A stretch of 64,000 nucleotides of DNA from Paludibacteraceae bacterium (GTDB lineage Bacteria > Bacteroidota > Bacteroidia > Bacteroidales > Paludibacteraceae): positions 1 to 64,000 of the forward strand of contig JAFPXH010000009.1 in assembly GCA_017394705.1 (NCBI GenBank), given 5' to 3'. The notes beneath the pieces are model-generated. The model was not told the origin of the DNA. It saw only the letters and a list, made by a program, of their open reading frames with translations, and did no database searches. How positions within the stretch are numbered: position 1 is the first letter of the stretch; every line of letters starts with the position of its first letter. Position numbers and translations under genes: made by a program. Below are positions 1 through 64,000 of the stretch, one piece after another.

Positions 1-56
1 AGAATAATCGAATTTATCAAGTGTAGAATCTTTTCGGGAACCTTTGTTCCGTTTAG

Positions 57-120
57 TGGATTAGAGGATTAGGGGATTAGGGGCGAACCGCTAAACACTA
101 ACCACTAACCGCTAACCGGT
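57..120. repeat. Degenerate 7-8 base tandem repeat (GGATTAGG, then CTAACC units)
   Basis: Two to three GGATTAGG-like octamers are followed by about four heptamers of the ACTAACC/GCTAACC type. The second half is roughly the reverse complement of the first, so the array can fold on itself. It belongs to the period-7 repeat class found throughout the window. Confidence 0.75.
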
Positions 121-160
121 TATTTCAGTTCTTGTACTACATCTTGTTATGAATAGACAT

Positions 161-174
161 TCTTTCAAAGATCA
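161..174 (-). promoter_or_regulatory. boxA-like antitermination site in leader RNA
   Basis: Read on the minus strand this is TGATCTTTGAAAGA, close to the bacterial boxA antitermination element (TGCTCTTTAACA type) found in rRNA leaders. It lies about 50 bases downstream of a good minus-strand promoter, and no open reading frame follows before the window edge. I infer the leader of an rRNA operon whose 16S gene begins beyond position 1; the 16S start itself is not in the window. Confidence 0.4.
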
Positions 175-222
175 TTACTTGCGCCATTTGAGAGCCCTCA
201 AATTTTTGGGCGAAAGCGGATG

Positions 223-254
223 CAAAGGTACTGCTTTTTTTTGAACTGACCAAA
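223..254 (-). promoter_or_regulatory. Minus-strand promoter, probably of an rRNA operon
   Basis: The minus strand reads TTTG (251-254), a 20-base spacer and TACCTTTG (223-230), matching the Bacteroidota -33/-7 promoter. Transcription would run leftward out of the window through a leader with a boxA-like site. The rest of 1-222 holds a GGAAC/GTTCC hairpin near position 40 and a TTAGGGG/CTAACC-type 7-8 base repeat array at 57-120. There is no gene in 1-346. Confidence 0.6.
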
Positions 255-347
255 TCTAAATGCATTTTTTTTGCATTTTCTTTGTAACTCATTGATTTTC
301 AATAATAGCATTTTTGCTGTTTTGTGAGGTAAGATAGAAGTAGGAGT

Positions 348-378
348 AAAAAAAGCCCCTCTCGTGCGAGAGGAGCTT
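348..378 (-). terminator. Rho-independent terminator of the 447-1241 gene
   Basis: On the minus strand a GC-rich hairpin (AGCTCCTCTCG with CGAGAGGGGCT, 3-base loop) is followed by seven T residues. It lies about 70 bases past the stop codon of the membrane protein gene. Confidence 0.85.
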
Positions 379-379
379 A

Positions 380-441
380 GTGTACGCGTATGTATATATA
401 AGGAACGCGTGCATGCGTGCATGCGTGTACACGCATATGTA
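380..441. repeat. Alternating purine-pyrimidine tract (Z-DNA prone)
   Basis: Positions 380-400 (21 bases) and 405-441 (37 bases) alternate purine and pyrimidine without a single exception. Only four bases break the run. The second block contains GCATGCGT repeats. It sits between the stop codon at 447 and the terminator, in transcribed but untranslated sequence. Confidence 0.8.
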
Positions 442-446
442 AATTT

Positions 447-1241
447 TTACTTATCTGCTTTCTTAGCGGCAGGTTTTTTAGCAGCGGGTTTCTTAGCAGC
501 AGGCTTCTTAGCGGCCGGTTCTTCCTCTGCTTTGGGTTTGTCCACTATAGGCAGTTCTACTTTCGGAGCCCTTTCTTTTACCTCTTCTACCAATTCAGCG
601 GCTTTTTTCTCATATGCATCAGGAGCGAGGAACTCACCGGTTGTGAGTTGGCGATAGATAGAAGCCTCCACGCCATAGATAGCGGGAACAGCGAACAGGA
701 TGAGGATAAATACGATGATAGTACCGATGGTCTGCAGCCAACCGATATGGCCGATACCGAAGAGAGCATTGATGATTGCGGCAGCTATTCCAAGCGCAAA
801 AGCCAGCAGGAACTCAGACCAGAAGATACGCCATTTATTACCGTAAGTCAGGCGGTTGGATTCACGCAATGCTTCGAGAGCCGGCAGGTCTTTGTCCACA
901 AAGAGCACTGCAGCGAAAGCCCAAGCGACAGAGATAACGATACCCGGGATGAACATAAATGCCATTCCGACAGCGATAGCGCCCGTCATAAGAGACATGA
1001 GGATGAAGAACTCGCCCATGTTACGGCGATACTCCTCTTTGAAGATAAAGAGCGGATTCATCATATGGCCTTTCGCCATCTCTGCAGGCAGCGAGCACAT
1101 AGCGATTGTTGTGCCGACGTTGAGGTAGGGAATCCAGATGGTGAGGACATAGAGCAGCACAGCGGCTACAAGACTGAGATAATTAACCAAAGCGATTGCA
1201 ACGCCATCCTTGATAGTTGCAATAATGTTCAGCTTTTTCAT
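447..1241 (-). CDS. Integral membrane protein with a lysine/alanine-repeat tail
   Basis: A 264-residue protein of unknown function. Hydrophobic stretches near residues 20-45, 75-115, 140-165 and 170-195 indicate about five or six membrane helices. The last 25 residues repeat a KPAAK unit four times, which resembles the C-terminal tail of histone-H1-like proteins and would be cytoplasmic and strongly basic. The repeat is encoded by near-identical 15-base units, so its copy number could change by slippage. The gene is monocistronic, with its own promoter (1329-1359) and terminator (348-378). The general architecture resembles DUF975-like membrane proteins, but I cannot assign a family firmly. 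Confidence 0.8.
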   Translation of the reverse strand: MKKLNIIATIKDGVAIALVNYLSLVAAVLLYVLTIWIPYLNVGTTIAMCSLPAEMAKGHMMNPLFIFKEEYRRNMGEFFILMSLMTGAIAVGMAFMFIPGIVISVAWAFAAVLFVDKDLPALEALRESNRLTYGNKWRIFWSEFLLAFALGIAAAIINALFGIGHIGWLQTIGTIIVFILILFAVPAIYGVEASIYRQLTTGEFLAPDAYEKKAAELVEEVKERAPKVELPIVDKPKAEEEPAAKKPAAKKPAAKKPAAKKADK

Positions 1242-1252
1242 AGAGTTAGTGA

Positions 1253-1290
1253 ATTAATGGGTTATTGGATTAGAGGATTAGTGGTTAGGG
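1253..1290. repeat. Period 7-8 tandem repeat (GGATTAG units)
   Basis: Degenerate TTAGAGG/TTAGTGG units lie in the 5' untranslated region of the 447-1241 gene. This is another member of the dispersed heptamer-period repeats. Confidence 0.7.
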
Positions 1291-1328
1291 GATAACTCCC
1301 GGCCCAAAGTCTTCGACTTTTTATGCCG

Positions 1329-1359
1329 CAAAGGTACAACAAAAAAATGACATACGCAA
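1329..1359 (-). promoter_or_regulatory. Promoter of the 447-1241 membrane protein gene
   Basis: The minus strand reads TTGC (1356-1359), a 19-base spacer and TACCTTTG (1329-1336). The -33 box lies in the loop of a perfect 12-base-pair hairpin (1343-1354 with 1365-1376) whose arms are A- and T-rich like a terminator. Confidence 0.8.
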
Positions 1360-1376
1360 GAGACTATGTCATTTTT
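1343..1376. terminator. Terminator-like hairpin enclosing a -33 box
   Basis: AAAAATGACATA (1343-1354) pairs perfectly with TATGTCATTTTT (1365-1376). The ten-base loop contains the GCAA (-33) of the minus-strand promoter. A/T runs on both arms would let it act as a bidirectional terminator, insulating the promoter from dnaK read-through. Confidence 0.55.
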
Positions 1377-1409
1377 CTTTTAAAAGTTCACTTTTTTAAT
1401 ATTATCCCC

Positions 1410-1479
1410 ATTGTTCCACGCGACTTAGGTAGGGAAAAAGTGCGTTCTAGGTCCGTTGAGAGTGCGTTCGTGGAACAAT
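1410..1479. repeat. Perfect 11-base inverted repeat with a 48-base interior
   Basis: ATTGTTCCACG (1410-1420) and CGTGGAACAAT (1469-1479) are exact reverse complements. The interior has no ORF and does not fold as a tRNA by eye. It could be a decayed small mobile element or a structured RNA. Confidence 0.6.
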
Positions 1480-1553
1480 TGCTGCGATATACATGATTAT
1501 TAAGATTACGAGCAGTACCCATGGTATATCTCCGAAAGAATCTTGCCAAGACA

Positions 1554-1591
1554 TAAAAAAAACCTCGTCCGTGTGGGCGAGGCATTTTTTG
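1554..1591. terminator. Bidirectional terminator downstream of dnaK
   Basis: An A-run, the hairpin CCTCGtCC...GGgCGAGG with a four-base loop, then a T-run. It lies about 90 bases beyond the dnaK stop codon and would terminate transcripts from either strand. Confidence 0.75.
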
Positions 1592-1601
1592 TGTTATCTT
1601 A

Positions 1602-1679
1602 TCGAGGGTTTGTCGGAGGTGTTAGGCACTCGTTACCTACTTTCATCGAGAGTGCACCCCCTCACAGGGGTACCACTCG
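1602..1679. repeat. Intergenic palindromic repeat, copy 1
   Basis: This segment shares TCGAGGGTT, GGCAC and a nearly identical 38-base block (from TTTCRTCGAGAGTGC through a CCCCCTC/AGGGG palindrome to GGTACCAC) with 25859-25924. It ends at the dnaK stop codon. No ORF lies inside. Confidence 0.7.
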
Positions 1680-1680
1680 A

Positions 1681-3591
1681 TTATTTAACCTCCTCAAAAT
1701 CGACGTCTTCTGCCGATGGGTTTCCGCCGTTGTTATTGTCAGCTCCCGGTTGCGGGCCTTGCGGACCTGCATTCTGTTGCGCCTGTTGCTGTGCGGCGTA
1801 CATCTCTGCGCTGGCAGCTTGGAAAGCAGTCATGAGTTCGTTATTAGCTGCTTCGCAGGCATCTGCGTCGCGCTTCTCATACGCCTCTTTGAGTTTCTTG
1901 AGTGCTTCCTCAATCGGTGCTTTCTTCTCAGCCGGGATCTTATCGCCGAACTCGGCTAACTGCTTCTCTGTCTGGAAGATAGTAGCGTCTGCTTTATTGA
2001 GCTTGTCAGCTTGCTCTTTGGCTTTCTTATCAGCCTCTGCGTTTGCCTCAGCCTCAGCTTTCATGCGCTTGATCTCTTCGTCAGACAGACCGGAGGATGC
2101 CTCAATACGGATCTTCTGCTCCTTGCCGGTAGCTTTATCCTTCGCAGTAACATTCAAGATACCATTAGCATCAATATCAAAGGTTACTTCGATCTGCGGT
2201 TCGCCACGACGTGCCGGCATGATTCCATCGAGGTGGAAGATACCGATCTGTTTGTTCTGAGCCGCCATCGGACGCTCACCTTGAAGCACTTTGATCTCTA
2301 CAGAAGGTTGATTATCAACGGCTGTGGTGAAGGTCTCGGTCTTCTTGGTTGGGATGGTTGTGTTCGCCTCAATCATCTTGGTCATAACACCTCCCATGGT
2401 CTCGATACCGAGGCTCAGCGGGGTTACATCAAGGAGCAATACATCCTTGACATCGCCTGTGAGGACACCACCTTGGATAGCTGCGCCGACTGCGACAACC
2501 TCGTCCGGGTTAACGCCCTTAGACGGAGCCTTGCCGAAGAATTTCTGTACGGCATCCTGAATAGCCGGGATACGAGTCGAACCACCAACCAAGATGATTT
2601 CGTCGATATCAGAGGTCTTCAATCCGGCGTGCTCGAGGGCCGTGCGGCACGGAGCGATGGTACGCTGGATAAGGTCGTCAATCAGTTGCTCAAATTTCGC
2701 ACGCGTCAGCGTCTTAACGAGGTGAGCCGGAACGCCGTTAACAGGCATAATGTACGGCAGGTTGATCTCTGTAGAGGTAGCAGAAGACAGCTCAATCTTT
2801 GCTTTCTCGGCAGCCTCTTTCAGACGTTGCATAGCCATCGGGTCTTTGCTAAGGTCGGCACCGCCGTTCTCGTTCTTGAACTCCTGAACGAGCCAGTCGA
2901 TAATACGGTGGTCAAAATCATCACCACCAAGGTGGGTATCACCATCGGTAGCTTTTACTTCGAAGACACCGTCGCCGAGTTCAAGCACAGACACATCGTG
3001 TGTACCACCACCGCAGTCGAAGACTACAATCTTCATATCCTTATTGGACTTGTCAAGTCCATAAGCGAGGGCAGCAGCAGTCGGCTCGTTGACGATACGG
3101 CGTACGTTAAGGCCTGCGATCTCGCCGGCTTCCTTGGTAGCCTGACGCTGCGAGTCATTGAAGTATGCCGGCACGGTGATGACAGCTTCAGTAACCTCCT
3201 GTCCGAGGTAGTCCTCTGCGGTCTTCTTCATCTTCTGAAGGATGATAGCCGAGATCTCCTGCGGGGTATAGAGACGTCCGTCGATGTCCACACGCGGAGT
3301 GTTGTTATCGCCCTTTGTTACTTTATAAGGAACACGCGCGATTTCAGACTGCAAGCGGTCGTAGGTCTCGCCCATGAAACGCTTGATAGAATAAATAGTT
3401 TTGGTTGGGTTTGTAATAGCTTGACGTTTAGCAGGGTCGCCTACTTTACGTTCGCCACCTTCAATAAATCCAACAACAGAAGGAGTAGTACGCTTACCTT
3501 CAGCGTTAGCAATGACGATAGGTTCGTTACCCTCCATGACGGCTACACACGAGTTGGTAGTACCGAGGTCAATTCCAATAATCTTAGACAT
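1681..3591 (-). CDS. dnaK: Molecular chaperone DnaK (Hsp70)
   Basis: An ATP-dependent chaperone that binds exposed hydrophobic segments of proteins with DnaJ and GrpE, in the cytoplasm. The 636-residue length is normal. The nucleotide-binding domain starts [14 protein letters not shown] (residues 5-18), with [15 protein letters not shown] near 200 and the hydrophobic linker [11 protein letters not shown] near 390. The substrate-binding and lid regions follow, then an N/G-rich tail ending VDFEEVK. dnaJ and grpE are not adjacent, as is common in Bacteroidota. No ordinary TAnnTTTG promoter is seen just upstream, so a heat-responsive or more distant promoter is possible. A terminator lies at 1554-1591. 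Confidence 0.98.
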
Positions 3592-3639
3592 AGTAGTATA
3601 AATTTTAATTGTTCATTCAATTTTATAACTGCGTCGTTG

Positions 3640-3706
3640 GCGCTGTAAGACCACTTACACTGTAGATAGAACCTCTACGTTGTAGGATCGCTGCGCTGTA
3701 AGACGA
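3640..3706. repeat. Degenerate copies of the 16-base repeat (dnaK leader)
   Basis: Read on the minus strand, this stretch contains GTCTTACAGCGC, ACAGTGTAAG and a second GTCTTACAGCGC. These are the units of the tandem array at 9941-10040, here more diverged. It lies in the 5' region of dnaK, between it and the era terminator. Confidence 0.6.
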
Positions 3707-3738
3707 TTCACTGGAATAATGACAAATGGTGTGCCAAA

Positions 3739-3776
3739 TAAAAAAAGTCTGCCAAACATGACAAATTGGCAGACTT
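3739..3776 (-). terminator. Rho-independent terminator of era
   Basis: A perfect 11-base-pair stem (AAGTCTGCCAA 3745-3755 with TTGGCAGACTT 3766-3776) followed on the minus strand by a T-run. It sits 34 bases past the era stop codon and ends the kbl-tdh-M16-era transcript. Confidence 0.9.
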
Positions 3777-3780
3777 ATTA

Positions 3781-3808
3781 GTGTATGGTGTATGGTGTAC
3801 CGTGTACG
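3781..3808. repeat. Heptamer tandem repeat (GTGTATG/GTGTACC, four units)
   Basis: Four consecutive 7-base units of GTGTAYS type fill the space between the terminator and the era stop codon. Member of the period-7 class. Confidence 0.8.
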
Positions 3809-3809
3809 G

Positions 3810-4712
3810 TTATGTCAGGTCGTAGCCGTAGTGTTTGAGTCGTGAGGCGCTGGATCGCCAGTCTTTGTCCACTTTGACGAAGAGTTGGAGGAATACTTTC
3901 TTTTGCAGGAAATCCTCAATATCTTTTCGTGCCATGGCTCCTACTCGTTTCAGCGCGCTTCCTGCTTTCCCGATGAGAATGCCTTTCTGGCTCTCGCGTT
4001 CACAGTAGATAATCGCGCTTATGCGGACAAGGCTCTCATCCTCCGTAAACGATTCCACCTCTACTTCCACTGAATAAGGAATCTCTTTATCGTAGTTCTG
4101 TAGTATCTTCTCGCGAATAATCTCATTCACAAAGAAACGCTCAGACCTATCGGTCAGTTGGTCTTTGGGGAAGAAAGCCGGACCCTCCGGCAATGCTTCT
4201 TTAATGGCATCAAAGAGTTGAGCCACTCCGAATTTCTCCTGCGCAGAGATAGGAAAAATCTCCGCCTCGGGCAACTGAGTGTGCCAGAAAGCGACAAGAT
4301 TCTCCAAGGTCTCCTGAGTCGTAAGGTCAATCTTGTTAATGATGAGGAAGACTTTTGTGCCGGCAGCAGACATCTTCTTTACTTTCTCAAGGAAATCCGC
4401 ATTTCGCTCGGGATTATCCTGTACCTCTGTCACATATAGCAGCACATCGGCGTCCACGAGCGCCGAGCGGCTAAACTCAAGCATCTGTCGTTGGAGTTGA
4501 TAGCTAGGCGAGAGGACACCGGGTGTATCCGAATAGACCATTTGGAAGTCCTCGCCATTGACGATACCCATGATACGATGGCGGGTGGTCTGCGCTTTCG
4601 ATGTGATAATCGAGAGCCGTTCACCCACCAAGGCGTTCATGAGCGTCGATTTGCCGACATTGGGATTGCCGACAATATTTACAAATCCACTGCGATGATT
4701 AGTCATTGTCAT
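3810..4712 (-). CDS. era: GTPase Era
   Basis: An essential GTPase that binds the 3' end of 16S rRNA and assists 30S subunit maturation. The 300-residue length is typical. The G1 motif GNPNVGKS lies at 15-22, DTPG near 61 and NKID near 126. The C-terminal KH domain has the GKAGSALKRVG loop. The start (4712) directly abuts the upstream M16 peptidase stop; a second ATG two codons in is equally possible. It is the last gene of the minus-strand run from kbl, closed by the terminator at 3739-3776. Confidence 0.98.
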   Translation of the reverse strand: MTMTNHRSGFVNIVGNPNVGKSTLMNALVGERLSIITSKAQTTRHRIMGIVNGEDFQMVYSDTPGVLSPSYQLQRQMLEFSRSALVDADVLLYVTEVQDNPERNADFLEKVKKMSAAGTKVFLIINKIDLTTQETLENLVAFWHTQLPEAEIFPISAQEKFGVAQLFDAIKEALPEGPAFFPKDQLTDRSERFFVNEIIREKILQNYDKEIPYSVEVEVESFTEDESLVRISAIIYCERESQKGILIGKAGSALKRVGAMARKDIEDFLQKKVFLQLFVKVDKDWRSSASRLKHYGYDLT

Positions 4713-7613
4713 TTATTCGCTGAACAGTTTGCCGGTAGATAGTTTGTTCACCTTGCCGAATTGCGCTTTGAGTGCTTTTTGGTCAATCAGTTTGGGGTCT
4801 CCCATCACTAACACTTTCATCGGTTTATCTTTGATGTGGGTAGTATAGAACGTGATGATATCGTCGAATTTGAGTTTCTGTACCTGACGTATCTGTAGTG
4901 TGGCAGGGTCAATCTGATAGCCCAGTCTATTCCAGTCGGTCATTCTCTGGCTCTTAGTCCGGAAAGTAGGATGGTTGCTGAGCATCGACTGTCTCAGGAT
5001 GGTTTTGATAGACTCAATATTCTCCGGTTTCTGCGGCATATCGCTTAAAAGCGAGCGATAGACCTTTATCGCATCGATGACCTTATCTGACTGCGTTCCC
5101 ACATACCCGATGAAGCGTGTGTCGCGTTGCTGGATGGCGGGTTTGATAAACGCTCCGTAAGCGGTATAAGCCATTGAGCGTTTCTCGCGTATCTCATTCA
5201 TCACCAGACCCGAGAAACCGCCGCCGAAATACTCATTGAACGCATCGTACTGCACCGCCTCGTTGACGTTATAGGGCACACCGTCAATGAAGAAATATAC
5301 TTTAGCCTGCTGCATGGAAGCATCGGGCAGGAAATAGAGTTCGGTCTTATTGATCGGCAGACGTGGACGCTCAATCGGCGAGGATGTCGGGATGGCATTT
5401 TCGGACATCGGAATGTGTCCCAAGAGTGCCATTTTGACGGAATCAGCCGGCAGTTGACCGACATAATGGATCTCCAGTTCATAATCGAGTGCACGGTGCC
5501 ACTCGCTCTCTAACTTAGACGTCTCCAACGACAAAATCTGATCCAGAGGTGTACGCTTGATGTACTCGGAGTTCTCTCCGTACAGAACGTAGTCATGCGC
5601 AGCGTCCGCCACTATATCGGTATTCTTGCGCTCTACTTTACGGCTCGAATAGACTTGTCCGATGATACTATTAAGTTTGGCGTTATTCTCCGACGTAAAA
5701 TCGGGGAAGAGCATGTGCAGATGTACTTGTGATACTATCTCCTTCATGTTTTTCTCCGCGCCCTCTATATGGACGATAACATAGTTATCGTTCACGCTGT
5801 ATGAGCATTTGCCTCCCAGTCGGGCCAGTTTGGCTTTAAACTCTCCCGCACTCAGTCCGGGTGCACCTTTCAGCCCCGCCACATTCATCATCTGCGTTGC
5901 GTACTCGAGTAGCGGCATCTCATATGTTCCCACACCGTATTTGAGTTGGAGTGTGAAGATATCATTTTTCGGGTTCGGCGTAACGAAGACATAAACATTC
6001 TCGGCAAAGCGGTCACGGTCTATATCCTTCAGGTCCACGAACCGCGGTACAAGTTTGCCGGCAGGGATGGAACTGAAATTCTTATAATACTCTGATTGCC
6101 CTTGTCCGGGTTCAATCGGTTTGATTTTGGGCTTGGCGAGTTTGTCTTTCTTGGGCGAACCTTCGGCAATCTCGAAGGTCTTATGCGGTTTGGCGAAGTA
6201 TTTCTGTACCACTGCCATCACATCTGCCTTCGTCAATGTTTTCAGTTCCTCTTTATCGCGGAAGAGTTTCTCCAGGGGCACTTGATAGACATATCCCTGG
6301 AGGAGTGTGAATGCCTTGAGCATCGGATACTCCATCATCCGATCGTACTCCTGAATACTATTGAGCCGTACCGCCTCAAAGAGGTCTTCCGACACATCTC
6401 CTTTGATCAGTTTGTCAATCGCACCCATGACGAGGTTCTCTGTTTCCTTGAGCGAACGGTATTCCTGGCTCTCCATATCCATGTAAGGGACAGCGATGAC
6501 CTCAATGCGTCCGATCTCTCGTGCGCCGTTATTCATCGCGACCGCGTACATCAGTTTGTTATCAAGTATAAGTTCGTCCAAGAGTCCGATGCCCATCTCA
6601 TTGGAGAGCAAGTCGCACGCGAAATCGAGTGCCAACTCATCGTCAGCGCCGACCTTAACGCCGTTATACGCGACGCACAGTTCCGGGAAATAACCCAGCT
6701 TGGCGCTGAATCTCTCATCCTTGGAGAAATCGGTCGGTGCGAAAGTCTTCCGCGCAGGAAGCGGTTTGCTCTCCATCGAGCCGAAAGTCTTCTCTATCAG
6801 CGGTTTCACCTCCTCTGTATTGAAGTTTCCGACGAGGATAAGCGCCATGTTATTCGGCACGTACCAGGTATTAAAGAACTCTATGAGTTGACGCAGTTTG
6901 GGGTTCTTGAGGTCCTCCGGATAACCGATTATATCACGCGCGTACGCACTTCCTTTATATAAGTGCTCGTTGATGAAAGACTGAACGTGCTGACTGTTAT
7001 CGTCCGAATACATGTTATACTCCTCAAACACATTCTCCAACTCCGCCTGGAAAGTACGGAAGACGGGATTCGTCAATCGGTCTGCATAAAGGTTCAACCA
7101 TCGTTCCATCTGATAAGCCGGGAAACGGTTATGGAAATACGTCATGTCATAACTCGTTGCCGCATTGAGGTCCTCACCTCCGATTGACTGAATGAGGTTC
7201 GAGAACTCATCGGTGGCACTATACTGCGCAGCGAGACGGCTTTGCTCGTTGATTTTCAGTTGTATAGCCTCGCGTTCCTTGGCGTCGGTAGTCATGGCGA
7301 GAGTGTCGTACAAAGCAATCACATGCTCGTAATGAGGTTTCTCTTTCTCCCAGTCCAACGCGCCCATTCGGTCTGTACCTTTGAAGAGCATATGCTCGAG
7401 ATAGTGGGCGAGACCAGTGGCTGTCTCAGGCTCATCGATAGAACCGGCCCGAGTGACTGTGGCACCGAACACATCCGGTTGGTCGTGGTCCTCCCACAAC
7501 AGAACGGTCAGACCGTTGTCCAGTTTGTACTCCGTAAGTCCTTCGGGTAATTGCGCGAAGGCAATCATTACGCTGCTGACCAAGAGCAGCACACTAATAA
7601 AAAACTTTCTCAT
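4713..7613 (-). CDS. M16 family zinc peptidase (insulinase/PqqL-like), exported
   Basis: Likely a periplasmic or outer-membrane-associated zinc protease. I place the start at 7613 (MRKFFISVLL), giving a clear signal peptide cleaved after about residue 20 (IAFA-QLP), 966 residues and a two-base gap to tdh. An upstream start would overlap tdh. The inverted zinc motif HYLEH is at residues 70-74, with the downstream glutamate in ENVFEEYN about 75-110 residues later. Four M16 half-domains fit the length. The C-terminal half lacks the motif, as usual for the inactive domain of the pair. It sits in an apparent operon kbl-tdh-M16-era. Confidence 0.92.
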   Translation of the reverse strand: MRKFFISVLLLVSSVMIAFAQLPEGLTEYKLDNGLTVLLWEDHDQPDVFGATVTRAGSIDEPETATGLAHYLEHMLFKGTDRMGALDWEKEKPHYEHVIALYDTLAMTTDAKEREAIQLKINEQSRLAAQYSATDEFSNLIQSIGGEDLNAATSYDMTYFHNRFPAYQMERWLNLYADRLTNPVFRTFQAELENVFEEYNMYSDDNSQHVQSFINEHLYKGSAYARDIIGYPEDLKNPKLRQLIEFFNTWYVPNNMALILVGNFNTEEVKPLIEKTFGSMESKPLPARKTFAPTDFSKDERFSAKLGYFPELCVAYNGVKVGADDELALDFACDLLSNEMGIGLLDELILDNKLMYAVAMNNGAREIGRIEVIAVPYMDMESQEYRSLKETENLVMGAIDKLIKGDVSEDLFEAVRLNSIQEYDRMMEYPMLKAFTLLQGYVYQVPLEKLFRDKEELKTLTKADVMAVVQKYFAKPHKTFEIAEGSPKKDKLAKPKIKPIEPGQGQSEYYKNFSSIPAGKLVPRFVDLKDIDRDRFAENVYVFVTPNPKNDIFTLQLKYGVGTYEMPLLEYATQMMNVAGLKGAPGLSAGEFKAKLARLGGKCSYSVNDNYVIVHIEGAEKNMKEIVSQVHLHMLFPDFTSENNAKLNSIIGQVYSSRKVERKNTDIVADAAHDYVLYGENSEYIKRTPLDQILSLETSKLESEWHRALDYELEIHYVGQLPADSVKMALLGHIPMSENAIPTSSPIERPRLPINKTELYFLPDASMQQAKVYFFIDGVPYNVNEAVQYDAFNEYFGGGFSGLVMNEIREKRSMAYTAYGAFIKPAIQQRDTRFIGYVGTQSDKVIDAIKVYRSLLSDMPQKPENIESIKTILRQSMLSNHPTFRTKSQRMTDWNRLGYQIDPATLQIRQVQKLKFDDIITFYTTHIKDKPMKVLVMGDPKLIDQKALKAQFGKVNKLSTGKLFSE

Positions 7614-7615
7614 AT

Positions 7616-8641
7616 TTACCATTCTAATAATACTTTGCCACATTGACCGCTAACCATCACATCAAAGCCTTTCTGGAAGTCTTCAAATTTGAAGCGGTGG
7701 GTGATAACCGGACTGAGGTCGAGTCCTCCAAGCAACATCTGCTCCATCTGATACCAAGTCTCCCACATACGGCGGCCCGTGATACCTTTGATGGTCAGGG
7801 CGTTGAAAATGACGTCGGACCAGTTGACCTGTGTGTTGGAGGGCAGGATGCCGAGTTGGGCGATGTTGGCACCTTTGTACATATGCTCAATCATCTCATT
7901 GAAGGCAGAAGGCGCACCGCTCATTTCCAGTCCGACATCGAATCCTCTAATACCGAGTTGGAACATCGCGTCTGCGATGGTCTCACCTTTGGAGCCATCC
8001 ACGGTGATGGTTGCACCCATTTTCTTGGCTATCTCCAGTCGGAGCGGATTGATATCCGTGACTACGATGTTTTTCGCCCCGGCATATCGGCAAACACCGG
8101 CAGCCATCGTTCCGATGAGTCCTGCCCCTGTGATTAGCACATCTTCGCCCAAGAGCGGAAAAGCGAGGGCTGTATGGGTGGCATTGCCGAACGGGTCCAT
8201 AATGGCCGCGAAATCATCAGGTATCTCCGGACGCAACTTGACCACATTGGATTCCGGGATGGTGACGTATTCTGCGAAACAACCGTCCTTGCCCATGATA
8301 CCGACAGAGATAGTATTTTCGCACACATGTCCCATTCCGCGGCGACAGTTACGGCAATGTCCGCAGACGATGTGTCCTTCTGCCGTAACGCGTTCGCCGA
8401 TAGTAAAATTGCGTACACCGGGTCCTACATCTTCCACCACTCCGACAAACTCGTGGCCCATGGTGTAAGGCGGTTTGCAATGGGTTTGCGACCATGCGTC
8501 CCACTTATACATGTGCAGGTCTGTTCCGCAAATGGCGGCTTTCTTGACCTTTATCAATACATCATTGACGCCCACCTCCGGCATTGGAACATCTTCCATC
8601 CAGATGCCGGGCTCGGGAAATCTCTTTACAAGAGCTTTCAT
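7616..8641 (-). CDS. tdh: L-threonine 3-dehydrogenase
   Basis: Oxidises L-threonine with NAD+ to 2-amino-3-ketobutyrate, the substrate of Kbl encoded just upstream. It is a 341-residue zinc-dependent medium-chain dehydrogenase. The catalytic zinc ligand is Cys38 in AICGTD, with GHEFVG near 62. The structural zinc site is CGHCRNCRRGMGHVC. The Rossmann motif GAGLIGTMAAG is near 170. The two genes make the threonine-to-glycine plus acetyl-CoA pathway. They are separated by 89 bases containing degenerate TCATTTA-type repeats and a small hairpin but no clear promoter. Confidence 0.97.
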   Translation of the reverse strand: MKALVKRFPEPGIWMEDVPMPEVGVNDVLIKVKKAAICGTDLHMYKWDAWSQTHCKPPYTMGHEFVGVVEDVGPGVRNFTIGERVTAEGHIVCGHCRNCRRGMGHVCENTISVGIMGKDGCFAEYVTIPESNVVKLRPEIPDDFAAIMDPFGNATHTALAFPLLGEDVLITGAGLIGTMAAGVCRYAGAKNIVVTDINPLRLEIAKKMGATITVDGSKGETIADAMFQLGIRGFDVGLEMSGAPSAFNEMIEHMYKGANIAQLGILPSNTQVNWSDVIFNALTIKGITGRRMWETWYQMEQMLLGGLDLSPVITHRFKFEDFQKGFDVMVSGQCGKVLLEW

Positions 8642-8730
8642 AATTTTCTCATTTATTCATTTACCATTTCTAATCTCCCTCCTGTCGAACGATCTGCTTC
8701 GCTGTATGGGTCATTTATTTGGCCATTTGG

Positions 8731-9921
8731 TTATTTCAATACACCAAGAACTGTGCCAATCTTGGTGAAGGCGGCGATACATTTATCCAATTGTTCGCGT
8801 GTATGCGCGGCGGACACTTGTACGCGGATACGCGCTTGACCTTTCGGCACCACCGGATAATAGAAGCCCGTGACGTATATGCCTTCTTTCTGGAGTTCCG
8901 CAGCAAAAGTCTGGCTGAGGACCGCATCATAGAGCATGACTGCGCAGATAGCAGATTGCGTGGGTTTGATATCAAATCCCGCCGCCTTCATCCGGGAAAC
9001 AAAGTAGGTTGTGTTCTCGTGCAGACGGTCCTGCAGTTCGTTGGAGCGAGTCAAAATCTCAAAGGTCTTGATACCTGCCGCGGCAATCATCGGCGGTATA
9101 GAGTTAGAGAAGAGATAAGGACGGCTACGCTGGCGGAGGAGGTCGATGATCTCTTTTTTACCGGTTGTGAAGCCACCCACCGAACCGCCGAAAGCTTTGC
9201 CGAGTGTGCCGGTGATGATTTCCACTTTTCCGCGGAGGTTATATAGTTCAGTCACGCCGTGTCCTGTCTTGCCTACCACTCCGGCGGAGTGCGACTCATC
9301 GACCATGACGAGGGCATTGTATTTCTTCGCCAGTTCGTAGATTTTGTCGAGCGGACACACATTGCCGTCCATCGAGAACACACCGTCGGTGGCAATGATA
9401 CGGAACCGCTGTGCTTGTGCCTCTTTGAGTTTCTCTTCCAGGTCCGCCATGTCACCGTTGGCATAACGGTAACGCACCGCCTTACAAAGCCGCACACCGT
9501 CGATGATGGATGCATGGTTGAGGGCATCGGAGATGATGGCATCTTCTTCGGTCAGCAACGGTTCAAAGAGACCTCCGTTGGCATCAAAACAAGCGGCATA
9601 GAGGATGGTATCTTCTGTGCCGAAGAAATCGGAGATGACGCGTTCCAACTCTTTGTGCGTGTCCTGCGTACCGCATATAAAACGCACCGAAGCCATGCCA
9701 TACCCGCGCGCATCCATGCGGGCTTTGGCAGCCTCAATGAGTTCTTTGTTATCGGCGAGGCCGAGATAATTGTTCGCGCAGAAGTTAATCACTTGCTGTC
9801 CGCCTTCTATGGCAATGCCGGAAGACTGCGGAGTGATGATCACGCGTTCGTTTTTATATAATCCTGCATCGCGAATCTCATTCAGCGTTTTTTGCAGGTG
9901 TTTTTGAAAATCAGCGTACAT
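8731..9921 (-). CDS. kbl: Glycine C-acetyltransferase (2-amino-3-ketobutyrate CoA ligase)
   Basis: A PLP enzyme that cleaves 2-amino-3-ketobutyrate with CoA to glycine and acetyl-CoA, completing threonine breakdown with Tdh. The 396-residue length is normal for the alpha-oxoamine synthase family. NFCANNYLGLA lies near 48, DESHSAGVVG near 210, and the PLP-lysine motif TLGKAFGGSVGG near 240. The gene follows gdhA after a 117-base gap filled by 16-base repeats, so it may be cotranscribed from the gdhA promoter. Confidence 0.97.
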   Translation of the reverse strand: MYADFQKHLQKTLNEIRDAGLYKNERVIITPQSSGIAIEGGQQVINFCANNYLGLADNKELIEAAKARMDARGYGMASVRFICGTQDTHKELERVISDFFGTEDTILYAACFDANGGLFEPLLTEEDAIISDALNHASIIDGVRLCKAVRYRYANGDMADLEEKLKEAQAQRFRIIATDGVFSMDGNVCPLDKIYELAKKYNALVMVDESHSAGVVGKTGHGVTELYNLRGKVEIITGTLGKAFGGSVGGFTTGKKEIIDLLRQRSRPYLFSNSIPPMIAAAGIKTFEILTRSNELQDRLHENTTYFVSRMKAAGFDIKPTQSAICAVMLYDAVLSQTFAAELQKEGIYVTGFYYPVVPKGQARIRVQVSAAHTREQLDKCIAAFTKIGTVLGVLK

Positions 9922-9940
9922 AATTAAATCTATATTTCTT

Positions 9941-10040
9941 ACAGGCCGCAGGCCGGTCTTACAGCGCAGCGGTCTTACAGTGTAACGGTCTTACAGCGCA
10001 GCGGTCTTACAGTGTAACGGTCTTACAGCGCAGCGGTCTT
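9941..10040. repeat. 16-base tandem repeat array between gdhA and kbl
   Basis: Five exact-length 16-base units alternate two types, ACAGCGCAGCGGTCTT and ACAGTGTAACGGTCTT (A-B-A-B-A from 9961 to 10040). A 20-base variant precedes them at 9941-9960. The array abuts the gdhA stop codon, which overlaps its last bases. Type B contains the mini-palindrome TTACAGTGTAA when joined to its neighbour. Diverged relatives occur at 3640-3706 and 23926-23962. Confidence 0.9.
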
Positions 10041-11382
10041 AAATGATACCCTGTTCAAGCATCGCTTGCGCAACTTTCATGAATCCGGCGATGTTAGCGC
10101 CTTTGACATAGTCAATCGTGCCATCGGGCTGTGTGCCATAACGGACACATTGCTCGTGAATGGACTCCATGATATGATGGAGACGGCTGTCCACTTCTTC
10201 GGCTTTCCAAGAGAGGTGCTCGGCGTTCTGGGTCATCTCGAGACCGGAAGTAGCCACGCCACCGGCGTTAACCGCTTTTCCCGGCGCAAAGAGCACTCCG
10301 TTATGCTGGAAGAAATGAATGGCCCCCGGTTGGCATCCCATGTTACTTACCTCGCAGCAACACCAACAGCCGTTGGCTTTGAGTTCCTTGGCATCGTCTT
10401 CGCTCAGTTCGTTCTGGAAGGCACATGGCAGTGCGATGTCGCAGGGTACAGACCATGCTTTCTTTCCTTCGGTGAAGGTGCAGAGCGAGGGGAACTTATC
10501 CGCCATGTCTTGCACTTTGTTACGGTTGGACGCTCGCATCACGAGCATGTAGTCAATCATCTCTTTGGTGATGCCATCTTTGATGGCTACCACGCCGTCG
10601 GGCCCGGAAATAGCCACCACTTTGGCGCCGAGTTCAACGGCTTTGGTAGCCGCGCCCCAAGCCACGTTGCCGAATCCGGAGATGGCTACTCGCTTGCCTT
10701 TGATATCTTTGCCGGCTTTGTGCAGCAGATGTTGCGTAAAATAGAGTGCGCCGAAGCCTGTTGCCTCGGGCCGAAGTATCGAACCTCCCCAGGTCATGCC
10801 TTTGCCGGTGAGGACGCCGGTATGATACTCGCGTGCGAGCTTCTGGTACATGCCGTTGAGAAAACCTATCTCGCGTCCACCGACGCCTACGTCCCCGGCA
10901 GGGATGTCCTGGTCGGGACCTATGCAACGCCATAGTTCGAGCATAAAGGCCTGGCAGAAACGCATGATCTCCGCATCGGACTTACCTACGGGGTCAAAAT
11001 CCGAACCGCCTTTGGCTCCGCCCATCGGAAGGGTTGTGAGGGCATTCTTGAAGGTCTGCTCAAAGCCGAGGAACTTAAGCATGGACGGCGTCACGGCTCT
11101 ATGGAAACGCAGACCGCCTTTGTACGGACCGATGGCGGAGTTGAACTGTACTCGATAACCGAGGTTGGTCTGCACTTCGCCCTGATCATCAATCCACGTG
11201 ACGCGGAAGGAGAAGATACGGTCGGGCTCGACCATGCGCTCGACTATTTTCGCTTGCTCGAACTCGGGGTGTTGATTGTACACCTCTTCGATGGACTCCA
11301 GTACTTCTTGTACGGCCTGCAGATACTCTGCCTCGCCGGGATGTTTCGCAGCCAACCGCTGCATGATGTCTTGTACTTTCAT
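10039..11382 (-). CDS. gdhA: NADP-type glutamate dehydrogenase
   Basis: Reversible amination of 2-oxoglutarate to L-glutamate; a hexameric cytoplasmic enzyme. The 447-residue length matches the family of about 445-450 residues. The substrate loop GPYKGGLRFH is near 90, the catalytic segment PMGGAKGGSDFDP near 120, and the dinucleotide fold ISGFGNVAWGAA near 235. It has its own promoter (11444-11474). Neighbouring kbl and tdh also handle amino acids. Confidence 0.98.
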   Translation of the reverse strand: MKVQDIMQRLAAKHPGEAEYLQAVQEVLESIEEVYNQHPEFEQAKIVERMVEPDRIFSFRVTWIDDQGEVQTNLGYRVQFNSAIGPYKGGLRFHRAVTPSMLKFLGFEQTFKNALTTLPMGGAKGGSDFDPVGKSDAEIMRFCQAFMLELWRCIGPDQDIPAGDVGVGGREIGFLNGMYQKLAREYHTGVLTGKGMTWGGSILRPEATGFGALYFTQHLLHKAGKDIKGKRVAISGFGNVAWGAATKAVELGAKVVAISGPDGVVAIKDGITKEMIDYMLVMRASNRNKVQDMADKFPSLCTFTEGKKAWSVPCDIALPCAFQNELSEDDAKELKANGCWCCCEVSNMGCQPGAIHFFQHNGVLFAPGKAVNAGGVATSGLEMTQNAEHLSWKAEEVDSRLHHIMESIHEQCVRYGTQPDGTIDYVKGANIAGFMKVAQAMLEQGII

Positions 11383-11443
11383 TGTAGTGTGTGTTTTTAT
11401 GGTATGAATATGTTGTTTATTAGTATTCTAATAAAATCGGCCA

Positions 11444-11474
11444 CAAAGGTACAACAAAAATTGCAGATATGCAA
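11444..11474 (-). promoter_or_regulatory. gdhA promoter with near-palindromic -33 region
   Basis: The minus strand reads TTGC (11471-11474), a 19-base spacer and TACCTTTG (11444-11451). The -33 box is one half of TTGCATATCTGCAA (11461-11474). Confidence 0.85.
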
Positions 11475-11523
11475 GCGTTCGGGCGTTTTCTATGAAAAAA
11501 AGTGCAATTTTACGAAGCCGGAA

Positions 11524-11555
11524 TTTGGATATATGGGATTTTTGTTGTATCTTTG
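11524..11555 (+). promoter_or_regulatory. Orphan plus-strand promoter facing a non-coding region
   Basis: TTTG (11524-11527), a 20-base spacer and TATCTTTG (11548-11555). No convincing gene follows on the plus strand up to the terminator at 12033-12070, so the product could be a non-coding RNA. A 23-codon ORF (ATG at 11690, ending at the first 37-base repeat) has an A/G-rich stretch before it but no recognisable homologue. Confidence 0.5.
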
Positions 11556-12032
11556 TACCAGATTTGGGAGAAACTTTTCTTTGCGCCCTTTTCTTGCTCT
11601 TTTCTCCCGTTCACGGCAGCCGAATCTCCCCCTAATCACCCGGTAATCACCCCCTTATCACCCCCTTTTGAGTGCTAAAAAAGAGGGAAATGAAAGGACG
11701 GATATACGAAAGAATGGAGGCGAGGGCGGGAGGGGCGGGCAATATTATTGCCCTGAAACTACCAAGGATATAAAGCCACATGGCAGACGGCACAACTGCC
11801 AAGGATATAAAGCCACATGGCAGTCGGCACAACCGCCAAGAATATCTGGCGGGATAGTATTCAGCGTAAAAGAAGAAAGGGAAAACAGAATAACGGAGAT
11901 AGCGCGCACAGGACACCGCAAGCAGAGGTCGGCAAGCCGATTACCCGCATTCAATGCGGGCGCAATGAACAAAGAAAAGAGCGGCGTTTAGCAAACGCCT
12001 GCAACTACCAAGAAGAAACAAGAATAATTAGT
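11556..12032. other. Non-coding region with repeats and small hairpins
   Basis: About 480 bases with no supported gene. ORFs of 60-107 codons exist on both strands, but they overlap, mirror each other and run through repeats. The region holds a GGGAGAAA/TTTCTCCC inverted repeat (about 11565-11610) and a polypyrimidine ATCACCCCC stretch. Two exact-length 37-base repeats follow (11763-11799, 11800-11836). Three perfect mini-hairpins follow at 11929-11940, 11944-11960 and 11983-11999. It could be an untranslated RNA made from the promoter at 11524. Confidence 0.5.
11763..11836. repeat. Two tandem 37-base repeats
   Basis: Copies at 11763-11799 and 11800-11836 differ at only two positions (both begin CAAGGATATAAAGCCACATG). 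A third degenerate start (CAAGAATAT) follows immediately. Confidence 0.85.
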
Positions 12033-12070
12033 AAAACAAAAGGTAACCCGTTAGGACTACCCTTTGTTTA
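12033..12070. terminator. Terminator after the 12092-14166 operon
   Basis: AAACAAAAGGTA pairs with TACCCTTTGTTT around a short loop. On the minus strand a T-rich tract follows. It is about 20 bases past the stop codon at 12092. Confidence 0.65.
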
Positions 12071-12091
12071 TAAATAGAGAGATGTTGAAAT

Positions 12092-12610
12092 TTACCAACC
12101 ATCTTCTGATGCCGGAGAACTTTGATTAGAGTCCGTTTCTGTATTCGTTTTATCAGAAGAACTTTTGTCTTTTTTTCTTCCCATAGCATCAAACATGGTA
12201 GTAAATGCATCTTTAATTGCAACTCCTGCATCTTTGAAGGCTTGTCCAACCTCTGAGTTACCTCCACTACGTTCTCTTTTTTCGCGTTTTGCGCGGCGGT
12301 TAGAAGTTGTTTGAGAATCTTCAGAAGGCGTATTCTCTACTGCCCATGAATCATTTGATGTACTTTCATATGATTCAGTAGCAACCGACTTCTTTGGTGG
12401 GGCTACAAATCTGCCATCATCATAAAGCACACCTTCTACTTCGGAAGAAGCAATAGATTTTTGGGCATTGCCTTTCTTGTACACCACTTCATCTGCTCCC
12501 ACAGACACCACTGTCACATCTTCAATGTTTCCATTATTAAACGTAGCGATGATGTCTGCAAAGGCGAATGTGGGTACTATTGCGCATAAGGCATATAAAA
12601 TATGTTTCAT
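12092..12610 (-). CDS. Exported protein of unknown function
   Basis: 172 residues starting with a signal peptide (MKHILYALCAIVPTFAFADI). A short beta-rich segment follows (FNNGNIEDVTVVSVGADEVVYKK). A long S/T/N/E-rich low-complexity stretch (residues 75-115) and a small amphipathic segment (VGQAFKDAGVAIKDAF) come next. I do not recognise the family. The start overlaps the upstream lipoprotein stop by one base, so the two are translationally coupled and may work together at the envelope. Confidence 0.75.
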   Translation of the reverse strand: MKHILYALCAIVPTFAFADIIATFNNGNIEDVTVVSVGADEVVYKKGNAQKSIASSEVEGVLYDDGRFVAPPKKSVATESYESTSNDSWAVENTPSEDSQTTSNRRAKREKRERSGGNSEVGQAFKDAGVAIKDAFTTMFDAMGRKKDKSSSDKTNTETDSNQSSPASEDGW

Positions 12611-13578
12611 CAGTCTTCTTTATATAATTGAATAAAACCACTCACTTCTTTTTCATCAATTACTGAGCGAAGGTCATAATCTCGTGTTTGCTTTCCGTAT
12701 CCTGCTTTGCTGACACTAATTTGGATACGTACATTACCACTATTATTGTATGTTAAGCCCTCTATATCCAAAGCTTTTGTTCCTTCATATGGAGTTGTAC
12801 CAAGGTATTTCCAGTTTTGATTTTTAACTTCATTAGTAGAAGAAACAACGCGCCATTGCACATCAGCTCCGTGAGGACGAGAATCTATTTCCCAATGAAC
12901 AATCAAGTGTTCTAAAGCAGTATTGCCTTCGCCAGATACTTTCTTGTTGCCCTCTTGTTTGGGCGAATTAGCACGGTGCAAGAAATAAGCTACACGATCC
13001 CAGTCTATGTCAGCAAGAGCTGCTGCATAGGCTTTGTTAATTGCTTGCTGTGCGTACGATATGGATTGAGCACTACCATATATGCTTGCGCGACCTGCGA
13101 CTTCAGTAGTCGGATAAACGATAGCACGGTTGTGGTCAAAGATCTTCACATCCATAATTACAGTACCGTTCCATCCTATACCGGAAAGCCAATCAGTATG
13201 GAATTCTTTAATTGTAATCTGCATCAAATAATCGGTAGCGACATCTGCGTCCATATTGAAGCCCATAGTACGCATATAACGACGCATACTTTCCGGAACG
13301 AAAGAGCCAATACCAGGATTTACGTTTACTATTGGTTTGCTCGTTGCAGCAGCGTCATAGACCTGAATGAGGCGTTTGTCTGAGCGTCCGTCTTGTACAT
13401 TGAGGCGGATACCGTACTCAAGATTTGCGTACTTGTCTGCCTGCGGATTTTCTACCAGCGCGAGATTGATTGTTTGTACTTGCGGCTGAGCAGGAGCAAC
13501 TGCTTTACGCGAAGATGAACAAGAGGTTGTAACTAATGCTATGCACGCTATAGCAGCGATAATTGTTTTCGTTTTCAT
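12610..13578 (-). CDS. Lipoprotein with YajG-like and PEGA-like regions
   Basis: I choose the ATG at 13578 (MKTKTIIAAIACIALVTTSC), giving 322 residues and a lipobox (TTSC, Cys20). The longer reading starts with TTG. Residues about 35-190 (LALVENPQ... LNVQDGRSDKRL... ITIKEFHTDWL) resemble YajG-type lipoproteins. The C-terminal part has a PEGA-like pattern (RPHGADVQW... LGTTPYEG) typical of surface-associated beta domains. It is the middle gene of a three-gene envelope operon; molecular role unknown. Confidence 0.75.
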   Translation of the reverse strand: MKTKTIIAAIACIALVTTSCSSSRKAVAPAQPQVQTINLALVENPQADKYANLEYGIRLNVQDGRSDKRLIQVYDAAATSKPIVNVNPGIGSFVPESMRRYMRTMGFNMDADVATDYLMQITIKEFHTDWLSGIGWNGTVIMDVKIFDHNRAIVYPTTEVAGRASIYGSAQSISYAQQAINKAYAAALADIDWDRVAYFLHRANSPKQEGNKKVSGEGNTALEHLIVHWEIDSRPHGADVQWRVVSSTNEVKNQNWKYLGTTPYEGTKALDIEGLTYNNSGNVRIQISVSKAGYGKQTRDYDLRSVIDEKEVSGFIQLYKED

Positions 13579-13602
13579 GATTAAATTATTCAAAAGTTAA
13601 AC

Positions 13603-14166
13603 TTATTTTGCATCTGTTTTCAGTTTGATAAGTTTGGCAGAAACGGTGGTCTTGAGTACTATTTCCTTACCACGTTGTTCAATGTTAGTCGAAATTACGG
13701 GTTCTATTATACCATCTGCGCCCCGTACTTTAGATGCATTGATAACACGGTAAATAGCCAATTTACGAACGACATCTTCTGGAACCGGATCTCTCAACGA
13801 TACGCTTCCATAATCGTTTGTGAGGAAGCCGAAGCGTGCTATACCTTCGTAATCAACAAGTTTCCATTTGTAATCCTCATTGTCCCAACGATAAACGAGT
13901 TTAAATTCACCGTTTTCCTCTTTTACTGTAATCTGTTCTCCTTTCTTCTGTTCGGAATAGAAAATAGTGGCATCAGCGGTTACTGTATTTACTATTGTGT
14001 AATCTGTTCCGTGCTTGAGATTTAACTCATCTAAACCTACAGAGTTGATTGTGTTAATCGCCTTAGGGACAATTCTTTGTGTCATCTTCTTCGGGGCGAA
14101 GCAAGAAGTCATAGTAAACATGCATGCCATCGTCATGGATACAATAATCAGTTGTTTGTTAAACAT
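13603..14166 (-). CDS. Lipoprotein of unknown function
   Basis: 187 residues with a lipoprotein signal (IVSMTMACMFTMTSC, lipid-modified Cys near residue 22). The mature part is mixed alpha/beta with no motif I recognise. It is the first gene of the operon 14166-12092, 24 bases before the next start. The promoter at 14516-14546 lies about 350 bases upstream, with a large RNA-like hairpin between. Confidence 0.75.
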   Translation of the reverse strand: MFNKQLIIVSMTMACMFTMTSCFAPKKMTQRIVPKAINTINSVGLDELNLKHGTDYTIVNTVTADATIFYSEQKKGEQITVKEENGEFKLVYRWDNEDYKWKLVDYEGIARFGFLTNDYGSVSLRDPVPEDVVRKLAIYRVINASKVRGADGIIEPVISTNIEQRGKEIVLKTTVSAKLIKLKTDAK

Positions 14167-14277
14167 AATAAATGCATTTAATTTATGTTATCTCTACTCA
14201 CTTAACGGCTTTTCGAATACTCCGTTAGCACTATTAAGACGAGGAATAGGCACATAAAAAGAGCGTGGTGCTAAGTT

Positions 14278-14435
14278 GCTTTCAATCTGGGTCTGAAGGA
14301 TTTGCTGGACTACCTTTACTTACCAAATCTATACGAACAAAGCCCACGCTTCAACGTGAGCATTTCGGCTTGTTCCTTGGTAAGTATTAAGTCTATAATA
14401 AGTGTCCAGCTTTTTACAGACCCAAGTATTTGAGC
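14278..14435 (-). ncRNA. 6S-RNA-like long hairpin (possible ssrS / Bacteroidales-1 type RNA)
   Basis: A 158-base segment folds into one long interrupted hairpin. The plus-strand arms pair from outside inward as TGGGTCTG/CAGACCCA, GCTGGAC/GTCCAGC, ACTTACCAA/TTGGTAAGT, GAACAA-GCC/GGCTTGTTC and CACG/CGTG. Between the second and third stems lies a large asymmetric bubble (7 against 18 bases), the hallmark of 6S RNA, which mimics an open promoter. Strand is inferred from the minus-strand promoter at 14516-14546. Alternatives are a leader of the downstream lipoprotein operon or a MITE. Confidence 0.5.
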
Positions 14436-14515
14436 TAAAACGCTATAATTTTATGTATGTTGCCTTTTAGTTGTGATGTTTCATAGGCATATATTTTTAG
14501 TTTTTATTTTGGCGG

Positions 14516-14546
14516 CAAAGGTACAATAAAAAAATGACACTTGCAA
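14516..14546 (-). promoter_or_regulatory. Promoter for the hairpin RNA and/or lipoprotein operon
   Basis: The minus strand reads TTGC (14543-14546), a 19-base spacer and TACCTTTG (14516-14523). The -33 box lies in the loop of the hairpin 14530-14563. Confidence 0.8.
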
Positions 14547-14563
14547 ATAAAAGTGCCATTTTT
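14530..14563. terminator. Terminator-like hairpin enclosing a -33 box
   Basis: AAAAATGACACTT (14530-14542) pairs with AAGTGCCATTTTT (14551-14563) with one mismatch. The eight-base loop carries the GCAA of the promoter. It could also terminate the 14609-17107 gene, which ends 46 bases away. Confidence 0.6.
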
Positions 14564-14608
14564 AATGATTTTATGGTTTTTACTCATTACAATTATACAT
14601 ATTTCTGT

Positions 14609-17107
14609 CTATCGCCCTGAGGAAACACCGGCACCTCCGCCGAGTCGTGAGGACTCGTCAAGGTCCCCCACTTTGCGATTCTTATGCTGCTGGTACTGTC
14701 CGAACATCCATGTAAGGGAGAACATGACCCGCTGCTGACGGACAGTGTTTTTATACCATGAACGGTTGCCTGGTTCCTGTCCCATGTCTTCGTTATTGAA
14801 ACTGAGTGAGCGCAGCAAGTCCTGCACGTTAAGGTTGAAAATGAGTCCTTTGGCCATGTACATCTTCCGGATACCGAAAGAGGCGAAATAGGTACTTCCG
14901 GACTTGTTATAACCGGTGAGCATCGGAGATGACCAGTTAGCATCAAAAGTGAGTGTCCAGTCCTTAGGCAAATAAGCCGAGAGTGTTCCGCCGACGTAGC
15001 CGTAATGGCTTTTCATGAGGTATTCTGGTGTACCATCAGCCTGTTTCTCGTACGATTTATTGATAAAATGCAGCCAACCGGCATTGACCGTCAGTGCCAA
15101 ATAGGCACCAACAATTTTCGCATTTTCACATTTACCATTTTCACATTTTTCATATTTCGGGACAAGGGGTAGTTCTGTCAGAGAGACATTGACGCCGTGG
15201 GTGGTACATGTACCGAAATTAATCCATTGGGAGTAGCCTATTCCGCTGGGCAGGATGGTTTGGCGCGAAGAGAACATATCCTGTGTGTGAGCGAAATTGA
15301 AAGTCATGTTCCAATACTGCGTCCACGAGAAATGCAGTTCCACATCGTTGTTAAACTCCGGCGTGAGGTTGGTGTTTCCCTTTTGAATGGAATAAGCATC
15401 CACATACGAAGTGAAAGGATTGAGCATCCAGTAAGACGGACGTTTGATGCGTCGCGTGTAAGACGCGGAGACGGCTATCGGCTGCTGTATTTTGCCAAGC
15501 GGTTTGGAGGTATAACCGATATAAGCCGTTGGGAAGGGATCAAAATAAGACTTATTGATGATTGAGTCCACACCATCATCCTTCCAGTCGCCATGGGAGA
15601 AAGTATATTCACCTCGGAGACCTATTTTGACCGACCAATGTTCGCCAAACTGCTTGCCGACGGATATATACGCCGCAGCCACATGTTCGTCATAGCGGAA
15701 AGCATTATGATCCGTGGGGCGTGCATCGCCGTTACGGGTCGAGTCGGTCGTCATGTTATTGTCGGTCGAAGAGAGCGCGTACTTGATGCCGGCTTCAATC
15801 ATGCCGGTTTTCCAGAACTTGGTCTGAAAATCCAATTTAGCGGAATAGATATTGACGATTTGCCGACTTTTGATATCAATCGCCAGCGAGTTAATGCCGC
15901 CGAAAGGCTTGTCGTAATTTGTCTCCTGAAAATTGACAGAACCGTTATTATAACGGTTATAATCGATATTAACCGTCAGTTCGCGTTCCAGGGCTTCAGA
16001 GAAGGTGTGGGTGTAGTTGAGGTTCGCCGTGTGTTGCGGAGCCTTGAGACGATTTTTGGAATTGGTGGTACTATTCGTTGTGTCCACGCCTTGAATCATA
16101 TAGGCGGAGTTACGTCCGGGCACAATATGCTGGTCCACATCCATGAAAGGCACCTGAAGGATAAAACCGAATGTATTGAGCGAGTCAATATACCAATCAT
16201 TACCCACCTTGAGCATATAATATTGGAAATTCATGGCATAATCCGAATAGGAGTAGTTCTTCAGCATAGGCGTCTCGCGGTACGACTCAAAATCAATGTC
16301 GTTTTGCGCAAAGACTTGTGTAAACTGGCCGAACGTGTACGTCTTCTCACCGCGGTAGTTGAGGTTGAGGGAGAACATCTCATTACTGAGCCACCGTTTG
16401 ACATCGCCAAAATACATACCGCCATAAGCCGCAGAAAGCATTCCGTTGAGGCCTTTCATCATATTGCGCTTGGTCTTGATATTGATGATACCGCCCTGCC
16501 CCGATGCATCGTATTTGGCGGACGGATTAGAGATAATTTCGATTTTCTCGATCGTGTTTCCGTCTGTTCCATCGAGCATGGCTTTGAGCTGCTGACCGGA
16601 GAGATAAGAAGGTTTGCCATCCACCCATATCTCGACCGATTTACCGTTCACGGTAATATTGCCGTCTTTATCGATGCGGACACCCGGTGCACGACGAAGA
16701 ATATCATTTCCGTTCGAACCTGCAGAAAGCGGCGAAGCAGAGACGTTCACCACTAACTTGTCCATCTGACGCTCAATGAGCGGTTTTTTCGCCTTTACCT
16801 CCAACTCCTGCAGATGTTCCGTTTCTTCTTTCAATACGAAATCCGGTCCGCCGAAAGTGGTCTGATAGCCGACGTAGGAGGCTTGGATAATTAGTCCCTT
16901 GGTACTTGGTCCATTAGTCACTTCTATCAGGTATTTACCCTCTTCATCAGTGATAGCACCGGTGAGAAGAGACGAATCCTGCCTCAGCACCGAGATGGTC
17001 ACAAACGGCATTGCCTCGCCCCTGGAATCCACCACAGAGCCTTTAATCGTTTCTGCGCTGACTGCAACAGAACAAAGCAGTAATATACCTAAAAAGAACT
17101 TTTTCAT
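14609..17107 (-). CDS. TonB-dependent-receptor-like outer-membrane beta-barrel protein
   Basis: 832 residues from the ATG at 17107 (MKKFFLGILLLCSVAVSAET), which gives a signal peptide; the longer ORF starts in the promoter. A carboxypeptidase-D-regulatory-like domain (IKGSVVDSRGEAMPFVTISV... TDEEGKYLIEV) occupies about 22-105. A plug-like domain (LRRAPGVRIDKDGNITVNGKSVEIWVDGKPSYLSG) occupies about 150-230, followed by a large barrel. This is the outer-membrane beta-barrel family linked to TonB receptors; the substrate is unknown. A heptamer-type repeat (15113-15159) adds the in-frame stretch KYEKCENGKCENAK in a barrel loop. The AraC-type regulator and kinase genes lie just upstream. Confidence 0.88.
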   Translation of the reverse strand: MKKFFLGILLLCSVAVSAETIKGSVVDSRGEAMPFVTISVLRQDSSLLTGAITDEEGKYLIEVTNGPSTKGLIIQASYVGYQTTFGGPDFVLKEETEHLQELEVKAKKPLIERQMDKLVVNVSASPLSAGSNGNDILRRAPGVRIDKDGNITVNGKSVEIWVDGKPSYLSGQQLKAMLDGTDGNTIEKIEIISNPSAKYDASGQGGIINIKTKRNMMKGLNGMLSAAYGGMYFGDVKRWLSNEMFSLNLNYRGEKTYTFGQFTQVFAQNDIDFESYRETPMLKNYSYSDYAMNFQYYMLKVGNDWYIDSLNTFGFILQVPFMDVDQHIVPGRNSAYMIQGVDTTNSTTNSKNRLKAPQHTANLNYTHTFSEALERELTVNIDYNRYNNGSVNFQETNYDKPFGGINSLAIDIKSRQIVNIYSAKLDFQTKFWKTGMIEAGIKYALSSTDNNMTTDSTRNGDARPTDHNAFRYDEHVAAAYISVGKQFGEHWSVKIGLRGEYTFSHGDWKDDGVDSIINKSYFDPFPTAYIGYTSKPLGKIQQPIAVSASYTRRIKRPSYWMLNPFTSYVDAYSIQKGNTNLTPEFNNDVELHFSWTQYWNMTFNFAHTQDMFSSRQTILPSGIGYSQWINFGTCTTHGVNVSLTELPLVPKYEKCENGKCENAKIVGAYLALTVNAGWLHFINKSYEKQADGTPEYLMKSHYGYVGGTLSAYLPKDWTLTFDANWSSPMLTGYNKSGSTYFASFGIRKMYMAKGLIFNLNVQDLLRSLSFNNEDMGQEPGNRSWYKNTVRQQRVMFSLTWMFGQYQQHKNRKVGDLDESSRLGGGAGVSSGR
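15113..15159. repeat. In-frame period-7/8 repeat (CATTTTCA units) in the receptor gene
   Basis: Degenerate CATTTTCA/CATTTAC units repeat about six times inside the coding sequence and are translated as KCENGKCEN-like residues. The reading frame is intact. Confidence 0.7.
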
Positions 17108-17131
17108 ACAAACAATTTTAAAAATTTTGTG

Positions 17132-17162
17132 CAAAAGTACTACCTTTTGCGAAAATGATATA
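17132..17162 (-). promoter_or_regulatory. Probable promoter of the receptor gene
   Basis: A minus-strand TACTTTTG (17132-17139) preceded by TAG lies 24 bases before the chosen ATG. The expected -33 position has only a weak T-rich match. It supports the start at 17107. Confidence 0.5.
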
Positions 17163-17187
17163 TGAAAAAACGGACATTCAATATTTT

Positions 17188-18048
17188 TTAGGCGAAAAAG
17201 ACCGAAAAATCTTCTGTCAACGGAATACCTAACATTCGGAACTGCCCCGGCGAAACACAACCCATCTGCTGAAACTCCAGCGCCGCGTGGCTGAGGTCGT
17301 AATAGCCGTGCCGCAAAACTGTAGCCAACAAATCAATGGATTTGCCCTGTGCGGCTTGTTGCTGCATGTCCTGTATGGTTCGGTGAAAACGCCTTAGACG
17401 CACAAACTGTTTCGGCGGGATTCCTACATAATTGCGGAAGACACGCAGAAACTGCCGTTCACCCAGACAGGCTATAGATGCCATTTCGACTGCAGAGATA
17501 TTACCTTTCGCTTCGTCGCAAGCAGCAATAACCTTTCTAATACGCGCGTAATGGGAGTTCTCCCTTAGAGGAAGGCGTCCCAAGAAGAACGCGTCTAACT
17601 GAGGCGCAATCTCCTCTGCCTTGGGCGAGGTTTGGAAGATCTGATTCAAATGTATTAGACCTTCGTCGCCACTTTCGCGGGCTGTCAGCACTTTGCCGGA
17701 TAACTGTTGCAAGTCGATGCCTGTCAAGACGTGCATGCCTCCAGGCTCGAAATCCATCATCATTCCTTCAAACCAACCGCTGAGGGTTGTCAATCCCAAG
17801 GTAGTCTGATTTGCTCCGAGTAGCATTAACTCGTCGGATTGTTTGCCTCCGATTTCCACTACGGCATTTCTGACGAAAATGAAACTACCGTAATTGGGAA
17901 GCAAAGGTTGTACATGCTTTCCGTTCACAAAGCGGGGATCATCCGTCGGCGGCGTCATGGTATCTGTCGAACCCTCCGCCCGTACAAACACATAACGGGA
18001 GATATAGGGTCGCAAAACCTCCGCAGGATAGAGAATCTGGAAAAACAT
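17188..18048 (-). CDS. AraC-family transcriptional regulator
   Basis: 286 residues from the ATG at 18048 (MFFQILYPAEVLRPY); an earlier start would overlap the kinase gene further. The N-terminal region (about 1-140) looks like a sensor domain of the DUF6597 kind. The C-terminal region has two helix-turn-helix motifs (NISAVEMASIACLGERQFLRVF and the LLATVLRHGYYDLSHAALEF segment ending SPGQFR) typical of AraC DNA-binding domains. It starts five bases after the sensor-kinase stop and is probably cotranscribed with it. A role in controlling the adjacent receptor gene is inference. Confidence 0.88.
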   Translation of the reverse strand: MFFQILYPAEVLRPYISRYVFVRAEGSTDTMTPPTDDPRFVNGKHVQPLLPNYGSFIFVRNAVVEIGGKQSDELMLLGANQTTLGLTTLSGWFEGMMMDFEPGGMHVLTGIDLQQLSGKVLTARESGDEGLIHLNQIFQTSPKAEEIAPQLDAFFLGRLPLRENSHYARIRKVIAACDEAKGNISAVEMASIACLGERQFLRVFRNYVGIPPKQFVRLRRFHRTIQDMQQQAAQGKSIDLLATVLRHGYYDLSHAALEFQQMGCVSPGQFRMLGIPLTEDFSVFFA

Positions 18049-18052
18049 CAGT

Positions 18053-20050
18053 TTACTTTTTGCGCAAATATATATAGAACGTCGTTCCTTTGTCGGATGT
18101 GGCGAAATCAATTCTACCGCCGGAACCTTCTACGATATGTTTCGAAATCGCGAGTCCGAGCCCGTTGCCGTTGCTCTTCGTTGTGAAGTTCGGACGGAAG
18201 ATTTTCTCCTGTATCTCCGCCGGAATACCCGGTCCGTTGTCGGATATCGTGATCTCCATCTCCTGCTCGGAATACAGCGGATTGAGCGTCACGATGATAT
18301 CGCCGTCCTTCTGTCCGTCAAGGGCTTGCAGCGCATTACGGATGATGTTCACGAACACCTGGCTGATCTGTTCTTTGTCCGCCAAACCGATGACACCGGA
18401 ATCGGCACCCACGTACCTGACAGGAATCTGTGCATCGTTCTCGCGTTGCAGAGTGATGACGTGCGATAACTTCTGAGCCACATCCACTTCGGTTGTGACT
18501 ACTTCCGGTTGCTTGGCGAATGCCGAGAAAGACTGGGCGATGTGAGCGAGGTTGTCAATCTCGGATATCAACATCTGCGTCGTCTTCTCGAAATAAGCAT
18601 CGAACTGGTCCGTACCGCGTTTCAACTGCAGTTTCTGCACACTCAGTTTCATCGGCGTCAAGGGGTTGTTGATCTCATGCGCTATCTGACGCGCCATCGT
18701 CCGCCATGCGCTCTCACGCTCGGCTCTAGCGAGCTGTTCGGCACTCACTTCGACCTGGTCGACGAGTGCATTATAGCGTTCGACCAAAGCACCGAGTTCA
18801 TCGTGATAGGGATAATCGATATGGTTATCTCTTCCGCCTATTTGGAATTTTCTCATTTTATCGGTGAGCATGGAGATCGGAGCCGTCATAGAGCGTGCAG
18901 CGAGTAAAGCGAAGAGTAGTGCGAGCAGCAGGACGATGATATAGGGAGGCAGCAATCGCGAGAGCAGTTTGTCGACCTCAGCATTCCGTGTCTGTTCGCT
19001 GAGGAAATAGGGCACGGCTATATAGCCGATAGTGACGAAGGAGCCGTTATGGAAGGGGACATACGAGACGAGATAGGTATGTGTGGCGATCTGCTCGTAG
19101 CAGAGCACGGAATGGTTCTCGTCAAAGAGTGCATCGGGTGCCATACGATGTGATAAGATACCGCTATTAAAGAGCGCGGGGCTGGACGATGCCAGGAGTT
19201 CTCCGTTGAGTCCATAGACATGTATATCCTGGTTCATGTCGTATCCCAGGTCGTGCAGATCGATAGCGAGTCCGGGTGCCTGTGCGGCAGAGAGTGCTAC
19301 GTCCCAGTAATAGAGATTGCGGAGATAGGACTGTATATACTCGCTGCGCATCTGGAGGTCGTGTCGTTGGTGCTCCTCAAAATTGCGGTGGACATATCTA
19401 ATGGACATGAAAAAGATATAGATGAAGACCGCGAGGACGGGCATGAGGATGATATAGGTGATGCGCGTAGAGAGGCGCATATTCCGTATCCCGCGGTTGA
19501 CAACGAGTCCGATGATGCCCATCAGAATCATCAGTCCGAACAGCACAAGGCAGAGTATGAAATAGAGCCTTGATGCGGCATATGGTTTGTCGTTGTACTC
19601 GAGTAGTTGTCTGAAGGAGAAAGTCTGGGAGGCGACGGTGTATATATCCGTATAGTCCTGGAGTTCGGTATAGTTAGTGGGCAGTACGGTCAGCACATTG
19701 TACATTCCGGCCTTGGTCCACCGGCACATAGTCTTGGCGTTTTTGAAATCAGCGGGTCTCCATGTGTCGTAGGCATAGAGATAGACGGCCTCGGCAGCCA
19801 AGCGATTGGTGGACCAATAGACCATCTGCTGAGCGTTGAAGACATAGAAATAGGCCTGGTCATCCTTCTCGGCGATGGCGCGGACGCTATCCAGCGGGGC
19901 ATTATGCTCCAAAGCTCTCACCAGTTCGTCCGTGCGTTTCTCAGCACGCGCTTCTCTCTCCGCCAACTCTTTCTCCGCCATGCCCGCTTGGCATCCCGCC
20001 AAGGTCATGATCAGCAAAGCAAAAAATATATACCGTAGTTTGTTTTTCAT
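18053..20050 (-). CDS. NtrY/NtrB-like sensor histidine kinase
   Basis: 665 residues from the ATG at 20050; the longer form starts TTG. The N-terminus MKNKLRYIFFALLIMTLAGC has a lipobox-like end, unusual for a kinase. Further membrane segments lie near 155-175, 185-210 and 375-400, flanking a periplasmic sensor region. A HAMP-like segment follows, then the H-box ARQIAHEINNPLTPMKLSVQ (His near 475), the N-box IIRNALQAL and the G-boxes DNGPGIP and GNGLGLAISKHIVEGSGG. No response regulator is adjacent; the next gene is an AraC-type regulator. The promoter is at 20073-20103. Confidence 0.92.
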   Translation of the reverse strand: MKNKLRYIFFALLIMTLAGCQAGMAEKELAEREARAEKRTDELVRALEHNAPLDSVRAIAEKDDQAYFYVFNAQQMVYWSTNRLAAEAVYLYAYDTWRPADFKNAKTMCRWTKAGMYNVLTVLPTNYTELQDYTDIYTVASQTFSFRQLLEYNDKPYAASRLYFILCLVLFGLMILMGIIGLVVNRGIRNMRLSTRITYIILMPVLAVFIYIFFMSIRYVHRNFEEHQRHDLQMRSEYIQSYLRNLYYWDVALSAAQAPGLAIDLHDLGYDMNQDIHVYGLNGELLASSSPALFNSGILSHRMAPDALFDENHSVLCYEQIATHTYLVSYVPFHNGSFVTIGYIAVPYFLSEQTRNAEVDKLLSRLLPPYIIVLLLALLFALLAARSMTAPISMLTDKMRKFQIGGRDNHIDYPYHDELGALVERYNALVDQVEVSAEQLARAERESAWRTMARQIAHEINNPLTPMKLSVQKLQLKRGTDQFDAYFEKTTQMLISEIDNLAHIAQSFSAFAKQPEVVTTEVDVAQKLSHVITLQRENDAQIPVRYVGADSGVIGLADKEQISQVFVNIIRNALQALDGQKDGDIIVTLNPLYSEQEMEITISDNGPGIPAEIQEKIFRPNFTTKSNGNGLGLAISKHIVEGSGGRIDFATSDKGTTFYIYLRKK

Positions 20051-20072
20051 CTGTCCGAACAATTTTGCGGTG

Positions 20073-20103
20073 CAAAATTACATATTTTTCACGACATACG
20101 CAA
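20073..20103 (-). promoter_or_regulatory. Promoter of the sensor kinase gene
   Basis: The minus strand reads TTGC (20100-20103), a 19-base spacer and TAATTTTG (20073-20080). The -33 box continues as TTGCGTATG, a half-palindrome of the recurrent type. Confidence 0.8.
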
Positions 20104-20140
20104 GCCTTTCTCTATTTTGGACAAAAATTATTCCAATTAT

Positions 20141-20171
20141 TTGCGTATATGCAATATTTGTAGTACTTTCG
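20141..20171 (+). promoter_or_regulatory. Plus-strand promoter copy with no gene behind it
   Basis: TTGC (20141-20144), 19-base spacer and TACTTTCG (20164-20171, one mismatch in the -7 box). The first 25 bases (20141-20165) are identical to 20511-20535, the promoter of the 20567 gene. Transcription would enter the hairpin island. Confidence 0.55.
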
Positions 20172-20318
20172 GACTCCGCCTTGCTGTAAACTATTCCCCT
20201 TTCCGTCAAAGGTTTTCCCCGATTAACGGGGACAACCTCATCCCCGAAATTAGGTTCGCATCCTGCAGTATATACGCAAGCCTCGCATTTTTTCGCATGC
20301 CGCTCCTTTCGTCGCTAT
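20172..20318. other. Non-coding sequence with small hairpins
   Basis: No ORF of note. It contains CCCCGattaaCGGGG and other short inverted repeats, plus a GTATATACGCAAG sequence like the -33 palindromes. It lies between the duplicated promoter and the MITE-like hairpin. Confidence 0.5.
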
Positions 20319-20470
20319 GATTATTAAACAGCCTGCGTTTACGCCGATAGTATATACCCTCTTGGAGGCGTATTTTGCCGAATGGGTACGGCAAAATCCG
20401 TTGAGCATGGGGCGAATTACTCCAAAGGGTATATACGCTATCTGCATAGTTCTTAGGCTGTTTAATAATC
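20319..20470. mobile_element. MITE-like element with perfect 16-base terminal inverted repeats
   Basis: GATTATTAAACAGCCT (20319-20334) and AGGCTGTTTAATAATC (20455-20470) are exact reverse complements bounding 152 bases. Inside, GTATATACCCT...TTGGAG (20350-20367) pairs with CTCCAAAGGGTATATAC (20420-20436) and TTTTGCCG (20373-20380) pairs with CGGCAAAA (20389-20396), so most of the element can form one long hairpin. No transposase is present. A highly structured RNA is the alternative reading. Confidence 0.65.
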
Positions 20471-20510
20471 GCGGAGTGCACTCCGCCCTCAAAAAAAAAG
20501 AGCTCAGAAC

Positions 20511-20541
20511 TTGCGTATATGCAATATTTGTAGTAATTTTG
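20511..20541 (+). promoter_or_regulatory. Promoter of the 20567 membrane protein gene
   Basis: TTGC (20511-20514), 19-base spacer and TAATTTTG (20534-20541). TTGCGTATATGCAA forms the near-palindromic -33 region. It lies 26 bases before the ATG. Confidence 0.85.
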
Positions 20542-20566
20542 CAGCCGTTTTGATAAATCATTCGGC

Positions 20567-21301
20567 ATGATACAGATTCTTACGGCCTTATTATTAGGTC
20601 TTCTTACCATACTTGACCCTTGTACGCTGATGACAAGCATCACCGCCATCGGTTATATCGACAAGGAAATCAATAACAAACGGCTCGTTCTGACGAACGG
20701 TCTGATGTTCGTTCTCGGCAAACTGGCGACATATATACTGCTCAGTATTCCTTTTATGATGGGCGCTCAGACGGATGGTATACAGCATGTGCTGAGCCAT
20801 TGGGGCGAACCCATTCTGGCGGGTTTTATGCTGGTCTGCGGCGTGGTACTGCTCTTCAGCGGACATCATCACCACGAGCACGACCATGGTATAAGCAAAT
20901 GGCTCAAGGATACCGACAGCAAGGAGAGTTGGCTATGGTCGTTTATCCTGGGTATTTTCTTCGCGATTGCCTTTTGCCCTCACCGTCTGGTCTATTTTCT
21001 GACGATGATAGATATCACGCTGACGTTGCCCAGTTCGTGGAACTGGTTGATGCCCGTGGTCTTCGGTTTGGGTACGGGTCTTCCTATCATGCTGATTGCG
21101 TGGCTGGTAAGTTACAGTGCCGTGAGCATCGGCAGACTGACCAGCAGACTGCAGTCCTTTGAGAAATGGTTCCGCCATATCTGCGCCGCGTTATTCCTTG
21201 TCTTAGGCGTCTATCTGGCCGTCCATTGCATCATCGAATATAACGAGCACGGAGACTGCTGTGAGCATCATCACCATACAGAACTTTTCCGGCAACACTG
21301 A
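20567..21301 (+). CDS. CcdA/DsbD-like six-helix membrane protein with His-rich loops
   Basis: 244 residues with about six membrane helices. The pair of motifs LDPCTLMTS (Cys near 19) and AFCPHR (Cys near 139) is the symmetric cysteine layout of CcdA/DsbD-type thiol-electron carriers and their ArsG-like relatives. Histidine-rich loops (GHHHHEHDHG near 100 and CCEHHHH near the C-terminus) suggest metal binding. The ArsG-like name often given to such proteins is a weak inference; transport or redox relay is equally possible. It is followed without a gap by the methyltransferase gene (TGATG overlap). Confidence 0.8.
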   Translation: MIQILTALLLGLLTILDPCTLMTSITAIGYIDKEINNKRLVLTNGLMFVLGKLATYILLSIPFMMGAQTDGIQHVLSHWGEPILAGFMLVCGVVLLFSGHHHHEHDHGISKWLKDTDSKESWLWSFILGIFFAIAFCPHRLVYFLTMIDITLTLPSSWNWLMPVVFGLGTGLPIMLIAWLVSYSAVSIGRLTSRLQSFEKWFRHICAALFLVLGVYLAVHCIIEYNEHGDCCEHHHHTELFRQH

Positions 21302-22017
21302 TGGCATCCGAAGGTTTTCAGTTCAAACAATTCTACATTGCCCATCATCGCTGCGCGATGAAAGTGGGCACAGACGGCGTGTTATTGGGCTGCTGGGCGC
21401 TGAGGGGTTATGGGTTACAGGTTACTGGTTATGGGAGGATTCTGGATGTCGGTACGGGGTGCGGATTGATAGCGCGAATGCTCATGCAGCGCTTTCCTGA
21501 GGCTGATGTAGAAGGCATTGATATCGACGAAGCGGCTGTGGAACAAGCCAAGGGGAATGGGGTACGTGCCTTTCAGGCACGCTTGCAGGATTGGACATCG
21601 GATATTGGACATTGTTACGACCTCATCGTCTCTAACCCTCCTTATTTTCAGAACAGTCTGAAGAACCCGGACCCCAGTCGTCAGGCGGCACGCCACACGG
21701 ACACACTCTCTTACGCCGAACTCCTCCGTCATAGCGCGCGTTTGTTAAGCGAAGACGGTCAGCTGGCAGTCATCCTCCCTGCTGACGCGGAAGAGGAGAT
21801 AATGGAACTGGCCAAGCAGAATGGACTGCTCCTTGTGCGCATTACGCGCGTTTATAGTAAGGAGAGCAAACCGGTAAGGCGAGTGCTCATGGCTTTTATG
21901 AAAGGGATTAGGGGAACTAAGTTTAGGGGATTAGAGGAAGACACACTCGTTCTGGAAGACGACAAAGGTGGCCGTTCCGCCGCCTACCAAGAATTAACAA
22001 AGGACTTCTACCTCTGA
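21301..22017 (+). CDS. trmN6: tRNA1(Val) A37 N6-methyltransferase (TrmN6/YfiC-like)
   Basis: SAM-dependent methylation of adenine 37 in tRNA-Val. The 238-residue protein has FxFKQFYIAHHRCAMKVGTDGVLLG at the N-terminus, the SAM motif ILDVGTGCGLIA and the catalytic motif SNPPYF, all typical of this family. Two in-frame repeat inserts occur. One (21403-21438, LRGYGLQVTGYGR) lies just before the SAM motif and one (21902-21938, KGIRGTKFRGLEE) lies near the C-terminus; both sit where relatives have short loops. The stop codon lies inside the hairpin at 21999-22032, shared with convergent rny. Confidence 0.9.
   Translation: MASEGFQFKQFYIAHHRCAMKVGTDGVLLGCWALRGYGLQVTGYGRILDVGTGCGLIARMLMQRFPEADVEGIDIDEAAVEQAKGNGVRAFQARLQDWTSDIGHCYDLIVSNPPYFQNSLKNPDPSRQAARHTDTLSYAELLRHSARLLSEDGQLAVILPADAEEEIMELAKQNGLLLVRITRVYSKESKPVRRVLMAFMKGIRGTKFRGLEEDTLVLEDDKGGRSAAYQELTKDFYL
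21403..21438. repeat. In-frame heptamer repeat (GGTTACA/GGTTATG) in trmN6
   Basis: Four to five 7-base units of GGTTAyN type, translated GYGLQVTGYG. Confidence 0.8.
21902..21938. repeat. In-frame 7-8 base repeat (GGATTAGG type) in trmN6
   Basis: Degenerate GGGATTAG/TTTAGGGG units, the same motif family as the intergenic arrays at 57-120 and 58439-58479, here translated GIRGTKFRGLE. Confidence 0.75.
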
Positions 22018-22032
22018 GGCAGAAGTCCTTTG
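21999..22032. terminator. Shared terminator of convergent trmN6 and rny
   Basis: AAAGGACTTCT pairs with AGAAGTCCTTT around CC...GG and a short loop. The trmN6 stop codon is in the loop region. It is followed by a heptamer array (GCTAATA units, about 22036-22058) before the rny stop. Confidence 0.75.
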
Positions 22033-22058
22033 TCGGCTAATAGCTAATAGTTAGCAGC

Positions 22059-23582
22059 TTATTTCGCCACATTGACTGCGCGAACTTCGCGAATAACAGT
22101 CACTTTGACCTGACCCGGATAAGTCATCTCATCCTGGATGCGTTTGGCCAAATCGAACGAGAGTAACTCGGTATCCTTGTCGGAAATCTTGTCTGCGCCT
22201 ACGATGACACGCAGTTCACGACCGGCCTGCAGCGCATAAGTCTTCACCACTCCGGGGAAGGACATGGCCATGTTCTCCAGGTCATTCAGACGCTTCACAT
22301 AACTCTCCACTATCTCGCGCCGAGCGCCCGGACGTGCACCGGAGATGGCATCACAAGCCTGAACGATAGGCGCAATAAGCGTCGTCATCTCGCATTCATC
22401 GTGGTGCGCACCCACGGCATTGCATATATCCGGTTTCTCGCCGTATTTCTCGCAAAGTTTCATACCCAACTCTGCGTGCGGCAGTTCGACATCTTCGTCC
22501 GCCACTTTGCCTATATCGTGCAACAGACCAGCACGGCGCGCGGCCTTGACGTTCAGGCCCAACTCACCGGCCATCGCGGCACAGAGGTTCGCCGTTTCAC
22601 GGGCGTGTTGAAGCAGGTTCTGACCATACGAAGAGCGGTATTTCATCTTACCAACCAGACGCACTAATTCCGGGTGAAGGCCATGCACGCCGAGGTCAAT
22701 CGTGGTACGCTTACCGGTCTCGATAATCTCCTCCTCTACTTGTTTGGTCACCTTGGCCACTACCTCCTCGATACGAGCCGGGTGGATACGACCGTCCTGT
22801 ACCAGTTGATGGAGCGCCAAACGGGCTATCTCGCGGCGCACGGGATCGAAAGCGGACAGAGTGATGGCCTCCGGAGTGTCATCTACGACAATCTCAACGC
22901 CCGTCGCTGCCTCCAAGGCGCGGATATTACGGCCCTCACGACCGATGATGCGACCTTTGACTTCGTCATTCTCAATATGGAAAACACTCACGGTATTCTC
23001 CGCCGCGGTCTCGGAAGCCACGCGTTGAATGGTCTGGATAATGATTTTCTTGGCCTCTTTGTTAGCCTCCAGACGCGCATTATCCATGATCTCGTTGATA
23101 TAGCTCATCGCGGCCGTTTTGGCTTCATCTTTCAGTGCTTCCACCAGTTGTTTCTTGGCTTCCTCGGCACTCATACCACTCAACTGCTCAAGCTGTTTCT
23201 CTGCCTGCTGATGGAGTTTTTCCACCTCTTGCTGCTTGTAATCAAGCGCTTGTTGGCGTTGCTCCACCTGTTGCGCACGTTGGTTCACTTCGTTGAGACT
23301 GCGTTGTACATCGCCCTGACGCTGGTTGAGTTGCTGCTCACGTTGCTGCAAGCGCTGCTCTTGTTGCTGTATGCGGCGGTCCTGCTCACGCACGGCATTG
23401 TCGTGCTCAAGCTTAAGGGCGATGAATTTCTCCTTTGCCTCAACAATCTTGTTTTTCTTCACCACTTCTGCCTCCTCGGCCGCCTTCTTCAGCAGACTGG
23501 CACCGATTAGACGAGCGATGAGATAGTAGCCACCGACTCCGACCAGGAGACCGACTACTCCACAAATAATTGCTGTAATCAT
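22059..23582 (-). CDS. rny: Ribonuclease Y
   Basis: A membrane-anchored endoribonuclease that starts mRNA decay. The 507 residues comprise an N-terminal membrane helix (1-25), a long Q/E/R-rich coiled coil (about 35-190), a KH domain with [15 protein letters not shown] (about 205-270) and an HD domain with LLHDIGK and the surrounding H residues (about 335-430). Length and order fit the family. It is the last gene of an apparent operon with zapA and a coiled-coil gene. Confidence 0.97.
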
Positions 23583-23628
23583 TGTTTATAAAATTTATTA
23601 ACTATTTAACGTCGCCTAAGCGACCATC

Positions 23629-23919
23629 TTAACTCTTTAACGCACGCAGCACCTCTTCATTCAGGTGTTTGAGTGCCTCCTCTACGGGCACAAGGCTCTT
23701 CTCGCGGGCATCAGACTGCAGTGACACCGCCACTTCCAGCGCCGTGTACATCCACAACTGCTCAGCCGAGGCGTTCGGACGCAACTTGAGGTAATACTGA
23801 TAACGTCTGTTCAGCAACTCGGCCGCTTTGCGGTAATTCGGTTCCTGATCGCGCGGCACCTCCAAACCCACACTGTGGGCATCCAAATGCAGATTAATAT
23901 GTTGCTTGTCCGAATTCAT
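23629..23919 (-). CDS. zapA: Cell division protein ZapA
   Basis: 96 residues. Small FtsZ-ring-associated protein: beta-strand start (HINLHLDAHSVGLEVPRDQEPNYRKAAELLNRRYQYY) followed by a helical dimer region. The pattern matches ZapA of Bacteroidota. It lies between a small coiled-coil gene and rny, the usual arrangement in this order. Confidence 0.85.
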   Translation of the reverse strand: MNSDKQHINLHLDAHSVGLEVPRDQEPNYRKAAELLNRRYQYYLKLRPNASAEQLWMYTALEVAVSLQSDAREKSLVPVEEALKHLNEEVLRALKS

Positions 23920-23925
23920 CTTTTG

Positions 23926-23962
23926 TCTTTCAGCGAAGCGGTCTTACAAGCGAAGCTGGTCA
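23926..23962. repeat. Two degenerate units of the 16-base repeat
   Basis: GTCTTTCAGCGAAGCG and GTCTTACAAGCGAAGC are in tandem and related to the array at 9941-10040. A mini-hairpin AGCGCCgcaAGGCGCT follows, running into the next gene's 3' end. Confidence 0.65.
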
Positions 23963-24235
23963 GCGCCGCAAGGCGCTAATAGCTCTATCCACCTGCGCTA
24001 TGAGCGCATTGATTCGTTTCGTGGCCTCTTCTGCCGTCTCCGCATTACTCATCGCGTTAGCCGTCGCCAGACGGCGGTTTTTCTGCTGCAACTCCAGTAG
24101 TTCAGCGTGCGTACGGATGAGCTCTTCGCGCTGCTTATCTATATCTTCACGAAGTCGCACATTCTCTTCCTGAAGCGCCTGATAACGCTCCAAGAGAAGA
24201 TGTACGTTTTGCGAGAGGTCGTCTAATGCCTGCAT
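23960..24235 (-). CDS. Small coiled-coil protein upstream of zapA (ZapB-like position)
   Basis: 91 residues from the ATG at 24235 (MQALDDLSQNVHLLLERY); the longer reading starts TTG inside repeats. Almost entirely predicted coiled coil, rich in L/E/Q/R with heptad spacing. Its place directly before zapA suggests a division-related partner comparable to ZapB, but this is inference from position and structure. Confidence 0.7.
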   Translation of the reverse strand: MQALDDLSQNVHLLLERYQALQEENVRLREDIDKQREELIRTHAELLELQQKNRRLATANAMSNAETAEEATKRINALIAQVDRAISALRR

Positions 24236-24315
24236 ACAGATGACAAATGACAAAATTTGGCTTGCCAAATAATCGTGCCCTTTAGGGCTAAGAAATGGGC
24301 AATGACAAATGTTCG

Positions 24316-25539
24316 TTAGAACGAATACCCTACTCCCAGACCGAGAATGCCTCTGAACTGAACGCGCTCTGACGGGATACCCTCAGCGTCTGTAATCAGC
24401 AGACCCGGATAGTATTTCAAGCTCGTCTGAAGCGAGATCTGCAGACATTTGAGGAACTGATAACTCAGCGCCACATCCCAGTCTACATCGAACATACCGA
24501 AATGACGGTTCAGGTTCGAATATTTGAAATAGTGGTCTGCCTCGTCATACACAACGCCTGTTGTAGCTGCTTCTTCACGGTGCCGAGCACGAGTAGCAGC
24601 ATCTTCCCAACTCTGCAACTCACGGCCACGACCTGCGTACGGAGTAAACAAAGCCAGCGTTGTACTCAACTTGAAATCCTTGTACGTATAAGCGATTCCG
24701 CCCTTGAAACTCAAACCGAACTCAGCACGGAAATCGCGGAACTGCTTGTCATTGTTCTCGTCTATATAATACGTACCGATTCTCTGCTGAAGAGTCGAAC
24801 GAAGGTCTGTTTTGTCCGCCTTGATACTGTTGTAGATATCCTCGCTCCATGTAGCCTCATCATTACCTGCGGCTACCCAAGCCTCTTTTGTGTAACGCTC
24901 GTTCCAAATCTCTCCGGTATAAGCGGTTGTGATACGGCCGGCAATCGGAGAAAGATAAATACTGAAGTCCGCGCCGTTATAACTCTTCTTCCAGTCGATA
25001 CCGACAGACACATCCGTGTAAGATGGTGCTAACCATTTGGAAATGATGTTGTTATATCCGTCTTTGTAGTTACGACCGAGCGCATACTGGCTCTGGAAAC
25101 TACCCAGCACCGTCAGATACCACGTCGGAGCAAACTCCCAACCGAACTTGGTGGCCAATTTGATATTATCACTCGATTTCTGCAGAGGATCTTCTTTCTG
25201 CTGAATCCATGTCAATCCGAAATCCGTATCCAGGTTCGTTTCCCATGCAATGGAGTTCTTGTGATACAATAAATGCAGTTTGACATACGCGATACCATTC
25301 ACGTTATTCTTACCTCCGGCTGCCCAGTTCCACAGACCGGTGGCAGCTGCATTCAAACCAAGTGTACCGTCAAATTTCCATGCTTTCTCTGCGGCCTCCA
25401 ACTTCTGCAAATCAGCACCCGCTGACTGAGCAGCGTCGGCATTTCCGGTTACTACCGCTTTATCTACTACCTCTTCCTGAGCGAAGAGACCAAGCGTTGC
25501 TATCATGCAAAACGCTACAGATAAAAAAGTCTTTTTCAT
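24316..25539 (-). CDS. DUF3078 family outer-membrane protein
   Basis: 407 residues with a signal peptide (MKKTFLSVAFCMIATLGLFA-QE). The mature protein has alternating beta strands with many aromatic residues (LWNWAAGGKNNVNGIAYVKLHLLYHKN motif region) and ends in an aromatic YSF, as outer-membrane barrels do. It resembles DUF3078 proteins, common in Bacteroidota and of unknown function. Own promoter at 25650-25680. The 80 bases after it hold mini-hairpins (ATTTGGcttgCCAAAT, GCCCtttAGGGC). Confidence 0.85.
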   Translation of the reverse strand: MKKTFLSVAFCMIATLGLFAQEEVVDKAVVTGNADAAQSAGADLQKLEAAEKAWKFDGTLGLNAAATGLWNWAAGGKNNVNGIAYVKLHLLYHKNSIAWETNLDTDFGLTWIQQKEDPLQKSSDNIKLATKFGWEFAPTWYLTVLGSFQSQYALGRNYKDGYNNIISKWLAPSYTDVSVGIDWKKSYNGADFSIYLSPIAGRITTAYTGEIWNERYTKEAWVAAGNDEATWSEDIYNSIKADKTDLRSTLQQRIGTYYIDENNDKQFRDFRAEFGLSFKGGIAYTYKDFKLSTTLALFTPYAGRGRELQSWEDAATRARHREEAATTGVVYDEADHYFKYSNLNRHFGMFDVDWDVALSYQFLKCLQISLQTSLKYYPGLLITDAEGIPSERVQFRGILGLGVGYSF

Positions 25540-25649
25540 ATTCCAATTAAATAAGATTGTTTGTTATTTTTGTTTTTGTTGTTTGCCACTATGTTTTTAA
25601 GTGTTTGCTACTTTTACTCTCAAAAGCCCGCACTTTCCAATTTCGGGCA

Positions 25650-25680
25650 CAAAATTACAAAAAATATTTCATATATGCAA
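25650..25680 (-). promoter_or_regulatory. Promoter of the DUF3078 gene
   Basis: The minus strand reads TTGC (25677-25680), a 19-base spacer and TAATTTTG (25650-25657); the -33 region reads TTGCATATATGAAA. Confidence 0.85.
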
Positions 25681-25774
25681 ATAAATAATGTACGCGCGCG
25701 ACTTTTTTGTCCTAATGTGTCAATTTTTACACATTTTTTTTTAATATGTGCACACGCATATACAAAAAAAGCAG

Positions 25775-25782
25775 TAATTTTG
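25775..25782 (+). promoter_or_regulatory. -7 box upstream of the T9SS cargo gene
   Basis: GCAG-TAATTTTG-CAGCG matches the -7 consensus. The -33 position is poor, but the alternating TGTGCACACGCATATAC lies there. The leader of about 170 bases includes the repeat at 25859-25924. Confidence 0.55.
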
Positions 25783-25858
25783 CAGCGTGAATTATTATTC
25801 CTTAATGTGGCCTTACTCGAATAGGGGTTTTTGAGCGCCGTTAGCACAAAAGATTTTG

Positions 25859-25924
25859 TCGAGGGTTGAAGGCACGTTGAAGGCACTTTCGTCGAGAGTG
25901 CGCCCCCTCCGAGGGGTACCACCC
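25859..25924. repeat. Intergenic palindromic repeat, copy 2
   Basis: Second copy of the element at 1602-1679, with TCGAGGGTT at one end and a CCCCCTC/GAGGGG palindrome followed by TACCACCC at the other. Here it lies in the 5' leader of the T9SS cargo gene; copy 1 abuts dnaK. Confidence 0.75.
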
Positions 25925-25957
25925 AACATTAAACGAAACTAAAAAAAACAAACAAAT

Positions 25958-28900
25958 ATGAGAAACATTCTTAAGAAAAATTTGCTTTGTATGATAGCTT
26001 GCGTCATGGCAGGTATCGCTTTTGCACAAACAACCACGGGGACGTATACGAAACGAGTAATCTCCTCTGACGGGAAAACCAGCACTTGGACTTTTGATGT
26101 CGTATCCGGTTCTGCCCAAACAGTCCCAGACAACACAGATGATAATGGTATTCTGTACATCAATGGTGGCGGTAGCAACAAGGCTCAGACATCCAAGTAC
26201 TTTTCCTTCAACAAGAGCGAATTCTACATTGAAGTGCCATCTGGCAGTGCTGGAAAGATAAGTATGGCCCAATATTCTTCCGGTTCCGATGGCCGATGGT
26301 TCCAATTATATGTAAACGGAACGGAAGGTCCATCTACCAAACGCCTATGGTCGAAAGCAGGAGATGGCACAGATGGAAAGAAAGGTCCACAATCCTTTGA
26401 TTTTGTATCTAGCGATATTACCAGCAAAGGGGATAAAACCTATTTGTACTTTAAGACAAATGGCACGGAGATGAAAGTTTCTTCTTTCACCATCACATTA
26501 ACTACCGGTTCTTATATCGGCCCGGCACCCAAATCCAAAGACGCCACACTCTCTGACTTGAAAGTGGACGGAGTGACTATTGACGGTTTTGCTGCATCTA
26601 AGACCAGTTATGATTATTCCGTTGCGGCGACGGCTACGACGGCGCCGGTTGTTTCTGCTACGAAGAACGATACCAAAGCCGCTGACCCTGTTATCACACA
26701 GGCTGCGTTACCTACTGCCGGTAATCCGACTCAAGCCACAGTCAAAGTGACCGCAGAAGACGAAGAGACCACAATGACTTATACCATCACCTTCACTCGT
26801 GCCGAACTGTCTCATGACGCGACATTGAAGGAGATTAAAGTGGATGGTGTGCCTGTCAGCGGATTTAGTCCGGCCACAGAGACTTATAATGTATCGGTGC
26901 CTTATAGCCAGACCGCCATGCCTGTGGTGACTGCGACGGCTAATAACGGTGGAACCAAACCGCTTGAGATAACTCAACCGACGGCTGTCCCCGGTTCTGC
27001 GACAATCAAAGTGACGGCAGAAGATGGGACTACCACCAAAACATACACGCTGAATTTCACTCGTGCAGCGGCATCTAATGATGCCACGCTCAAAGAGCTG
27101 ACATATAACGGCAAATCCGTCCCCGGCTTTTCTCCTTCTAATCTCAATTACCAGGTGGAGCTGGCGAATGGTTCTGCCGCACCGACAGTGGCAGCCACAC
27201 CTAATCATCCTTTTGCAAAAGCAGTCATTCAACAGTCGCAAACGGTGGACGGAAAGGCCATAGTGACGGTAACGGCGGAGGATGGTAATACCCAAAAACA
27301 ATACACCATTCAATTCTCAGAAGCGGAAGGTATTCCCGTGCCTCCTACCAGTCTCTTGATTCATATGCCGGGCAAATACGAGGACCCTAAAGGCTACGGG
27401 ACCCCGCTGACCGTTCTGAACAACCAAGAGTACGAGGTGTATTACACAGAGCACACATCAGAAGGCGATTATCCTACATTCTCCACCACCCTCGCTACTG
27501 ATGGAAAAGCAACAGGCATCAGCGGTTCTACATCCAGCAGTGCAAACGTAGGCCGTCCTGGAGACACATGGTTTAAGGGAACGATAGAAAGTACTTCTGA
27601 GTGTAAAAAAGCCTCGTCGAAAGATGAGTTTAAGTTTGAGACTAAGATGATTCGCGAGCATCGGTTGGGTGCTTCGGATACATACCAATTCCACGTGAAA
27701 GGTTATGACCAGTTCTCCCTTTGGGGTATGGATAAAAAAATCGACCCGAAGAATGGTAACCAAGTATTTGTAGTTAAAGTGGACGGAGTAGAACAACCTA
27801 CAGACGCATCGCTATATAATACTGACAGCTACACCATTCGTCGTTATGACATCTCTTCCGGTGAGCACCTTATTGAAATCTCTACAACTTGTACCGGTTC
27901 CAATGTTTGTTACATGGGCGCTGTCTCCCTCCGTGTTGCCAAAGAGCCGCGCGTCATGCATATCAAAGGTAACGACTCTACGCAGACAGTACTGCAAACG
28001 CAATCCATCCGCCCTATCACCTACTACACCAAATATAATTCGTTCGGCGAAACGAAGATCATTTGGGATGGTGCAGAAGCCACAGGCCTTACGTTGAAGC
28101 AAGTAGCACAGACGTCTATAGGCGATACTCTCGCGCTGAGCGGAGAAGCGCGGTGCCCTGTCGGCGTATATACATTCCGCGTCGCCAGTGTCTTCAACGG
28201 CAAAGTAACCCAGAGTCTGCCTGTCAAAATAAAGGTAGAATCGAAGATAGATCCATATGGCATCACAGAGTGTGAGGCTTATCAAGGCGAAGAGATAGAC
28301 CAGTTGAAATTCTCCTATTTCGCTTTGAGTGGAGAAGATGTAACGCTGAGTTGGACCGGTAATAACCCCGGTGGTATAACAGGTAGCGGCAGAGACGGGT
28401 TATACCTGATTAGCGGTGCACCGCAGAACACCGGTACGTTTGATTTTACCGTCAGTGTCAAAGATGGTAATAGTGTGAGCGGGAGAATGATTGTCAAGCC
28501 ATCCGAACCGGCAGACGTGCTTTATTTATACAAGAACAATAATGCCTTCGATGAGGACGGTGTTTACAACTACCTGAAGAGCAAGTTCTCTATCGCTACT
28601 CGTAAGGCGAAAGAGGACGGTTTACGTGCTGCTGACCAGTACGCGAAGTATAAATGGATACTCATCTCCGAAGATGCAGATGCCGATAATGCCGAAGTGC
28701 TGGCTGTCTCAGGTTCCGGCGCTGCTAACCTGCCTGTACTGAGCATGAAGTCCTTCGCATATGGACCGGACCGCTTGGATTGGGGTGAGCCGAACAACGG
28801 TTCGCTGACCGAAAACGCACGCTCCATCACCGTAGAGCGCGAAGACCACCCTATCTTCAAAGCATTGAATAAGAAACATGGCGATAAGATACAGATCCTC

Positions 28901-29626
28901 TCTTCTATTGACAAGAAAGGTCTGATGCCTGCTAATGTCAAACTGCAAGGTTCGCTGTGTCTCGCCACCGCCCTCACCCGCGACATTAACAACTACAACG
29001 GAGACGGGGAGTGGCAGACATTCTTGCACGAGGTTCCGGCGGATATACGAGGTGGAAAGAAATACATCTGTCTGCCTATCGCGCGTAGTAGTAGCGATAA
29101 ACTAACTGCCGACGGACAAAAACTCATTGACGCCATCGTTAAGTATCTGACGAGTAGCGAACCCTCCGTTGAGATCCCGACGACGCAGATCACACGGTTC
29201 GTCGTGGATGGTGTCATAGGTGAAATCAACCAGGCGCAACAGACTATTTATATCGATTTGGACCTCTCGCAGCATAAAGACTTGGACCTCACAGCGGTGA
29301 AGCCTGTTGTGGCGGTGGCCGATCCTACGTATACACATGTCATCCCGTCGGCCAATGAAGCCGTAGATTTCTCCGCGAGTATGCTCGCCCCGGTTGAATA
29401 CGTAGTGACCGATTATATCAATCGCACGGTATATAAAGTCACCCTACACACCTACACTTCCGAGGGTATCGAGGATGTGTATGTGGTTGGCGAATGGGTG
29501 AATATATTCGATATCTACGGACGTAAGATAGCCACGACCAACGAGAATATCTACACGATGGATCTCCCGCGTGGCGTTTATCTGATTGTCAACGAGAACG
29601 GCAAGACTGCTAAGATATTCAAGTAA
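25958..29626 (+). CDS. Large exported protein with cadherin-like repeats and a T9SS sorting tail
   Basis: 1222 residues. A signal peptide (about 1-23, IAFA-QTT) and an N-terminal beta domain come first. Three cadherin-like beta-sandwich repeats begin near residues 194, 285 and 373, each with a DATLxxLxVxG start and a TVTAEDG...TYTIxFTRA end. A region of unknown fold is followed near 850-1090 by an alpha/beta segment resembling a glutamine-amidotransferase-like domain. The C-terminus ([12 protein letters not shown]... [14 protein letters not shown]) is a type A T9SS sorting domain, so the protein should cross the outer membrane and be surface-anchored or released. The stop overlaps the queF start by one base. 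Confidence 0.9.
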
Positions 29627-30102
29627 TGCGTACAGAAGAGGAATTGAAAGGCGTTACCTTGTTAGGTAACCAGCATACGCAGTATAGCGATGATTACAAT
29701 CCCGGCGTGCTGGAGACGTTTGAGAACAAGCACCCCGAGAATGAGTATCTCGTGACCTTCAACTGTCCGGAGTTCACTACCCTTTGTCCTAAGACAGGGC
29801 AACCGGATTTCGGACATCTGTACATCAGTTATATCCCCCGCGAACGGATGGTGGAGAGCAAGAGTCTCAAGCTCTATCTCTTCTCCTTCCGCAACCACGG
29901 AGATTTTCACGAGGACTGTGTGAATATCATCATGAAGGATTTGGTAGCGCTGATGGACCCGAAATATCTGGAGGTGACGGGCTATTTCATGCCCCGCGGC
30001 GGTATCAGTATCTATCCGTTTGCCAACTACGCTGATGCGAAGCATCAGCAACTAAAAGAGCAACGTCTCCGCGAACAGTTCGCACTAAACACGAAACGCT
30101 AA
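29626..30102 (+). CDS. queF: NADPH-dependent preQ0 reductase QueF
   Basis: Reduces 7-cyano-7-deazaguanine to preQ1 in queuosine synthesis. The 158-residue, single-domain (type I) form has the nucleophile cysteine in [19 protein letters not shown] (NADPH and substrate motif) and [22 protein letters not shown]. The start codon overlaps the preceding T9SS gene stop (TAATG). A CTAAAC heptamer array (30092-30131) follows before queC. Confidence 0.96.
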
Positions 30103-30131
30103 ACGCTAAACACTAAAAACGCTAAACACTA
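30092..30131. repeat. Heptamer tandem repeat (GCTAAAC/ACTAAAA)
   Basis: Five 7-base units between queF and queC, starting in the last codons of queF. A related array (GCTAACA/ACTAATA, 30781-30814) separates queC and queD. Confidence 0.85.
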
Positions 30132-30785
30132 ATGAAGGACTCATTAATCGTTCTCAGCGGAGGGTTGGACTCGACGACGATGCTCTACGAGTATCGCGAC
30201 CGAATCGGTATGGCGGTGTCGTTTCATTACGGCAGTAATCATAACGACCGGGAACTGGAGTTCGCCAAATTGCATTGCGAGCGGCTGGACATACCGCATA
30301 TGATTATTCGCCTGCCATTCATCAAACAGTTCTTCAAATCCTCGCTACTCGAAGGCGCAGAAGCTATTCCTGAAGGCAATTATGACGAAGAGAACATGAA
30401 ATCGACCGTTGTGCCGTTCCGTAACGGTATCATGCTCTCCATCGCGGCCGGTATTGCGGAGAATAATCACTTCCAGTATATCATGCTGGCGAACCATGCG
30501 GGCGACCATACTATCTACCCGGACTGCCGTCCGGAATTCGTCCATGCGATGAACGAGGCGGTCCAGGCCGGCACATGGAACGGCGTGCAACTACTCACGC
30601 CTTATACGCATATCACCAAGGCAGACATCGCCCGAAGAGGCAAAGCGATGGGTTTGGACTATGCCAAGACCTGGAGTTGCTACAAGGGTGGCGAACACCA
30701 CTGCGGTGTTTGCGGTACTTGCCGCGAACGAAAAGAAGCCCTCGCGCTCGCCGGCATTGAAGATCACACCATTTACGATAGCTAA
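30132..30785 (+). CDS. queC: 7-cyano-7-deazaguanine synthase QueC
   Basis: ATP-dependent conversion of 7-carboxy-7-deazaguanine to preQ0. 217 residues with the PP-loop LSGGLDSTT (8-16) and the zinc-binding C-terminal cysteines CGVCGTC. It is in line with queF and queD, with heptamer repeats as the spacers. Confidence 0.97.
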   Translation: MKDSLIVLSGGLDSTTMLYEYRDRIGMAVSFHYGSNHNDRELEFAKLHCERLDIPHMIIRLPFIKQFFKSSLLEGAEAIPEGNYDEENMKSTVVPFRNGIMLSIAAGIAENNHFQYIMLANHAGDHTIYPDCRPEFVHAMNEAVQAGTWNGVQLLTPYTHITKADIARRGKAMGLDYAKTWSCYKGGEHHCGVCGTCRERKEALALAGIEDHTIYDS

Positions 30786-30814
30786 CAACTAATAGCTAAC
30801 AACTAACAGCTAAC
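30781..30814. repeat. Heptamer tandem repeat (GCTAACA/ACTAATA)
   Basis: Five near-perfect 7-base units make up the whole queC-queD spacer, including the last queC bases. Confidence 0.9.
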
Positions 30815-31147
30815 ATGTACTACGTAGAGAAAAGAATAGAGATATCTGCAGCGCATAACCTAATGCTTTCTTATGAAAGCAAATGTGAGAACCTGCACGG
30901 CCATAATTGGATTATTGTGGTCTATTGCCGCGCCAAAGAGCTGAACCGAGATGGTATGGTGACGGACTTCACGCACATCAAAAAAGTGGTGAAGGACACG
31001 TTTGACCATAAGTATATCAATGAAGTGCTGGACGTCAATCCGTCGGCGGAGAATATCGCCAAATGGATTTGTGACCACGTAGAGAATTGCTATAAAGTGT
31101 CGGTTCAGGAATCCGAAGGCAACGTCGCTATCTACGAGAGGGATTAG
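30815..31147 (+). CDS. queD: 6-carboxy-5,6,7,8-tetrahydropterin synthase QueD
   Basis: Second step of queuosine-base synthesis from dihydroneopterin triphosphate. 110 residues. Zinc ligands are the histidine in SAAHNL and the pair in LHGHNW; the catalytic cysteine is in SKCENLHGH. It overlaps convergent queE by four bases at the 3' end. Confidence 0.95.
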   Translation: MYYVEKRIEISAAHNLMLSYESKCENLHGHNWIIVVYCRAKELNRDGMVTDFTHIKKVVKDTFDHKYINEVLDVNPSAENIAKWICDHVENCYKVSVQESEGNVAIYERD

Positions 31148-31782
31148 CGGAGTCCCACAATCTTGTGTAACTGCACACTCAAGCGCCAGAACGGGTGTGC
31201 GAGGATATAACGAACGGTCTCATCCAAGTTATCATTACTGTCGTTTTCCCATTCGTCTATTCCGCTTGTCATCAACCATTCGCCGGTATATCGCAAAGGC
31301 TGTAACATCCAATGTTCAGCCTTTAATTGTGTCCGCCAGATCTCCGGGTCATACGTTCCGGTAAACACTACCTTCACCTCATTCACACGCTTCAATGCTA
31401 ATGGCTGATGGCCTATGGCTGATGGCTCTTTCGGCGAACAAGTGATCCAGTCTATGCCCTCCGGGAGAGGAAAGGTGCCGTTGGTCTCGATGCAGATATA
31501 AAAGCCGGCGTCATGTAGCGCGTCAATAAGCGTTTTATCGACCTGCAGCGCCGGTTCGCCGCCTGTGAGCACACACATCTTCCGCCGCTCGTTGGGTACG
31601 TCGTATAAGTCCTTCGCCTCTTCAACGATTTGCTCGGCACTCATACTATGGTGCGCCGTAAAATCGGTGTCGCACCAAGGGCAATGCAGGTTACATCCGC
31701 TAAAACGCACAAAGACGGCGGGGATGCCGCTATGCGCACCCTCGCCCTGTAATGTAAAGAATATTTCGTTGACGCTGTACAC
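31144..31782 (-). CDS. queE: 7-carboxy-7-deazaguanine synthase QueE
   Basis: A radical-SAM enzyme making 7-carboxy-7-deazaguanine from QueD product. 212 residues. The iron-sulfur motif is CNLHCPWC with the preceding FSG, and GGEPALQ is a SAM-binding motif. An in-frame heptamer repeat (31398-31430) adds SAIGHQPLALKR-like residues in a loop after CSPKEP. It is on the opposite strand to queFCD but closes the same pathway. Confidence 0.95.
   Translation of the reverse strand: MYSVNEIFFTLQGEGAHSGIPAVFVRFSGCNLHCPWCDTDFTAHHSMSAEQIVEEAKDLYDVPNERRKMCVLTGGEPALQVDKTLIDALHDAGFYICIETNGTFPLPEGIDWITCSPKEPSAIGHQPLALKRVNEVKVVFTGTYDPEIWRTQLKAEHWMLQPLRYTGEWLMTSGIDEWENDSNDNLDETVRYILAHPFWRLSVQLHKIVGLR
31398..31430. 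repeat. In-frame heptamer repeat (GGCTGAT/GGCCTAT) in queE
   Basis: Four 7-base units translated on the minus strand as SAIGHQPLA. Confidence 0.8.
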
Positions 31783-31813
31783 TAATCACTAACTCACTAA
31801 TTCACTCATTCCT
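31783..31813. repeat. 7-8 base tandem repeat (ACTAATC/ACTCATTC)
   Basis: Four degenerate units fill the spacer between the queE start and the nadC stop, member of the CTAAC-like family. Confidence 0.75.
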
Positions 31814-32707
31814 CTACCCCTTCACCGCCTTAAAAGACATGTCGAGACTCTTGTAGGAATGCGTGAGGGCACCTACGGAGACGAAATCCACGCCCTGCAG
31901 CGCATAGTCACGGATGGTATCGATAGTGATGCCGCCGGAGGACTCAATCTCCATATGTCTGCCGGCTTGGCGTTCCCATGCACGGATGAGGTCCACCGCC
32001 TCTTTGGTCTTCGCGGGAGTGAAGTTATCGAGCATGATGCGGTCGGGGATGTTCGTAGCGAGCGCTTCGTTGATTTCATCGAAATTACGCACCTCTATTT
32101 CTATTTTCATAGAAAGGAACCGCTCCGACTGCCCCTCTGCGGCTTTCCTTTTTAGATAATCGCGTGCGCGGGTGAGCGCGTTAGTGATGCCGCCCGCAAA
32201 ATCCACATGGTTATCCTTGAGCAGAATCATATCGAAGAGGCCGATACGATGGTTCATTCCTCCGCCTAAAGCCACCGCTTCTTTCTCCAGATAACGCAGT
32301 CCGGGCGTTGTCTTACGGGTATCCAGCACATGGCATCCGGTGTCGGCAATGAGTGACTGATAGCGATGTGCGGTAGTGGCTACACCGGACATACGCTGCA
32401 TGATATTGAGCATCGTGCGCTCTATCTGCAGCAGACTCAGTTCTTTGCCATACACCTTAAAGGCAATATCGCCCGGCTTAACGTGCGCACCGTCTTCGAG
32501 GAACTGCTCAACGCGGCAATCGGGGTCGAAATAGCGGATGATCTCTTTCGCCACCTCCACGCCGGCAAGCACACCGGTATCTTTGATGATTAACTGCTGG
32601 CACCCCATTTGTGTGGGAGGGATACAACTCAGAGAAGTATGGTCGCCGTCGCGAATATCCTCCTCAAACCAGATAGCAATAAGCTTACGAAGTTCTTGTT
32701 TGTCCAT
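31814..32707 (-). CDS. nadC: Nicotinate-nucleotide pyrophosphorylase (quinolinate phosphoribosyltransferase)
   Basis: Converts quinolinate and PRPP to nicotinate mononucleotide in NAD synthesis. The 297-residue length is normal. Motifs: RTMLNIMQRMSGVAT, LDTRKTTPGLR, GGGMNHRIGLFDMILLKDNH, IEVRN and ESSGGIT, all expected for NadC. It is not next to nadA or nadB here. Own promoter at 32728-32758. Confidence 0.97.
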   Translation of the reverse strand: MDKQELRKLIAIWFEEDIRDGDHTSLSCIPPTQMGCQQLIIKDTGVLAGVEVAKEIIRYFDPDCRVEQFLEDGAHVKPGDIAFKVYGKELSLLQIERTMLNIMQRMSGVATTAHRYQSLIADTGCHVLDTRKTTPGLRYLEKEAVALGGGMNHRIGLFDMILLKDNHVDFAGGITNALTRARDYLKRKAAEGQSERFLSMKIEIEVRNFDEINEALATNIPDRIMLDNFTPAKTKEAVDLIRAWERQAGRHMEIESSGGITIDTIRDYALQGVDFVSVGALTHSYKSLDMSFKAVKG

Positions 32708-32727
32708 AGTGAATCAATTTTGCGCTG

Positions 32728-32758
32728 CAAAATTACTACAAAAATTGCATATATGCAA
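32728..32758 (-). promoter_or_regulatory. nadC promoter with perfect TTGCATATATGCAA palindrome
   Basis: The minus strand reads TTGC (32755-32758), a 19-base spacer and TAATTTTG (32728-32735). The 14-base palindrome at 32745-32758 is perfect. Confidence 0.9.
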
Positions 32759-32764
32759 GAAAAA

Positions 32765-32797
32765 GCAAAAAAAAGCACCCCAAAGGGTGCCTTTTTA
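32765..32797. terminator. Bidirectional terminator directly upstream of the nadC promoter
   Basis: A-run, GCACCC/GGGTGC stem with a four-base loop, T-run. No gene ends here in either direction, so it probably insulates the nadC promoter or ends an unannotated short transcript. Confidence 0.7.
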
Positions 32798-33009
32798 GTG
32801 CTAATTGCTTCCGCTCCGCGGATTGCTTCGACTTCGTCGATCGTTTTGCGCGGCGGGCGAGGGAAAATTTGTAGTACCTTCGACCTAAGGTCAAGTTCTA
32901 AGTACTAATTGTTGCAAGCCGAGCTTGCGGCTACCTGCGGTGCAAACGACAATCTTTTAACCGATAAAACTCCTTTGTGCAAGCACAGACGATTTTTTCG
33001 ATTAAAATC
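32798..33009. other. Non-coding spacer with several mini-hairpins
   Basis: No ORF. It contains perfect short palindromes with small loops: TCCGCtccGCGGA (32810-32822), TCGActtcgTCGA (about 32828-32840), GACCTaAGGTC (32882-32892) and GCAAGCcgaGCTTGC (32914-32928). A TAGTACCTTCG sequence at about 32871-32881 resembles a decayed promoter. Confidence 0.55.
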
Positions 33010-33040
33010 TTGCACAATTCAAAAAAAAGTATTACTTTTG
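33010..33040 (+). promoter_or_regulatory. Promoter of the 33045 outer-membrane protein gene
   Basis: TTGC (33010-33013), 19-base spacer, TACTTTTG (33033-33040). The -7 box is only about five bases before the ATG, so the transcript should be nearly leaderless. Confidence 0.75.
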
Positions 33041-33044
33041 CAGC

Positions 33045-33701
33045 GTGAAAAATAAGATATACATATTTTTCCTGTTATGCATGGTGCCGATGTTGGCATT
33101 GTCGGAGACGAAATGGGACTATACGCATAGCCGTAACGAGTTGCGTATCGGTTGGGGCGACCAGCTATTCGAGAGCCTGATCTGGCACAACCCGACATAC
33201 ATCACCCGCACCATGCCTGATTCATATCAGCAGACCTATCACGAGAATTATCATCACGACCAGCACCTATGGATAGAGTACCAATGGCGATTTAACCACT
33301 GGTTATCGTTAGGCGGCATGGTGGATCTGAGTGAAGTACATTGGGACGACGTGACTCGAAACGGTGCGGGCGTAGAGATAGCGCGCTCCAAAGGGCATTA
33401 TTTCTGCAACGCCGTTATCATGCCTACCATCCGCTTCACCTATTTTCACCACCCGAACGTGAACCTCTACTCGGGTCTCGGCATCGGATTGGATATCAAC
33501 GGCGGTACGGAGACCAACTCACTCGGTAAGACCACTGACTTCGGTGCGGCCATCAATTTTACCGTTTTCGGAGTGAGCGCTAACTACGACCGATGGTTCT
33601 GGACCGTGGATTTTGGCGGCCTATACGCGCTGAGAGATGCGAACACCATTTTTATGGCCAGTTCGAGGATAATAAACGTTGGTTTGGGAGTGAGATTTTA
33701 A
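33045..33701 (+). CDS. Outer-membrane beta-barrel protein of unknown function
   Basis: 218 residues with a signal peptide (MKNKIYIFFLLCMVPMLALS-ET). The rest alternates hydrophobic and polar residues, rich in W/Y/F, and ends in VGLGVRF, a typical outer-membrane C-terminal signal. First gene of a plus-strand cluster with two lipoproteins and rlmH. Confidence 0.75.
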   Translation: MKNKIYIFFLLCMVPMLALSETKWDYTHSRNELRIGWGDQLFESLIWHNPTYITRTMPDSYQQTYHENYHHDQHLWIEYQWRFNHWLSLGGMVDLSEVHWDDVTRNGAGVEIARSKGHYFCNAVIMPTIRFTYFHHPNVNLYSGLGIGLDINGGTETNSLGKTTDFGAAINFTVFGVSANYDRWFWTVDFGGLYALRDANTIFMASSRIINVGLGVRF

Positions 33702-33703
33702 TT

Positions 33704-33741
33704 TGTGATTGCCCATTTGAGATTTGTGATTTGAGATTTAG
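33704..33741. repeat. Heptamer repeat (GATTTGT/GATTTGA) at the lipoprotein gene start
   Basis: About five 7-base units span the spacer after the 33045 gene and run into the start region of the next gene. The TTG I propose as its start codon (33731) lies inside the repeat. Confidence 0.8.
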
Positions 33742-35077
33742 AAGTTACATAGTATTCGTGATGGTGGCGGTGCTGGCGGGATGTCAGTTCCGCGAAGACA
33801 CGTATGTTGATTTCACCGACATAGACGGTGCAAGTCAACTGGCTTTCCGCGTCATCGGTCAGCATGAGACGGACTTGAGCGTTAGTATACCCGAGAACTG
33901 CTACCTGCCCGATGGGACGCGGTTGAGTGAATATTCAGAAGCCAGCGAGGCCGTCCCTGCGTCAGAGAGCAGCAATCAGTCCGGTTTCCGCCGTACCAGT
34001 TCGGTCACCGGAGCAGGAATACTGCAAGAACTGCTCAAATACGGCAACCAGAAGAAAGTGATAGAGATAGTAGGGACCTACCCCAGCCATGATGCCGACG
34101 GCAATGAGATCACTCTGTCGGGCAAGGTAATGCTGCCGCGCGACGGCAACCCCAAACGGATGATTCTGGTCAGCCATTATACCGTATGCTCGAATGCGGA
34201 AGCACCCAGCAACTGCTTCTCCATAGAAGGCCTTCTGGTCAAATCGGGCTACGGGCTTATCATTCCCGATTATATTGGCTATGGCGTTACGGCAAAAGAG
34301 GTACACCCTTATCTGGTGATGGATCTCACCGCGCGCAATGTCCTTGATATGTACCTGGCTGTACGTCCATGGCTGGAAGCAATCGACCGTGTCCCGGACG
34401 ACCCAGAGCTGGACCTCATGGGCTATAGCCAAGGAGGCGCAACAACAATGGCTGTGCAACACCTCATCGAGACCGAATACGACGATGCGGACGACATCAA
34501 CCACGTCAGTCTCCACCGCGTTTTTGCCGGCGGCGGTCCGTATGACGTGAAAGCGACGTACGAGCGCTTTGTGACGACCGACACCGCCAGTTATCCGGTA
34601 GCCGTACCATTAGTGCTGCAAGGCATGATCAAAGGCAACAAACTGAACATGCAGCTGGAGGACATGATGCAGCCGTGGCTATGCGAACATCTGGACGATT
34701 GGATCAACAGCAAGCGTTTCTCCTCCGCCCAGATCAACAAACTGATCGGCACCAAGGTAACCCACAACTTACTAACGGAAGAAGCCATGGAGCAGAAGTC
34801 CGACAAGGTAGCCGAGCTCTACAAAGCCATGACGGTCAATTCCATTCTCTCTCTCTATTGGGAGCCGGAGGCATCCGTCTATATCATGCATTCGATGGAC
34901 GACGAGACCGTACCGTTCACCAATGCCTCCAATGCCAAATCCAAATGGCAAGACGCCAATATCACCTATAATTTCGGCCATTACGGCGGCCATGTGATGA
35001 CCTGCTTGCGGTTCATCTACGCGGTGCAAACACTTTTGCAACAAGAGGAAGACGAAAGGAAACAGTATGAACAATAA
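33731..35077 (+). CDS. Lipoprotein alpha/beta hydrolase (secretory-lipase-like)
   Basis: I propose a TTG start at 33731, giving (M)RFRSYIVFVMVAVLAGCQ, a proper lipoprotein signal with lipid-modified Cys near 18. The ATG at 33761 would leave a signal with no positive charge. The nucleophile elbow GYSQGG, the acid in SMDDETVPF and the histidine in YGGHVM form a catalytic triad like that of secretory lipases/alpha-beta hydrolases. Mature protein about 430 residues, anchored in the envelope. It overlaps the next lipoprotein gene by 11 bases. Substrate unknown. Confidence 0.8.
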   Translation: MRFRSYIVFVMVAVLAGCQFREDTYVDFTDIDGASQLAFRVIGQHETDLSVSIPENCYLPDGTRLSEYSEASEAVPASESSNQSGFRRTSSVTGAGILQELLKYGNQKKVIEIVGTYPSHDADGNEITLSGKVMLPRDGNPKRMILVSHYTVCSNAEAPSNCFSIEGLLVKSGYGLIIPDYIGYGVTAKEVHPYLVMDLTARNVLDMYLAVRPWLEAIDRVPDDPELDLMGYSQGGATTMAVQHLIETEYDDADDINHVSLHRVFAGGGPYDVKATYERFVTTDTASYPVAVPLVLQGMIKGNKLNMQLEDMMQPWLCEHLDDWINSKRFSSAQINKLIGTKVTHNLLTEEAMEQKSDKVAELYKAMTVNSILSLYWEPEASVYIMHSMDDETVPFTNASNAKSKWQDANITYNFGHYGGHVMTCLRFIYAVQTLLQQEEDERKQYEQ

Positions 35078-36002
35078 GCCCTATAGCCTAAGCAGTCTGA
35101 CAGCGATAGCGGTCTGTCTTCTGTCCGTAGTAGCGGTATTCTTCTCCTGCAGCCCCGAAGCTCCATGGGAGACGAAAGGCGTGGAGGTGAGCATGACGCA
35201 AAAGACCGTTTCCGCCGGATTCGTAGAGTATGACTTCTCGACCAACAAGGACGCTTATTACCTCATCGCTATCTGCGAGCCGTGGGAGGACTACAACCCC
35301 GTAGCCAACTCCAAACAATTCATGCAGTTGGCGCTCGATTCCGCCTATGCCATGTATCTGGTTTGGCGCAACGACCTGCTTCGTAACAAGGAGTTCAATG
35401 TAGCGCCTTTCGCTTCCCACTCGCTCCAATACGGTAAAATAACCCATTTTTTCACAGGTCTCCTACCCGACCATGACTATTGGGTTTATGCCTTTCCTGT
35501 CAATCCAGAAACGATGAAGCCAGTCGGGAAACTGGAACTGGAGCACTTACATACCTCTGAAACCAGTACGGTAGAGATCCGCTTCGATTACCGCGTCAAA
35601 GGCATATGGGACTATATCTATCCTACCGACACGTTCGGCAATATCAACTCCCGCTTTCCTTACATCGCTCTCACCGAGGACAGCATTACTATAGAGCAGG
35701 ATGCTGTTGCGAAAGGCAACCCCTATCTCTATTTCATGTACTGGGAAACCCAGATGTTTCTTCATCCGGATCTGGCCTTGGTCTATTATGGTGTGAAAGC
35801 GATAGAGAACGACGGAGACCTATCGAATCTTGAGTTTGAAGAGGGACACACCTATTACACCAGTATCACCGGCTATGACGGACTCTTCAAGCGAATGACG
35901 ATCTATAAGTTCACGTGGACTCCAAACAGCGAATTCTATTTTCACGACACGGACTCCACGAATCTGGCTATTCTCTACGAAGACAAATTGGGCGAAGAAT
36001 GA
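35067..36002 (+). CDS. Lipoprotein of unknown function
   Basis: 311 residues; signal with lipobox VAVFFSC (Cys near 28). The mature region has fibronectin-type-III-like strand patterns (VEVSMTQKTVSAGFVEYDFSTNKDAYYLIAI, LLPDHDYWVYAFPVNPET) and several Y/W-rich segments, so it may be a surface binding protein. Overlaps the hydrolase gene upstream and rlmH downstream (ATGA), so the three are coupled. Confidence 0.75.
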   Translation: MNNKPYSLSSLTAIAVCLLSVVAVFFSCSPEAPWETKGVEVSMTQKTVSAGFVEYDFSTNKDAYYLIAICEPWEDYNPVANSKQFMQLALDSAYAMYLVWRNDLLRNKEFNVAPFASHSLQYGKITHFFTGLLPDHDYWVYAFPVNPETMKPVGKLELEHLHTSETSTVEIRFDYRVKGIWDYIYPTDTFGNINSRFPYIALTEDSITIEQDAVAKGNPYLYFMYWETQMFLHPDLALVYYGVKAIENDGDLSNLEFEEGHTYYTSITGYDGLFKRMTIYKFTWTPNSEFYFHDTDSTNLAILYEDKLGEE

Positions 36003-36469
36003 AAATCACCCTTCTCGTGGTAGGCAAGACTACCGACTCACGGCTTATATCCCTTATCGAGGACTACCGGAAACGGCTTATACACTATGTGCCGTTTGAG
36101 TTGGTCGTTCTGCCGGATCTGAAGAACACCAAATCACTTAGCGAAGAGCAGATCAAAACCGCCGAAGGCGAAGCTATCCTTCGTTTTGTCACGCCATCCA
36201 TGGACGTCGTTCTGCTGGACGAGCACGGACGGGAATTCCGCTCCGTCGAATATGCGGAATGGCTGCAAAAGAAAATGGGTTCAGGCAAAGACCTGGCACT
36301 CGTTATCGGCGGTCCGTACGGTTTCAGCGAAGCCGTCTATCAGCGTGCCGACGGCAAAGTATCTCTCAGCCGGATGACCTTTTCCCACCAGATGATACGA
36401 ATAATGGTCATTGAGCAGATATACCGCGCAATGACCATTATTCGGGGCGAGCCCTACCACCATGAATAG
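35999..36469 (+). CDS. rlmH: 23S rRNA pseudouridine-1915 N3-methyltransferase RlmH
   Basis: SPOUT-class methyltransferase acting on 23S rRNA. 156 residues from the ATG at 35999 (MKITLLVVGKT), overlapping the upstream stop as ATGA. SAM-knot motifs VVLLDEHGREF, LALVIGGPYGFSEAVY and the terminal MTFSHQMIRIMVIEQIYRAM...YHHE are diagnostic. A short GAGGTTA heptamer repeat follows the stop (36468-36482). Confidence 0.97.
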   Translation: MKITLLVVGKTTDSRLISLIEDYRKRLIHYVPFELVVLPDLKNTKSLSEEQIKTAEGEAILRFVTPSMDVVLLDEHGREFRSVEYAEWLQKKMGSGKDLALVIGGPYGFSEAVYQRADGKVSLSRMTFSHQMIRIMVIEQIYRAMTIIRGEPYHHE

Positions 36470-36506
36470 AGGTTAGAGGTTATTCTATTTACGATTGGAC
36501 GATTTA

Positions 36507-37544
36507 TTACCGTACCCGGATCTTCTGTCCAATCTGCAGGATTTTCGTTTCCTTGATGTTATTCAAGCGGCAGAGCGTACGAACCGTTGTGCCGTACTTG
36601 CGTGCGATGCCGGACAACGTGTCGCCTTGACGCACTTTATGGTACTTCATCGCGGCCTGCTCGGCACGTTGCTGTTTGATAGCTTTGATACCGATGACAT
36701 ACTCTTGCGCATTACGCAGTTTGCCGGAGGAGAAATCGATGAACGTAGCAGGGTCAAGCGCATTGCCTAGATAACGAATCTCCAGATGCAAGTGACTGCC
36801 CGTCGAACGTCCTGTGTTACCGCCCAGACCGATGACATCCCCCGCCAGCACTTTCTCATACTCATCCACCAAGGGACGACTCAAATGGCCGTAGATAGTC
36901 TCCAGACCGTTGTCATGGCGCAGAACGACATAATAACCATACCCGCGCGGGTCCCAACCGACAATACGTACTTGCCCACCCCATGCGGCGCGGATGGAAT
37001 CGCCTATCTGCACTTTGATATCCGTGCCTTTATGCATACGGTAACGGCGCCATCCGTAAGGGCTGGTCACATAACCCGGCGCAGGCAGACAAAAGCCCGC
37101 CATCGGTATATGGACATCCTCCGTGAGAGAGTCAAACAGATTACCGTAAGGATTGACATGCGCGTCCGTCCAGATATGCCGGTAGAGACTATCCGCAGGA
37201 TGCTGCAGCAAAGCGGTATCGCCTAACATGAACTGCGGTGCCATTTTGAAGACCACATCGCCATCATTGGTATGCACCACCAGTTTGCGCGGCAGTGCCT
37301 CAAAATCACACGCTACATACAGCGTATCGTTGGAGAAATGGCTGACGAGCCACTCCGGAATACCGGACGAATGGACCTCTATATCATCGAGTTCCTCCAG
37401 TTCATCACCTTCGCTATCCGCAGCCAGTGAATCCAACGCCACCGGCGCTACAGCTACAGCGTTCTGCGCCGTAGTATAGGAACACACCAAGAAAAGCGAT
37501 AAAAGAACTAATCCTATTTTTTTCACAATACTCGTATTTACCAT
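36507..37544 (-). CDS. M23 peptidase with C-terminal LysM domain
   Basis: Envelope murein peptidase or its regulator. 345 residues. A signal peptide (about 1-26, TTAQ) is followed by an acidic stretch. The M23 LytM domain has MHKGTDI (first zinc ligands) and [10 protein letters not shown] (HxH), all catalytic positions retained, about 165-280. The LysM domain ([20 protein letters not shown]...[10 protein letters not shown]) lies at about 300-345. It starts shortly after the EF-hand membrane protein stop and is likely cotranscribed from 39229. Confidence 0.92.
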
Positions 37545-37549
37545 TTATA

Positions 37550-39190
37550 TTACAACAAGCAGAACGGCCAAGTACATCCGGTGAGCAACCAATGGCAGAG
37601 CCATGCTAAAGCTGCCACCACGATAATGCAAGCGATTACAATCAGGCATATCTGCCATCCCTTCAGTCCTTTCTTGGGCTTAATGAACGGGAAAGCCACT
37701 TGCTCGGTCAGCGTCCTGCCGAACGGCACGGAGATAATCGCATCTGCATTGACAGCCCATCCGTTGGCGTTGAGCACCGGTGCCAGGTTACGTCTCCGCA
37801 GTTTGAGCCACGCCATGATCATACTCGGACCGCTAATAAGCAACAGAATAGCCACGAAAACGAGTAGTAGTTGCCACCAATGTAATGTTGCCAATCCGCT
37901 GAACACCGCTACAAGCGCCGTGCCAATCATACCGAGAGCCATGCCGATGGCGGCAAAGATACCGGCGAACTTAGCTATATCAAATGCCTGTTTCTTGTCT
38001 GCTGCAGCAGGATCAGCGGCTTTAGCTTCTGCGCTGGCCGTCATATTATCAAACGACTTGGCGTCTTTCTCCGCCGCCGACTTATTGACTTTCTCTTCTA
38101 TCCATTTCGCGAACTTGCGATAAGGCGTCCAGAAAGCCTGACGGATAGAAATCGGGTTCTCGATAATCTTGAAGACTGTCGCATCATAATCGAGTCCGTC
38201 GTTATCATAGAAGATGGCATTCTTACCCACATGCAGATTCTTTATTTCGCCTTGCGTCATGGCGGCTACAATCTGCATAGTCTTGCCGGTTTTCTTGTTC
38301 TCGCAGTTGCAGTATAGCAGATACATACCGCTCAGCGGCGCCTGCGAGTCGTGCTTCGGCAGGTCGTTCACGCGGATACAGAGGTGGCACGCGCGTTGGT
38401 CGATGATAAGCGTACCGGCCTGGAACGAGGCGATCGTCTTGTCGTTGAGATCATAGAAATCTTCGAGCGTAACAAAGTTACGGAGCAGACGATAGAAATC
38501 GCGGTGGAGAAGCAAAAGTGTGCGCAGTGGAGTATAGACAGCCTTCGCTGCAGATAAAGCCTCCGCGTTAGCCCCTTCGGCCGCCGCTTTAGCAGCCTCA
38601 TAGTCCGCAATCTGCTTACCCATCTCTAGGAATTTCTTCATCGACATACCGGGTTTGACAGCATCTTCCGGAATAAGCGCGAGACCTATTTTCTGCAGTT
38701 TCTCCTGCTCGAAATAAGCGGCATACTCGGCGCTTTTCTCTTTGTACGCAGCTATCACATCCGCCTCCAGCGGAGCAGCAGGGATGGGTTGTTCCTCTAT
38801 AGTCACAGCTGAAAGAGCAGCATCCACGTCTGTCAAGGCTATGGATTTCTTCTTGCCGGCAATTTTCTTCGCCACCTCAACAATCGCTTCATCTGCGATA
38901 TTCGATATTTCAATCTCATCCTTCTGCTCGAAGAGCGTCTTGGGGTCTTTCAATACGCTGCAGAGCCATTCCGACCCGGCTACTACCTCTTTCAGACGCA
39001 GTTTGCCGTCTCCGTCCAGGTCCATCGCCTTGAGGGACTCATCGCAAATCTCGAGACCTGTTGTAGGACAAGATAGAACGGTCCACATTTTCTTGTCTAA
39101 CTCGCCGAGGTGACGCAGATCCTCAGCCGATTGAATGCGTACGCGGGTCACACCACCTACATTCGCAAAACTCCATTTGTACTTGCTCAT
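37550..39190 (-). CDS. Membrane protein with an EF-hand-like motif
   Basis: 546 residues, unknown family. There is no signal peptide. A canonical EF-hand calcium-loop pattern DLDGDGKLRLKE lies at 57-68. A long helical A/E/K-rich region extends to about 390. Three hydrophobic segments (near 405-430, 435-460 and 515-540) come near the C-terminus. A predicted cytoplasmic N-domain with membrane anchor seems likely. It is followed closely by the M23/LysM gene, suggesting an envelope role. Own promoter 39229-39258. Confidence 0.75.
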   Translation of the reverse strand: MSKYKWSFANVGGVTRVRIQSAEDLRHLGELDKKMWTVLSCPTTGLEICDESLKAMDLDGDGKLRLKEVVAGSEWLCSVLKDPKTLFEQKDEIEISNIADEAIVEVAKKIAGKKKSIALTDVDAALSAVTIEEQPIPAAPLEADVIAAYKEKSAEYAAYFEQEKLQKIGLALIPEDAVKPGMSMKKFLEMGKQIADYEAAKAAAEGANAEALSAAKAVYTPLRTLLLLHRDFYRLLRNFVTLEDFYDLNDKTIASFQAGTLIIDQRACHLCIRVNDLPKHDSQAPLSGMYLLYCNCENKKTGKTMQIVAAMTQGEIKNLHVGKNAIFYDNDGLDYDATVFKIIENPISIRQAFWTPYRKFAKWIEEKVNKSAAEKDAKSFDNMTASAEAKAADPAAADKKQAFDIAKFAGIFAAIGMALGMIGTALVAVFSGLATLHWWQLLLVFVAILLLISGPSMIMAWLKLRRRNLAPVLNANGWAVNADAIISVPFGRTLTEQVAFPFIKPKKGLKGWQICLIVIACIIVVAALAWLCHWLLTGCTWPFCLL

Positions 39191-39228
39191 AATATGCTTA
39201 ATTTAATGTAATTTTCAATTTTGCGGGC

Positions 39229-39258
39229 AAAAGTACAAAAAAAAATTCATATATGCAA
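39229..39258 (-). promoter_or_regulatory. Promoter of the EF-hand membrane protein gene
   Basis: The minus strand reads TTGC (39255-39258), an 18-base spacer and TACTTTTG (39229-39236); the -33 region reads TTGCATATATGAA. Confidence 0.8.
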
Positions 39259-39267
39259 GCATAAGCA

Positions 39268-39296
39268 TAAAAAAAGGGCCCTCATGGGCTCTATTT
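39268..39296. terminator. Small terminator between divergent promoters
   Basis: A-run, GGGCCC/GGGCTC stem with TCAT loop, then CTATTTCTT. It lies between the divergent promoters at 39229 and 39298, as at 32765. Confidence 0.55.
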
Positions 39297-39297
39297 C

Positions 39298-39328
39298 TTG
39301 CATATGTGAACAAAATATTGTACCTTTG
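39298..39328 (+). promoter_or_regulatory. Promoter of the nuclease operon
   Basis: TTGC (39298-39301), 19-base spacer, TACCTTTG (39321-39328); -33 region TTGCATATGTGAA. Confidence 0.85.
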
Positions 39329-39369
39329 CACCCAAATTGCAGGATTATGGGCTCAAACGAACAAATACC

Positions 39370-40146
39370 ATGAAGCGTTATCTATATTTATTCCTTTTAA
39401 TCATAGGCTTTTGCGCCTACTCCGTTCCCGCATTGTCGTGGGGGCAGAAAGGGCACCGTATCATCGCTAAGATTGCGTATGACAACCTGCATCGCAAAGC
39501 GCGTAAACAGGTGGACCGGCTATTAGGCAAACAAGGCATGATTTACTGGGCCAACTGGGCGGATGAGATCAAGAGCGACACGATTTACCCCACCAGTTAT
39601 GACTGGCATTTTCAGGATTTTGAGGGAGGTATGAGTGATAGCGCGGTAGTGGCAGCACTGACGGATTATCCGAAAGAAGGCGGTAACTTATTCCGGGCCT
39701 TGGACAGTCTGACGGCATTGAAAGAAAAAGACGTGCACACGCTTCGCTTTATTGTGCATCTGGCCGGCGACCGTTATTGCCCGATGCATACGGCGCATTT
39801 ATCGGACCGCGGGGGGAATGACGTGAAGATGAGATGGTTCAGAGAGGACACGCGTTTGCACACCGTTTGGGACACCCATCTGATTGAATCACAGGGATAT
39901 AGTTTCAGTGAGTATGCCAGGAAATTGGAGACAGAGTATGCGGCAGAGAAAAAAGGCATTGAGCAGATGAGCGAAGCGGAACTACTGTTACATAACTACC
40001 ATTTCACGGAAGATATATACACCTATCAGGCCACATGGGACGGTAATACCTACCATTATATATACCGCTGGCGGCAACCGATGGAGTTGCAACTCTACGT
40101 CGCCGGTATACGCCTGGCAAAATTATTGAACGAAATCTATAAATAA
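39370..40146 (+). CDS. S1/P1 family nuclease
   Basis: An exported single-strand nuclease/3'-nucleotidase with three zinc ions. 258 residues from the ATG at 39370 (MKRYLYLFLLI); the longer reading starts upstream without a signal. The mature N-terminus SWGQKGHRI supplies the conserved Trp1 and His zinc ligands. Also present are WADEI, the HxxGD pattern VHLAGDRYCPMH, GGND and HTVWDTHLI. First of four genes (nuclease, endonuclease I, Tsx-like channel, antiporter) suggesting nucleic-acid scavenging. Confidence 0.93.
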   Translation: MKRYLYLFLLIIGFCAYSVPALSWGQKGHRIIAKIAYDNLHRKARKQVDRLLGKQGMIYWANWADEIKSDTIYPTSYDWHFQDFEGGMSDSAVVAALTDYPKEGGNLFRALDSLTALKEKDVHTLRFIVHLAGDRYCPMHTAHLSDRGGNDVKMRWFREDTRLHTVWDTHLIESQGYSFSEYARKLETEYAAEKKGIEQMSEAELLLHNYHFTEDIYTYQATWDGNTYHYIYRWRQPMELQLYVAGIRLAKLLNEIYK

Positions 40147-40154
40147 TCCATATC

Positions 40155-41339
40155 ATGAAAAAAATTCTCTCTTTTGTACTTTGTACCATTTATTCCGTTA
40201 CCCTCTCGTACGCCGTTGACATGCAAGCGCACATGGGAACCAAAGAAGCGCAAGATGCGTACACTCTGTACCTCAGCAAACAGACAGCGTACTACACCGG
40301 TGATTTTGCGCCGGAAGCCCTTCGTGCATTGAACGGCGACGAACTTTTCGGCGCCCTAAACACACTGATGGGAAACACCTGCAAATTAGATCAAAGAGGT
40401 TATAGCTATAACTCGCTGCGCTATCAGTATGTGAATGTGGACAAGGACCTGAATACGTCCGGAAATATCATCGGTTATTACGACGGCAGTTCCATGAACG
40501 GTACATGGGATAGAGGTAAGACCTACAACCGCGAGCACACATGGCCGCAATCCAAGGGAGCCGATAGCGGTATCGCAATGGGGCATGATATGCAATCCGT
40601 TCGTCCGGCTAATGCGAAGATTAATGGCGACCGTGGTAATACTGCCTACGGAGAAAGCAATAAATTCTACGACCCGGATGAAATAAGCATCAATAACTCC
40701 CTTTATAGGAATATCAATCTGGGTTCCTATCGCGGCGATGCAGCGCGCGTGATCATCTATGATTACGTAGTATATGGACAAGTTGGTACCTATAAAAACA
40801 AATTATACAATGGTAATGCCCAATTGCTGAATAAATTAGGTAGCAGTGGTGTCTTCGAGTCTCTCCCTATTCTTCTCAAGTGGCACATGAACGACCCTGT
40901 TTCGTTGACGGAGATGGTGCGCAATGACGGTGGACAGAACTACCAGGGAAACCGCAATCCGTTTATCGACTACCCGGAACTGGCTATCCAGATGTTGAAG
41001 AATGCAAACGGCGTAACCACCTATCCGGTAAGCACAATCGGGCAAATGTGGCCGGCATATAAGCTAACACTCAAAGACGGTTTTATCGCTTATTTGGGGA
41101 GCAAAGACAACCGTCCGGACGAAGTAACGGTTACCGGCGCGCAATATACCTACGACCCGGAGTTAGGACGTTTGACCATCAAGAATGTGATCGGTGCCGT
41201 GACGATTACCATCGCCGGGGCAGAGGCGGTTGAGTTGACCGAAGACGGCCGTCAAGCTATTAAAACCATACACAACGGACAAGTGGTCATCCTCAAAGCC
41301 GGCAAGATGTACAACGTAATGGGGCAAATAGTTGAATGA
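40155..41339 (+). CDS. Endonuclease I (EndA/NucM family), exported
   Basis: Non-specific extracellular or periplasmic nuclease. 394 residues. A signal peptide (about 1-21, SYA-VD) and the nuclease domain with the beta-beta-alpha-metal core YNREHTWPQS (catalytic His) and the asparagine/glutamate in RPANAKINGDRGNTAYGE and KWHMNDPVS are present. A C-terminal beta region (about 300-394) ends VVILKAGKMYNVMGQIVE, a tail often seen in exported Bacteroidales proteins; it is not a clear T9SS tail. Overlaps the next gene (ATGA). Confidence 0.93.
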   Translation: MKKILSFVLCTIYSVTLSYAVDMQAHMGTKEAQDAYTLYLSKQTAYYTGDFAPEALRALNGDELFGALNTLMGNTCKLDQRGYSYNSLRYQYVNVDKDLNTSGNIIGYYDGSSMNGTWDRGKTYNREHTWPQSKGADSGIAMGHDMQSVRPANAKINGDRGNTAYGESNKFYDPDEISINNSLYRNINLGSYRGDAARVIIYDYVVYGQVGTYKNKLYNGNAQLLNKLGSSGVFESLPILLKWHMNDPVSLTEMVRNDGGQNYQGNRNPFIDYPELAIQMLKNANGVTTYPVSTIGQMWPAYKLTLKDGFIAYLGSKDNRPDEVTVTGAQYTYDPELGRLTIKNVIGAVTITIAGAEAVELTEDGRQAIKTIHNGQVVILKAGKMYNVMGQIVE

Positions 41340-42151
41340 AACGACTGTTGGTTATATTAGTGGCATTGTATTGCCTATCGCCTTTGTTCGCGGGTACTAA
41401 TCTGCAACTATTCTACGATTTCGGCAGTCTGAACACGGTTTGCGAGAACAAACGTACCGATCGTGTGACGACGACCGTCGAGCTCTTTTATCCAGACCCT
41501 TGGGGCACTACCTTTGCTTTCATTGACTTGGACTATAACATCCATCCCAATGACCCGAAGAACACACCGTTCATGGGGTATTTTGAGATTGCTCGGTGCC
41601 TTAATTTCTGGCAGAACACGAAGGCGAAAGACCTAAGTATTCAAGTGGAGTACAACGGTGGTTTAGGGCTCTACAAAGCGGGTGATGCCATTGGCGGGTA
41701 TGCTATCAATCATGCGGCGCTGGTGGGACTTAACTACTGTTTGCATACCGCCGATTACAAGAATATATTCAATCTGGAATTGCTCTTCAAGTATGTGGTA
41801 GATGATGCGAATATGTGGCGTATTAAGGGTCCGGACGGCCATTGGACCACACAGGAAGGCAACCAAATACCACTACAATTCACTTTCGTATGGGGATGCG
41901 ATGATTTCTGTACGGCTCCCGGACTACGGTTCTCAGGGTTTCTGGATATATGGGGACAGAAATTCGGCAACCTACAATCATTTGTGATGATTAGCGAACC
42001 ACAGTTATGGTATAATGTGGGGCGATGGTTTAAATGTCCGAATCTGCACATCGGCACAGAGATTGAATTCAGTTACAATTTTGTGGGCGGTACTCCGGGT
42101 ACGGGATTCATGTGTAATCCCTGTTTGGGCATCAAATGGTGCTTTGATTAA
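41336..42151 (+). CDS. DUF5020 / Tsx-like outer-membrane channel
   Basis: 271 residues with signal peptide (MKRLLVILVALYCLSPLFA-GT). Beta-rich, aromatic, ends CLGIKWCFD. The pattern resembles DUF5020 proteins, which are related to the Tsx nucleoside-specific outer-membrane channel. Its place after two exported nucleases fits uptake of the nucleosides they release. Specificity is inference. Confidence 0.8.
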   Translation: MKRLLVILVALYCLSPLFAGTNLQLFYDFGSLNTVCENKRTDRVTTTVELFYPDPWGTTFAFIDLDYNIHPNDPKNTPFMGYFEIARCLNFWQNTKAKDLSIQVEYNGGLGLYKAGDAIGGYAINHAALVGLNYCLHTADYKNIFNLELLFKYVVDDANMWRIKGPDGHWTTQEGNQIPLQFTFVWGCDDFCTAPGLRFSGFLDIWGQKFGNLQSFVMISEPQLWYNVGRWFKCPNLHIGTEIEFSYNFVGGTPGTGFMCNPCLGIKWCFD

Positions 42152-42171
42152 TATACAAATATAGTCTGTTT

Positions 42172-43437
42172 ATGCGAAAAGGTCTCTTGGCACTCATGCC
42201 TATTATGGCAATGATAGTGCTGCTTGCTGTTTTTTCTATCTATTACGGAGGGGTGAGCAATGCACCTCTGTTATTGGTTTTCGTTCTCTCAGCCATCGTG
42301 GCGGTCATTGGTACGCGCGGTATTCCGTTCAAAGAACGGATAACTGTTTTCTCCAGCGGTGCGGGCAGCCCTAACCTGCTCCTTATGGTGTGGATCTTTA
42401 TGCTCGCCGGCGCTTTTGCCGTCAGCGCCAAAGAGATGGGGGCTGCCGGCGCAATGGTGGACCTCACACTGCGCATCTTACCTGCCAAATTCGCGCTCAC
42501 AGGACTTTTTATCGCGGCGTGCCTTACCTCGCTGTGTATGGGAACGAGTGTGGGAACGATTGTAGCGTTGATGCCCATCGCGGCAGGGGTGGCAGAAAAA
42601 ACAAGCATGGCTCTGCCCCTCGTAGCTGCCGCCGTAGTAGGCGGGGCTTTTTTCGGAGATAACCTCTCTTTTATCAGCGATACCACGATTGTCGCCACCC
42701 AGACCCAACGATGCAAGTTGAGTGACAAATTTCGCTTTAATGTGCGCATGGTCATTCCCGCCGCCATCATTGTGGCGGTACTCTATTTCTTTCTCGGAAA
42801 CGGTGCGGCGGAGATAGCGACGGCTGACTCCATACAATGGTGGAAAGTGGTCCCTTATCTGGCGGTCTTAATATGCGCAGCATGCGGAATAGATGTGCTG
42901 ATAGTGCTGATACTTGGGAATCTGTTGACCTGCATAACCGGTCTGTGTGATGGCAGTTATGACCTTATGGGATGGATAACGAGTACACTCAACGGCGTAA
43001 TGGGGATGAGTGAACTGATACTTATCTCTATGCTCGCCGGTGGCATTTTTGCGCTCATCAGTCATAACGGAGGACTGGAGTTTGTCATCGAGCGTATCAC
43101 GCGTCGCGTCAAACGGCGCAGCGGAGCCGAATGGAGTATATGCGCGTTAGTAGCTTTCGCTAATATATGTACGGCGAACAACACCATCGCTATCCTTTCG
43201 GTAGGAGATATTGCTCGCCGTATTTCTGAGCAGTTTGACATCGACCCTCGCCGTAGTGCCAGTTTGCTGGACACCACCAGTTGCTGCGTACAGGGCTTAT
43301 TGCCTTACGGTGCCCAATTGCTGATGGCAAGCGGGCTGGCAGGTATTAGCGCCATGAGTATAGTACCGTGGTTATTCTACCCGATGCTTCTGGGCCTTGT
43401 CGTTGCCGGAACAATTATTTTCCGTAAGTCTCACTGA
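42172..43437 (+). CDS. NhaC-family Na+/H+ antiporter-like transporter
   Basis: 421 residues, about 11 membrane helices. Motifs such as GTSVGTIVALMPIAAGVAE, GAFFGDNLSFISDTTIVATQTQ and NICTANNTIAILSVGD are typical of the NhaC part of the ion-transporter superfamily. It is in line with the nuclease operon (20-base gap), so the substrate might be something other than sodium, for example a nucleoside or an acid released during scavenging. Overlaps the convergent DUF4301 gene by seven bases. Confidence 0.88.
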   Translation: MRKGLLALMPIMAMIVLLAVFSIYYGGVSNAPLLLVFVLSAIVAVIGTRGIPFKERITVFSSGAGSPNLLLMVWIFMLAGAFAVSAKEMGAAGAMVDLTLRILPAKFALTGLFIAACLTSLCMGTSVGTIVALMPIAAGVAEKTSMALPLVAAAVVGGAFFGDNLSFISDTTIVATQTQRCKLSDKFRFNVRMVIPAAIIVAVLYFFLGNGAAEIATADSIQWWKVVPYLAVLICAACGIDVLIVLILGNLLTCITGLCDGSYDLMGWITSTLNGVMGMSELILISMLAGGIFALISHNGGLEFVIERITRRVKRRSGAEWSICALVAFANICTANNTIAILSVGDIARRISEQFDIDPRRSASLLDTTSCCVQGLLPYGAQLLMASGLAGISAMSIVPWLFYPMLLGLVVAGTIIFRKSH

Positions 43438-44792
43438 TGTTGCTCGCGGAGTAGGTCATTGACCGTCTTCACGGGATTGAACGTCGAAACGGGCACCTCT
43501 ACGAAAATGGTGTTCCATTTCGCCATCGCCCCGTTCCATAGACCCGGCAGTTCAAGTGCCAATAATTCTTTGCCATCCTTGGACTTATTGGAGATGAAGC
43601 CTGTCTGCGGATCTACATATTTAGGCAGGTCAAACGGTTTGCCCTCATAGTCACGGATCGCGCAAACGAGATCAACCGGATTGAAGTGGGTCGACTGCGC
43701 CATCAACGCTGGGTCGCTTATCTGGGTTGACTCAAGAATCTGGCAGGACACAGAACCGTCTGCTTCGCGAACGAGGAACGGTCCTCCGCCGGGTTCACCG
43801 GTATTCTTTACCACACCGCAAACACGGATAGGACGGTTCAGTTTAGCACGTTCCTCGTCACTCAAATCCGGGTTCTTCAGTGCTTCAAAGACACGTTTCT
43901 GCTCCGTAACCAGCACACCGGCAAGGATTTGCTTGTAGCGAATCGTATCTTTCTTCAGGCGGTCCGGCACTACGTTGTCTATATTCTTGATAAATACGAT
44001 GTCAGCGTCCTGTTGGTTGAGATTCTCTATCAACGCGCCGTGACCACCCGGCCGGAAGAGCAATTTGCCGTCTTTGGTGCGGAACGGCGTTCCATCGGGA
44101 TTAGCAGCCAGCGTATCTGTACTCGGTAATTGCTCCGAGAACGTTACATCGTACTTAACGCCGAACTTATCCTCAAATTTCTTTACATTCTCCGCTATAT
44201 GCTGACGGAAAAGGGGCAGGTGGTCATGGCTTACGGTGAAGTGCAGATAAACCGTCGGTTTCTCTCCTTCTTTCGCCGGCGCCACGCAATACTGTGCACC
44301 TTCTACCAAGTGCTCCAACGCTGGCGTGCGCGCACCATCGCGGTATTTATGGAATAGAAGCAAACCCTTCGGCAGATCGCCGTAATGCATATCTTGCAGC
44401 AGGTAGCGTACGGCCTCCTGACCCTCTTTGCCCGCCAACTGCGGACCGAAAGCAAAGCAATCCTTGTGCGCCAGGAAATCCTGAATAAACGGTGTTTCTA
44501 TGCCATCCTCAAGGTACTGGAACAAATTCTTGAACATACGGCTGGCGGCACCAGAAGCAGGAACGAACTTAAGAATCTTATGCCCCTCCTTCAAGTACTG
44601 TTGCCATGCGGCAATATACTCCTCCTGCTCAGCGCGTTTCGGCGCCAGAATACCTTTCTTCGTCGAAGCTGGGGCCACGATGTCTAACTCGGGAAAACCA
44701 TTACGGAAACACTCTAACTGCGCCTCTGCTTTTTCCACGGAAATGCCTCGAGCTTGTAATTGCTCCAGGTCTTGTGCACTAAAATTGCTCAT
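43431..44792 (-). CDS. DUF4301 family protein
   Basis: 453 residues, cytoplasmic. The motif KFVPASGAASRMFKNL near 75-95 and the later RPGGHGALIENLN look like nucleotide or sugar-phosphate binding loops. The family is known from Bacteroidota with no established function. It is divergent from the acetylglucosamine-kinase-like gene and shares the palindrome at 44842-44855, which suggests joint control. A role in sugar-nucleotide metabolism is inference. Confidence 0.85.
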   Translation of the reverse strand: MSNFSAQDLEQLQARGISVEKAEAQLECFRNGFPELDIVAPASTKKGILAPKRAEQEEYIAAWQQYLKEGHKILKFVPASGAASRMFKNLFQYLEDGIETPFIQDFLAHKDCFAFGPQLAGKEGQEAVRYLLQDMHYGDLPKGLLLFHKYRDGARTPALEHLVEGAQYCVAPAKEGEKPTVYLHFTVSHDHLPLFRQHIAENVKKFEDKFGVKYDVTFSEQLPSTDTLAANPDGTPFRTKDGKLLFRPGGHGALIENLNQQDADIVFIKNIDNVVPDRLKKDTIRYKQILAGVLVTEQKRVFEALKNPDLSDEERAKLNRPIRVCGVVKNTGEPGGGPFLVREADGSVSCQILESTQISDPALMAQSTHFNPVDLVCAIRDYEGKPFDLPKYVDPQTGFISNKSKDGKELLALELPGLWNGAMAKWNTIFVEVPVSTFNPVKTVNDLLREQHQ

Positions 44793-44824
44793 GGTAGTAA
44801 CAGATTAATAAATCAAATTTGGCG

Positions 44825-44872
44825 CAAAGATATAAAAAAATTTGCATATGTGCAAAAAAAATTGTACTTTTG
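44825..44872. promoter_or_regulatory. Back-to-back promoters sharing one palindromic -33 element
   Basis: TTGCATATGTGCAA (44842-44855) supplies the -33 box to both strands. Plus: TTGC 44842-44845, 19-base spacer, TACTTTTG 44865-44872 (for 44924). Minus: TTGC 44852-44855, 19-base spacer, TATCTTTG 44825-44832 (for DUF4301). The symmetry is exact. Confidence 0.85.
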
Positions 44873-44886
44873 CAGCAGAAAAAAAA

Positions 44887-44923
44887 TGAATAAATCATAA
44901 ATCGTCAAATTGTAAATTGTTTT
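44887..44923. repeat. Heptamer repeat (ATAAATC/GTAAATT)
   Basis: Degenerate 7-base units in the leader of the 44924 gene. Confidence 0.6.
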
Positions 44924-45787
44924 ATGGTTCTTTTAGCCGACAGCGGAAGTACAAAAGTGCATTGGTGTCTCGTGACTGCCAGCGGGCAATGTTCGGATGT
45001 TTTCACCGATGGTATCAACCCGCTTTTCCAGACCTGTGATGCCATGCGTAATAGTATCTGCAACCAACTTTTACCGCAGATCAGTTCACTTCTTTGGGCA
45101 GGTACACTGACCCATATTTTCTTCTATGGTGCAGGTTGCACGCAGGAGAAAAAAGTGTTTGTACAGCGCGCTTTGGAAGGGGTATTCAAGAAAGCTGAAG
45201 TGCTTGTAGAGTCTGATATGCTCGGTGCTGCGCGAGGTTTGCTGGGACATAATGCAGGAGTAGCCTGTATTCTCGGAACGGGCAGCGGAAGTTGTTATTA
45301 TGATGGAGAGAACATCGATTGGTGTGTTCCTTCGCTGGGCTACATCTTAGGCGACGAAGGAAGTGCCGCAGTGTTGGGCAAACGACTCGTAGGCGATCTG
45401 CTGAAGAATCAATTAGGAGATGATCTCAAAGAACTCTTCTTCTCAGAATACGAAACATCTATGGCGGATATTATCGAGAAAGTGTACCGTCAGCCGTTCC
45501 CGAACCGCTTCTTAGCCAAGTTATCCAAGTTCTGCGCAGACCATATAGAAGATAAGCGTATTCATGATTTGGTCTATGACCATTTTGTGCAATTCATTCG
45601 CCGAAACCTTAAGCAGTATCCGGCAGATAGTCCGTATCATTTTGTCGGTTCTGTAGCGTATTACTACCGACCAATATTGGAGGATGCGATGGCCGCAGAA
45701 GGGCTGCCTGTCGGTACTATTCTGAAAGACCCCATCGAAGGACTCAAGGAATATCATAAGGATGTGATTATCCCCACGACCGAATAA
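44924..45787 (+). CDS. BadF/BadG-type ATPase, N-acetylglucosamine-kinase-like
   Basis: 287 residues of the ASKHA sugar-kinase fold. The phosphate-1 loop is LLADSGSTKVHWCLV, phosphate-2 is ACILGTGSGSCYY and the adenosine motif is FVGSVAYYY. Length and motifs match the Bacteroidota proteins annotated as N-acetylglucosamine kinase. It may recycle amino sugars from peptidoglycan. Substrate not proven. Confidence 0.85.
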   Translation: MVLLADSGSTKVHWCLVTASGQCSDVFTDGINPLFQTCDAMRNSICNQLLPQISSLLWAGTLTHIFFYGAGCTQEKKVFVQRALEGVFKKAEVLVESDMLGAARGLLGHNAGVACILGTGSGSCYYDGENIDWCVPSLGYILGDEGSAAVLGKRLVGDLLKNQLGDDLKELFFSEYETSMADIIEKVYRQPFPNRFLAKLSKFCADHIEDKRIHDLVYDHFVQFIRRNLKQYPADSPYHFVGSVAYYYRPILEDAMAAEGLPVGTILKDPIEGLKEYHKDVIIPTTE

Positions 45788-45818
45788 AAAAAATCTATTT
45801 GCACCTAGAAAAGATTCC

Positions 45819-46979
45819 TCAGACACAACGCTCGGCGTGAAAGAGTGTAGGTTTGCCGGAGATACGGCAACCGATGATAAAAGCTGTGCCTCCATCGCGG
45901 AGGTGCAGTTTTTTCTTGAGCTGGTCAGGTGTCAAAGGATAATTACGGACGAGAACGTTCGTATTAGGGATGGGTAATTGGCGATTGGCGATTTGTTCTT
46001 TAATCTGCCACACACGCCCGGGAAAATCGGGCACAAGCGTTTCCGAACAATAAAGATGCGTGTTAACGTCCAGTTTGTGCAGGCCAAACCGTTCTCCCAC
46101 TAACTTATAGGCCCCGGACTTGAGAATAGAAACGTTGGGTTCATAGAGATAAGCCCCCTCCAACTTCCCCTGAAAGGGGAGAGAAGAAGCGTCTCGTTCT
46201 TCTTCGCGGGTAAAAAGGAACGGTTTGTCCATTTTTGTCAAGTCTATCGCAGTAATCTTTCCCACTCCTCCGCTCAGTAAAAGCACTTCTTTCACTTCGT
46301 TCTTCACCGCCACTACATGTATATCCCATGCTACTTGCGAAAGGCTTGTTACCGCTTGCCTCAGGTCTAACATCGGCGATAGTTTAAGCATAAGTCGACC
46401 TTGGGGAGTGAGGTGCGACAAAAGGGATGGAAGGAGTTCAACCACATTGGGTGCACAATCCTCCATACGAAATACTTTTCCTCCATGACTATCTCTGCGC
46501 GCAGGATCTAAAAAAATCAAGTCATACCGTCCTTCGGACAGTAAGAATTCTTCGGCGGTACTGTTGTGGACAGAGACAGCACCTTTTATACTTTGGTTCT
46601 GCCCGCTTGGCCCCCTTTGTACATAAAAATTATGTGCGGCAATGCGGCATAACTCTTCGTTTTGCTCGACATAGTCGGTGTGTGCAAAATGTTCGCTCAG
46701 AAAATAGGTGTCCACGCCGTAACCGCCGGTGAGATCAAGACATTTACCATTTGAACATGTACCTTGTACGAGTAATGCTTTATACCTTGCGGTGAGTTCT
46801 GACGAGCATTGCTCGCAACTCAGGCGCACAGGATACCACCAGTCTTCTATGGACGCAAAAGTAGGCAGTTTGTCGGCAGTCCGTTCACGGCCTTCAACCT
46901 GCTGTAACATCCACCGCCATTCGGCGTCTGAGAGGTGCTTGTATTTATCGCGCTGGAACGCTAAGTCTGCTGCCCGCAT
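45819..46979 (-). CDS. SAM-dependent methyltransferase with THUMP-like C-terminus
   Basis: 386 residues. The Rossmann SAM motif CLDLTGGYGVDTYFLSE is near 95 and LIFLDPARRDS near 175, a pattern of a Bacteroidota methyltransferase family with a THUMP-like C-terminal domain. The target (probably RNA) is unknown. Two repeat inserts lie in frame: a palindromic element (46152-46185, SSLPFQGKLEGA) and a heptamer repeat (45967-45996, IANRQLPIPN). Its start overlaps the end of the spoIID-like gene by 35 bases. Confidence 0.85.
   Translation of the reverse strand: MRAADLAFQRDKYKHLSDAEWRWMLQQVEGRERTADKLPTFASIEDWWYPVRLSCEQCSSELTARYKALLVQGTCSNGKCLDLTGGYGVDTYFLSEHFAHTDYVEQNEELCRIAAHNFYVQRGPSGQNQSIKGAVSVHNSTAEEFLLSEGRYDLIFLDPARRDSHGGKVFRMEDCAPNVVELLPSLLSHLTPQGRLMLKLSPMLDLRQAVTSLSQVAWDIHVVAVKNEVKEVLLLSGGVGKITAIDLTKMDKPFLFTREEERDASSLPFQGKLEGAYLYEPNVSILKSGAYKLVGERFGLHKLDVNTHLYCSETLVPDFPGRVWQIKEQIANRQLPIPNTNVLVRNYPLTPDQLKKKLHLRDGGTAFIIGCRISGKPTLFHAERCV
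45967..45996. repeat. In-frame heptamer repeat (ATTGGCG) in the methyltransferase gene
   Basis: Three to four 7-base units translated on the minus strand as QIANRQLPIP. Confidence 0.75.
46152..46185 (-). repeat. In-frame palindromic element, copy in the methyltransferase gene
   Basis: On the minus strand a CCCCTttcAGGGG palindrome is followed by AAGTTGGAGGGGGCT. It is sense-oriented to the gene, in the frame that gives SLPFQGK. Confidence 0.75.
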
Positions 46980-48006
46980 AGTAGTATTTCAATATCTCCT
47001 CGTATGTTTTTCCTTCGGAACCCATCACCGCCGCACCGATTTGGCAAAGTCCTGCACCGTGCCCCCAACCGTGACCTGAAAGTTGAAAGGTAAAAGTGGA
47101 GAGTTGAGAGTTGTAAGATTTCTCGACCTCAAACCAGGAACTATAGAGGCAAGTACGTGACAGCCATAAGCGGATTTTCAGCTCTTTGCCAATTATTTCC
47201 GTATGCTTCGTCCCGACGATTTTCAGTTCATAAATACGTCCCGATGCCCCTCTTTTCAAAGGAATAAGGTCGATTATTTCCCCGAAGTCTATGCCTGATT
47301 TGGTGCGAATAATCTCACTCAGTTCTTCAGCAGTATAGTTCACTTGCCAGTCGTGAAAATCTTTGGTCTCCTGATCGTAGTCATTGAGTACTAACCGTAG
47401 TACTTTAGGCGAAGGAGATTTACACCAATCGCATTGGACGGATTGAATATACGGGACATCAATATCTTCCCAGCAAGTCCGCCATATTTCGGTTCGTCCG
47501 CCACAACACTTGTAGTAACGGCAGTCACATATCTCATCTCCGTACATCAACACTTGTCCGGCAGTTGCACGCACGGCTTCCACGGCGCGTTCGCTCATTC
47601 GGCGGAGACCTTCATAACGCTGACAATGGTCATCGGCACAAACATCAAAACCTTCATGGTTCGGTTTCTGCATCGCCCGGATAGCCCACGAGCGGCTGAT
47701 GACCGCGTGCGCTTTGAGCAACTCCATCGGACTATTCGCATTCATCTCTGATGAAATGACAGAACAGATATAATCTTCGAGTTCAATCGTGTTGATAGCT
47801 ACTTGCCATGGTTCCCCTCTTTTTAAAGAGGGGTTAGGGGCTGGCTTAATCTCTAATGTACCGGCGAACTCCTGGTCTTCATGGCGGTCCCAATGAAAAC
47901 CGATACCGATACGCACATTCTTCAGCACGAAAGTGTTCTCGCGCTGTTCGAACTCAATGTGCGGAGCAGTGAGAATTCCTACTTTAATCGTGCGAGCAAC
48001 TCCCAT
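46945..48006 (-). CDS. SpoIID/LytB-domain protein
   Basis: 353 residues. SpoIID-type proteins cleave or bind peptidoglycan glycan strands. Visible are [34 protein letters not shown], typical of the domain, the cysteine-rich [11 protein letters not shown], and the C-terminal [15 protein letters not shown]. No signal peptide is seen, so a cytoplasmic or unconventional location must be considered. Two repeats are in frame: a palindromic element (47814-47846, reverse orientation, [10 protein letters not shown]) and a heptamer array (47077-47118, [11 protein letters not shown]). Overlaps both neighbours. Confidence 0.85.
47077..47118. repeat. In-frame heptamer repeat (AGTTGAG/AGTTGAA) in the spoIID-like gene
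   Basis: Degenerate 7-base units; minus-strand translation [12 protein letters not shown], just before the conserved GHGWGHG motif. Confidence 0.8.
47814..47846 (+). repeat. Palindromic element in the spoIID-like gene (antisense orientation)
   Basis: On the plus strand CCCCTCTtttttAAAGAGGGG is followed by TTAGGGGCTGGCT. The gene runs on the minus strand, so this copy is inverted relative to it, yet the frame stays open. Confidence 0.8.
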
Positions 48007-49385
48007 GTGCGGAGACGGTCTTTATACCAGTTATTACGATTCATGGCGACGATGTCGCAGTTAGCGTCCGAGTTATCTTCCCAACGACGGCAGTTATAGA
48101 GCACATCATAAATACGACCGATCGGATAATCGCGACTGATACGCAGACCGACCGCGTAGTCCTCGCCGTACTTGGTGGTCGGATAATTGATGGTACGTAA
48201 TAACGGCACATAGAACCCGCGCGGAGCACCGAGACCGTTGATGCGCAGGGCGTTGTTACGACCGTTATCATCTGTCCACTCGCGATGGTCAATCACACCC
48301 GGAGGGAGGATTTCGCCGGCCATATTCGTCAGCTGGTATGTACCGATGACCATGCCATAACGGGGAGCCGCATGGCTGTCTTGTTTCGGTTCTAAACCGG
48401 CGAAAGCATCTATAAAACGCTGCACGGTGTTTTCGTCGAAATAGGTGTCATCCGAATCCAGTTGGATGGCATACTTACCGCAACGCTGGTCATGAATAGC
48501 TACATTCCAGTTGCCGCCTATGGCGTGCCAAGTCTTATCCTGGGCGATGTAAATCAATTCACCATTCGCGCCATTATGCGAAGCGTCACCATTTATCAAT
48601 TCCTGGATTTTCTCCTTCGTGCCGTCTGTGGAGTTATCATCCACCACTATGACGTTGAACGAATAGCCATCGCGCACTTTCTGGTTCAACGCACTATGAA
48701 TGGCATCTGCGATGGTGCGCGCACGATTTTTGCAGGGGATAATCACACTGGCCGTGACAGGAAACTCACCTGCTTGGGGTAACTCTTTATACTCGCCGGG
48801 CTTTAAGTATGCTCCGATGCGTTTCAAGTACGTTGTGACGCATTGCTCCATCTCTATCTGCACTTGACGATTTCGTGGATCGACATAGTCGAATAGTTTC
48901 TCACCGGACTTACGGGTGTCTGTCTCCACTTCATAGTAGAGATATTCGGGAATATGAGCAAGCGGCTCACCACCCGTTTGAGCCATCCGGTCAGTGGCGC
49001 GGAGGCGCAAGTCGTAGAGTCCGGCGAACTCATAGTCCGTGTCCATCTGTGCAACCAGTTCTTTGAGTTTATCCGTGCGCCAAAGGAGTACTGCACCGAA
49101 ATCGAAATCGTCACGCAGCGCACCGATCTGATAATCAATCACCGGCGCCTCAGAAATAATCCACTCTCCCTCTTTGTCCCTTTGTACCTTATTAAAATGG
49201 TCGGCATAAACCATAGTGGCACCGCTCATCTCCAGCACCTGAACCATTCGCTCTTTCCCCAGATAAACCCATTCGATATCCGGTTTGAGATAAATCATGG
49301 TGTAAGGCGCAGAACTCTTCTCCGCGATTTCTCTTATCGCTTTCGTTGAGCAGACTCTGCCCGAAAGAAAAAATGTAGTTATCAT
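47979..49385 (-). CDS. Family 2 glycosyltransferase
   Basis: 468 residues. The C-terminal GT-A domain starts [24 protein letters not shown] (near 215) and has the metal-binding region QLDSDDTYF and [10 protein letters not shown]. Residues 1-200 look like a second, diverged transferase-like domain that begins abruptly ([22 protein letters not shown]). Target polymer unknown; the neighbours are cell-wall genes. Its end overlaps the spoIID-like start by 28 bases. Confidence 0.88.
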
Positions 49386-49412
49386 ATGTGTGTGATTTAT
49401 ACTAACTGGCGT

Positions 49413-50168
49413 TTATCCCAAGGGATTGAATATATCCATGCCGAAAGCAGAGGTGAAAGCATTCGCTTTTTTGAGGTTCTCTGCGGTGTCGAGTTGGACG
49501 CCCTGGGCATGCGGGGACATTAGAAGGATACGGTCAGAGAGCGCGAGTGCCAAATCCAATTCGTGAGTAGAGATAAGCACCGTTTTGCCTTGTTCGTGCG
49601 CCAGTTGGCGTAAGAGCCGTAATATCAATATTCTATGTGGCAAATCCAGGTGTGCCGTAGGTTCGTCAAGCAGGATGATAGGAGTTTGCTGTGCGAGCGC
49701 TTTGGCGATTAATATACGCTGCTTCTCACCATCGGAATGGGCGTTGAAGAATGATGAAAGGTGACAGGTGACAGGAGAATGGAATCCCACCTGCTGTAAC
49801 GACTCGGTGATGATGCGTTCATCTTCTTCCGTCAGTCCGCCAAGGAAAGAAGTGTACGGATAACGGCCCATGGCCACCACGTCATGCACGGTGGTATTAT
49901 CCATCGAAAGGCGCTCAGTAAGAACGAGTGCCACACTCTTTTCCGGTCTGTATTCTGTATTCTGTATTCTGTATTCTCCTTCTAATGGTGGTTGGAGACC
50001 TGCGAGCGTGCGGAGAAGGGTTGACTTTCCACAGCCGTTGGGACCGAGCATGCAGACCATCTCACCTTTATGGAGTGAGAAATCCAAATCGGTCTGTACG
50101 CTGTATTCTGTACTCTGTACTTTGTACCCGATCGTCAGTTTATTCGTAGAAATAGATACGCTGGACAC
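49413..50168 (-). CDS. ABC transporter ATP-binding protein (FecE/BtuD-like), orphan
   Basis: 251 residues. Walker A is GPNGCGKST, the signature segment is AHSDGEKQR, Walker B is IILLDEPTAHLD and the H-loop is LISTHELDL, all of the iron-siderophore/cobalamin type. No permease or binding protein is adjacent. Three heptamer repeats lie in frame: 50093-50130 (KVQSTEYSVQT, near the N-terminus), 49947-49978 (YRIQNTEYR, after the Walker A helix) and 49753-49780 (SPVTCHLSSFF, before the signature). Motifs remain intact. Overlaps the alr stop by 29 bases. Confidence 0.9.
   Translation of the reverse strand: MSSVSISTNKLTIGYKVQSTEYSVQTDLDFSLHKGEMVCMLGPNGCGKSTLLRTLAGLQPPLEGEYRIQNTEYRPEKSVALVLTERLSMDNTTVHDVVAMGRYPYTSFLGGLTEEDERIITESLQQVGFHSPVTCHLSSFFNAHSDGEKQRILIAKALAQQTPIILLDEPTAHLDLPHRILILRLLRQLAHEQGKTVLISTHELDLALALSDRILLMSPHAQGVQLDTAENLKKANAFTSAFGMDIFNPLG
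49753..49780. repeat. In-frame heptamer repeat (GGTGACA) in the ABC ATPase gene
   Basis: Three to four units of GGTGACA type, minus-strand translation SPVTCHLSS. Confidence 0.75.
49947..49978. repeat. In-frame heptamer repeat (CTGTATT x4) in the ABC ATPase gene
   Basis: Four perfect CTGTATT units, minus-strand translation YRIQNTEYR. One of the cleanest arrays in the window. Confidence 0.9.
50093..50130. repeat. In-frame heptamer repeat (CTGTACT/CTGTATT) in the ABC ATPase gene
   Basis: Four to five units related to the array at 49947, minus-strand translation KVQSTEYSVQT near residue 17-27. Confidence 0.85.
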
Positions 50169-51975
50169 GGCGGGAGACGGATGTTAAGATTTCGTATGTG
50201 ATGGTACCTAATTTGGCGGCAAGTTCTTCAAGCGGCATATGTTCTCCGAACACTTCGGCTATATCTCCTGGACGGGCGTCAGCGCCGGTTACATCAATCA
50301 TAGCCTGGTCCATGCAGACGTTCCCGACCACGGGGCAACGCTTTCCGCGCACCCACACTTCGCCGCCGTAATTGGAGAAACGACGGTCAAAACCATCGGC
50401 ATAACCGATTGGGATGACAGCAATAGTGCGGTCTTCCGTCAGTTGGGTATGACGTCCGTAACCGATGGTCTCGCCGGCTTTGACCGTTTTGACGGATAGG
50501 ATAGTCGTTTCAAGTGTACACACGTTGCGCAGTTGGGCGCCCGCGAAAGAGAAGCCGTAAAGACCGATACCGAGGCGGCACATATCAAATTGATATTGCG
50601 GGAAACGCTCAATGCCGGCGGAGTTACAGATGTGCTTGAGAATCCTGACTCCTGATTCCTGACTCCTGACTCCTCTAATCAACTCTTCGGCGCAAGTATC
50701 GAAATAACGGATCTGCGAGAGGGTGAAGTCGTCGAACTGCGGCTCGTCCGAACCGGCGAGATGGGAGAAGACAGAGGCTACGCGGACTGCTTTCTGGTGC
50801 GTCAGGCGGTCAATGAGCCAGGGTATATCTTCTTTATAGAAACCCAGACGATGCATACCTGAGTCTATTTTGATATGAATCGGCACGCTCTCCAGCCCCT
50901 TGGCTTCAGCGGCCGCAATAACGGTCTTAAGCGACTGATGGCTATAGACGTTCGGTTCGAGATTATTCTCAAGAATCAGATCCATTGCCGCCACTTCCGG
51001 ATCCATGATGATGATGGGGAGTGTTATCCCTGCTCGGCGCAGTTCAACTCCTTCGTCTGCCACCGCGACGGCTAAATAGTCCACGAGTCCCGAAGCCTGC
51101 AGAGCTTTGCTCACCTCAACACTTCCTGCGCCATAGGCGAAGGCTTTGACCATGCAGGTCAGTTTGGTTTCCGGTTTCAGTTTGGAGCGGAAATAACGGA
51201 CGTTCTCCACGAGTGCCGAGAGGTTCACTTTGAGAACGGTCTCATGCGTCTGCTGGAGGATACGCGAAGCGATGGTCTCTTCGTCGTATCCGAGAGTGCG
51301 CATGACCGCGGCACAGGTACGCACGTTTTGATGCGTAGGGTCTTCGATAACGGCCTTCGAGTGCACAAAGAGTTTCATCTTCTCTTCGCGTTTCTGTTCA
51401 AGGGAAATAAAATTCTCGTCATGCTCATGACCGATATAGGTGATTACACCTATAGTCGGGCGAATGATGCGTTCCAATTTCTCCATCTCTCCGGGCTGCG
51501 AGATACCGGCCTCGAAGATAGCAATCGTCTTGACTCCTGACTCCTGACTCTTGACTCCCGCCAGCTGCCAAACGCTCAGAGGCACACCTATCTGGGAGTT
51601 GTAGGACTTGGGCGAACGAACGATGGTATAATCATCTTTGAGGAGTTGGTACAGCCACTCCTTGACGACGGTCTTACCGTTGGAACCGGTTATGCCGATG
51701 ACCGTTCCGTTGAACTGCGAGCGGACATACGCCGCAAGTGTTTGCAGCGCTGCGAGCGCATCGCCTGTAACGAACGCACGCACTCCTTTCGCCTGCAACT
51801 CCGGGATATACCTGGCACCATCGTTCTTCTCCGTTTTGATAGCAAAGAAAAGCGTTTGTTCGGCTTGCTCCTTCAGTTGACGGCTGTCCGTCAAGAGATG
51901 ACGAATGTCCAGATCATCCTCTCCGGATACTTGCGCGACAGAGCCTATGACTTGTTTGATTTCCGATAGTTTCAT
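50140..51975 (-). CDS. alr: MurF-Alr fusion with a strongly shortened MurF part; alanine racemase
   Basis: 611 residues from the ATG at 51975 (MKLSEIKQVIGSV). The Bacteroidota MurF-Alr fusion is usually about 820 residues. The N-terminal MurF domain and P-loop GITGSNGKTVVKEW (near 95) are kept, and TIGVITYIGHEHDENF is still seen. But the sequence jumps from KLFVHSKAVIED to HQNVRTCAAVMRTLGYDEE and then straight to the racemase start (ETVLKVNLSALVENV, near 245), so most of the MurF central and all of the C-terminal domain are missing. The Alr domain is complete: PLP lysine in MVKAFAYGAG and the tyrosine in GYGRHTQL. Two heptamer repeats (GVKSQESGVK, GVRSQESGVR) lie in frame. MurF activity is doubtful. 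Confidence 0.9.
   Translation of the reverse strand: MKLSEIKQVIGSVAQVSGEDDLDIRHLLTDSRQLKEQAEQTLFFAIKTEKNDGARYIPELQAKGVRAFVTGDALAALQTLAAYVRSQFNGTVIGITGSNGKTVVKEWLYQLLKDDYTIVRSPKSYNSQIGVPLSVWQLAGVKSQESGVKTIAIFEAGISQPGEMEKLERIIRPTIGVITYIGHEHDENFISLEQKREEKMKLFVHSKAVIEDPTHQNVRTCAAVMRTLGYDEETIASRILQQTHETVLKVNLSALVENVRYFRSKLKPETKLTCMVKAFAYGAGSVEVSKALQASGLVDYLAVAVADEGVELRRAGITLPIIIMDPEVAAMDLILENNLEPNVYSHQSLKTVIAAAEAKGLESVPIHIKIDSGMHRLGFYKEDIPWLIDRLTHQKAVRVASVFSHLAGSDEPQFDDFTLSQIRYFDTCAEELIRGVRSQESGVRILKHICNSAGIERFPQYQFDMCRLGIGLYGFSFAGAQLRNVCTLETTILSVKTVKAGETIGYGRHTQLTEDRTIAVIPIGYADGFDRRFSNYGGEVWVRGKRCPVVGNVCMDQAMIDVTGADARPGDIAEVFGEHMPLEELAAKLGTITYEILTSVSRRVQRIYFYE
50641..50677. repeat. In-frame heptamer repeat (GACTCCT) in the alr part
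   Basis: Four to five GACTCCT/GATTCCT units, minus-strand translation GVRSQESGVR. Confidence 0.9.
51531..51560. repeat. In-frame heptamer repeat (GACTCCT) in the MurF part
   Basis: Four GACTCCT/GACTCTT units, minus-strand translation GVKSQESGVK. Same heptamer as at 50641 in the same gene. Confidence 0.9.
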
Positions 51976-51996
51976 GTGTTCATGACTTTTGCGGTG

Positions 51997-52027
51997 CAAA
52001 ATTACAATTTTTTTTTGACATATACAA
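51997..52027 (-). promoter_or_regulatory. Promoter of the murF-alr gene
   Basis: The minus strand reads TTGT (52024-52027), a 19-base spacer and TAATTTTG (51997-52004). T9 and A8 tracts on either side would pair and place the -33 box in a loop. The leader is 21 bases to the ATG. Confidence 0.75.
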
Positions 52028-52050
52028 GTTTTTACAAAAAAAAGCATCCC

Positions 52051-52149
52051 GAAGATATTGCTTTTTTATTGCGCGCAGCCACATGGCTTTGCCATGTATC
52101 CACGCCGCAGGCGTAACAATTAGAACTTAGAACTTGTACCTTTGGTGCA
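52051..52149. other. Spacer with mini-hairpins and a heptamer repeat
   Basis: Contains ACATGGCtttGCCATGT, ACGCCgcaGGCGT and an AGAACTT repeat (about 52122-52137). No ORF. Confidence 0.5.
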
Positions 52150-52830
52150 TTACTTCGCCAACTCTTTTACTTTTTTTTGCGCCGACCGCTGAAGCTTGAT
52201 ACAGAAATAGATAAGTACAACGAAACTGAGGCTTCCGGCAATAGGATCAACCGAACCCGACATAGCTATTGCATCATAGACGCCATGCGCCAAAACGGGC
52301 AGCAGAAGCACTTTCATGGCATTGGAAGATGTATGTTCCGCAAAATGATATTTCGTGTAATAATATCCCATTATGATGGCGAACGCATAGTGTCCGGGAA
52401 CGGCCAAGAGTGCGCGCATCGCCGCGACCGTCACCCATCCGTCTCCGCTCTGCAGCACATAAGCCACATTCTCTATCGCAGCAAAACCAAGGCTGACAAA
52501 AACCGCATAGACGATGCCATCAAAATGTTCGTCAAAATGCGGATTCTTACATAGTAAGAGCCATAGGACGAAAAGTTTGGCACTCTCTTCAGGAAGCGCC
52601 GCCACGCAAAAGGCCTGAATAGTGGTTCCAAACAATGTGGTGGGGGTACCATCCACGAAAATCATATGCGCGATAAAATACTCCAGGAACGCCACAGGAA
52701 CACATATCCCCACCCCGGCTAGGAAAGCGCGGATAAGCCAACCGGCCGGTTCAGGAACCGGATCTTTGTACCAGATATACAATCCCAACAAGAGGGCGGG
52801 AACCAGCGCCGCAAGAATCATAAGTGTCAT
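52150..52830 (-). CDS. PrsW-family glutamic intramembrane protease
   Basis: 226 residues, about eight hydrophobic segments. The catalytic motif LPEESAKLF (EExxK) near 80, the second conserved set in GFAAIENVAYV, the histidine in VPGHYAFAIIMGYYY and HGVYDAI all match PrsW, which cleaves membrane proteins such as anti-sigma factors. Monocistronic, with a promoter at 52894-52924. Its leader carries a copy of the murF-alr 5' end. Confidence 0.9.
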   Translation of the reverse strand: MTLMILAALVPALLLGLYIWYKDPVPEPAGWLIRAFLAGVGICVPVAFLEYFIAHMIFVDGTPTTLFGTTIQAFCVAALPEESAKLFVLWLLLCKNPHFDEHFDGIVYAVFVSLGFAAIENVAYVLQSGDGWVTVAAMRALLAVPGHYAFAIIMGYYYTKYHFAEHTSSNAMKVLLLPVLAHGVYDAIAMSGSVDPIAGSLSFVVLIYFCIKLQRSAQKKVKELAK

Positions 52831-52857
52831 AAGGAGAATGGGTTTATTTAGTTTGTT

Positions 52858-52901
52858 TCCGATAGTTGCATGTGTTCATGACCTTTGCGACTGCAAAGAT
52901 A
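52858..52901 (-). repeat. Duplicate of the murF-alr 5' end
   Basis: 44 bases nearly identical to 51961-52004, from the -7 box through the leader into the start. The copy encodes ATG CAA CTA TCG GAA ACA AAC TAA (MQLSETN), a seven-codon remnant of the MurF N-terminus MKLSEIK. Confidence 0.8.
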
Positions 52902-52924
52902 CTACAAAAATTGCATATATGCAA
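52894..52924 (-). promoter_or_regulatory. Promoter of the prsW-like gene with perfect palindrome
   Basis: The minus strand reads TTGC (52921-52924), a 19-base spacer and TATCTTTG (52894-52901). TTGCATATATGCAA at 52911-52924 is perfect. Confidence 0.9.
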
Positions 52925-53057
52925 GAAAAGGTCCGTTTTTGAATAAAACGTTAGTTGTTCGTTATATATTCCTTAACTATTCGTTGATGATTAACGAGGG
53001 TATCCATTACCCGTCAGTAGCCCATCCATTAAAATTGTGTTTCATAATAAATAGAAT

Positions 53058-53564
53058 TTATGATTTTGTATTTTCTTGTGGATGGTCGGGATGGGCGGAG
53101 TGATCAGAATGATGATTAGAATGATCGAGCGCTTCGCCTTTTTCGCCGCGCAGGTGTTTGAAGAAGAGGTTGACGGTCATAATGGCGATAGTGCCGAGAA
53201 CGGCTTCCGCTAACATACCAAATCCGCACAAACAGCCTATGGCTGCCGCGCACCATACTGTGGCAGCAGTAGTAAGCCCTTTGATGGTATCTCCGTCTTT
53301 AAAAATGATACCTGCGCCGAGAAAACCGATACCGGAAACGACTTGAGCGATGATACGACTGTTATCTCCGCCCGTGATGCTCGGCGACATAAGTACGTAC
53401 AAGGCACTACCGATAGCAATGAGTGAGATAGTACGCGTACCGACCATCTTACCATGCAGTTCGCGTTCCAGACCGATGAGGTAGCCTAAAGCCGTTGCGA
53501 GAACCAGTTTTGTTATAACCTGCAGCCAGTCGGCTTGCACATAAGCGTCAAAAATAGTGTTCAT
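53058..53564 (-). CDS. MgtC/SapB family membrane protein
   Basis: 168 residues, four to five membrane helices. Motifs ALGYLIGLERELHGK, GTRTISLIAIGSALYVL and GIGFLGAGIIFKDG are family hallmarks. MgtC proteins modulate magnesium homeostasis and ATP synthase in other bacteria. The C-terminus ends in a His/Asp/Ser-rich tail (HSNHHSDHSAHPDHP), possibly metal-binding. Divergent from dxs. Confidence 0.92.
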   Translation of the reverse strand: MNTIFDAYVQADWLQVITKLVLATALGYLIGLERELHGKMVGTRTISLIAIGSALYVLMSPSITGGDNSRIIAQVVSGIGFLGAGIIFKDGDTIKGLTTAATVWCAAAIGCLCGFGMLAEAVLGTIAIMTVNLFFKHLRGEKGEALDHSNHHSDHSAHPDHPQENTKS

Positions 53565-53589
53565 GGTATATTTTTTTCAATTGAGCGTG

Positions 53590-53620
53590 CAAATTTACGA
53601 TTTTTTGCTGATATGTGCAA
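53590..53620 (-). promoter_or_regulatory. Promoter of the mgtC-like gene
   Basis: The minus strand reads TTGC (53617-53620), a 19-base spacer and TAAATTTG (53590-53597). Confidence 0.8.
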
Positions 53621-53626
53621 ATTTAT

Positions 53627-53657
53627 TTGCAAATATCAATTATTTGTAGTACTTTTG
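53627..53657 (+). promoter_or_regulatory. Promoter of the dxs operon
   Basis: TTGC (53627-53630), 19-base spacer, TACTTTTG (53650-53657). The -33 boxes of this and the divergent mgtC promoter lie six bases apart. Confidence 0.85.
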
Positions 53658-53700
53658 TCGCCGATTTTAATTTGCGTAAGTATGCGCGTACGCGTAAAAC

Positions 53701-55641
53701 ATGGAATATCAATACATCAATAAGATTGATTCGCCGGCAGACTTGAAGAAGTTGAAGGTAGAGGAACTGCCTGCGGTATGTGCGGAATTGCGGGATTTTA
53801 TCATCGAGACGCTGAGCAAGAATCCCGGTCATCTGGGTTCGTCATTAGGTACGATTGAGTTGACCGTGGCGTTGCATTATGTATTTGATACGCCGAAGGA
53901 CAAACTGGTCTGGGACGTAGGGCATCAGGCATATGCGCATAAGATTCTCACCGGTCGCCGTGACCGTTTCCACACCAACCGTCAGTTCAAGGGTTTGAGT
54001 CCGTTCACTAACCCGGCAGAGAGTGAGTATGACGCCTTCATCGCGGGACACGCCTCTAACTCTATCTCTGCCGCGCTGGGAATCGATGTAGCTGATCACT
54101 TTGCTGAAAGTCAAAAGTCGATGGTCGATAGTCAAAAGACCAACGTAGTAGCCATCATTGGTGACGGGGCGATGACGGGCGGTTTGGCCTTCGAGGGCTT
54201 GAACAACACATCGATGGACAAGAACAACCTGCTGATTATCCTGAACGACAACAACATGGCCATTGACCCGCTGAAGGGCGGTATAACGCAGTACCTGGTG
54301 GACCTGACGACGAGCGCAATGTACAATAAATGGCGTTGGCGTTTGTATCAAGTGGCCGCCAAACTGCATTTGGTCAACGAGCGCAAACGGCAGGCTCTTT
54401 TACGGAGGAACAACAACCTGAAAGCGATGCTGAGTAAGCAGCCGAATAATATCTTCACCAGTTTGAACATCCGCTATTTCGGTCCGACGGACGGGCATGA
54501 CGTAGAAGGCTTGGTACGTATCCTGAGCGAGATAAAGAACCACCGCGGGCCGCGTGTGCTGCATATCATCACAAAAAAAGGCAAGGGATACGCGCCGGCA
54601 GAGAACGACCAGACGGTTTGGCATGCGCCGGGAGAATTCAATGTCACCACCGGCGAACGCCAGAGTGACAAATTACAAATTACAAATGACCAATTACAAA
54701 CTCCTCCGCTATGGCAGGAGGTGTTCGGCGAGACGCTGCTGGAGTTGGCGAAGAAGAACGAAAAAATAGTCGGTATCACTCCTGCTATGCCGTCGGGTTG
54801 CTCGATGAGTATCATGCAGAAAGAGCTTCCCGAGCGGGTGTTCGATGTAGGCATCGCCGAAGGTCACGCCGTGACATTCAGTGCTGGTTTGGCCAAGGCG
54901 GGTATGCTGCCTTACTGCAATATCTACTCCACTTTCCTTCAGCGGGCGTACGACAATATTGTTCACGATGTGGCATTGCAGAACCAGCATGTTGTTTTCT
55001 GTATCGACCGCGCGGGCATCGTAGGCAACGATGGTGCAACACACCACGGTCTATTGGACTTGACGTACCTGCGGCCTATTCCTAACATGCAGATATGCGC
55101 ACCTCGCACAGCGGAGGACCTGCGTGAAATGCTTATGTTAGCCGAGAGATTAGATGGACCGGTGGCGATCAGGTATCCGAGAGGACGCTGTCCTTTGGAA
55201 GAACCCAGAGCCAAGAACCAAGAACCGGAAGGCTCTGTCCTGGTCCAATACGGCAAAGGCGTGAAATTGCGCGATGGAAAAGACTTTGCAGTATTGACCA
55301 TAGGTGCAATTGGCACTCCGATGAGTGAAGCCATCGAAACAAGCGGTCGCAGCATCGCTCACTACGACATGCGGTGGGTCAAACCCCTGGACGAGGAGAT
55401 TTTGCACGAAGTGGGCAAGAAATACAAAACCATCGTGACAGCCGAAGACGGCCTGATAGCCGGTGGCTTCGGCAGCGCGGTGCTGGAATGGATGGCCGAA
55501 CACGGTTATACTCCGCGCGTCATCCGACTCGGCGTCAATGACCAGTTTGTGGAACACGGGTCCACTAAAGAATTGTATCATCTATTAAAATTAGATAAAG
55601 AAGGATTATGCGAATCGTTATTGCAGGTGCCGGTGAAGTAG
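53701..55641 (+). CDS. dxs: 1-deoxy-D-xylulose-5-phosphate synthase
   Basis: First step of the MEP isoprenoid pathway: pyruvate plus glyceraldehyde-3-phosphate to DXP, with thiamine diphosphate. 646 residues. [14 protein letters not shown], the TPP motif [16 protein letters not shown], the catalytic glutamate in [17 protein letters not shown] and RYPRG are present. Three heptamer repeats lie in frame in surface or linker positions: 54106-54140 ([11 protein letters not shown]), 54666-54700 ([11 protein letters not shown], between the first two domains) and 55204-55230 (PRAKNQEPE). Overlaps trkA by 34 bases. Confidence 0.97.
54106..54140. repeat. In-frame heptamer repeat (AGTCAAA/GGTCGAT) in dxs
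   Basis: Five 7-base units translated [11 protein letters not shown], immediately before [13 protein letters not shown]. Confidence 0.85.
54666..54700. repeat. In-frame heptamer repeat (ATTACAA) in dxs
   Basis: Five ATTACAA/ATGACCA units translated [11 protein letters not shown] in the interdomain linker. The same heptamer occurs between genes at 63056-63080. Confidence 0.9.
55204..55230. repeat. In-frame short heptamer repeat (CCAAGAA) in dxs
   Basis: About three units translated RAKNQEPE after the RYPRG motif. Confidence 0.6.
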
Positions 55642-56942
55642 GCACGCACTTGGCTAAATTGCTGAGTCGCGAAGACATGGAAATAAGTCTGCTGGACGAG
55701 CATCAGGAGCGTTTGGGCGACCTGAGCGCCAACTATGACCTGCTGACCAAAGTAGGTAATCCGACGTCTATCCACGACTTACGTGAGATTGGCGTCAAAG
55801 ATTGCGACTTGTTTATCTCTGTCACTCCTCATGAGACAGAGAACATGACGGCTTGTCTGATTGCCAATTCATTAGGAGCAAAGCGCACCTTGGCTCGTAT
55901 TGATAACTATGAGTATCTGTTGCCGGAGAACAAGAAATTCTTTGAGACAATGGGTCTGAACCACCTCATTTATCCGGAGGTGCTGGCGGCGAATGAGATA
56001 GAAGAGAGTCTTCGCACCAACTGGATGCGCTACCATCTGCATTTGGCTCAAGGCGCGCTGGAGTTGTGCGTAGTCAAAGTGCGTGAGAACGCAAAAGTAC
56101 TCGGTCAGACTTTCTCTTCCGGCGTCTATAACCACGGCAAATACCGTATCGTAGCCATCAAACGTGAACAAGAAACGCTCATCCCTCGCGGGCAAGACAC
56201 AGTGGAAATAGGCGATTTGGTGTACTGCATCTGTCCGAAAGAGAATATGGAATATATGCGTGAGGAATTAGGCAAGTCCAAACGCGAAATCAAAAACGTT
56301 ATATTCTTCGGCGGCGACCGCATAGCACGCAAGGCAGCCACGGAACTGAGCGGTGAGATGAACCTCAAAATCATTGAGAAAAACCGCGATTTATGCAATA
56401 TACTGAGCGAGAAAGTGCCGGACGCACTCATCATCAATGAGGATGGCAGTGACATGGATGTGCTCAAGGAGGCGGGCATTCAGGATGCGGATGCTTTTGT
56501 AGCCGTAACGGAGAGCAGCGAAGCGAATATCTTCGCATGTCTTGCCGCCAAACGGTTTGGCGTACGCAAGACTATCGCGGAGGTGGAAAACCTGGATTAT
56601 ATTCCAATGGCCGAGGGTTTGGATATAGGCACTGTATTGAATAAAAAGACCATCGCCGCCAGTTATATCTACCAGATGCTGCTGGATGCAAGCGTTCGCG
56701 GTGTGCATAACCTGACGAGTGCCGATGCAGAGATTGTGGAGTTCTACGCGAAAGAGGACAGCGTTATCACGCGCCATAAGGTACGCCATCTGGATTTGCC
56801 GGAAGAGGCGAACATCGGCGGTATCGTGCGTGCGGGTGAAGGTATTTTGGTCAACGGCGACACGCAGATTATCGCCGGCGATTTGGTGATAGTGTTCTGC
56901 AAGAGCCATGTGATTAGACATTTAGAGCGATTCTTCAAATGA
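55608..56942 (+). CDS. trkA: Trk potassium uptake protein TrkA
   Basis: Peripheral NAD-binding regulator of the Trk potassium channel. 444 residues. Two RCK-N Rossmann domains ([16 protein letters not shown] at 4, [17 protein letters not shown] near 230) and two RCK-C domains. The start lies inside the dxs 3' end and the stop overlaps trkH (ATGA). Confidence 0.96.
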
Positions 56943-58438
56943 CACGAACATTTAACTGGCGGTTAGTATTCAAGACGATGGGAGTGCTCACCACTCTCGA
57001 AGCACTATTCATGTTAGTGCCTACGCTGACGGCGTGGTGGTACGACGAGGCGGACATGGGGGCATGGATTGTATCAAGTGCGATAACATGGTTCAGTAGC
57101 TGGTGGATGTTAGGTGCCGGCAGACGTGCGGAGAAACGTGTAGGCGAACGTGAGGGGTATGTCATCGTTGCCGCGGTATGGGTAGTCTATTCCTTATTCG
57201 GCATGTTACCTTTCTGGTTAAGCGGTGCCCTGCCAGATCTGACGAATGCGTGGTTTGAGACGATGGCCGGTTTCACTACAACGGGTGCCACGGTCATCCG
57301 CGATGTGACCGCCATGAGCCATTCTATCCTTCTATGGCGCGCCCTGATGCAGTGGATCGGCGGTATGGGTATTATTGTGCTGAGTGTAGCCATCCTACCA
57401 ATGTTTGGCTTGGGAGGCATGCAGCTCTACAGCGCCGAAGTGACGGGCGTGAGTTACGAGAAACTGAGCCCGCGAATTGCGGACACAGCCAAACATATGT
57501 GGTTGACGTACATCGGCCTGACGATTGCCCAAGGATTTCTCCTTTGGCTCTTCGGCATGGGAAAATTCGATGCCATCTGCCATTCCATGAGTACTATCTC
57601 TACCGGCGGTTTCTCTACGCGCAACGACAGTATGATTGGCGATAATGCCATTATCCAATGGATTACAGCTGTTTTTATGTTCCTGTCTGGATTGAATTTC
57701 ACTCAGTTGATTTATCTATTCCGCGGCAAGCCTCAGCGCCTTTTCCGTGACGAAGAAACACGCTGGTACGCCATTGCTATCCTCGTGGCTACCTTGTTCC
57801 TGTCCTTGGGCTTATTCATCCATTATGGTATAGAGCACGACGTAAGCAAGATTGTGGAGTTGGAGAATTTCTTCGCTACCGTTGAGCGGGCGCTGCGCAA
57901 GGGCTTCTTCATGGTATGCTCAGCAATGACCAGTACCGGTTTTGCCGCGAGCGACTACATGACCTGGCCCCAACTGCTTTGGGTATTTGTGTTCTTCCTG
58001 ATGTTTACCGGCGCTTCGTCTGGTTCTACCGCTGGAGGAATCAAATGGGTGCGCATCGCTATTTTTGCAAAGTCTGCTGTAGCTGAACTCAAGCGTCGTA
58101 TTTATCCGAACGCCGTTATACCCGTGCGCTTCAACGGACACACCTTGCGCGAACAGACAACAAGTAATATCATGGCGTTCATGTTCTTCTACATCTCCAT
58201 TATTGTGTTTGCTGTATTGGTTTTCTGCGCCTCGGGTGTAGCATTTGACGAAGCAATCGGCACTGCGGTATCCGCGATAGGCAACGTGGGTGTTTCGATA
58301 GGTCAGTTCGGTCCTTCCGGAACGTACGCTGACTACCCGACAGTAGCCAAATGGACCGCCACAGCAGTCATGCTCATCGGGCGTTTGGAGATATTCACAA
58401 TACTGCTGCTCTTCAGCCGGGCGTTGTGGAAAAAATAG
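56939..58438 (+). CDS. trkH: Trk potassium uptake protein TrkH
   Basis: Membrane potassium channel subunit that works with TrkA. 499 residues. Four pore loops with selectivity segments GFTTTGATV, STISTGGFSTR, AMTSTGFAASD and a late SAIGNVGVSIGQFGPSG, plus TGASSGSTAGGIKWVR. Length is typical. Confidence 0.96.
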   Translation: MTRTFNWRLVFKTMGVLTTLEALFMLVPTLTAWWYDEADMGAWIVSSAITWFSSWWMLGAGRRAEKRVGEREGYVIVAAVWVVYSLFGMLPFWLSGALPDLTNAWFETMAGFTTTGATVIRDVTAMSHSILLWRALMQWIGGMGIIVLSVAILPMFGLGGMQLYSAEVTGVSYEKLSPRIADTAKHMWLTYIGLTIAQGFLLWLFGMGKFDAICHSMSTISTGGFSTRNDSMIGDNAIIQWITAVFMFLSGLNFTQLIYLFRGKPQRLFRDEETRWYAIAILVATLFLSLGLFIHYGIEHDVSKIVELENFFATVERALRKGFFMVCSAMTSTGFAASDYMTWPQLLWVFVFFLMFTGASSGSTAGGIKWVRIAIFAKSAVAELKRRIYPNAVIPVRFNGHTLREQTTSNIMAFMFFYISIIVFAVLVFCASGVAFDEAIGTAVSAIGNVGVSIGQFGPSGTYADYPTVAKWTATAVMLIGRLEIFTILLLFSRALWKK

Positions 58439-58479
58439 GGATTAGCGGATTAGTGGATTAGAGATTAGAGGTTAGTGGT
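58439..58479. repeat. 7-8 base tandem repeat (GGATTAG type)
   Basis: Five to six units of GGATTAGN fill the trkH-58480 spacer. Same motif family as 57-120, 1253-1290 and the trmN6 insert. Confidence 0.85.
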
Positions 58480-59820
58480 ATGCGGCCGTATAGAGTTTTT
58501 CTTTTTGTTTTGGCTTGTTTAGGAGTGCTGGCAGTGCTATGCGTAGTGTTACCGCATGAGATAGTGATAGGTGAGCGCACTCTGCGCTGGCCTACCCTGG
58601 CTGAGGTGTTTGGAACGGAAGAAGCCTACACCCGCCCCCTCACTGAAGTGGAGGAGGAGAATATAACCATTCCTGACACCTTACCTTCTCCTGACACCAT
58701 TCCGTCCCTTCCAGAAAAGCCCGAGGAGAGACTTGTTATCCCCAAAGTAAAGGTGGACTCCACCAGCGACAGCCGTATCTATCTGAGTGCGTTCTATGCT
58801 TCGCTGGCAGAGGCGGGCGCACGCACGGTACGTGTGATGCATTACGGCGACAGTCAGATAGAAGAGGACCGAATGACGCAACAAATACGCCAGATACTGC
58901 AAGACCGTTACGGCGGTCGCGGTGCAGGTCTGATGCCTTTGGCACAGACGATTCCCAGTTTGACCGTCCGTCAAGAGTTATGGATGAGCGGTCGCCGTGT
59001 GAACCCGGCGCAAGGTCCGAGACGGTATATGGTACATAGTTTCAAGCGTGACCAACGTGCAGACGGTTTATACGGGCCGATGGGACAGATGGTGTATATG
59101 GCGGACAGTCTGGTAAAGGGAAGTGAAGAGATAATGGCCGTTTGTACTCCGTTGGACGGACGTGCGCATTACACGCGCTGGCAGGTCTTTGCGGACGACT
59201 CAATTGATTATACGTTTGCCGGCGACACTGTGTATCTGCGCGGCAAAGGAGCCGTTTACGGTCTCTCGCAAGAGAGTTCGACCGGCATTATTGTAGATAA
59301 CATCCCTCTGCGCGGATGTCTGGGCACGGTGTTCACCAAGATGGACAATAATCAGTTACAGCGTTTCTACCGCGAGCAGCGGGTACGGCTGATTATCATG
59401 CAGTTCGGAGGTAATGCTATTCCTTCGAACCGCAATCCGGGCACTATAGGGGCTATTGTCAGCGGCTTACGTGACCAAGTTCGCTATTTGCAGCATTGTG
59501 CGCCGGAGGCAAGTATATTATTCATCGGGCCGAGTGACATGCTTACACAAACAGATGGTGAGTGGCAGACTTATCCGATGGTGCCGTATATGGACAAACT
59601 GCTGCGAAAGATGGCATTGGAGGAAGGCATTGCTTATTTTAGTCTGTACCGATGGATGGGCGGCGCCGGTAGTATGGTGCGCTGGCAGGAGGTAGGTTTG
59701 GCGGGCAGCGACGGCGTTCATTTCACCCGCGCCGGCGCACGCAAGGCCGGTAATGCCGTAGCGAACTGGATTTTAGAAGGTATAGATCAGGCGCAAAGCG
59801 CAGCCACAACACAGTTGTAA
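58480..59820 (+). CDS. Periplasmic SGNH-hydrolase-like protein
   Basis: 446 residues with an N-terminal membrane anchor or signal (MRPYRVFLFVLACLGVLAVLCV). A P/T/E-rich linker follows, then an SGNH fold: block I HYGDSQIEEDR (nucleophile Ser near 125), a middle block with QFGGNAI and the last block GSDGVHFTRAG (Asp-His). It directly precedes an MBOAT acyltransferase gene, the pairing seen in polysaccharide or peptidoglycan O-acetylation systems, so it is likely the transferase or esterase partner. Confidence 0.85.
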   Translation: MRPYRVFLFVLACLGVLAVLCVVLPHEIVIGERTLRWPTLAEVFGTEEAYTRPLTEVEEENITIPDTLPSPDTIPSLPEKPEERLVIPKVKVDSTSDSRIYLSAFYASLAEAGARTVRVMHYGDSQIEEDRMTQQIRQILQDRYGGRGAGLMPLAQTIPSLTVRQELWMSGRRVNPAQGPRRYMVHSFKRDQRADGLYGPMGQMVYMADSLVKGSEEIMAVCTPLDGRAHYTRWQVFADDSIDYTFAGDTVYLRGKGAVYGLSQESSTGIIVDNIPLRGCLGTVFTKMDNNQLQRFYREQRVRLIIMQFGGNAIPSNRNPGTIGAIVSGLRDQVRYLQHCAPEASILFIGPSDMLTQTDGEWQTYPMVPYMDKLLRKMALEEGIAYFSLYRWMGGAGSMVRWQEVGLAGSDGVHFTRAGARKAGNAVANWILEGIDQAQSAATTQL

Positions 59821-59831
59821 CAATTAGCATT

Positions 59832-61736
59832 TTGAACTTCTTACACCACATATTTGCCTTTAATGAGGATAGCCCGCTGCTTTTCACGCAGTTCTATTTC
59901 TGGGCGTTCTTCGCGCTGGTCTTTGCGGTTTTTGCACTGATCTTGGAATGGCCAATGACCAATCACCAATCAGCAATCAGCAATCGCAGATTGCATCTCC
60001 GGAACGTGTACCTGCTGTTTGTCAGTTGGTTTTTCTACTACAAGACCAGTGGTTTGTTTCTGCTTATACTGGCGTTCGTGACCATCAGCGACTGGCTGAT
60101 TGCCGGCAGAATAGTCAAGAGTTCAGATTCAAGAGTCAAAAGGTTCTTGCTTTGCCTTTCCGTGACCATTGATTTGGGGCTTTTGGCTTATTTCAAGTAC
60201 GCATATTTCTTCACGAACATGATCAATGACCTGTTCGGCACAGGTTTCCGCGTATTCGATATCTTCGCGTATGTGGGCAACGGTTTCGCCAATGCGGGGC
60301 GGTTCAGCGTAGATACGATTGTGCTACCGGTGGGTATATCGTTTTATATATTCCAAGTCATCTCGTACACGGCGGATGTCTTCCGCGGGCGGATACGGCC
60401 GGTGAAGAATATATTGGACTTCGGTTTCTACGTTTCTTTCTTTCCTCAGTTGGTGGCAGGTCCTATCGTGCGTGCGGAGGAGTTTATTCCGCAGTTATAC
60501 AAGCCATACCGCCTGAGCCGCCGATGGTTCGGTGTGGCGGTATTCTGGATACTCAATGGCCTGGCGAAGAAAATTATCATGTCCGATTATTTAGCGGTGA
60601 ATCTGATTGACCGCGTATTCGACAACCCGCTGTTGTTCTCGGGTTTCGAGAACCTGTTTGCGCTGTTTGCGTACTCGTTGCAGGTCTATGCGGACTTCTC
60701 GGGATACACGGATATAGCCATCGGCATTGCGATGCTAATGGGTTTCTATCTGCCGATGAACTTCAATTCGCCGTATAAATCGCAGAGCCCGCAGGAGTTC
60801 TGGCGGCGATGGCACATGTCGCTCGGCCGATGGCTGAAGACTTATCTCTATATCCCGTTGGGAGGAAACAGGCGTATCGGGTTCGGCACCTATTTCTGGT
60901 GGAGTCTGATTGCTTTTGTGTCCGCAGCTCTGACCGGTTGGTGGTGGATCCTTATTCCGTTTGGTGTTTTCATATGTATTGTGGCGGTGGTTAACTCCTC
61001 TCCTCTAAGGGAGAGGTTGGGAGTAGGCTCTCTTAAACTGCTCTACTCCAATCTCAACTCTTTCATCACTCAGGTGTTAGGTGGTTTATGGCATGGCGCG
61101 AGTTGGAACTTCATTATCTGGGGAGGTATCAATGGTATCGGTATGATCGTTGAAAAGATTTGGCGGGAGATGAACTGGCATTGGCGTTTTGCATGCATGA
61201 CGCTCCTGACGGCGGGGCTCTGTGTCGCAGACTATCTGACGAATATGCCCGTCTGGCGTTTGTTTGCTGTCTGGGCGGCTATCATATGGGTCGTTACAGC
61301 TGTGCGGTATATTTATTTCCTTTGCGAAGGGGCTGAGAATAAGTTCACTCAAGCCATGGGTTCGGCTTGGGCTATAGCACAAACCTTTACGTTTATCACC
61401 TTCACGCGTCTGTTCTTCCGGAGCAGCAGTAACCTCGACCCTGCGACGGCTAACAAGGTAGCATGGGAGACAGCGAAGAACATGGTGAACCAGATTGGAG
61501 GAGCTTGGAACAATGCCATTATCCCTGACTTTCTCTGGAACTACAGATGGGTGGTGGCGATGTTCATTGCCGGCATGGTCATTCACTGGTTGCCCACATC
61601 ATGGAAGAGGCGTTACCGACTATGGTTCAGCGCAATGCCGTTGTGGCTGATGGTCGGAGCCGTTGCCGTGGCGATTATTGTCATTTATCAGTTCGTCTCC
61701 GCAGAGATGCAACCGTTTATCTATTTCCAGTTCTAG
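59832..61736 (+). CDS. MBOAT family O-acyltransferase
   Basis: 634 residues from a TTG start (MNFLHHIFAFNEDSPLLFTQFYFW), which matches the usual N-terminus of such Bacteroidota proteins; no ATG is suitably placed. About ten membrane helices. The conserved SPQEFWRRWHMSLGRWLKTYLYIPLGG and the active histidine in GGLWHGASWNFIIWG are present. It moves acyl groups across the membrane for the SGNH partner upstream. Three repeats lie in frame: heptamers at 59949-59988 and 60115-60142 and a palindromic element at 60994-61033. Confidence 0.92.
   Translation: MNFLHHIFAFNEDSPLLFTQFYFWAFFALVFAVFALILEWPMTNHQSAISNRRLHLRNVYLLFVSWFFYYKTSGLFLLILAFVTISDWLIAGRIVKSSDSRVKRFLLCLSVTIDLGLLAYFKYAYFFTNMINDLFGTGFRVFDIFAYVGNGFANAGRFSVDTIVLPVGISFYIFQVISYTADVFRGRIRPVKNILDFGFYVSFFPQLVAGPIVRAEEFIPQLYKPYRLSRRWFGVAVFWILNGLAKKIIMSDYLAVNLIDRVFDNPLLFSGFENLFALFAYSLQVYADFSGYTDIAIGIAMLMGFYLPMNFNSPYKSQSPQEFWRRWHMSLGRWLKTYLYIPLGGNRRIGFGTYFWWSLIAFVSAALTGWWWILIPFGVFICIVAVVNSSPLRERLGVGSLKLLYSNLNSFITQVLGGLWHGASWNFIIWGGINGIGMIVEKIWREMNWHWRFACMTLLTAGLCVADYLTNMPVWRLFAVWAAIIWVVTAVRYIYFLCEGAENKFTQAMGSAWAIAQTFTFITFTRLFFRSSSNLDPATANKVAWETAKNMVNQIGGAWNNAIIPDFLWNYRWVVAMFIAGMVIHWLPTSWKRRYRLWFSAMPLWLMVGAVAVAIIVIYQFVSAEMQPFIYFQF
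59949..59988. repeat. In-frame heptamer repeat (CAATCAG) in the MBOAT gene
   Basis: Five CAATCAN units translated MTNHQSAISNR, in the loop after the first membrane helix. Confidence 0.9.
60115..60142. repeat. In-frame heptamer repeat (TCAAGAG) in the MBOAT gene
   Basis: Four degenerate units translated VKSSDSRVKR in the next loop. Confidence 0.7.
60994..61033 (+). repeat. In-frame palindromic element in the MBOAT gene
   Basis: CTCTCCtctaagGGAGAG is followed by GTTGGGAGTAGGCT; translated SSPLRERLGVGS. Sense-oriented and in the same frame as the coaE copies. Confidence 0.85.
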
Positions 61737-61738
61737 TT

Positions 61739-62371
61739 ATGATTATTGGTATCACAGGAGGCATAGGAAGCGGTAAGAGTACTATCGCACAGGAACTCGC
61801 AGAGCGCGGGTTTGCCGTCTATGACTGCGACCGCGAAGCCAAACGCATCATTGCAGAGAACCCCACAGTGCAAAAAGCCATCATTGAACTCCTGGGAGAG
61901 AATGCTTTTACCCCTCCTTTTAGGGATGGGCAAGGAGTAGGCTCATATAACACCGCATACGTCTCCAAGTGCGTTTTTGCCGACCCGAAACTATTGGAAG
62001 CATTGAATAAGATTGTGCATCCTGCTATAAAAGAAGATATACTTTCCCTTCCCTTGAGGGAGGGGAAAGGGGTAGGCTCGGTCTTATTCATTGAATCAGC
62101 GATTCTCTTTGAAGCAGGTCTGGATGCGTTGTGCGATAAGATTATCGTGGTTGATGCACCGGAAGAGGTGCGCATCGCCCGTACTATCGCGCGGGATTAT
62201 AGGGGACTGGATACACCGGAGAATATAAATAAGGTACGCGCACGCATGCGGGCACAAAAAAACCCCGCGGGCAGGAATGCCACGCAGGGGAAAATCTATA
62301 CTATTCTTAACGATGGCAGAATGTCTATTGCCGCGTTAGCTGAGGACATTCTCTCTCACTTCGCTATTTAA
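61739..62371 (+). CDS. coaE: Dephospho-CoA kinase with repeat insertions
   Basis: Last step of coenzyme A synthesis. 210 residues from the ATG at 61739 (MIIGITGGIGSGKSTIA); the P-loop is GGIGSGKST (7-15). YDCDREAKRII, the lid region FIESAILFEAGLD, the IVVDAPEEVRIAR strand and RMRAQ are as in CoaE. Two palindromic elements (61911-61944, TPPFRDGQGVGS; 62042-62080, SLPLREGKGVGS) sit in loops and keep the frame. A third palindrome (62262-62289) replaces the usual segment after RMRAQ with NPAGRNATQGK. Whether the enzyme still works is untested, but core motifs are intact. Confidence 0.93.
   Translation: MIIGITGGIGSGKSTIAQELAERGFAVYDCDREAKRIIAENPTVQKAIIELLGENAFTPPFRDGQGVGSYNTAYVSKCVFADPKLLEALNKIVHPAIKEDILSLPLREGKGVGSVLFIESAILFEAGLDALCDKIIVVDAPEEVRIARTIARDYRGLDTPENINKVRARMRAQKNPAGRNATQGKIYTILNDGRMSIAALAEDILSHFAI
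61911..61944 (+). repeat. Palindromic element, coaE copy 1
   Basis: CCCCTCCttttAGGGATGGG followed by CAAGGAGTAGGCT; translated PPFRDGQGVGS. Confidence 0.85.
62042..62080 (+). repeat. Palindromic element, coaE copy 2
   Basis: CTTTCCCTTCCCT pairs with AGGGAGGGGAAAG (one wobble), followed by GGGTAGGCT; translated SLPLREGKGVGS. The longest stem of the family. Confidence 0.9.
62262..62289 (+). repeat. Third palindrome in coaE (different sequence)
   Basis: CCCCGCGgGGCA pairs with TGCCaCGCAGGGG around GGAA, preceded by an A-run. It is terminator-like in shape but lies inside the coding sequence. Confidence 0.6.
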
Positions 62372-62510
62372 TTTTCTGAACAAGGCGGATGGCGTAATAA
62401 CCAATAGACGGCACTTTGCTCACATCAGCCCTTCCCCCGTCATAAGGAAATTTTTAGAATTATAGCACTACCATTGCGCATGCAAGGAAATAGAATAGTT
62501 TCTGTTTCAT
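62364..62510 (-). pseudogene. Remnant of an exported protein gene (both ends kept, middle lost)
   Basis: A 49-codon frame reads MKQKLFYFLACAMVVL (signal-peptide-like), then two stop codons (17 and 19), then in the same frame KFPYDGGRADVSKVPSIGYY...RLVQKIK and a stop. The tail resembles the C-terminus of FISUMP-type lipoproteins. I infer an internal deletion that fused the signal peptide to the last 30 codons, followed by decay. It lies 19 bases after the DJ-1 gene and overlaps the coaE 3' end. Confidence 0.6.
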
Positions 62511-62528
62511 TATAGACACATTGTCTTA

Positions 62529-63056
62529 TTAATACTGCGCAGCATCGTAAACAGCATCCGCAGCATCACTGCCTTTGAGGCGCTCAATGATACAGAAGGC
62601 GAAATCGGAACTAAGTCCCGGTCCCTTGGCGGTGATAATATTCTTTGACTCCACCACTAAACCACCGACGTAACTCTCGCCGAGCGCATCCTGGAAGCCT
62701 GGATAGCAGGTCGCCTGCTTTCCTTTGAGAATTCCCAACTTGCCGAGTACAGCCGGTGCAGCACAAATAGCTGCAATCAGTTTGTCGGCTTTGTTATGCT
62801 CGAGCAGCAACTCGCAGAGCGCAGAACAATCACCCAGTTTAGTTTGCCCGCCCGGCAGAATAAGCATCTCGGCATCCGAGAAATCCAGTTTATCCATCAG
62901 TCCTTCGGCCTCCACGGCGATGTTATGTGCGCCGAGTACCATCGGGTTGCCTGTGATAGAAACTGTTGTCAGCGCAATGTTCGCGCGGCGAAGCAAGTCA
63001 ATTGTTGTGACTGCCTCGATTTCTTCGAAACCGTTGTCAAGAAAAAGATAATTCAT
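62529..63056 (-). CDS. DJ-1/PfpI family protein (YajL/ThiJ-like)
   Basis: 175 residues. The glutamine-amidotransferase-like fold of the DJ-1 family has EEIEAVTTIDLLRRA (conserved Glu) near 11, LILPGGQTKL near 66 and the nucleophile cysteine in LIAAICAAPAVLG near 97. Likely a deglycase or redox-stress chaperone. In line with the TonB-like gene upstream. Confidence 0.92.
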   Translation of the reverse strand: MNYLFLDNGFEEIEAVTTIDLLRRANIALTTVSITGNPMVLGAHNIAVEAEGLMDKLDFSDAEMLILPGGQTKLGDCSALCELLLEHNKADKLIAAICAAPAVLGKLGILKGKQATCYPGFQDALGESYVGGLVVESKNIITAKGPGLSSDFAFCIIERLKGSDAADAVYDAAQY

Positions 63057-63080
63057 AAATTACAAATTACAAATGTTAAA
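63056..63080. repeat. Heptamer repeat (ATTACAA)
   Basis: Three units between the TonB-like and DJ-1 genes, identical to the heptamer inside dxs at 54666. Confidence 0.75.
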
Positions 63081-63083
63081 TCC

Positions 63084-63896
63084 TTAATTTAACTTAAATA
63101 TATAGGTAATTGTTCCGATCTGGTCATGATCGCCCTCTGTAAACTTTGCTTTACGCGCCGCATCAAGAGCGAGTTGTTGTGTCTGTTTGTCGGATACGTT
63201 TCCGCCGGTGATGGTTGCACTAATGACTTGTCCAGCTGCATTTACCCGAATCTGTACCACCACTTTGCCTTCTTGCTTGAAGTCATTCGACGGTTTGGGC
63301 AACGTACCCTTAAGCTCTCTTCCGGCCAGATTCCATGAATTACCACCACTGGAACCGTGCCCGACGGGGTTTCCTTTTTGTCCGGCGCCTTGGCCGTCTC
63401 CAGAGCCTGTGTTACCACCTGAGTTGCCAAAGAGCGAGCCAAACTGATTTGCTTTCGCGATTGCCTCCGCCTGCTTGGCTTTCTCCGCAGCCTCTGCGGC
63501 TTCGCGTGCTTTGCGTTCTGCCTCCAAGCGAGCCTGCTCTTCGCGCTGGCGTTGCTTCTCCAAGGCCTCTGCTTGCTTGCGTTCGCGTTCTTTCTTCTCC
63601 TGCTCTCTGCGCAAAGCGAGCGCTTCTTCGTCCTCCTGCGTCATGAGGTCGTTATCCGAAGGCGCAGATGGTTGCTCCGGAGCCGTTGTCTCTGGCATGG
63701 GTAAAGGAACCGCTTCCGACTCTTCCGGCATATAACCACCGGCGTCTTCCACTTCTCCAAAGGCAATCTCAATTCCTTCTTCCTCAACCGGTTTTACAGC
63801 CGTCAGCTTCACATACCAAAGAATCAAGAATAGCAGTAATAGGAACAGGATTGTTCCAATAGACGCTATAATATGTCGTTGTTGTTTTTTTGTCAT
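63084..63896 (-). CDS. TonB-family energy transducer (TolA-like architecture)
   Basis: 270 residues. One N-terminal membrane helix (about 12-30) is followed by a P/E-rich stretch. A long E/K/R/A-rich helical segment (about 88-150), a G/S/N-rich linker (about 155-185) and a C-terminal TonB domain (GKVVVQIRVNAAGQVISATITGGN...ALDAARKAKFTEG) complete it. It should connect the ExbB-ExbD motor to outer-membrane receptors. Its start overlaps the exbD stop (ATGA). Confidence 0.88.
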   Translation of the reverse strand: MTKKQQRHIIASIGTILFLLLLFLILWYVKLTAVKPVEEEGIEIAFGEVEDAGGYMPEESEAVPLPMPETTAPEQPSAPSDNDLMTQEDEEALALRREQEKKERERKQAEALEKQRQREEQARLEAERKAREAAEAAEKAKQAEAIAKANQFGSLFGNSGGNTGSGDGQGAGQKGNPVGHGSSGGNSWNLAGRELKGTLPKPSNDFKQEGKVVVQIRVNAAGQVISATITGGNVSDKQTQQLALDAARKAKFTEGDHDQIGTITYIFKLN

Positions 63897-64000
63897 CTCT
63901 TGGTAGCTACTACCAGTTTCATGTGGTGCTGGTTAGCGATGTCGAGCACTCGCACCACCTCTTTGTACGCCACGTCTTCATCCGCGTGGAGCGCAATATA
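63893..64000 (-). CDS. exbD: ExbD/TolR family protein, C-terminal part (cut by window edge)
   Basis: The last 35 codons read YIALHADEDVAYKEVVRVLD...MKLVVATKR and stop at 63893. The pattern is the C-terminal periplasmic domain of ExbD/TolR, the proton-channel partner of ExbB. It overlaps the TonB-like gene by four bases. The start lies beyond position 64000. Confidence 0.85.
   Translation of the reverse strand, partial: YIALHADEDVAYKEVVRVLDIANQHHMKLVVATKR

Follow-up and report, generated by a model that had tools for sequence, protein, structure and literature searches.

Short, degenerate heptamer arrays in protein loops and gene junctions of a gut Paludibacteraceae lineage, with signs of unit slippage and segment copying

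Arrays of seven-base units lie inside reading frames of the window, by which we mean the whole stretch of 64,000 nucleotides of a Paludibacteraceae contig that was analyzed, and this observation is confirmed. The lineage that bears them is a mammalian-gut group of the Paludibacteraceae, and we take the repeats to be unusually active in it. We read them as heptanucleotide repeats of the known kind, which slip by whole units, are also copied as ready-made segments and are kept where they are harmless, and we put the probability of this reading at about one half. The typical array is short and degenerate, usually with three or four full units, and among 402 arrays of up to 60 bp, 296 measure 24-35 bp. 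Taken as a whole, the interpretation given in the initial annotation of this DNA is partly supported; its proposal, that a shared period without a shared sequence points to a process rather than to one element, stands. The arrays of the window, together with the dxs gene, are as follows (TRF, Tandem Repeats Finder).

86..118, heptamer array AACCGCT, outside the listed ORFs of at least 100 aa; TRF, lag score
3781..3814, heptamer array GTGTATG, between ORFs (3591 and 3810); TRF, lag score
15111..15157, tandem array of period 8 (ATTTTCAC) in an outer-membrane receptor ORF (14609-17260, - strand); TRF, lag 8 scoring 10.5 vs 5.5 for lag 7
21405..21435, heptamer array GGGTTAC in a methyltransferase ORF with an MTS domain (21301-22017, + strand; initially annotated as trmN6); TRF period 7, lag-7 score 12.5
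30083..30132, heptamer array CACTAAA at a gene junction (ORF end 30102, next start 30132); TRF, lag score
30778..30815, heptamer array AGCTAAC at a gene junction (30785 / 30815); TRF, lag score
31397..31427, heptamer array GCTGATG in a radical-SAM ORF (31144-31782, - strand; initially annotated as queE); TRF, lag score, Pfam
45965..45993, short heptamer array ATTGGCG in an ORF (45819-46979, - strand; PG_1098 ferredoxin-like / THUMP-like); lag-7 score 10.0
47077..47117, heptamer array TGAAAGT in a SpoIID-domain ORF (46945-48006, - strand); TRF, lag score, Pfam
49745..49778, heptamer array TGACAGG in an ABC ATPase ORF (49413-50168, - strand); lag score, Pfam
49947..49977, perfect heptamer array TCTGTAT of 4.4 copies in the same ABC ATPase ORF (- strand); TRF with 100% matches, lag-7 score 24
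50093..50127, heptamer array TCTGTAC in the same ABC ATPase ORF (- strand); TRF, lag score
50640..50674, heptamer array TCCTGAC in murF-alr (50140-52047, - strand); TRF, lag score
51528..51558, heptamer array TGACTCC in murF-alr (- strand), the word being that of 50640; TRF, lag score
53701..55641, + strand, dxs (1-deoxy-D-xylulose-5-phosphate synthase), with four insert-prone loops; Pfam
54103..54140, insert of dxs loop 1, degenerate AGTCAAA/AGTCGAT array; lag-7 score 10
54668..54700, insert of dxs loop 2, array ACAAATT; TRF, lag score
55199..55226, insert of dxs loop 3, array AAGAACC; TRF, lag score
59947..59985, heptamer array CCAATCA in an MBOAT ORF (59832-61736, + strand); lag-7 score 24.5
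60111..60142, doubtful degenerate array in the same MBOAT ORF (+ strand); lag-7 score only 6.0
63048..63074, heptamer array AAATTAC at the boundary of two ORFs (63056 / 63084); lag score

The expected Pfam domains were found in the host ORFs and the frames are open, which bears out the statement that the hosts keep their frames and motifs. The unit words do differ between sites overall, as had been claimed, but some neighbors share them, the word at 50093 being a near-copy of that at 49947 and the word at 51528 that of 50640. The intergenic and junction arrays (86-118, 3781-3814, 30083-30132, 30778-30815, and 63048-63074) were missing from the list in the initial annotation.

Tandem Repeats Finder assigned period 7 to 25 of the 63 rows that it returned for the window, some of them overlapping, and at the 16 places named earlier lag 7 scored best at 13 (10.0 to 24.5), where the other lags from 5 to 11 did not exceed 4.0. 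The claim of a period of 7 every time was thus slightly overstated, since the array at 15113 has period 8, and those at 21902 (lag 7 4.0, lag 8 5.5) and 60115 are too weak to assign. The density of period-7 arrays, per 100 kb, is 17.2 for the window, 10.2 for 400 kb from other parts of that genome and 15.2 for one stretch each from 20 congeneric genomes; the densest other period reaches at most 4.7, 2.0, and 3.5, respectively, and dinucleotide shuffling lowers the period-7 density to between 0 and 0.1. Within the ORFs of the window, 16 arrays of period 7 or 14 were observed, compared with means of 4.3 after synonymous codon shuffling and 3.8 after shuffling of codon order (30 shuffles of each kind), the arrays left after codon shuffling being about as many as in the unshuffled non-coding part. 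A survey of 1.26 Mb from 78 related genomes gave 349 arrays of period 7, 28 of period 8, and 2 of period 6. The frequency of tandem 7-nt units therefore greatly exceeds both the chance level and that of the other unit lengths, as in arrays of the STRR type, the name that the heptamer arrays of cyanobacteria reportedly bear. Within the unit, a stretch of four bases is better conserved and one of three bases varies more, with interior mismatches of 0.08-0.13 at four phases and 0.18-0.21 at three (null 0.12-0.16), and the form of the array resembles X(yX)n.

Arrays were found at 69 of 78 separately deposited loci, from several deposited sets, and 9 had none. In genome G000, which is 71% complete and in which arrays were counted in sampled parts, 55 arrays fall into 35 word classes. 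A phylum-wide search for three GTYRAAA units matched 22 of 247 genomes (12 of 122 genera), compared with 16 of 247 for the reversed pattern, which, being a heptamer word too, is no null.

By number, 31 of 69 arrays are coding, so that many do lie in genes; per base, however, they are far denser outside, with these 31 in 419 kb of coding sequence and 22 non-coding plus 16 gene-edge arrays in 45 kb, and the contrast with the mainly intergenic STRRs of cyanobacteria is therefore weaker than the initial annotation held. Inside genes, the location of the inserts in loops is borne out. Across eight genes, 201 of 225 arrays touch indel columns, which hold 5.3% of residues, an overlap that is partly circular since the inserts themselves create such columns. 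Orthologues were compared for inserts in dxs, murF-alr, MBOAT, the ABC ATPase, the SpoIID-domain ORF and the ORF at 45819-46979, and the inserts proved specific to the lineage at most of the sites compared. In murF-alr, the loop at 50640 spans 0-25 aa within the genus and 8 aa in all nine other-family sequences, and that at 51528 spans 4-30 aa (n=37 for both) against 4 aa in all nine; the MBOAT loop at 59947 ranges from 0 to 131 aa in 84 genus sequences and is 1-2 aa long in 5 sequences of other families. Within the genus, the loop at 45965 measures 2-14 aa (27 sequences), and at neither 49745 nor 50093 in the ABC ATPase was any of 33 sequences shorter by 5 aa or more. The exceptions to lineage specificity are the 60111 site of MBOAT, where 5 of 5 other-family sequences are equally long, and the SpoIID site, where 15 of 23 genus sequences are at least 5 aa shorter but none of the four other-family sequences is (14-31 residues, vs 14 in the window protein).

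The dxs gene displays this pattern most fully. Among 79 genomes, all 117 dxs arrays lie in four loops, where shuffling of codon order leaves 0, and each loop has hosted 12-20 word classes. At least one array is present in 62 of the 79 genomes, with 21 carriers for loop 1, 41 for loop 2, and 23 for loop 3. Three of the four loops span 0-30 residues in the genus vs 5-10 in 22 other-family sequences. All four sites align with gaps against the solved DXS structure 2o1s, which we take to be that of Escherichia coli, the gap at site 4 being of just 2 residues, and the window protein has no insert there; the predicted-structure model has a mean pLDDT of 68. The same loops are also used by other insert families. 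Arrays turn over fast at these fixed sites, since pairs of dxs genes at an identity of 0.88-0.93 show an array gained or lost in 12 cases, a changed word in 2 and no change in 4, and some arrays are exactly common to different species.

Some of the length changes are whole 7-bp units. Among 26 clean array gaps, 9 are multiples of 7 (P=0.008 against 1/7) and 17 have other lengths; examples are in-frame steps of +21 (L190/L247) and +42 (L201/L199), and non-coding steps of +7 and +14. Close to the end of one gene, steps of 14 and 7 were observed. Since non-coding steps of 7 and 14 occur, as do in-frame steps of 21 and 42 in genes, the in-frame position most likely reflects selection rather than targeting. 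Gaps that the script classed as coding, however, were not multiples of 3 in 6 of 12 cases and appeared by eye to lie mostly at gene ends or junctions.

Comparison with relatives that have an empty site bears on how arrays begin. The exact array word is absent from the empty site for 24 of 29 arrays and present for 5 of 29, vs 3% for control words; ten further empty sites match 6 of 7 bases, and the mean best match is 5.69 vs 5.27, a slight rise only. The five exact and ten near matches indicate that local slippage makes some arrays, and as the dxs relatives with empty sites are merely 76-94% identical, seeds may have decayed at others. Junction repeats of 0-4 nt in 27 of 29 arrays leave room for a target duplication of up to 4 nt. 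The array word matches its own flanks at 4.36, and arrayless species at the same site at 0.64 vs a background of 0.55, an ambiguous result that fits overwriting and alignment error alike.

Whole degenerate arrays are also copied exactly to unrelated places in one genome, contrary to the idea that words are fully independent between sites. The exact copies measure 26-35 bp. In L214, loops 1 and 2 of dxs, 549 bp apart, share a 34-bp copy that includes Glu-Arg codons belonging to loop 2; in L201, a 34-bp copy links dxs loop 3 to a place just past the stop of another gene, 3,205 bp away, and L247 has copies of 33 and 35 bp. At least 20 bp are shared exactly by 28.8% of same-class pairs less than 1.2 kb apart (n=59), 16.1% of those farther apart within a locus (n=124), and 6.7% of those at other places in other species (n=1501). 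Across 54 dereplicated species, 25 same-class pairs lie under 600 bp apart vs 12.5 expected, and a recheck of pairs at 100-1200 bp without L191 gave 23 vs 17.7 (P=0.087); the sharing of words by near neighbors is thus suggestive and leans on this one genome. Array-specific gene conversion between species found no support, as identical short tracts shared by distant species are scattered along dxs, with 113 of 123 runs outside the four sites and 10 at array sites, which make up 14% of its residues.

The ends of some word classes are fixed. Arrays of the GTCGAAA class end at the same base at 24 of 26 locations (null 0.28, P=9e-12), and preferred bases are also seen in GGGTTAC (7/11, null 0.22), CAATGAC (11/18, null 0.33), and AATTCAA (14/27, null 0.31), with P from 0.004 to 0.02, the locations being separated by 350-bp bins only so that some may be orthologous. 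All seven GTYRAAA arrays in the sampled parts of G000 share one end base, at which 3 of 11 arrays from other Bacteroidota end and 4 at the next base. The end preference is weak or absent in the GAATTGA and ACAAATT classes.

In the reading that we prefer, words would arise and lengthen through strand slippage or template switching, anchored on 3-4 bases that return every 7 bases. Many new arrays would afterwards come in as preformed segments, copied from another array of the genome or, alternatively, obtained from another species through short-tract recombination, and selection would purge those that break frames or folds, so that junctions and loops remain. A polymerase footprint has been put forward in the literature for the seven-base step. 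It is possible, if rather unlikely, that purely local replication slippage, from chance 3-4-base repeats spaced 7 apart, favored by the way in which the polymerase grips DNA and kept where harmless, accounts for everything. The multiples of 7 among the gaps and the exact words at 5 of 29 empty sites agree with it; the form X(yX)n is what slippage between short direct repeats is expected to give; heptamers are reported to be the commonest class in most genomes, with slippage proposed as the cause (PMC4679880, PMC4692102); and the contrary sharing of words by near neighbors is weak without L191. Yet the missing words at 24 of 29 empty sites, the exact copying of degenerate arrays to unrelated sites, and the single end base of the GTCGAAA class make simple local slippage seem insufficient. 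More tentatively still, and with doubt, one could imagine a single unrecognised copying process of the Bacteroidota that would re-anneal on a 3-4-base anchor (AAAG, AATT, CAAT, GGG), add about three variable bases per cycle and halt on the anchor once three or four rounds are complete; its products would be pasted elsewhere in the genome, and in essential enzymes the process would work as a mutator of loop length.

The fixed end phases of four classes, the shared end of the GTYRAAA arrays in G000, and the exact copies would also be expected if each word class were a family of tiny cassettes that have a defined 3-prime end and are copied and pasted by an enzyme. We consider this improbable. The hallmarks of transposons and MITEs were not found, 27 of 29 arrays having no junction repeat above 4 nt and terminal inverted repeats, judged by eye, being unseen; words are very many; the ends of GAATTGA and ACAAATT are weak or unfixed; other Bacteroidota share the end base in just 3 of 11 cases; and some binned locations may be orthologous. 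A Y1 transposase was not found in G000 (71% complete), although 10 of 24 congeners searched gave matches, 8 of them above the family cut-off (best 34.6 bits), an outcome that speaks neither for nor against the movement of REP elements by a RAYT (Y1) transposase. The search for an enzyme of the array process, with Ku and recJ looked at in 61 genomes, yielded none: Ku was found in 0 of 61, giving no support to Ku end joining, and loss of recJ was rejected, the gene being present in 57 of 61 and not found in G000, at its 71% completeness. Short-patch double illegitimate recombination was also considered as a mechanism; among the entries listed in our literature search, no paper named it. Selection for diverse loops or for phase variation, with arrays kept for useful changes of loop or frame, is very unlikely: arrays do concentrate in loops of conserved enzymes, but the hosts are housekeeping genes (dxs, murF-alr), the density is highest outside genes, and other insert families occupy the same loops. 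Almost all the named relatives, like the genome of the window itself, were assembled from metagenomes, yet an artefact of assembly or binning is hardly credible given the 69 of 78 separately deposited loci with arrays and the arrays that are identical between species and lie in open frames.

Dozens of species are available in this lineage, and in the same genes their arrays arise, move, and disappear at fixed places. How an array begins, its step size, its donors, and its ends can therefore be followed directly, and the old question of why bacteria favor seven-base repeats becomes testable. Essential enzymes tolerate repeated inserts in the same loops; protein loops gain variation by this route, and those who align such proteins or call their genes should beware of it.

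Our search of the open-licence literature found no earlier report of loop-inserted heptamers in Bacteroidales. Short DNA in frame in unrelated genes is also a trait of the Rickettsia palindromic elements, which are described as about 150 bp long, palindromic, and family-specific (PMC10969869), unlike the tandem arrays here, mostly of 24-35 bp and with no inverted repeats seen. Heptamer elements within genes are already in print for Geobacter metallireducens, whose four-fold heptanucleotide elements have one consensus word and are read as regulatory RNA; the relevant sections of that source describe no change of word between species at one site (PMC2700814). The TAACTGA repeats of Beggiatoaceae, cyanobacteria, and five Bacteroidetes are likewise direct heptamer repeats, sporadic across phyla and mostly intergenic, but have one fixed word, often near start codons, according to the account in PMC4679880, in contrast to the many words here. 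One or few fixed words per genome, as in Calothrix or with TAACTGA, are not what the 35 classes among 55 arrays of G000 present. As excerpted from PMC4692102, the Calothrix heptanucleotides and the GGGGATT/GGGAATC heptamers of Nostoc and Xanthomonas are, like cyanobacterial STRRs, arrays mainly between genes, a location of high density here too; those of Xanthomonas vary in length and sequence between close relatives, as here, and GGGTTAC, a G-rich word, is similar to the G-quadruplex heptamers. The present arrays differ in their dozens of words, many in genes and none fixed in the genome. The dominance of heptamers among long bacterial repeats is already published (PMC4679880 and PMC4692102, citing Mrazek 2007), the excess having been noted since 2007 and its cause, according to these sources, only proposed. 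The long simple sequence repeats of Mrazek 2007, as summarized there, share with our arrays 7 nt as the commonest long unit, slippage as the proposed origin and a frame constraint on coding repeats; the arrays described here are, by comparison, short and degenerate, lie in protein loops of most genomes compared, differ in word from species to species at a given site and are in some cases copied between sites.

A preference for seven is shown by the array counts, and its cause lies outside the explanation proposed below. Tandem Repeats Finder (TRF) returned 63 rows for the window, 25 of them with period 7, and per 100 kb the window has 17.2 period-7 arrays, 400 kb elsewhere in its genome 10.2, a set of 20 congeners (one stretch each) 15.2 and stretches from 20 other families (309 kb) 3.2, two loci, L097 and L098, supplying 13 of the 16 arrays in this last set. 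Any other period reaches at most 4.7, 2.0, 3.5 and 0.6 per 100 kb in these samples, respectively. Period-7 arrays also stand clear of chance, since dinucleotide shuffles give only 0 to 0.1 arrays per 100 kb and a codon shuffle of the window ORFs abolishes essentially all coding arrays. The initial annotation had claimed a period of 7 every time; lag 7 is indeed clearly best at 13 of the 16 places that it named, but 15113 has period 8, 21902 and 60115 are too weak, and its list omitted arrays at junctions (e.g. 30083-30132 and 30778-30815). Period 8 is also reported by TRF in the window at 15114, 53 and 407, and loop 3 of dxs in the comparison locus L025 carries a period-8 array (GAGTTTAG) where other species have period 7.

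The named relatives were found through dxs and are metagenome assemblies, mostly deposited as Paludibacteraceae or uncultured Bacteroidales, with a ruminant (goat, sheep, cattle, yak, buffalo, deer), horse or pig as host where the record title gives one; the named loci may not all be from the window's genus, one being Candidatus Colicola, and the window's own assembly is 1.196 Mb and 71% complete. Across the 78 named loci (1,262,744 bases), 349 arrays have period 7, as compared with 28, 29, 40, 34 and 2 for periods 8, 9, 11, 15 and 6; the median density is 22.7 per 100 kb and the maximum 102, with 9 loci devoid of arrays. In 464 kb of the window and genome sample, where coding means ORFs of at least 90 aa, 31 coding arrays lie in 419 kb and 22 non-coding plus 16 gene-edge arrays in 45 kb, so intergenic gaps are several times denser per base. 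In L098, the richest other-family stretch, arrays occupy the gaps between long ORFs.

Two host genes of the window are:
53701..55641, plus strand, dxs (1-deoxy-D-xylulose-5-phosphate synthase)
50140-52047, minus strand, murF-alr, 635 aa, with Mur ligase middle and alanine racemase domains and without the Mur ligase C-terminal domain (12 of 14 other-family best matches have an open frame of 769-837 aa)

In dxs from 79 genomes, all 117 arrays called over whole genes fall in four loops (21, 41, 23 and 32 in loops 1-4, representing 12, 20, 17 and 20 distinct word classes), at least one array is present in 62 genomes, and codon-order shuffles of these genes yield none. Compared with the solved DXS 2o1s, the loops correspond to gaps, that of site 4 amounting to two residues only. 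In a medium-confidence model of the window's enzyme (mean pLDDT 68; residues 140-144, 323-332 and 501-512 below 50), sites 1, 3 and 4 lie between predicted elements or at their edge, and a helix called at 321-328 overlaps site 2. At three sites, the length between conserved anchors varies over 2-30, 4-27 and 0-24 residues among the 91 sequences of the genus but over 5-9, 7-10 and 5-6 among 22 other-family sequences; the two murF-alr sites are invariant in other families, at 8 and 4 residues (n = 9). Lineage-specific insertion does not extend to every host named initially: the SpoIID-domain site measures 14-31 residues in four sequences from other families, none below the window's 14, and at MBOAT 60111 five share a length of 10. 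No genus sequence among 33 is shorter by 5 or more residues at two ABC ATPase sites, which indicates that those arrays, or loops of equal length, are common in the genus.

Palindromic or hairpin inserts, scored by pattern in the 79 genomes, also occupy heptamer-bearing dxs loops: loops 2, 3 and 4 carry the CCCTCAAGGGAGGG type alone in 3, 8 and 7 genomes, loops 1, 2 and 3 carry the GGCTTCGCCTG type in 7, 2 and 3 genomes, and the CCGAAGGACGG type is found at loop 4 in 7 genomes and the AATGATG type at loop 3 in 10. These guests argue that the loops are permissive places rather than heptamer targets. Several such short families are in frame in the dxs loops of L189-L268 (e.g. CCCCGACCCTCCCCTCAAGGGAGGGAG and GTCTGTCAGTCCGAAGGACGG), and in L220 a hairpin sits within a heptamer array.

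Three or four complete units make up 239 of 321 de-duplicated arrays. Neighbouring units mismatch at a rate of 0.08-0.13 in four phases and of 0.18-0.21 in the other three (null 0.12-0.16), a pattern that codon-position selection should not produce because 7 and 3 share no factor. Ends are also non-random in some classes, with locations kept apart solely by their 350-bp bin relative to dxs: counting both strands, GTCGAAA arrays stop after AAAG at 24 of 26 separate places (null 0.28), GGGTTAC arrays after GGG in 7 of 11 (0.22), CAATGAC arrays after CAAT in 11 of 18 (0.33) and AATTCAA arrays after AATT in 14 of 27 (0.31), the preference being weak or absent in the GAATTGA and ACAAATT classes. 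A slightly different caller, without de-duplication, placed GTYRAAA arrays at the same end base in 21 of 30 cases from the named loci, in all 7 from sampled parts of the window's genome and in 3 of 11 from other Bacteroidota, with 4 more at the next base. AAAG is the 3-prime end of 30 of the 321 arrays vs 7.1 if uniform, a figure that uneven variability alone can roughly double.

The 49 pairs that exceed 0.80 identity yield 26 clean gaps touching arrays, of which 12 were classed as coding and 14 were not. Nine of the 26 are multiples of 7 (P = 0.008 vs one in seven), with in-frame steps of +21 and +42 and non-genic steps of +7, +14 and +21 among them; 6 of the 12 coding gaps are not multiples of 3 and, by eye, mostly lie at gene ends or stop-start junctions. 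Junction repeats measure 0-4 nt in 27 of the 29 arrays that have an empty-site relative, and those of the remaining two (11 and 24) represent duplications. At the empty site, 5 of the 29 have their exact word (17% vs 3% for control words) and ten more have 6 of its 7 bases (mean best match 5.69 vs 5.27). Local slippage thus explains some births, and most are without a visible seed in relatives whose 76-94% identity qualifies that absence.

Exact copies of arrays also occur. Comparison of each genome with itself for identical stretches of at least 26 bases at separate places returned 18 rows, two of which are runs of N. In the clearest cases, dxs loops 1 and 2 of L214 have 34 bp in common, including the Glu-Arg codons belonging to loop 2; 34 bp of loop 3 in L201 recur right past the stop codon of another gene, 3.2 kb distant, whose ORF ends at 12672; and L247 holds internal copies of 35 and 33 bp. 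When unit labels were permuted within loci (54 dereplicated species, 257 arrays), same-class pairs numbered 25 vs 12.5 expected within 600 bp, 17 vs 11.0 at 600-1200 bp, and the expectation or fewer beyond. One locus, L191, holds ten of those 25, some being parts of one interrupted array; without it and pairs under 100 bp, 23 vs 17.7 remain at 100-1200 bp (P = 0.087). Near same-class pairs in the window are 49947/50093 and 50640/51528. Words match in class in 12.1% of pairs between pieces of the window's genome (4.1% letter-shuffled) and in 7.1% between it and other species (3.0%), the shuffle not preserving stop-free reading.

Counting an array in either genome of non-independent dxs pairs, we found 3 gains or losses and 4 same words above 0.93 identity; 12 gains or losses, 2 different and 4 same words at 0.88-0.93; and 1699, 689 and 99 at 0.76-0.80. 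Six same-site pairs have arrays at least 0.93 alike though their genes are below 0.82 identical, and these arrays lie within short identical tracts (about 24 codons in L199/L216, 20 in L268/L195). As 113 of 123 identical runs of at least 16 codons fall outside the four array sites, the pattern resembles ordinary recombination of short tracts or a conserved choice of codons. Relatives below 0.80 identity have runs of 16-33 identical codons dispersed along dxs, which may reflect either mosaic exchange or strong codon bias in conserved stretches.

Other repeats of the window are:
11757-11845, a 37-bp unit, 2.4 copies, 92% match (TRF), a unit length also known for cyanobacterial LTRRs
9937-10041, a 16/32-bp tandem array (CGGTCTTACAGCGCAG), 2.8 perfect 32-bp copies
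51970-52034, a 40-60-bp similarity with TTTGC and GCAAAATTACA near gene ends, dispersed elsewhere in the genome (a 2-kb query gave 19 further matches, most to this stretch) and possibly shared promoter sequence (a Bacteroidetes motif)

The observations are consistent with repeats of a known kind that are unusually active here. Slippage or template switching could act on a short anchor recurring each seven bases, ready-made arrays would be copied to other places, ordinary exchange between species would spread them, and selection would retain those in harmless places. Candidate machinery sought in the genomes (Y1 transposase, Ku, recJ) gave no clear lead. The open-licence literature searched held no precedent for words that change by species in fixed loops, for copied degenerate arrays or for fixed ends. 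An excess of heptamers, with slippage as a proposal, is described in PMC4679880 and PMC4692102, and PMC2700814 describes heptamer elements that lie within genes in one Geobacter.
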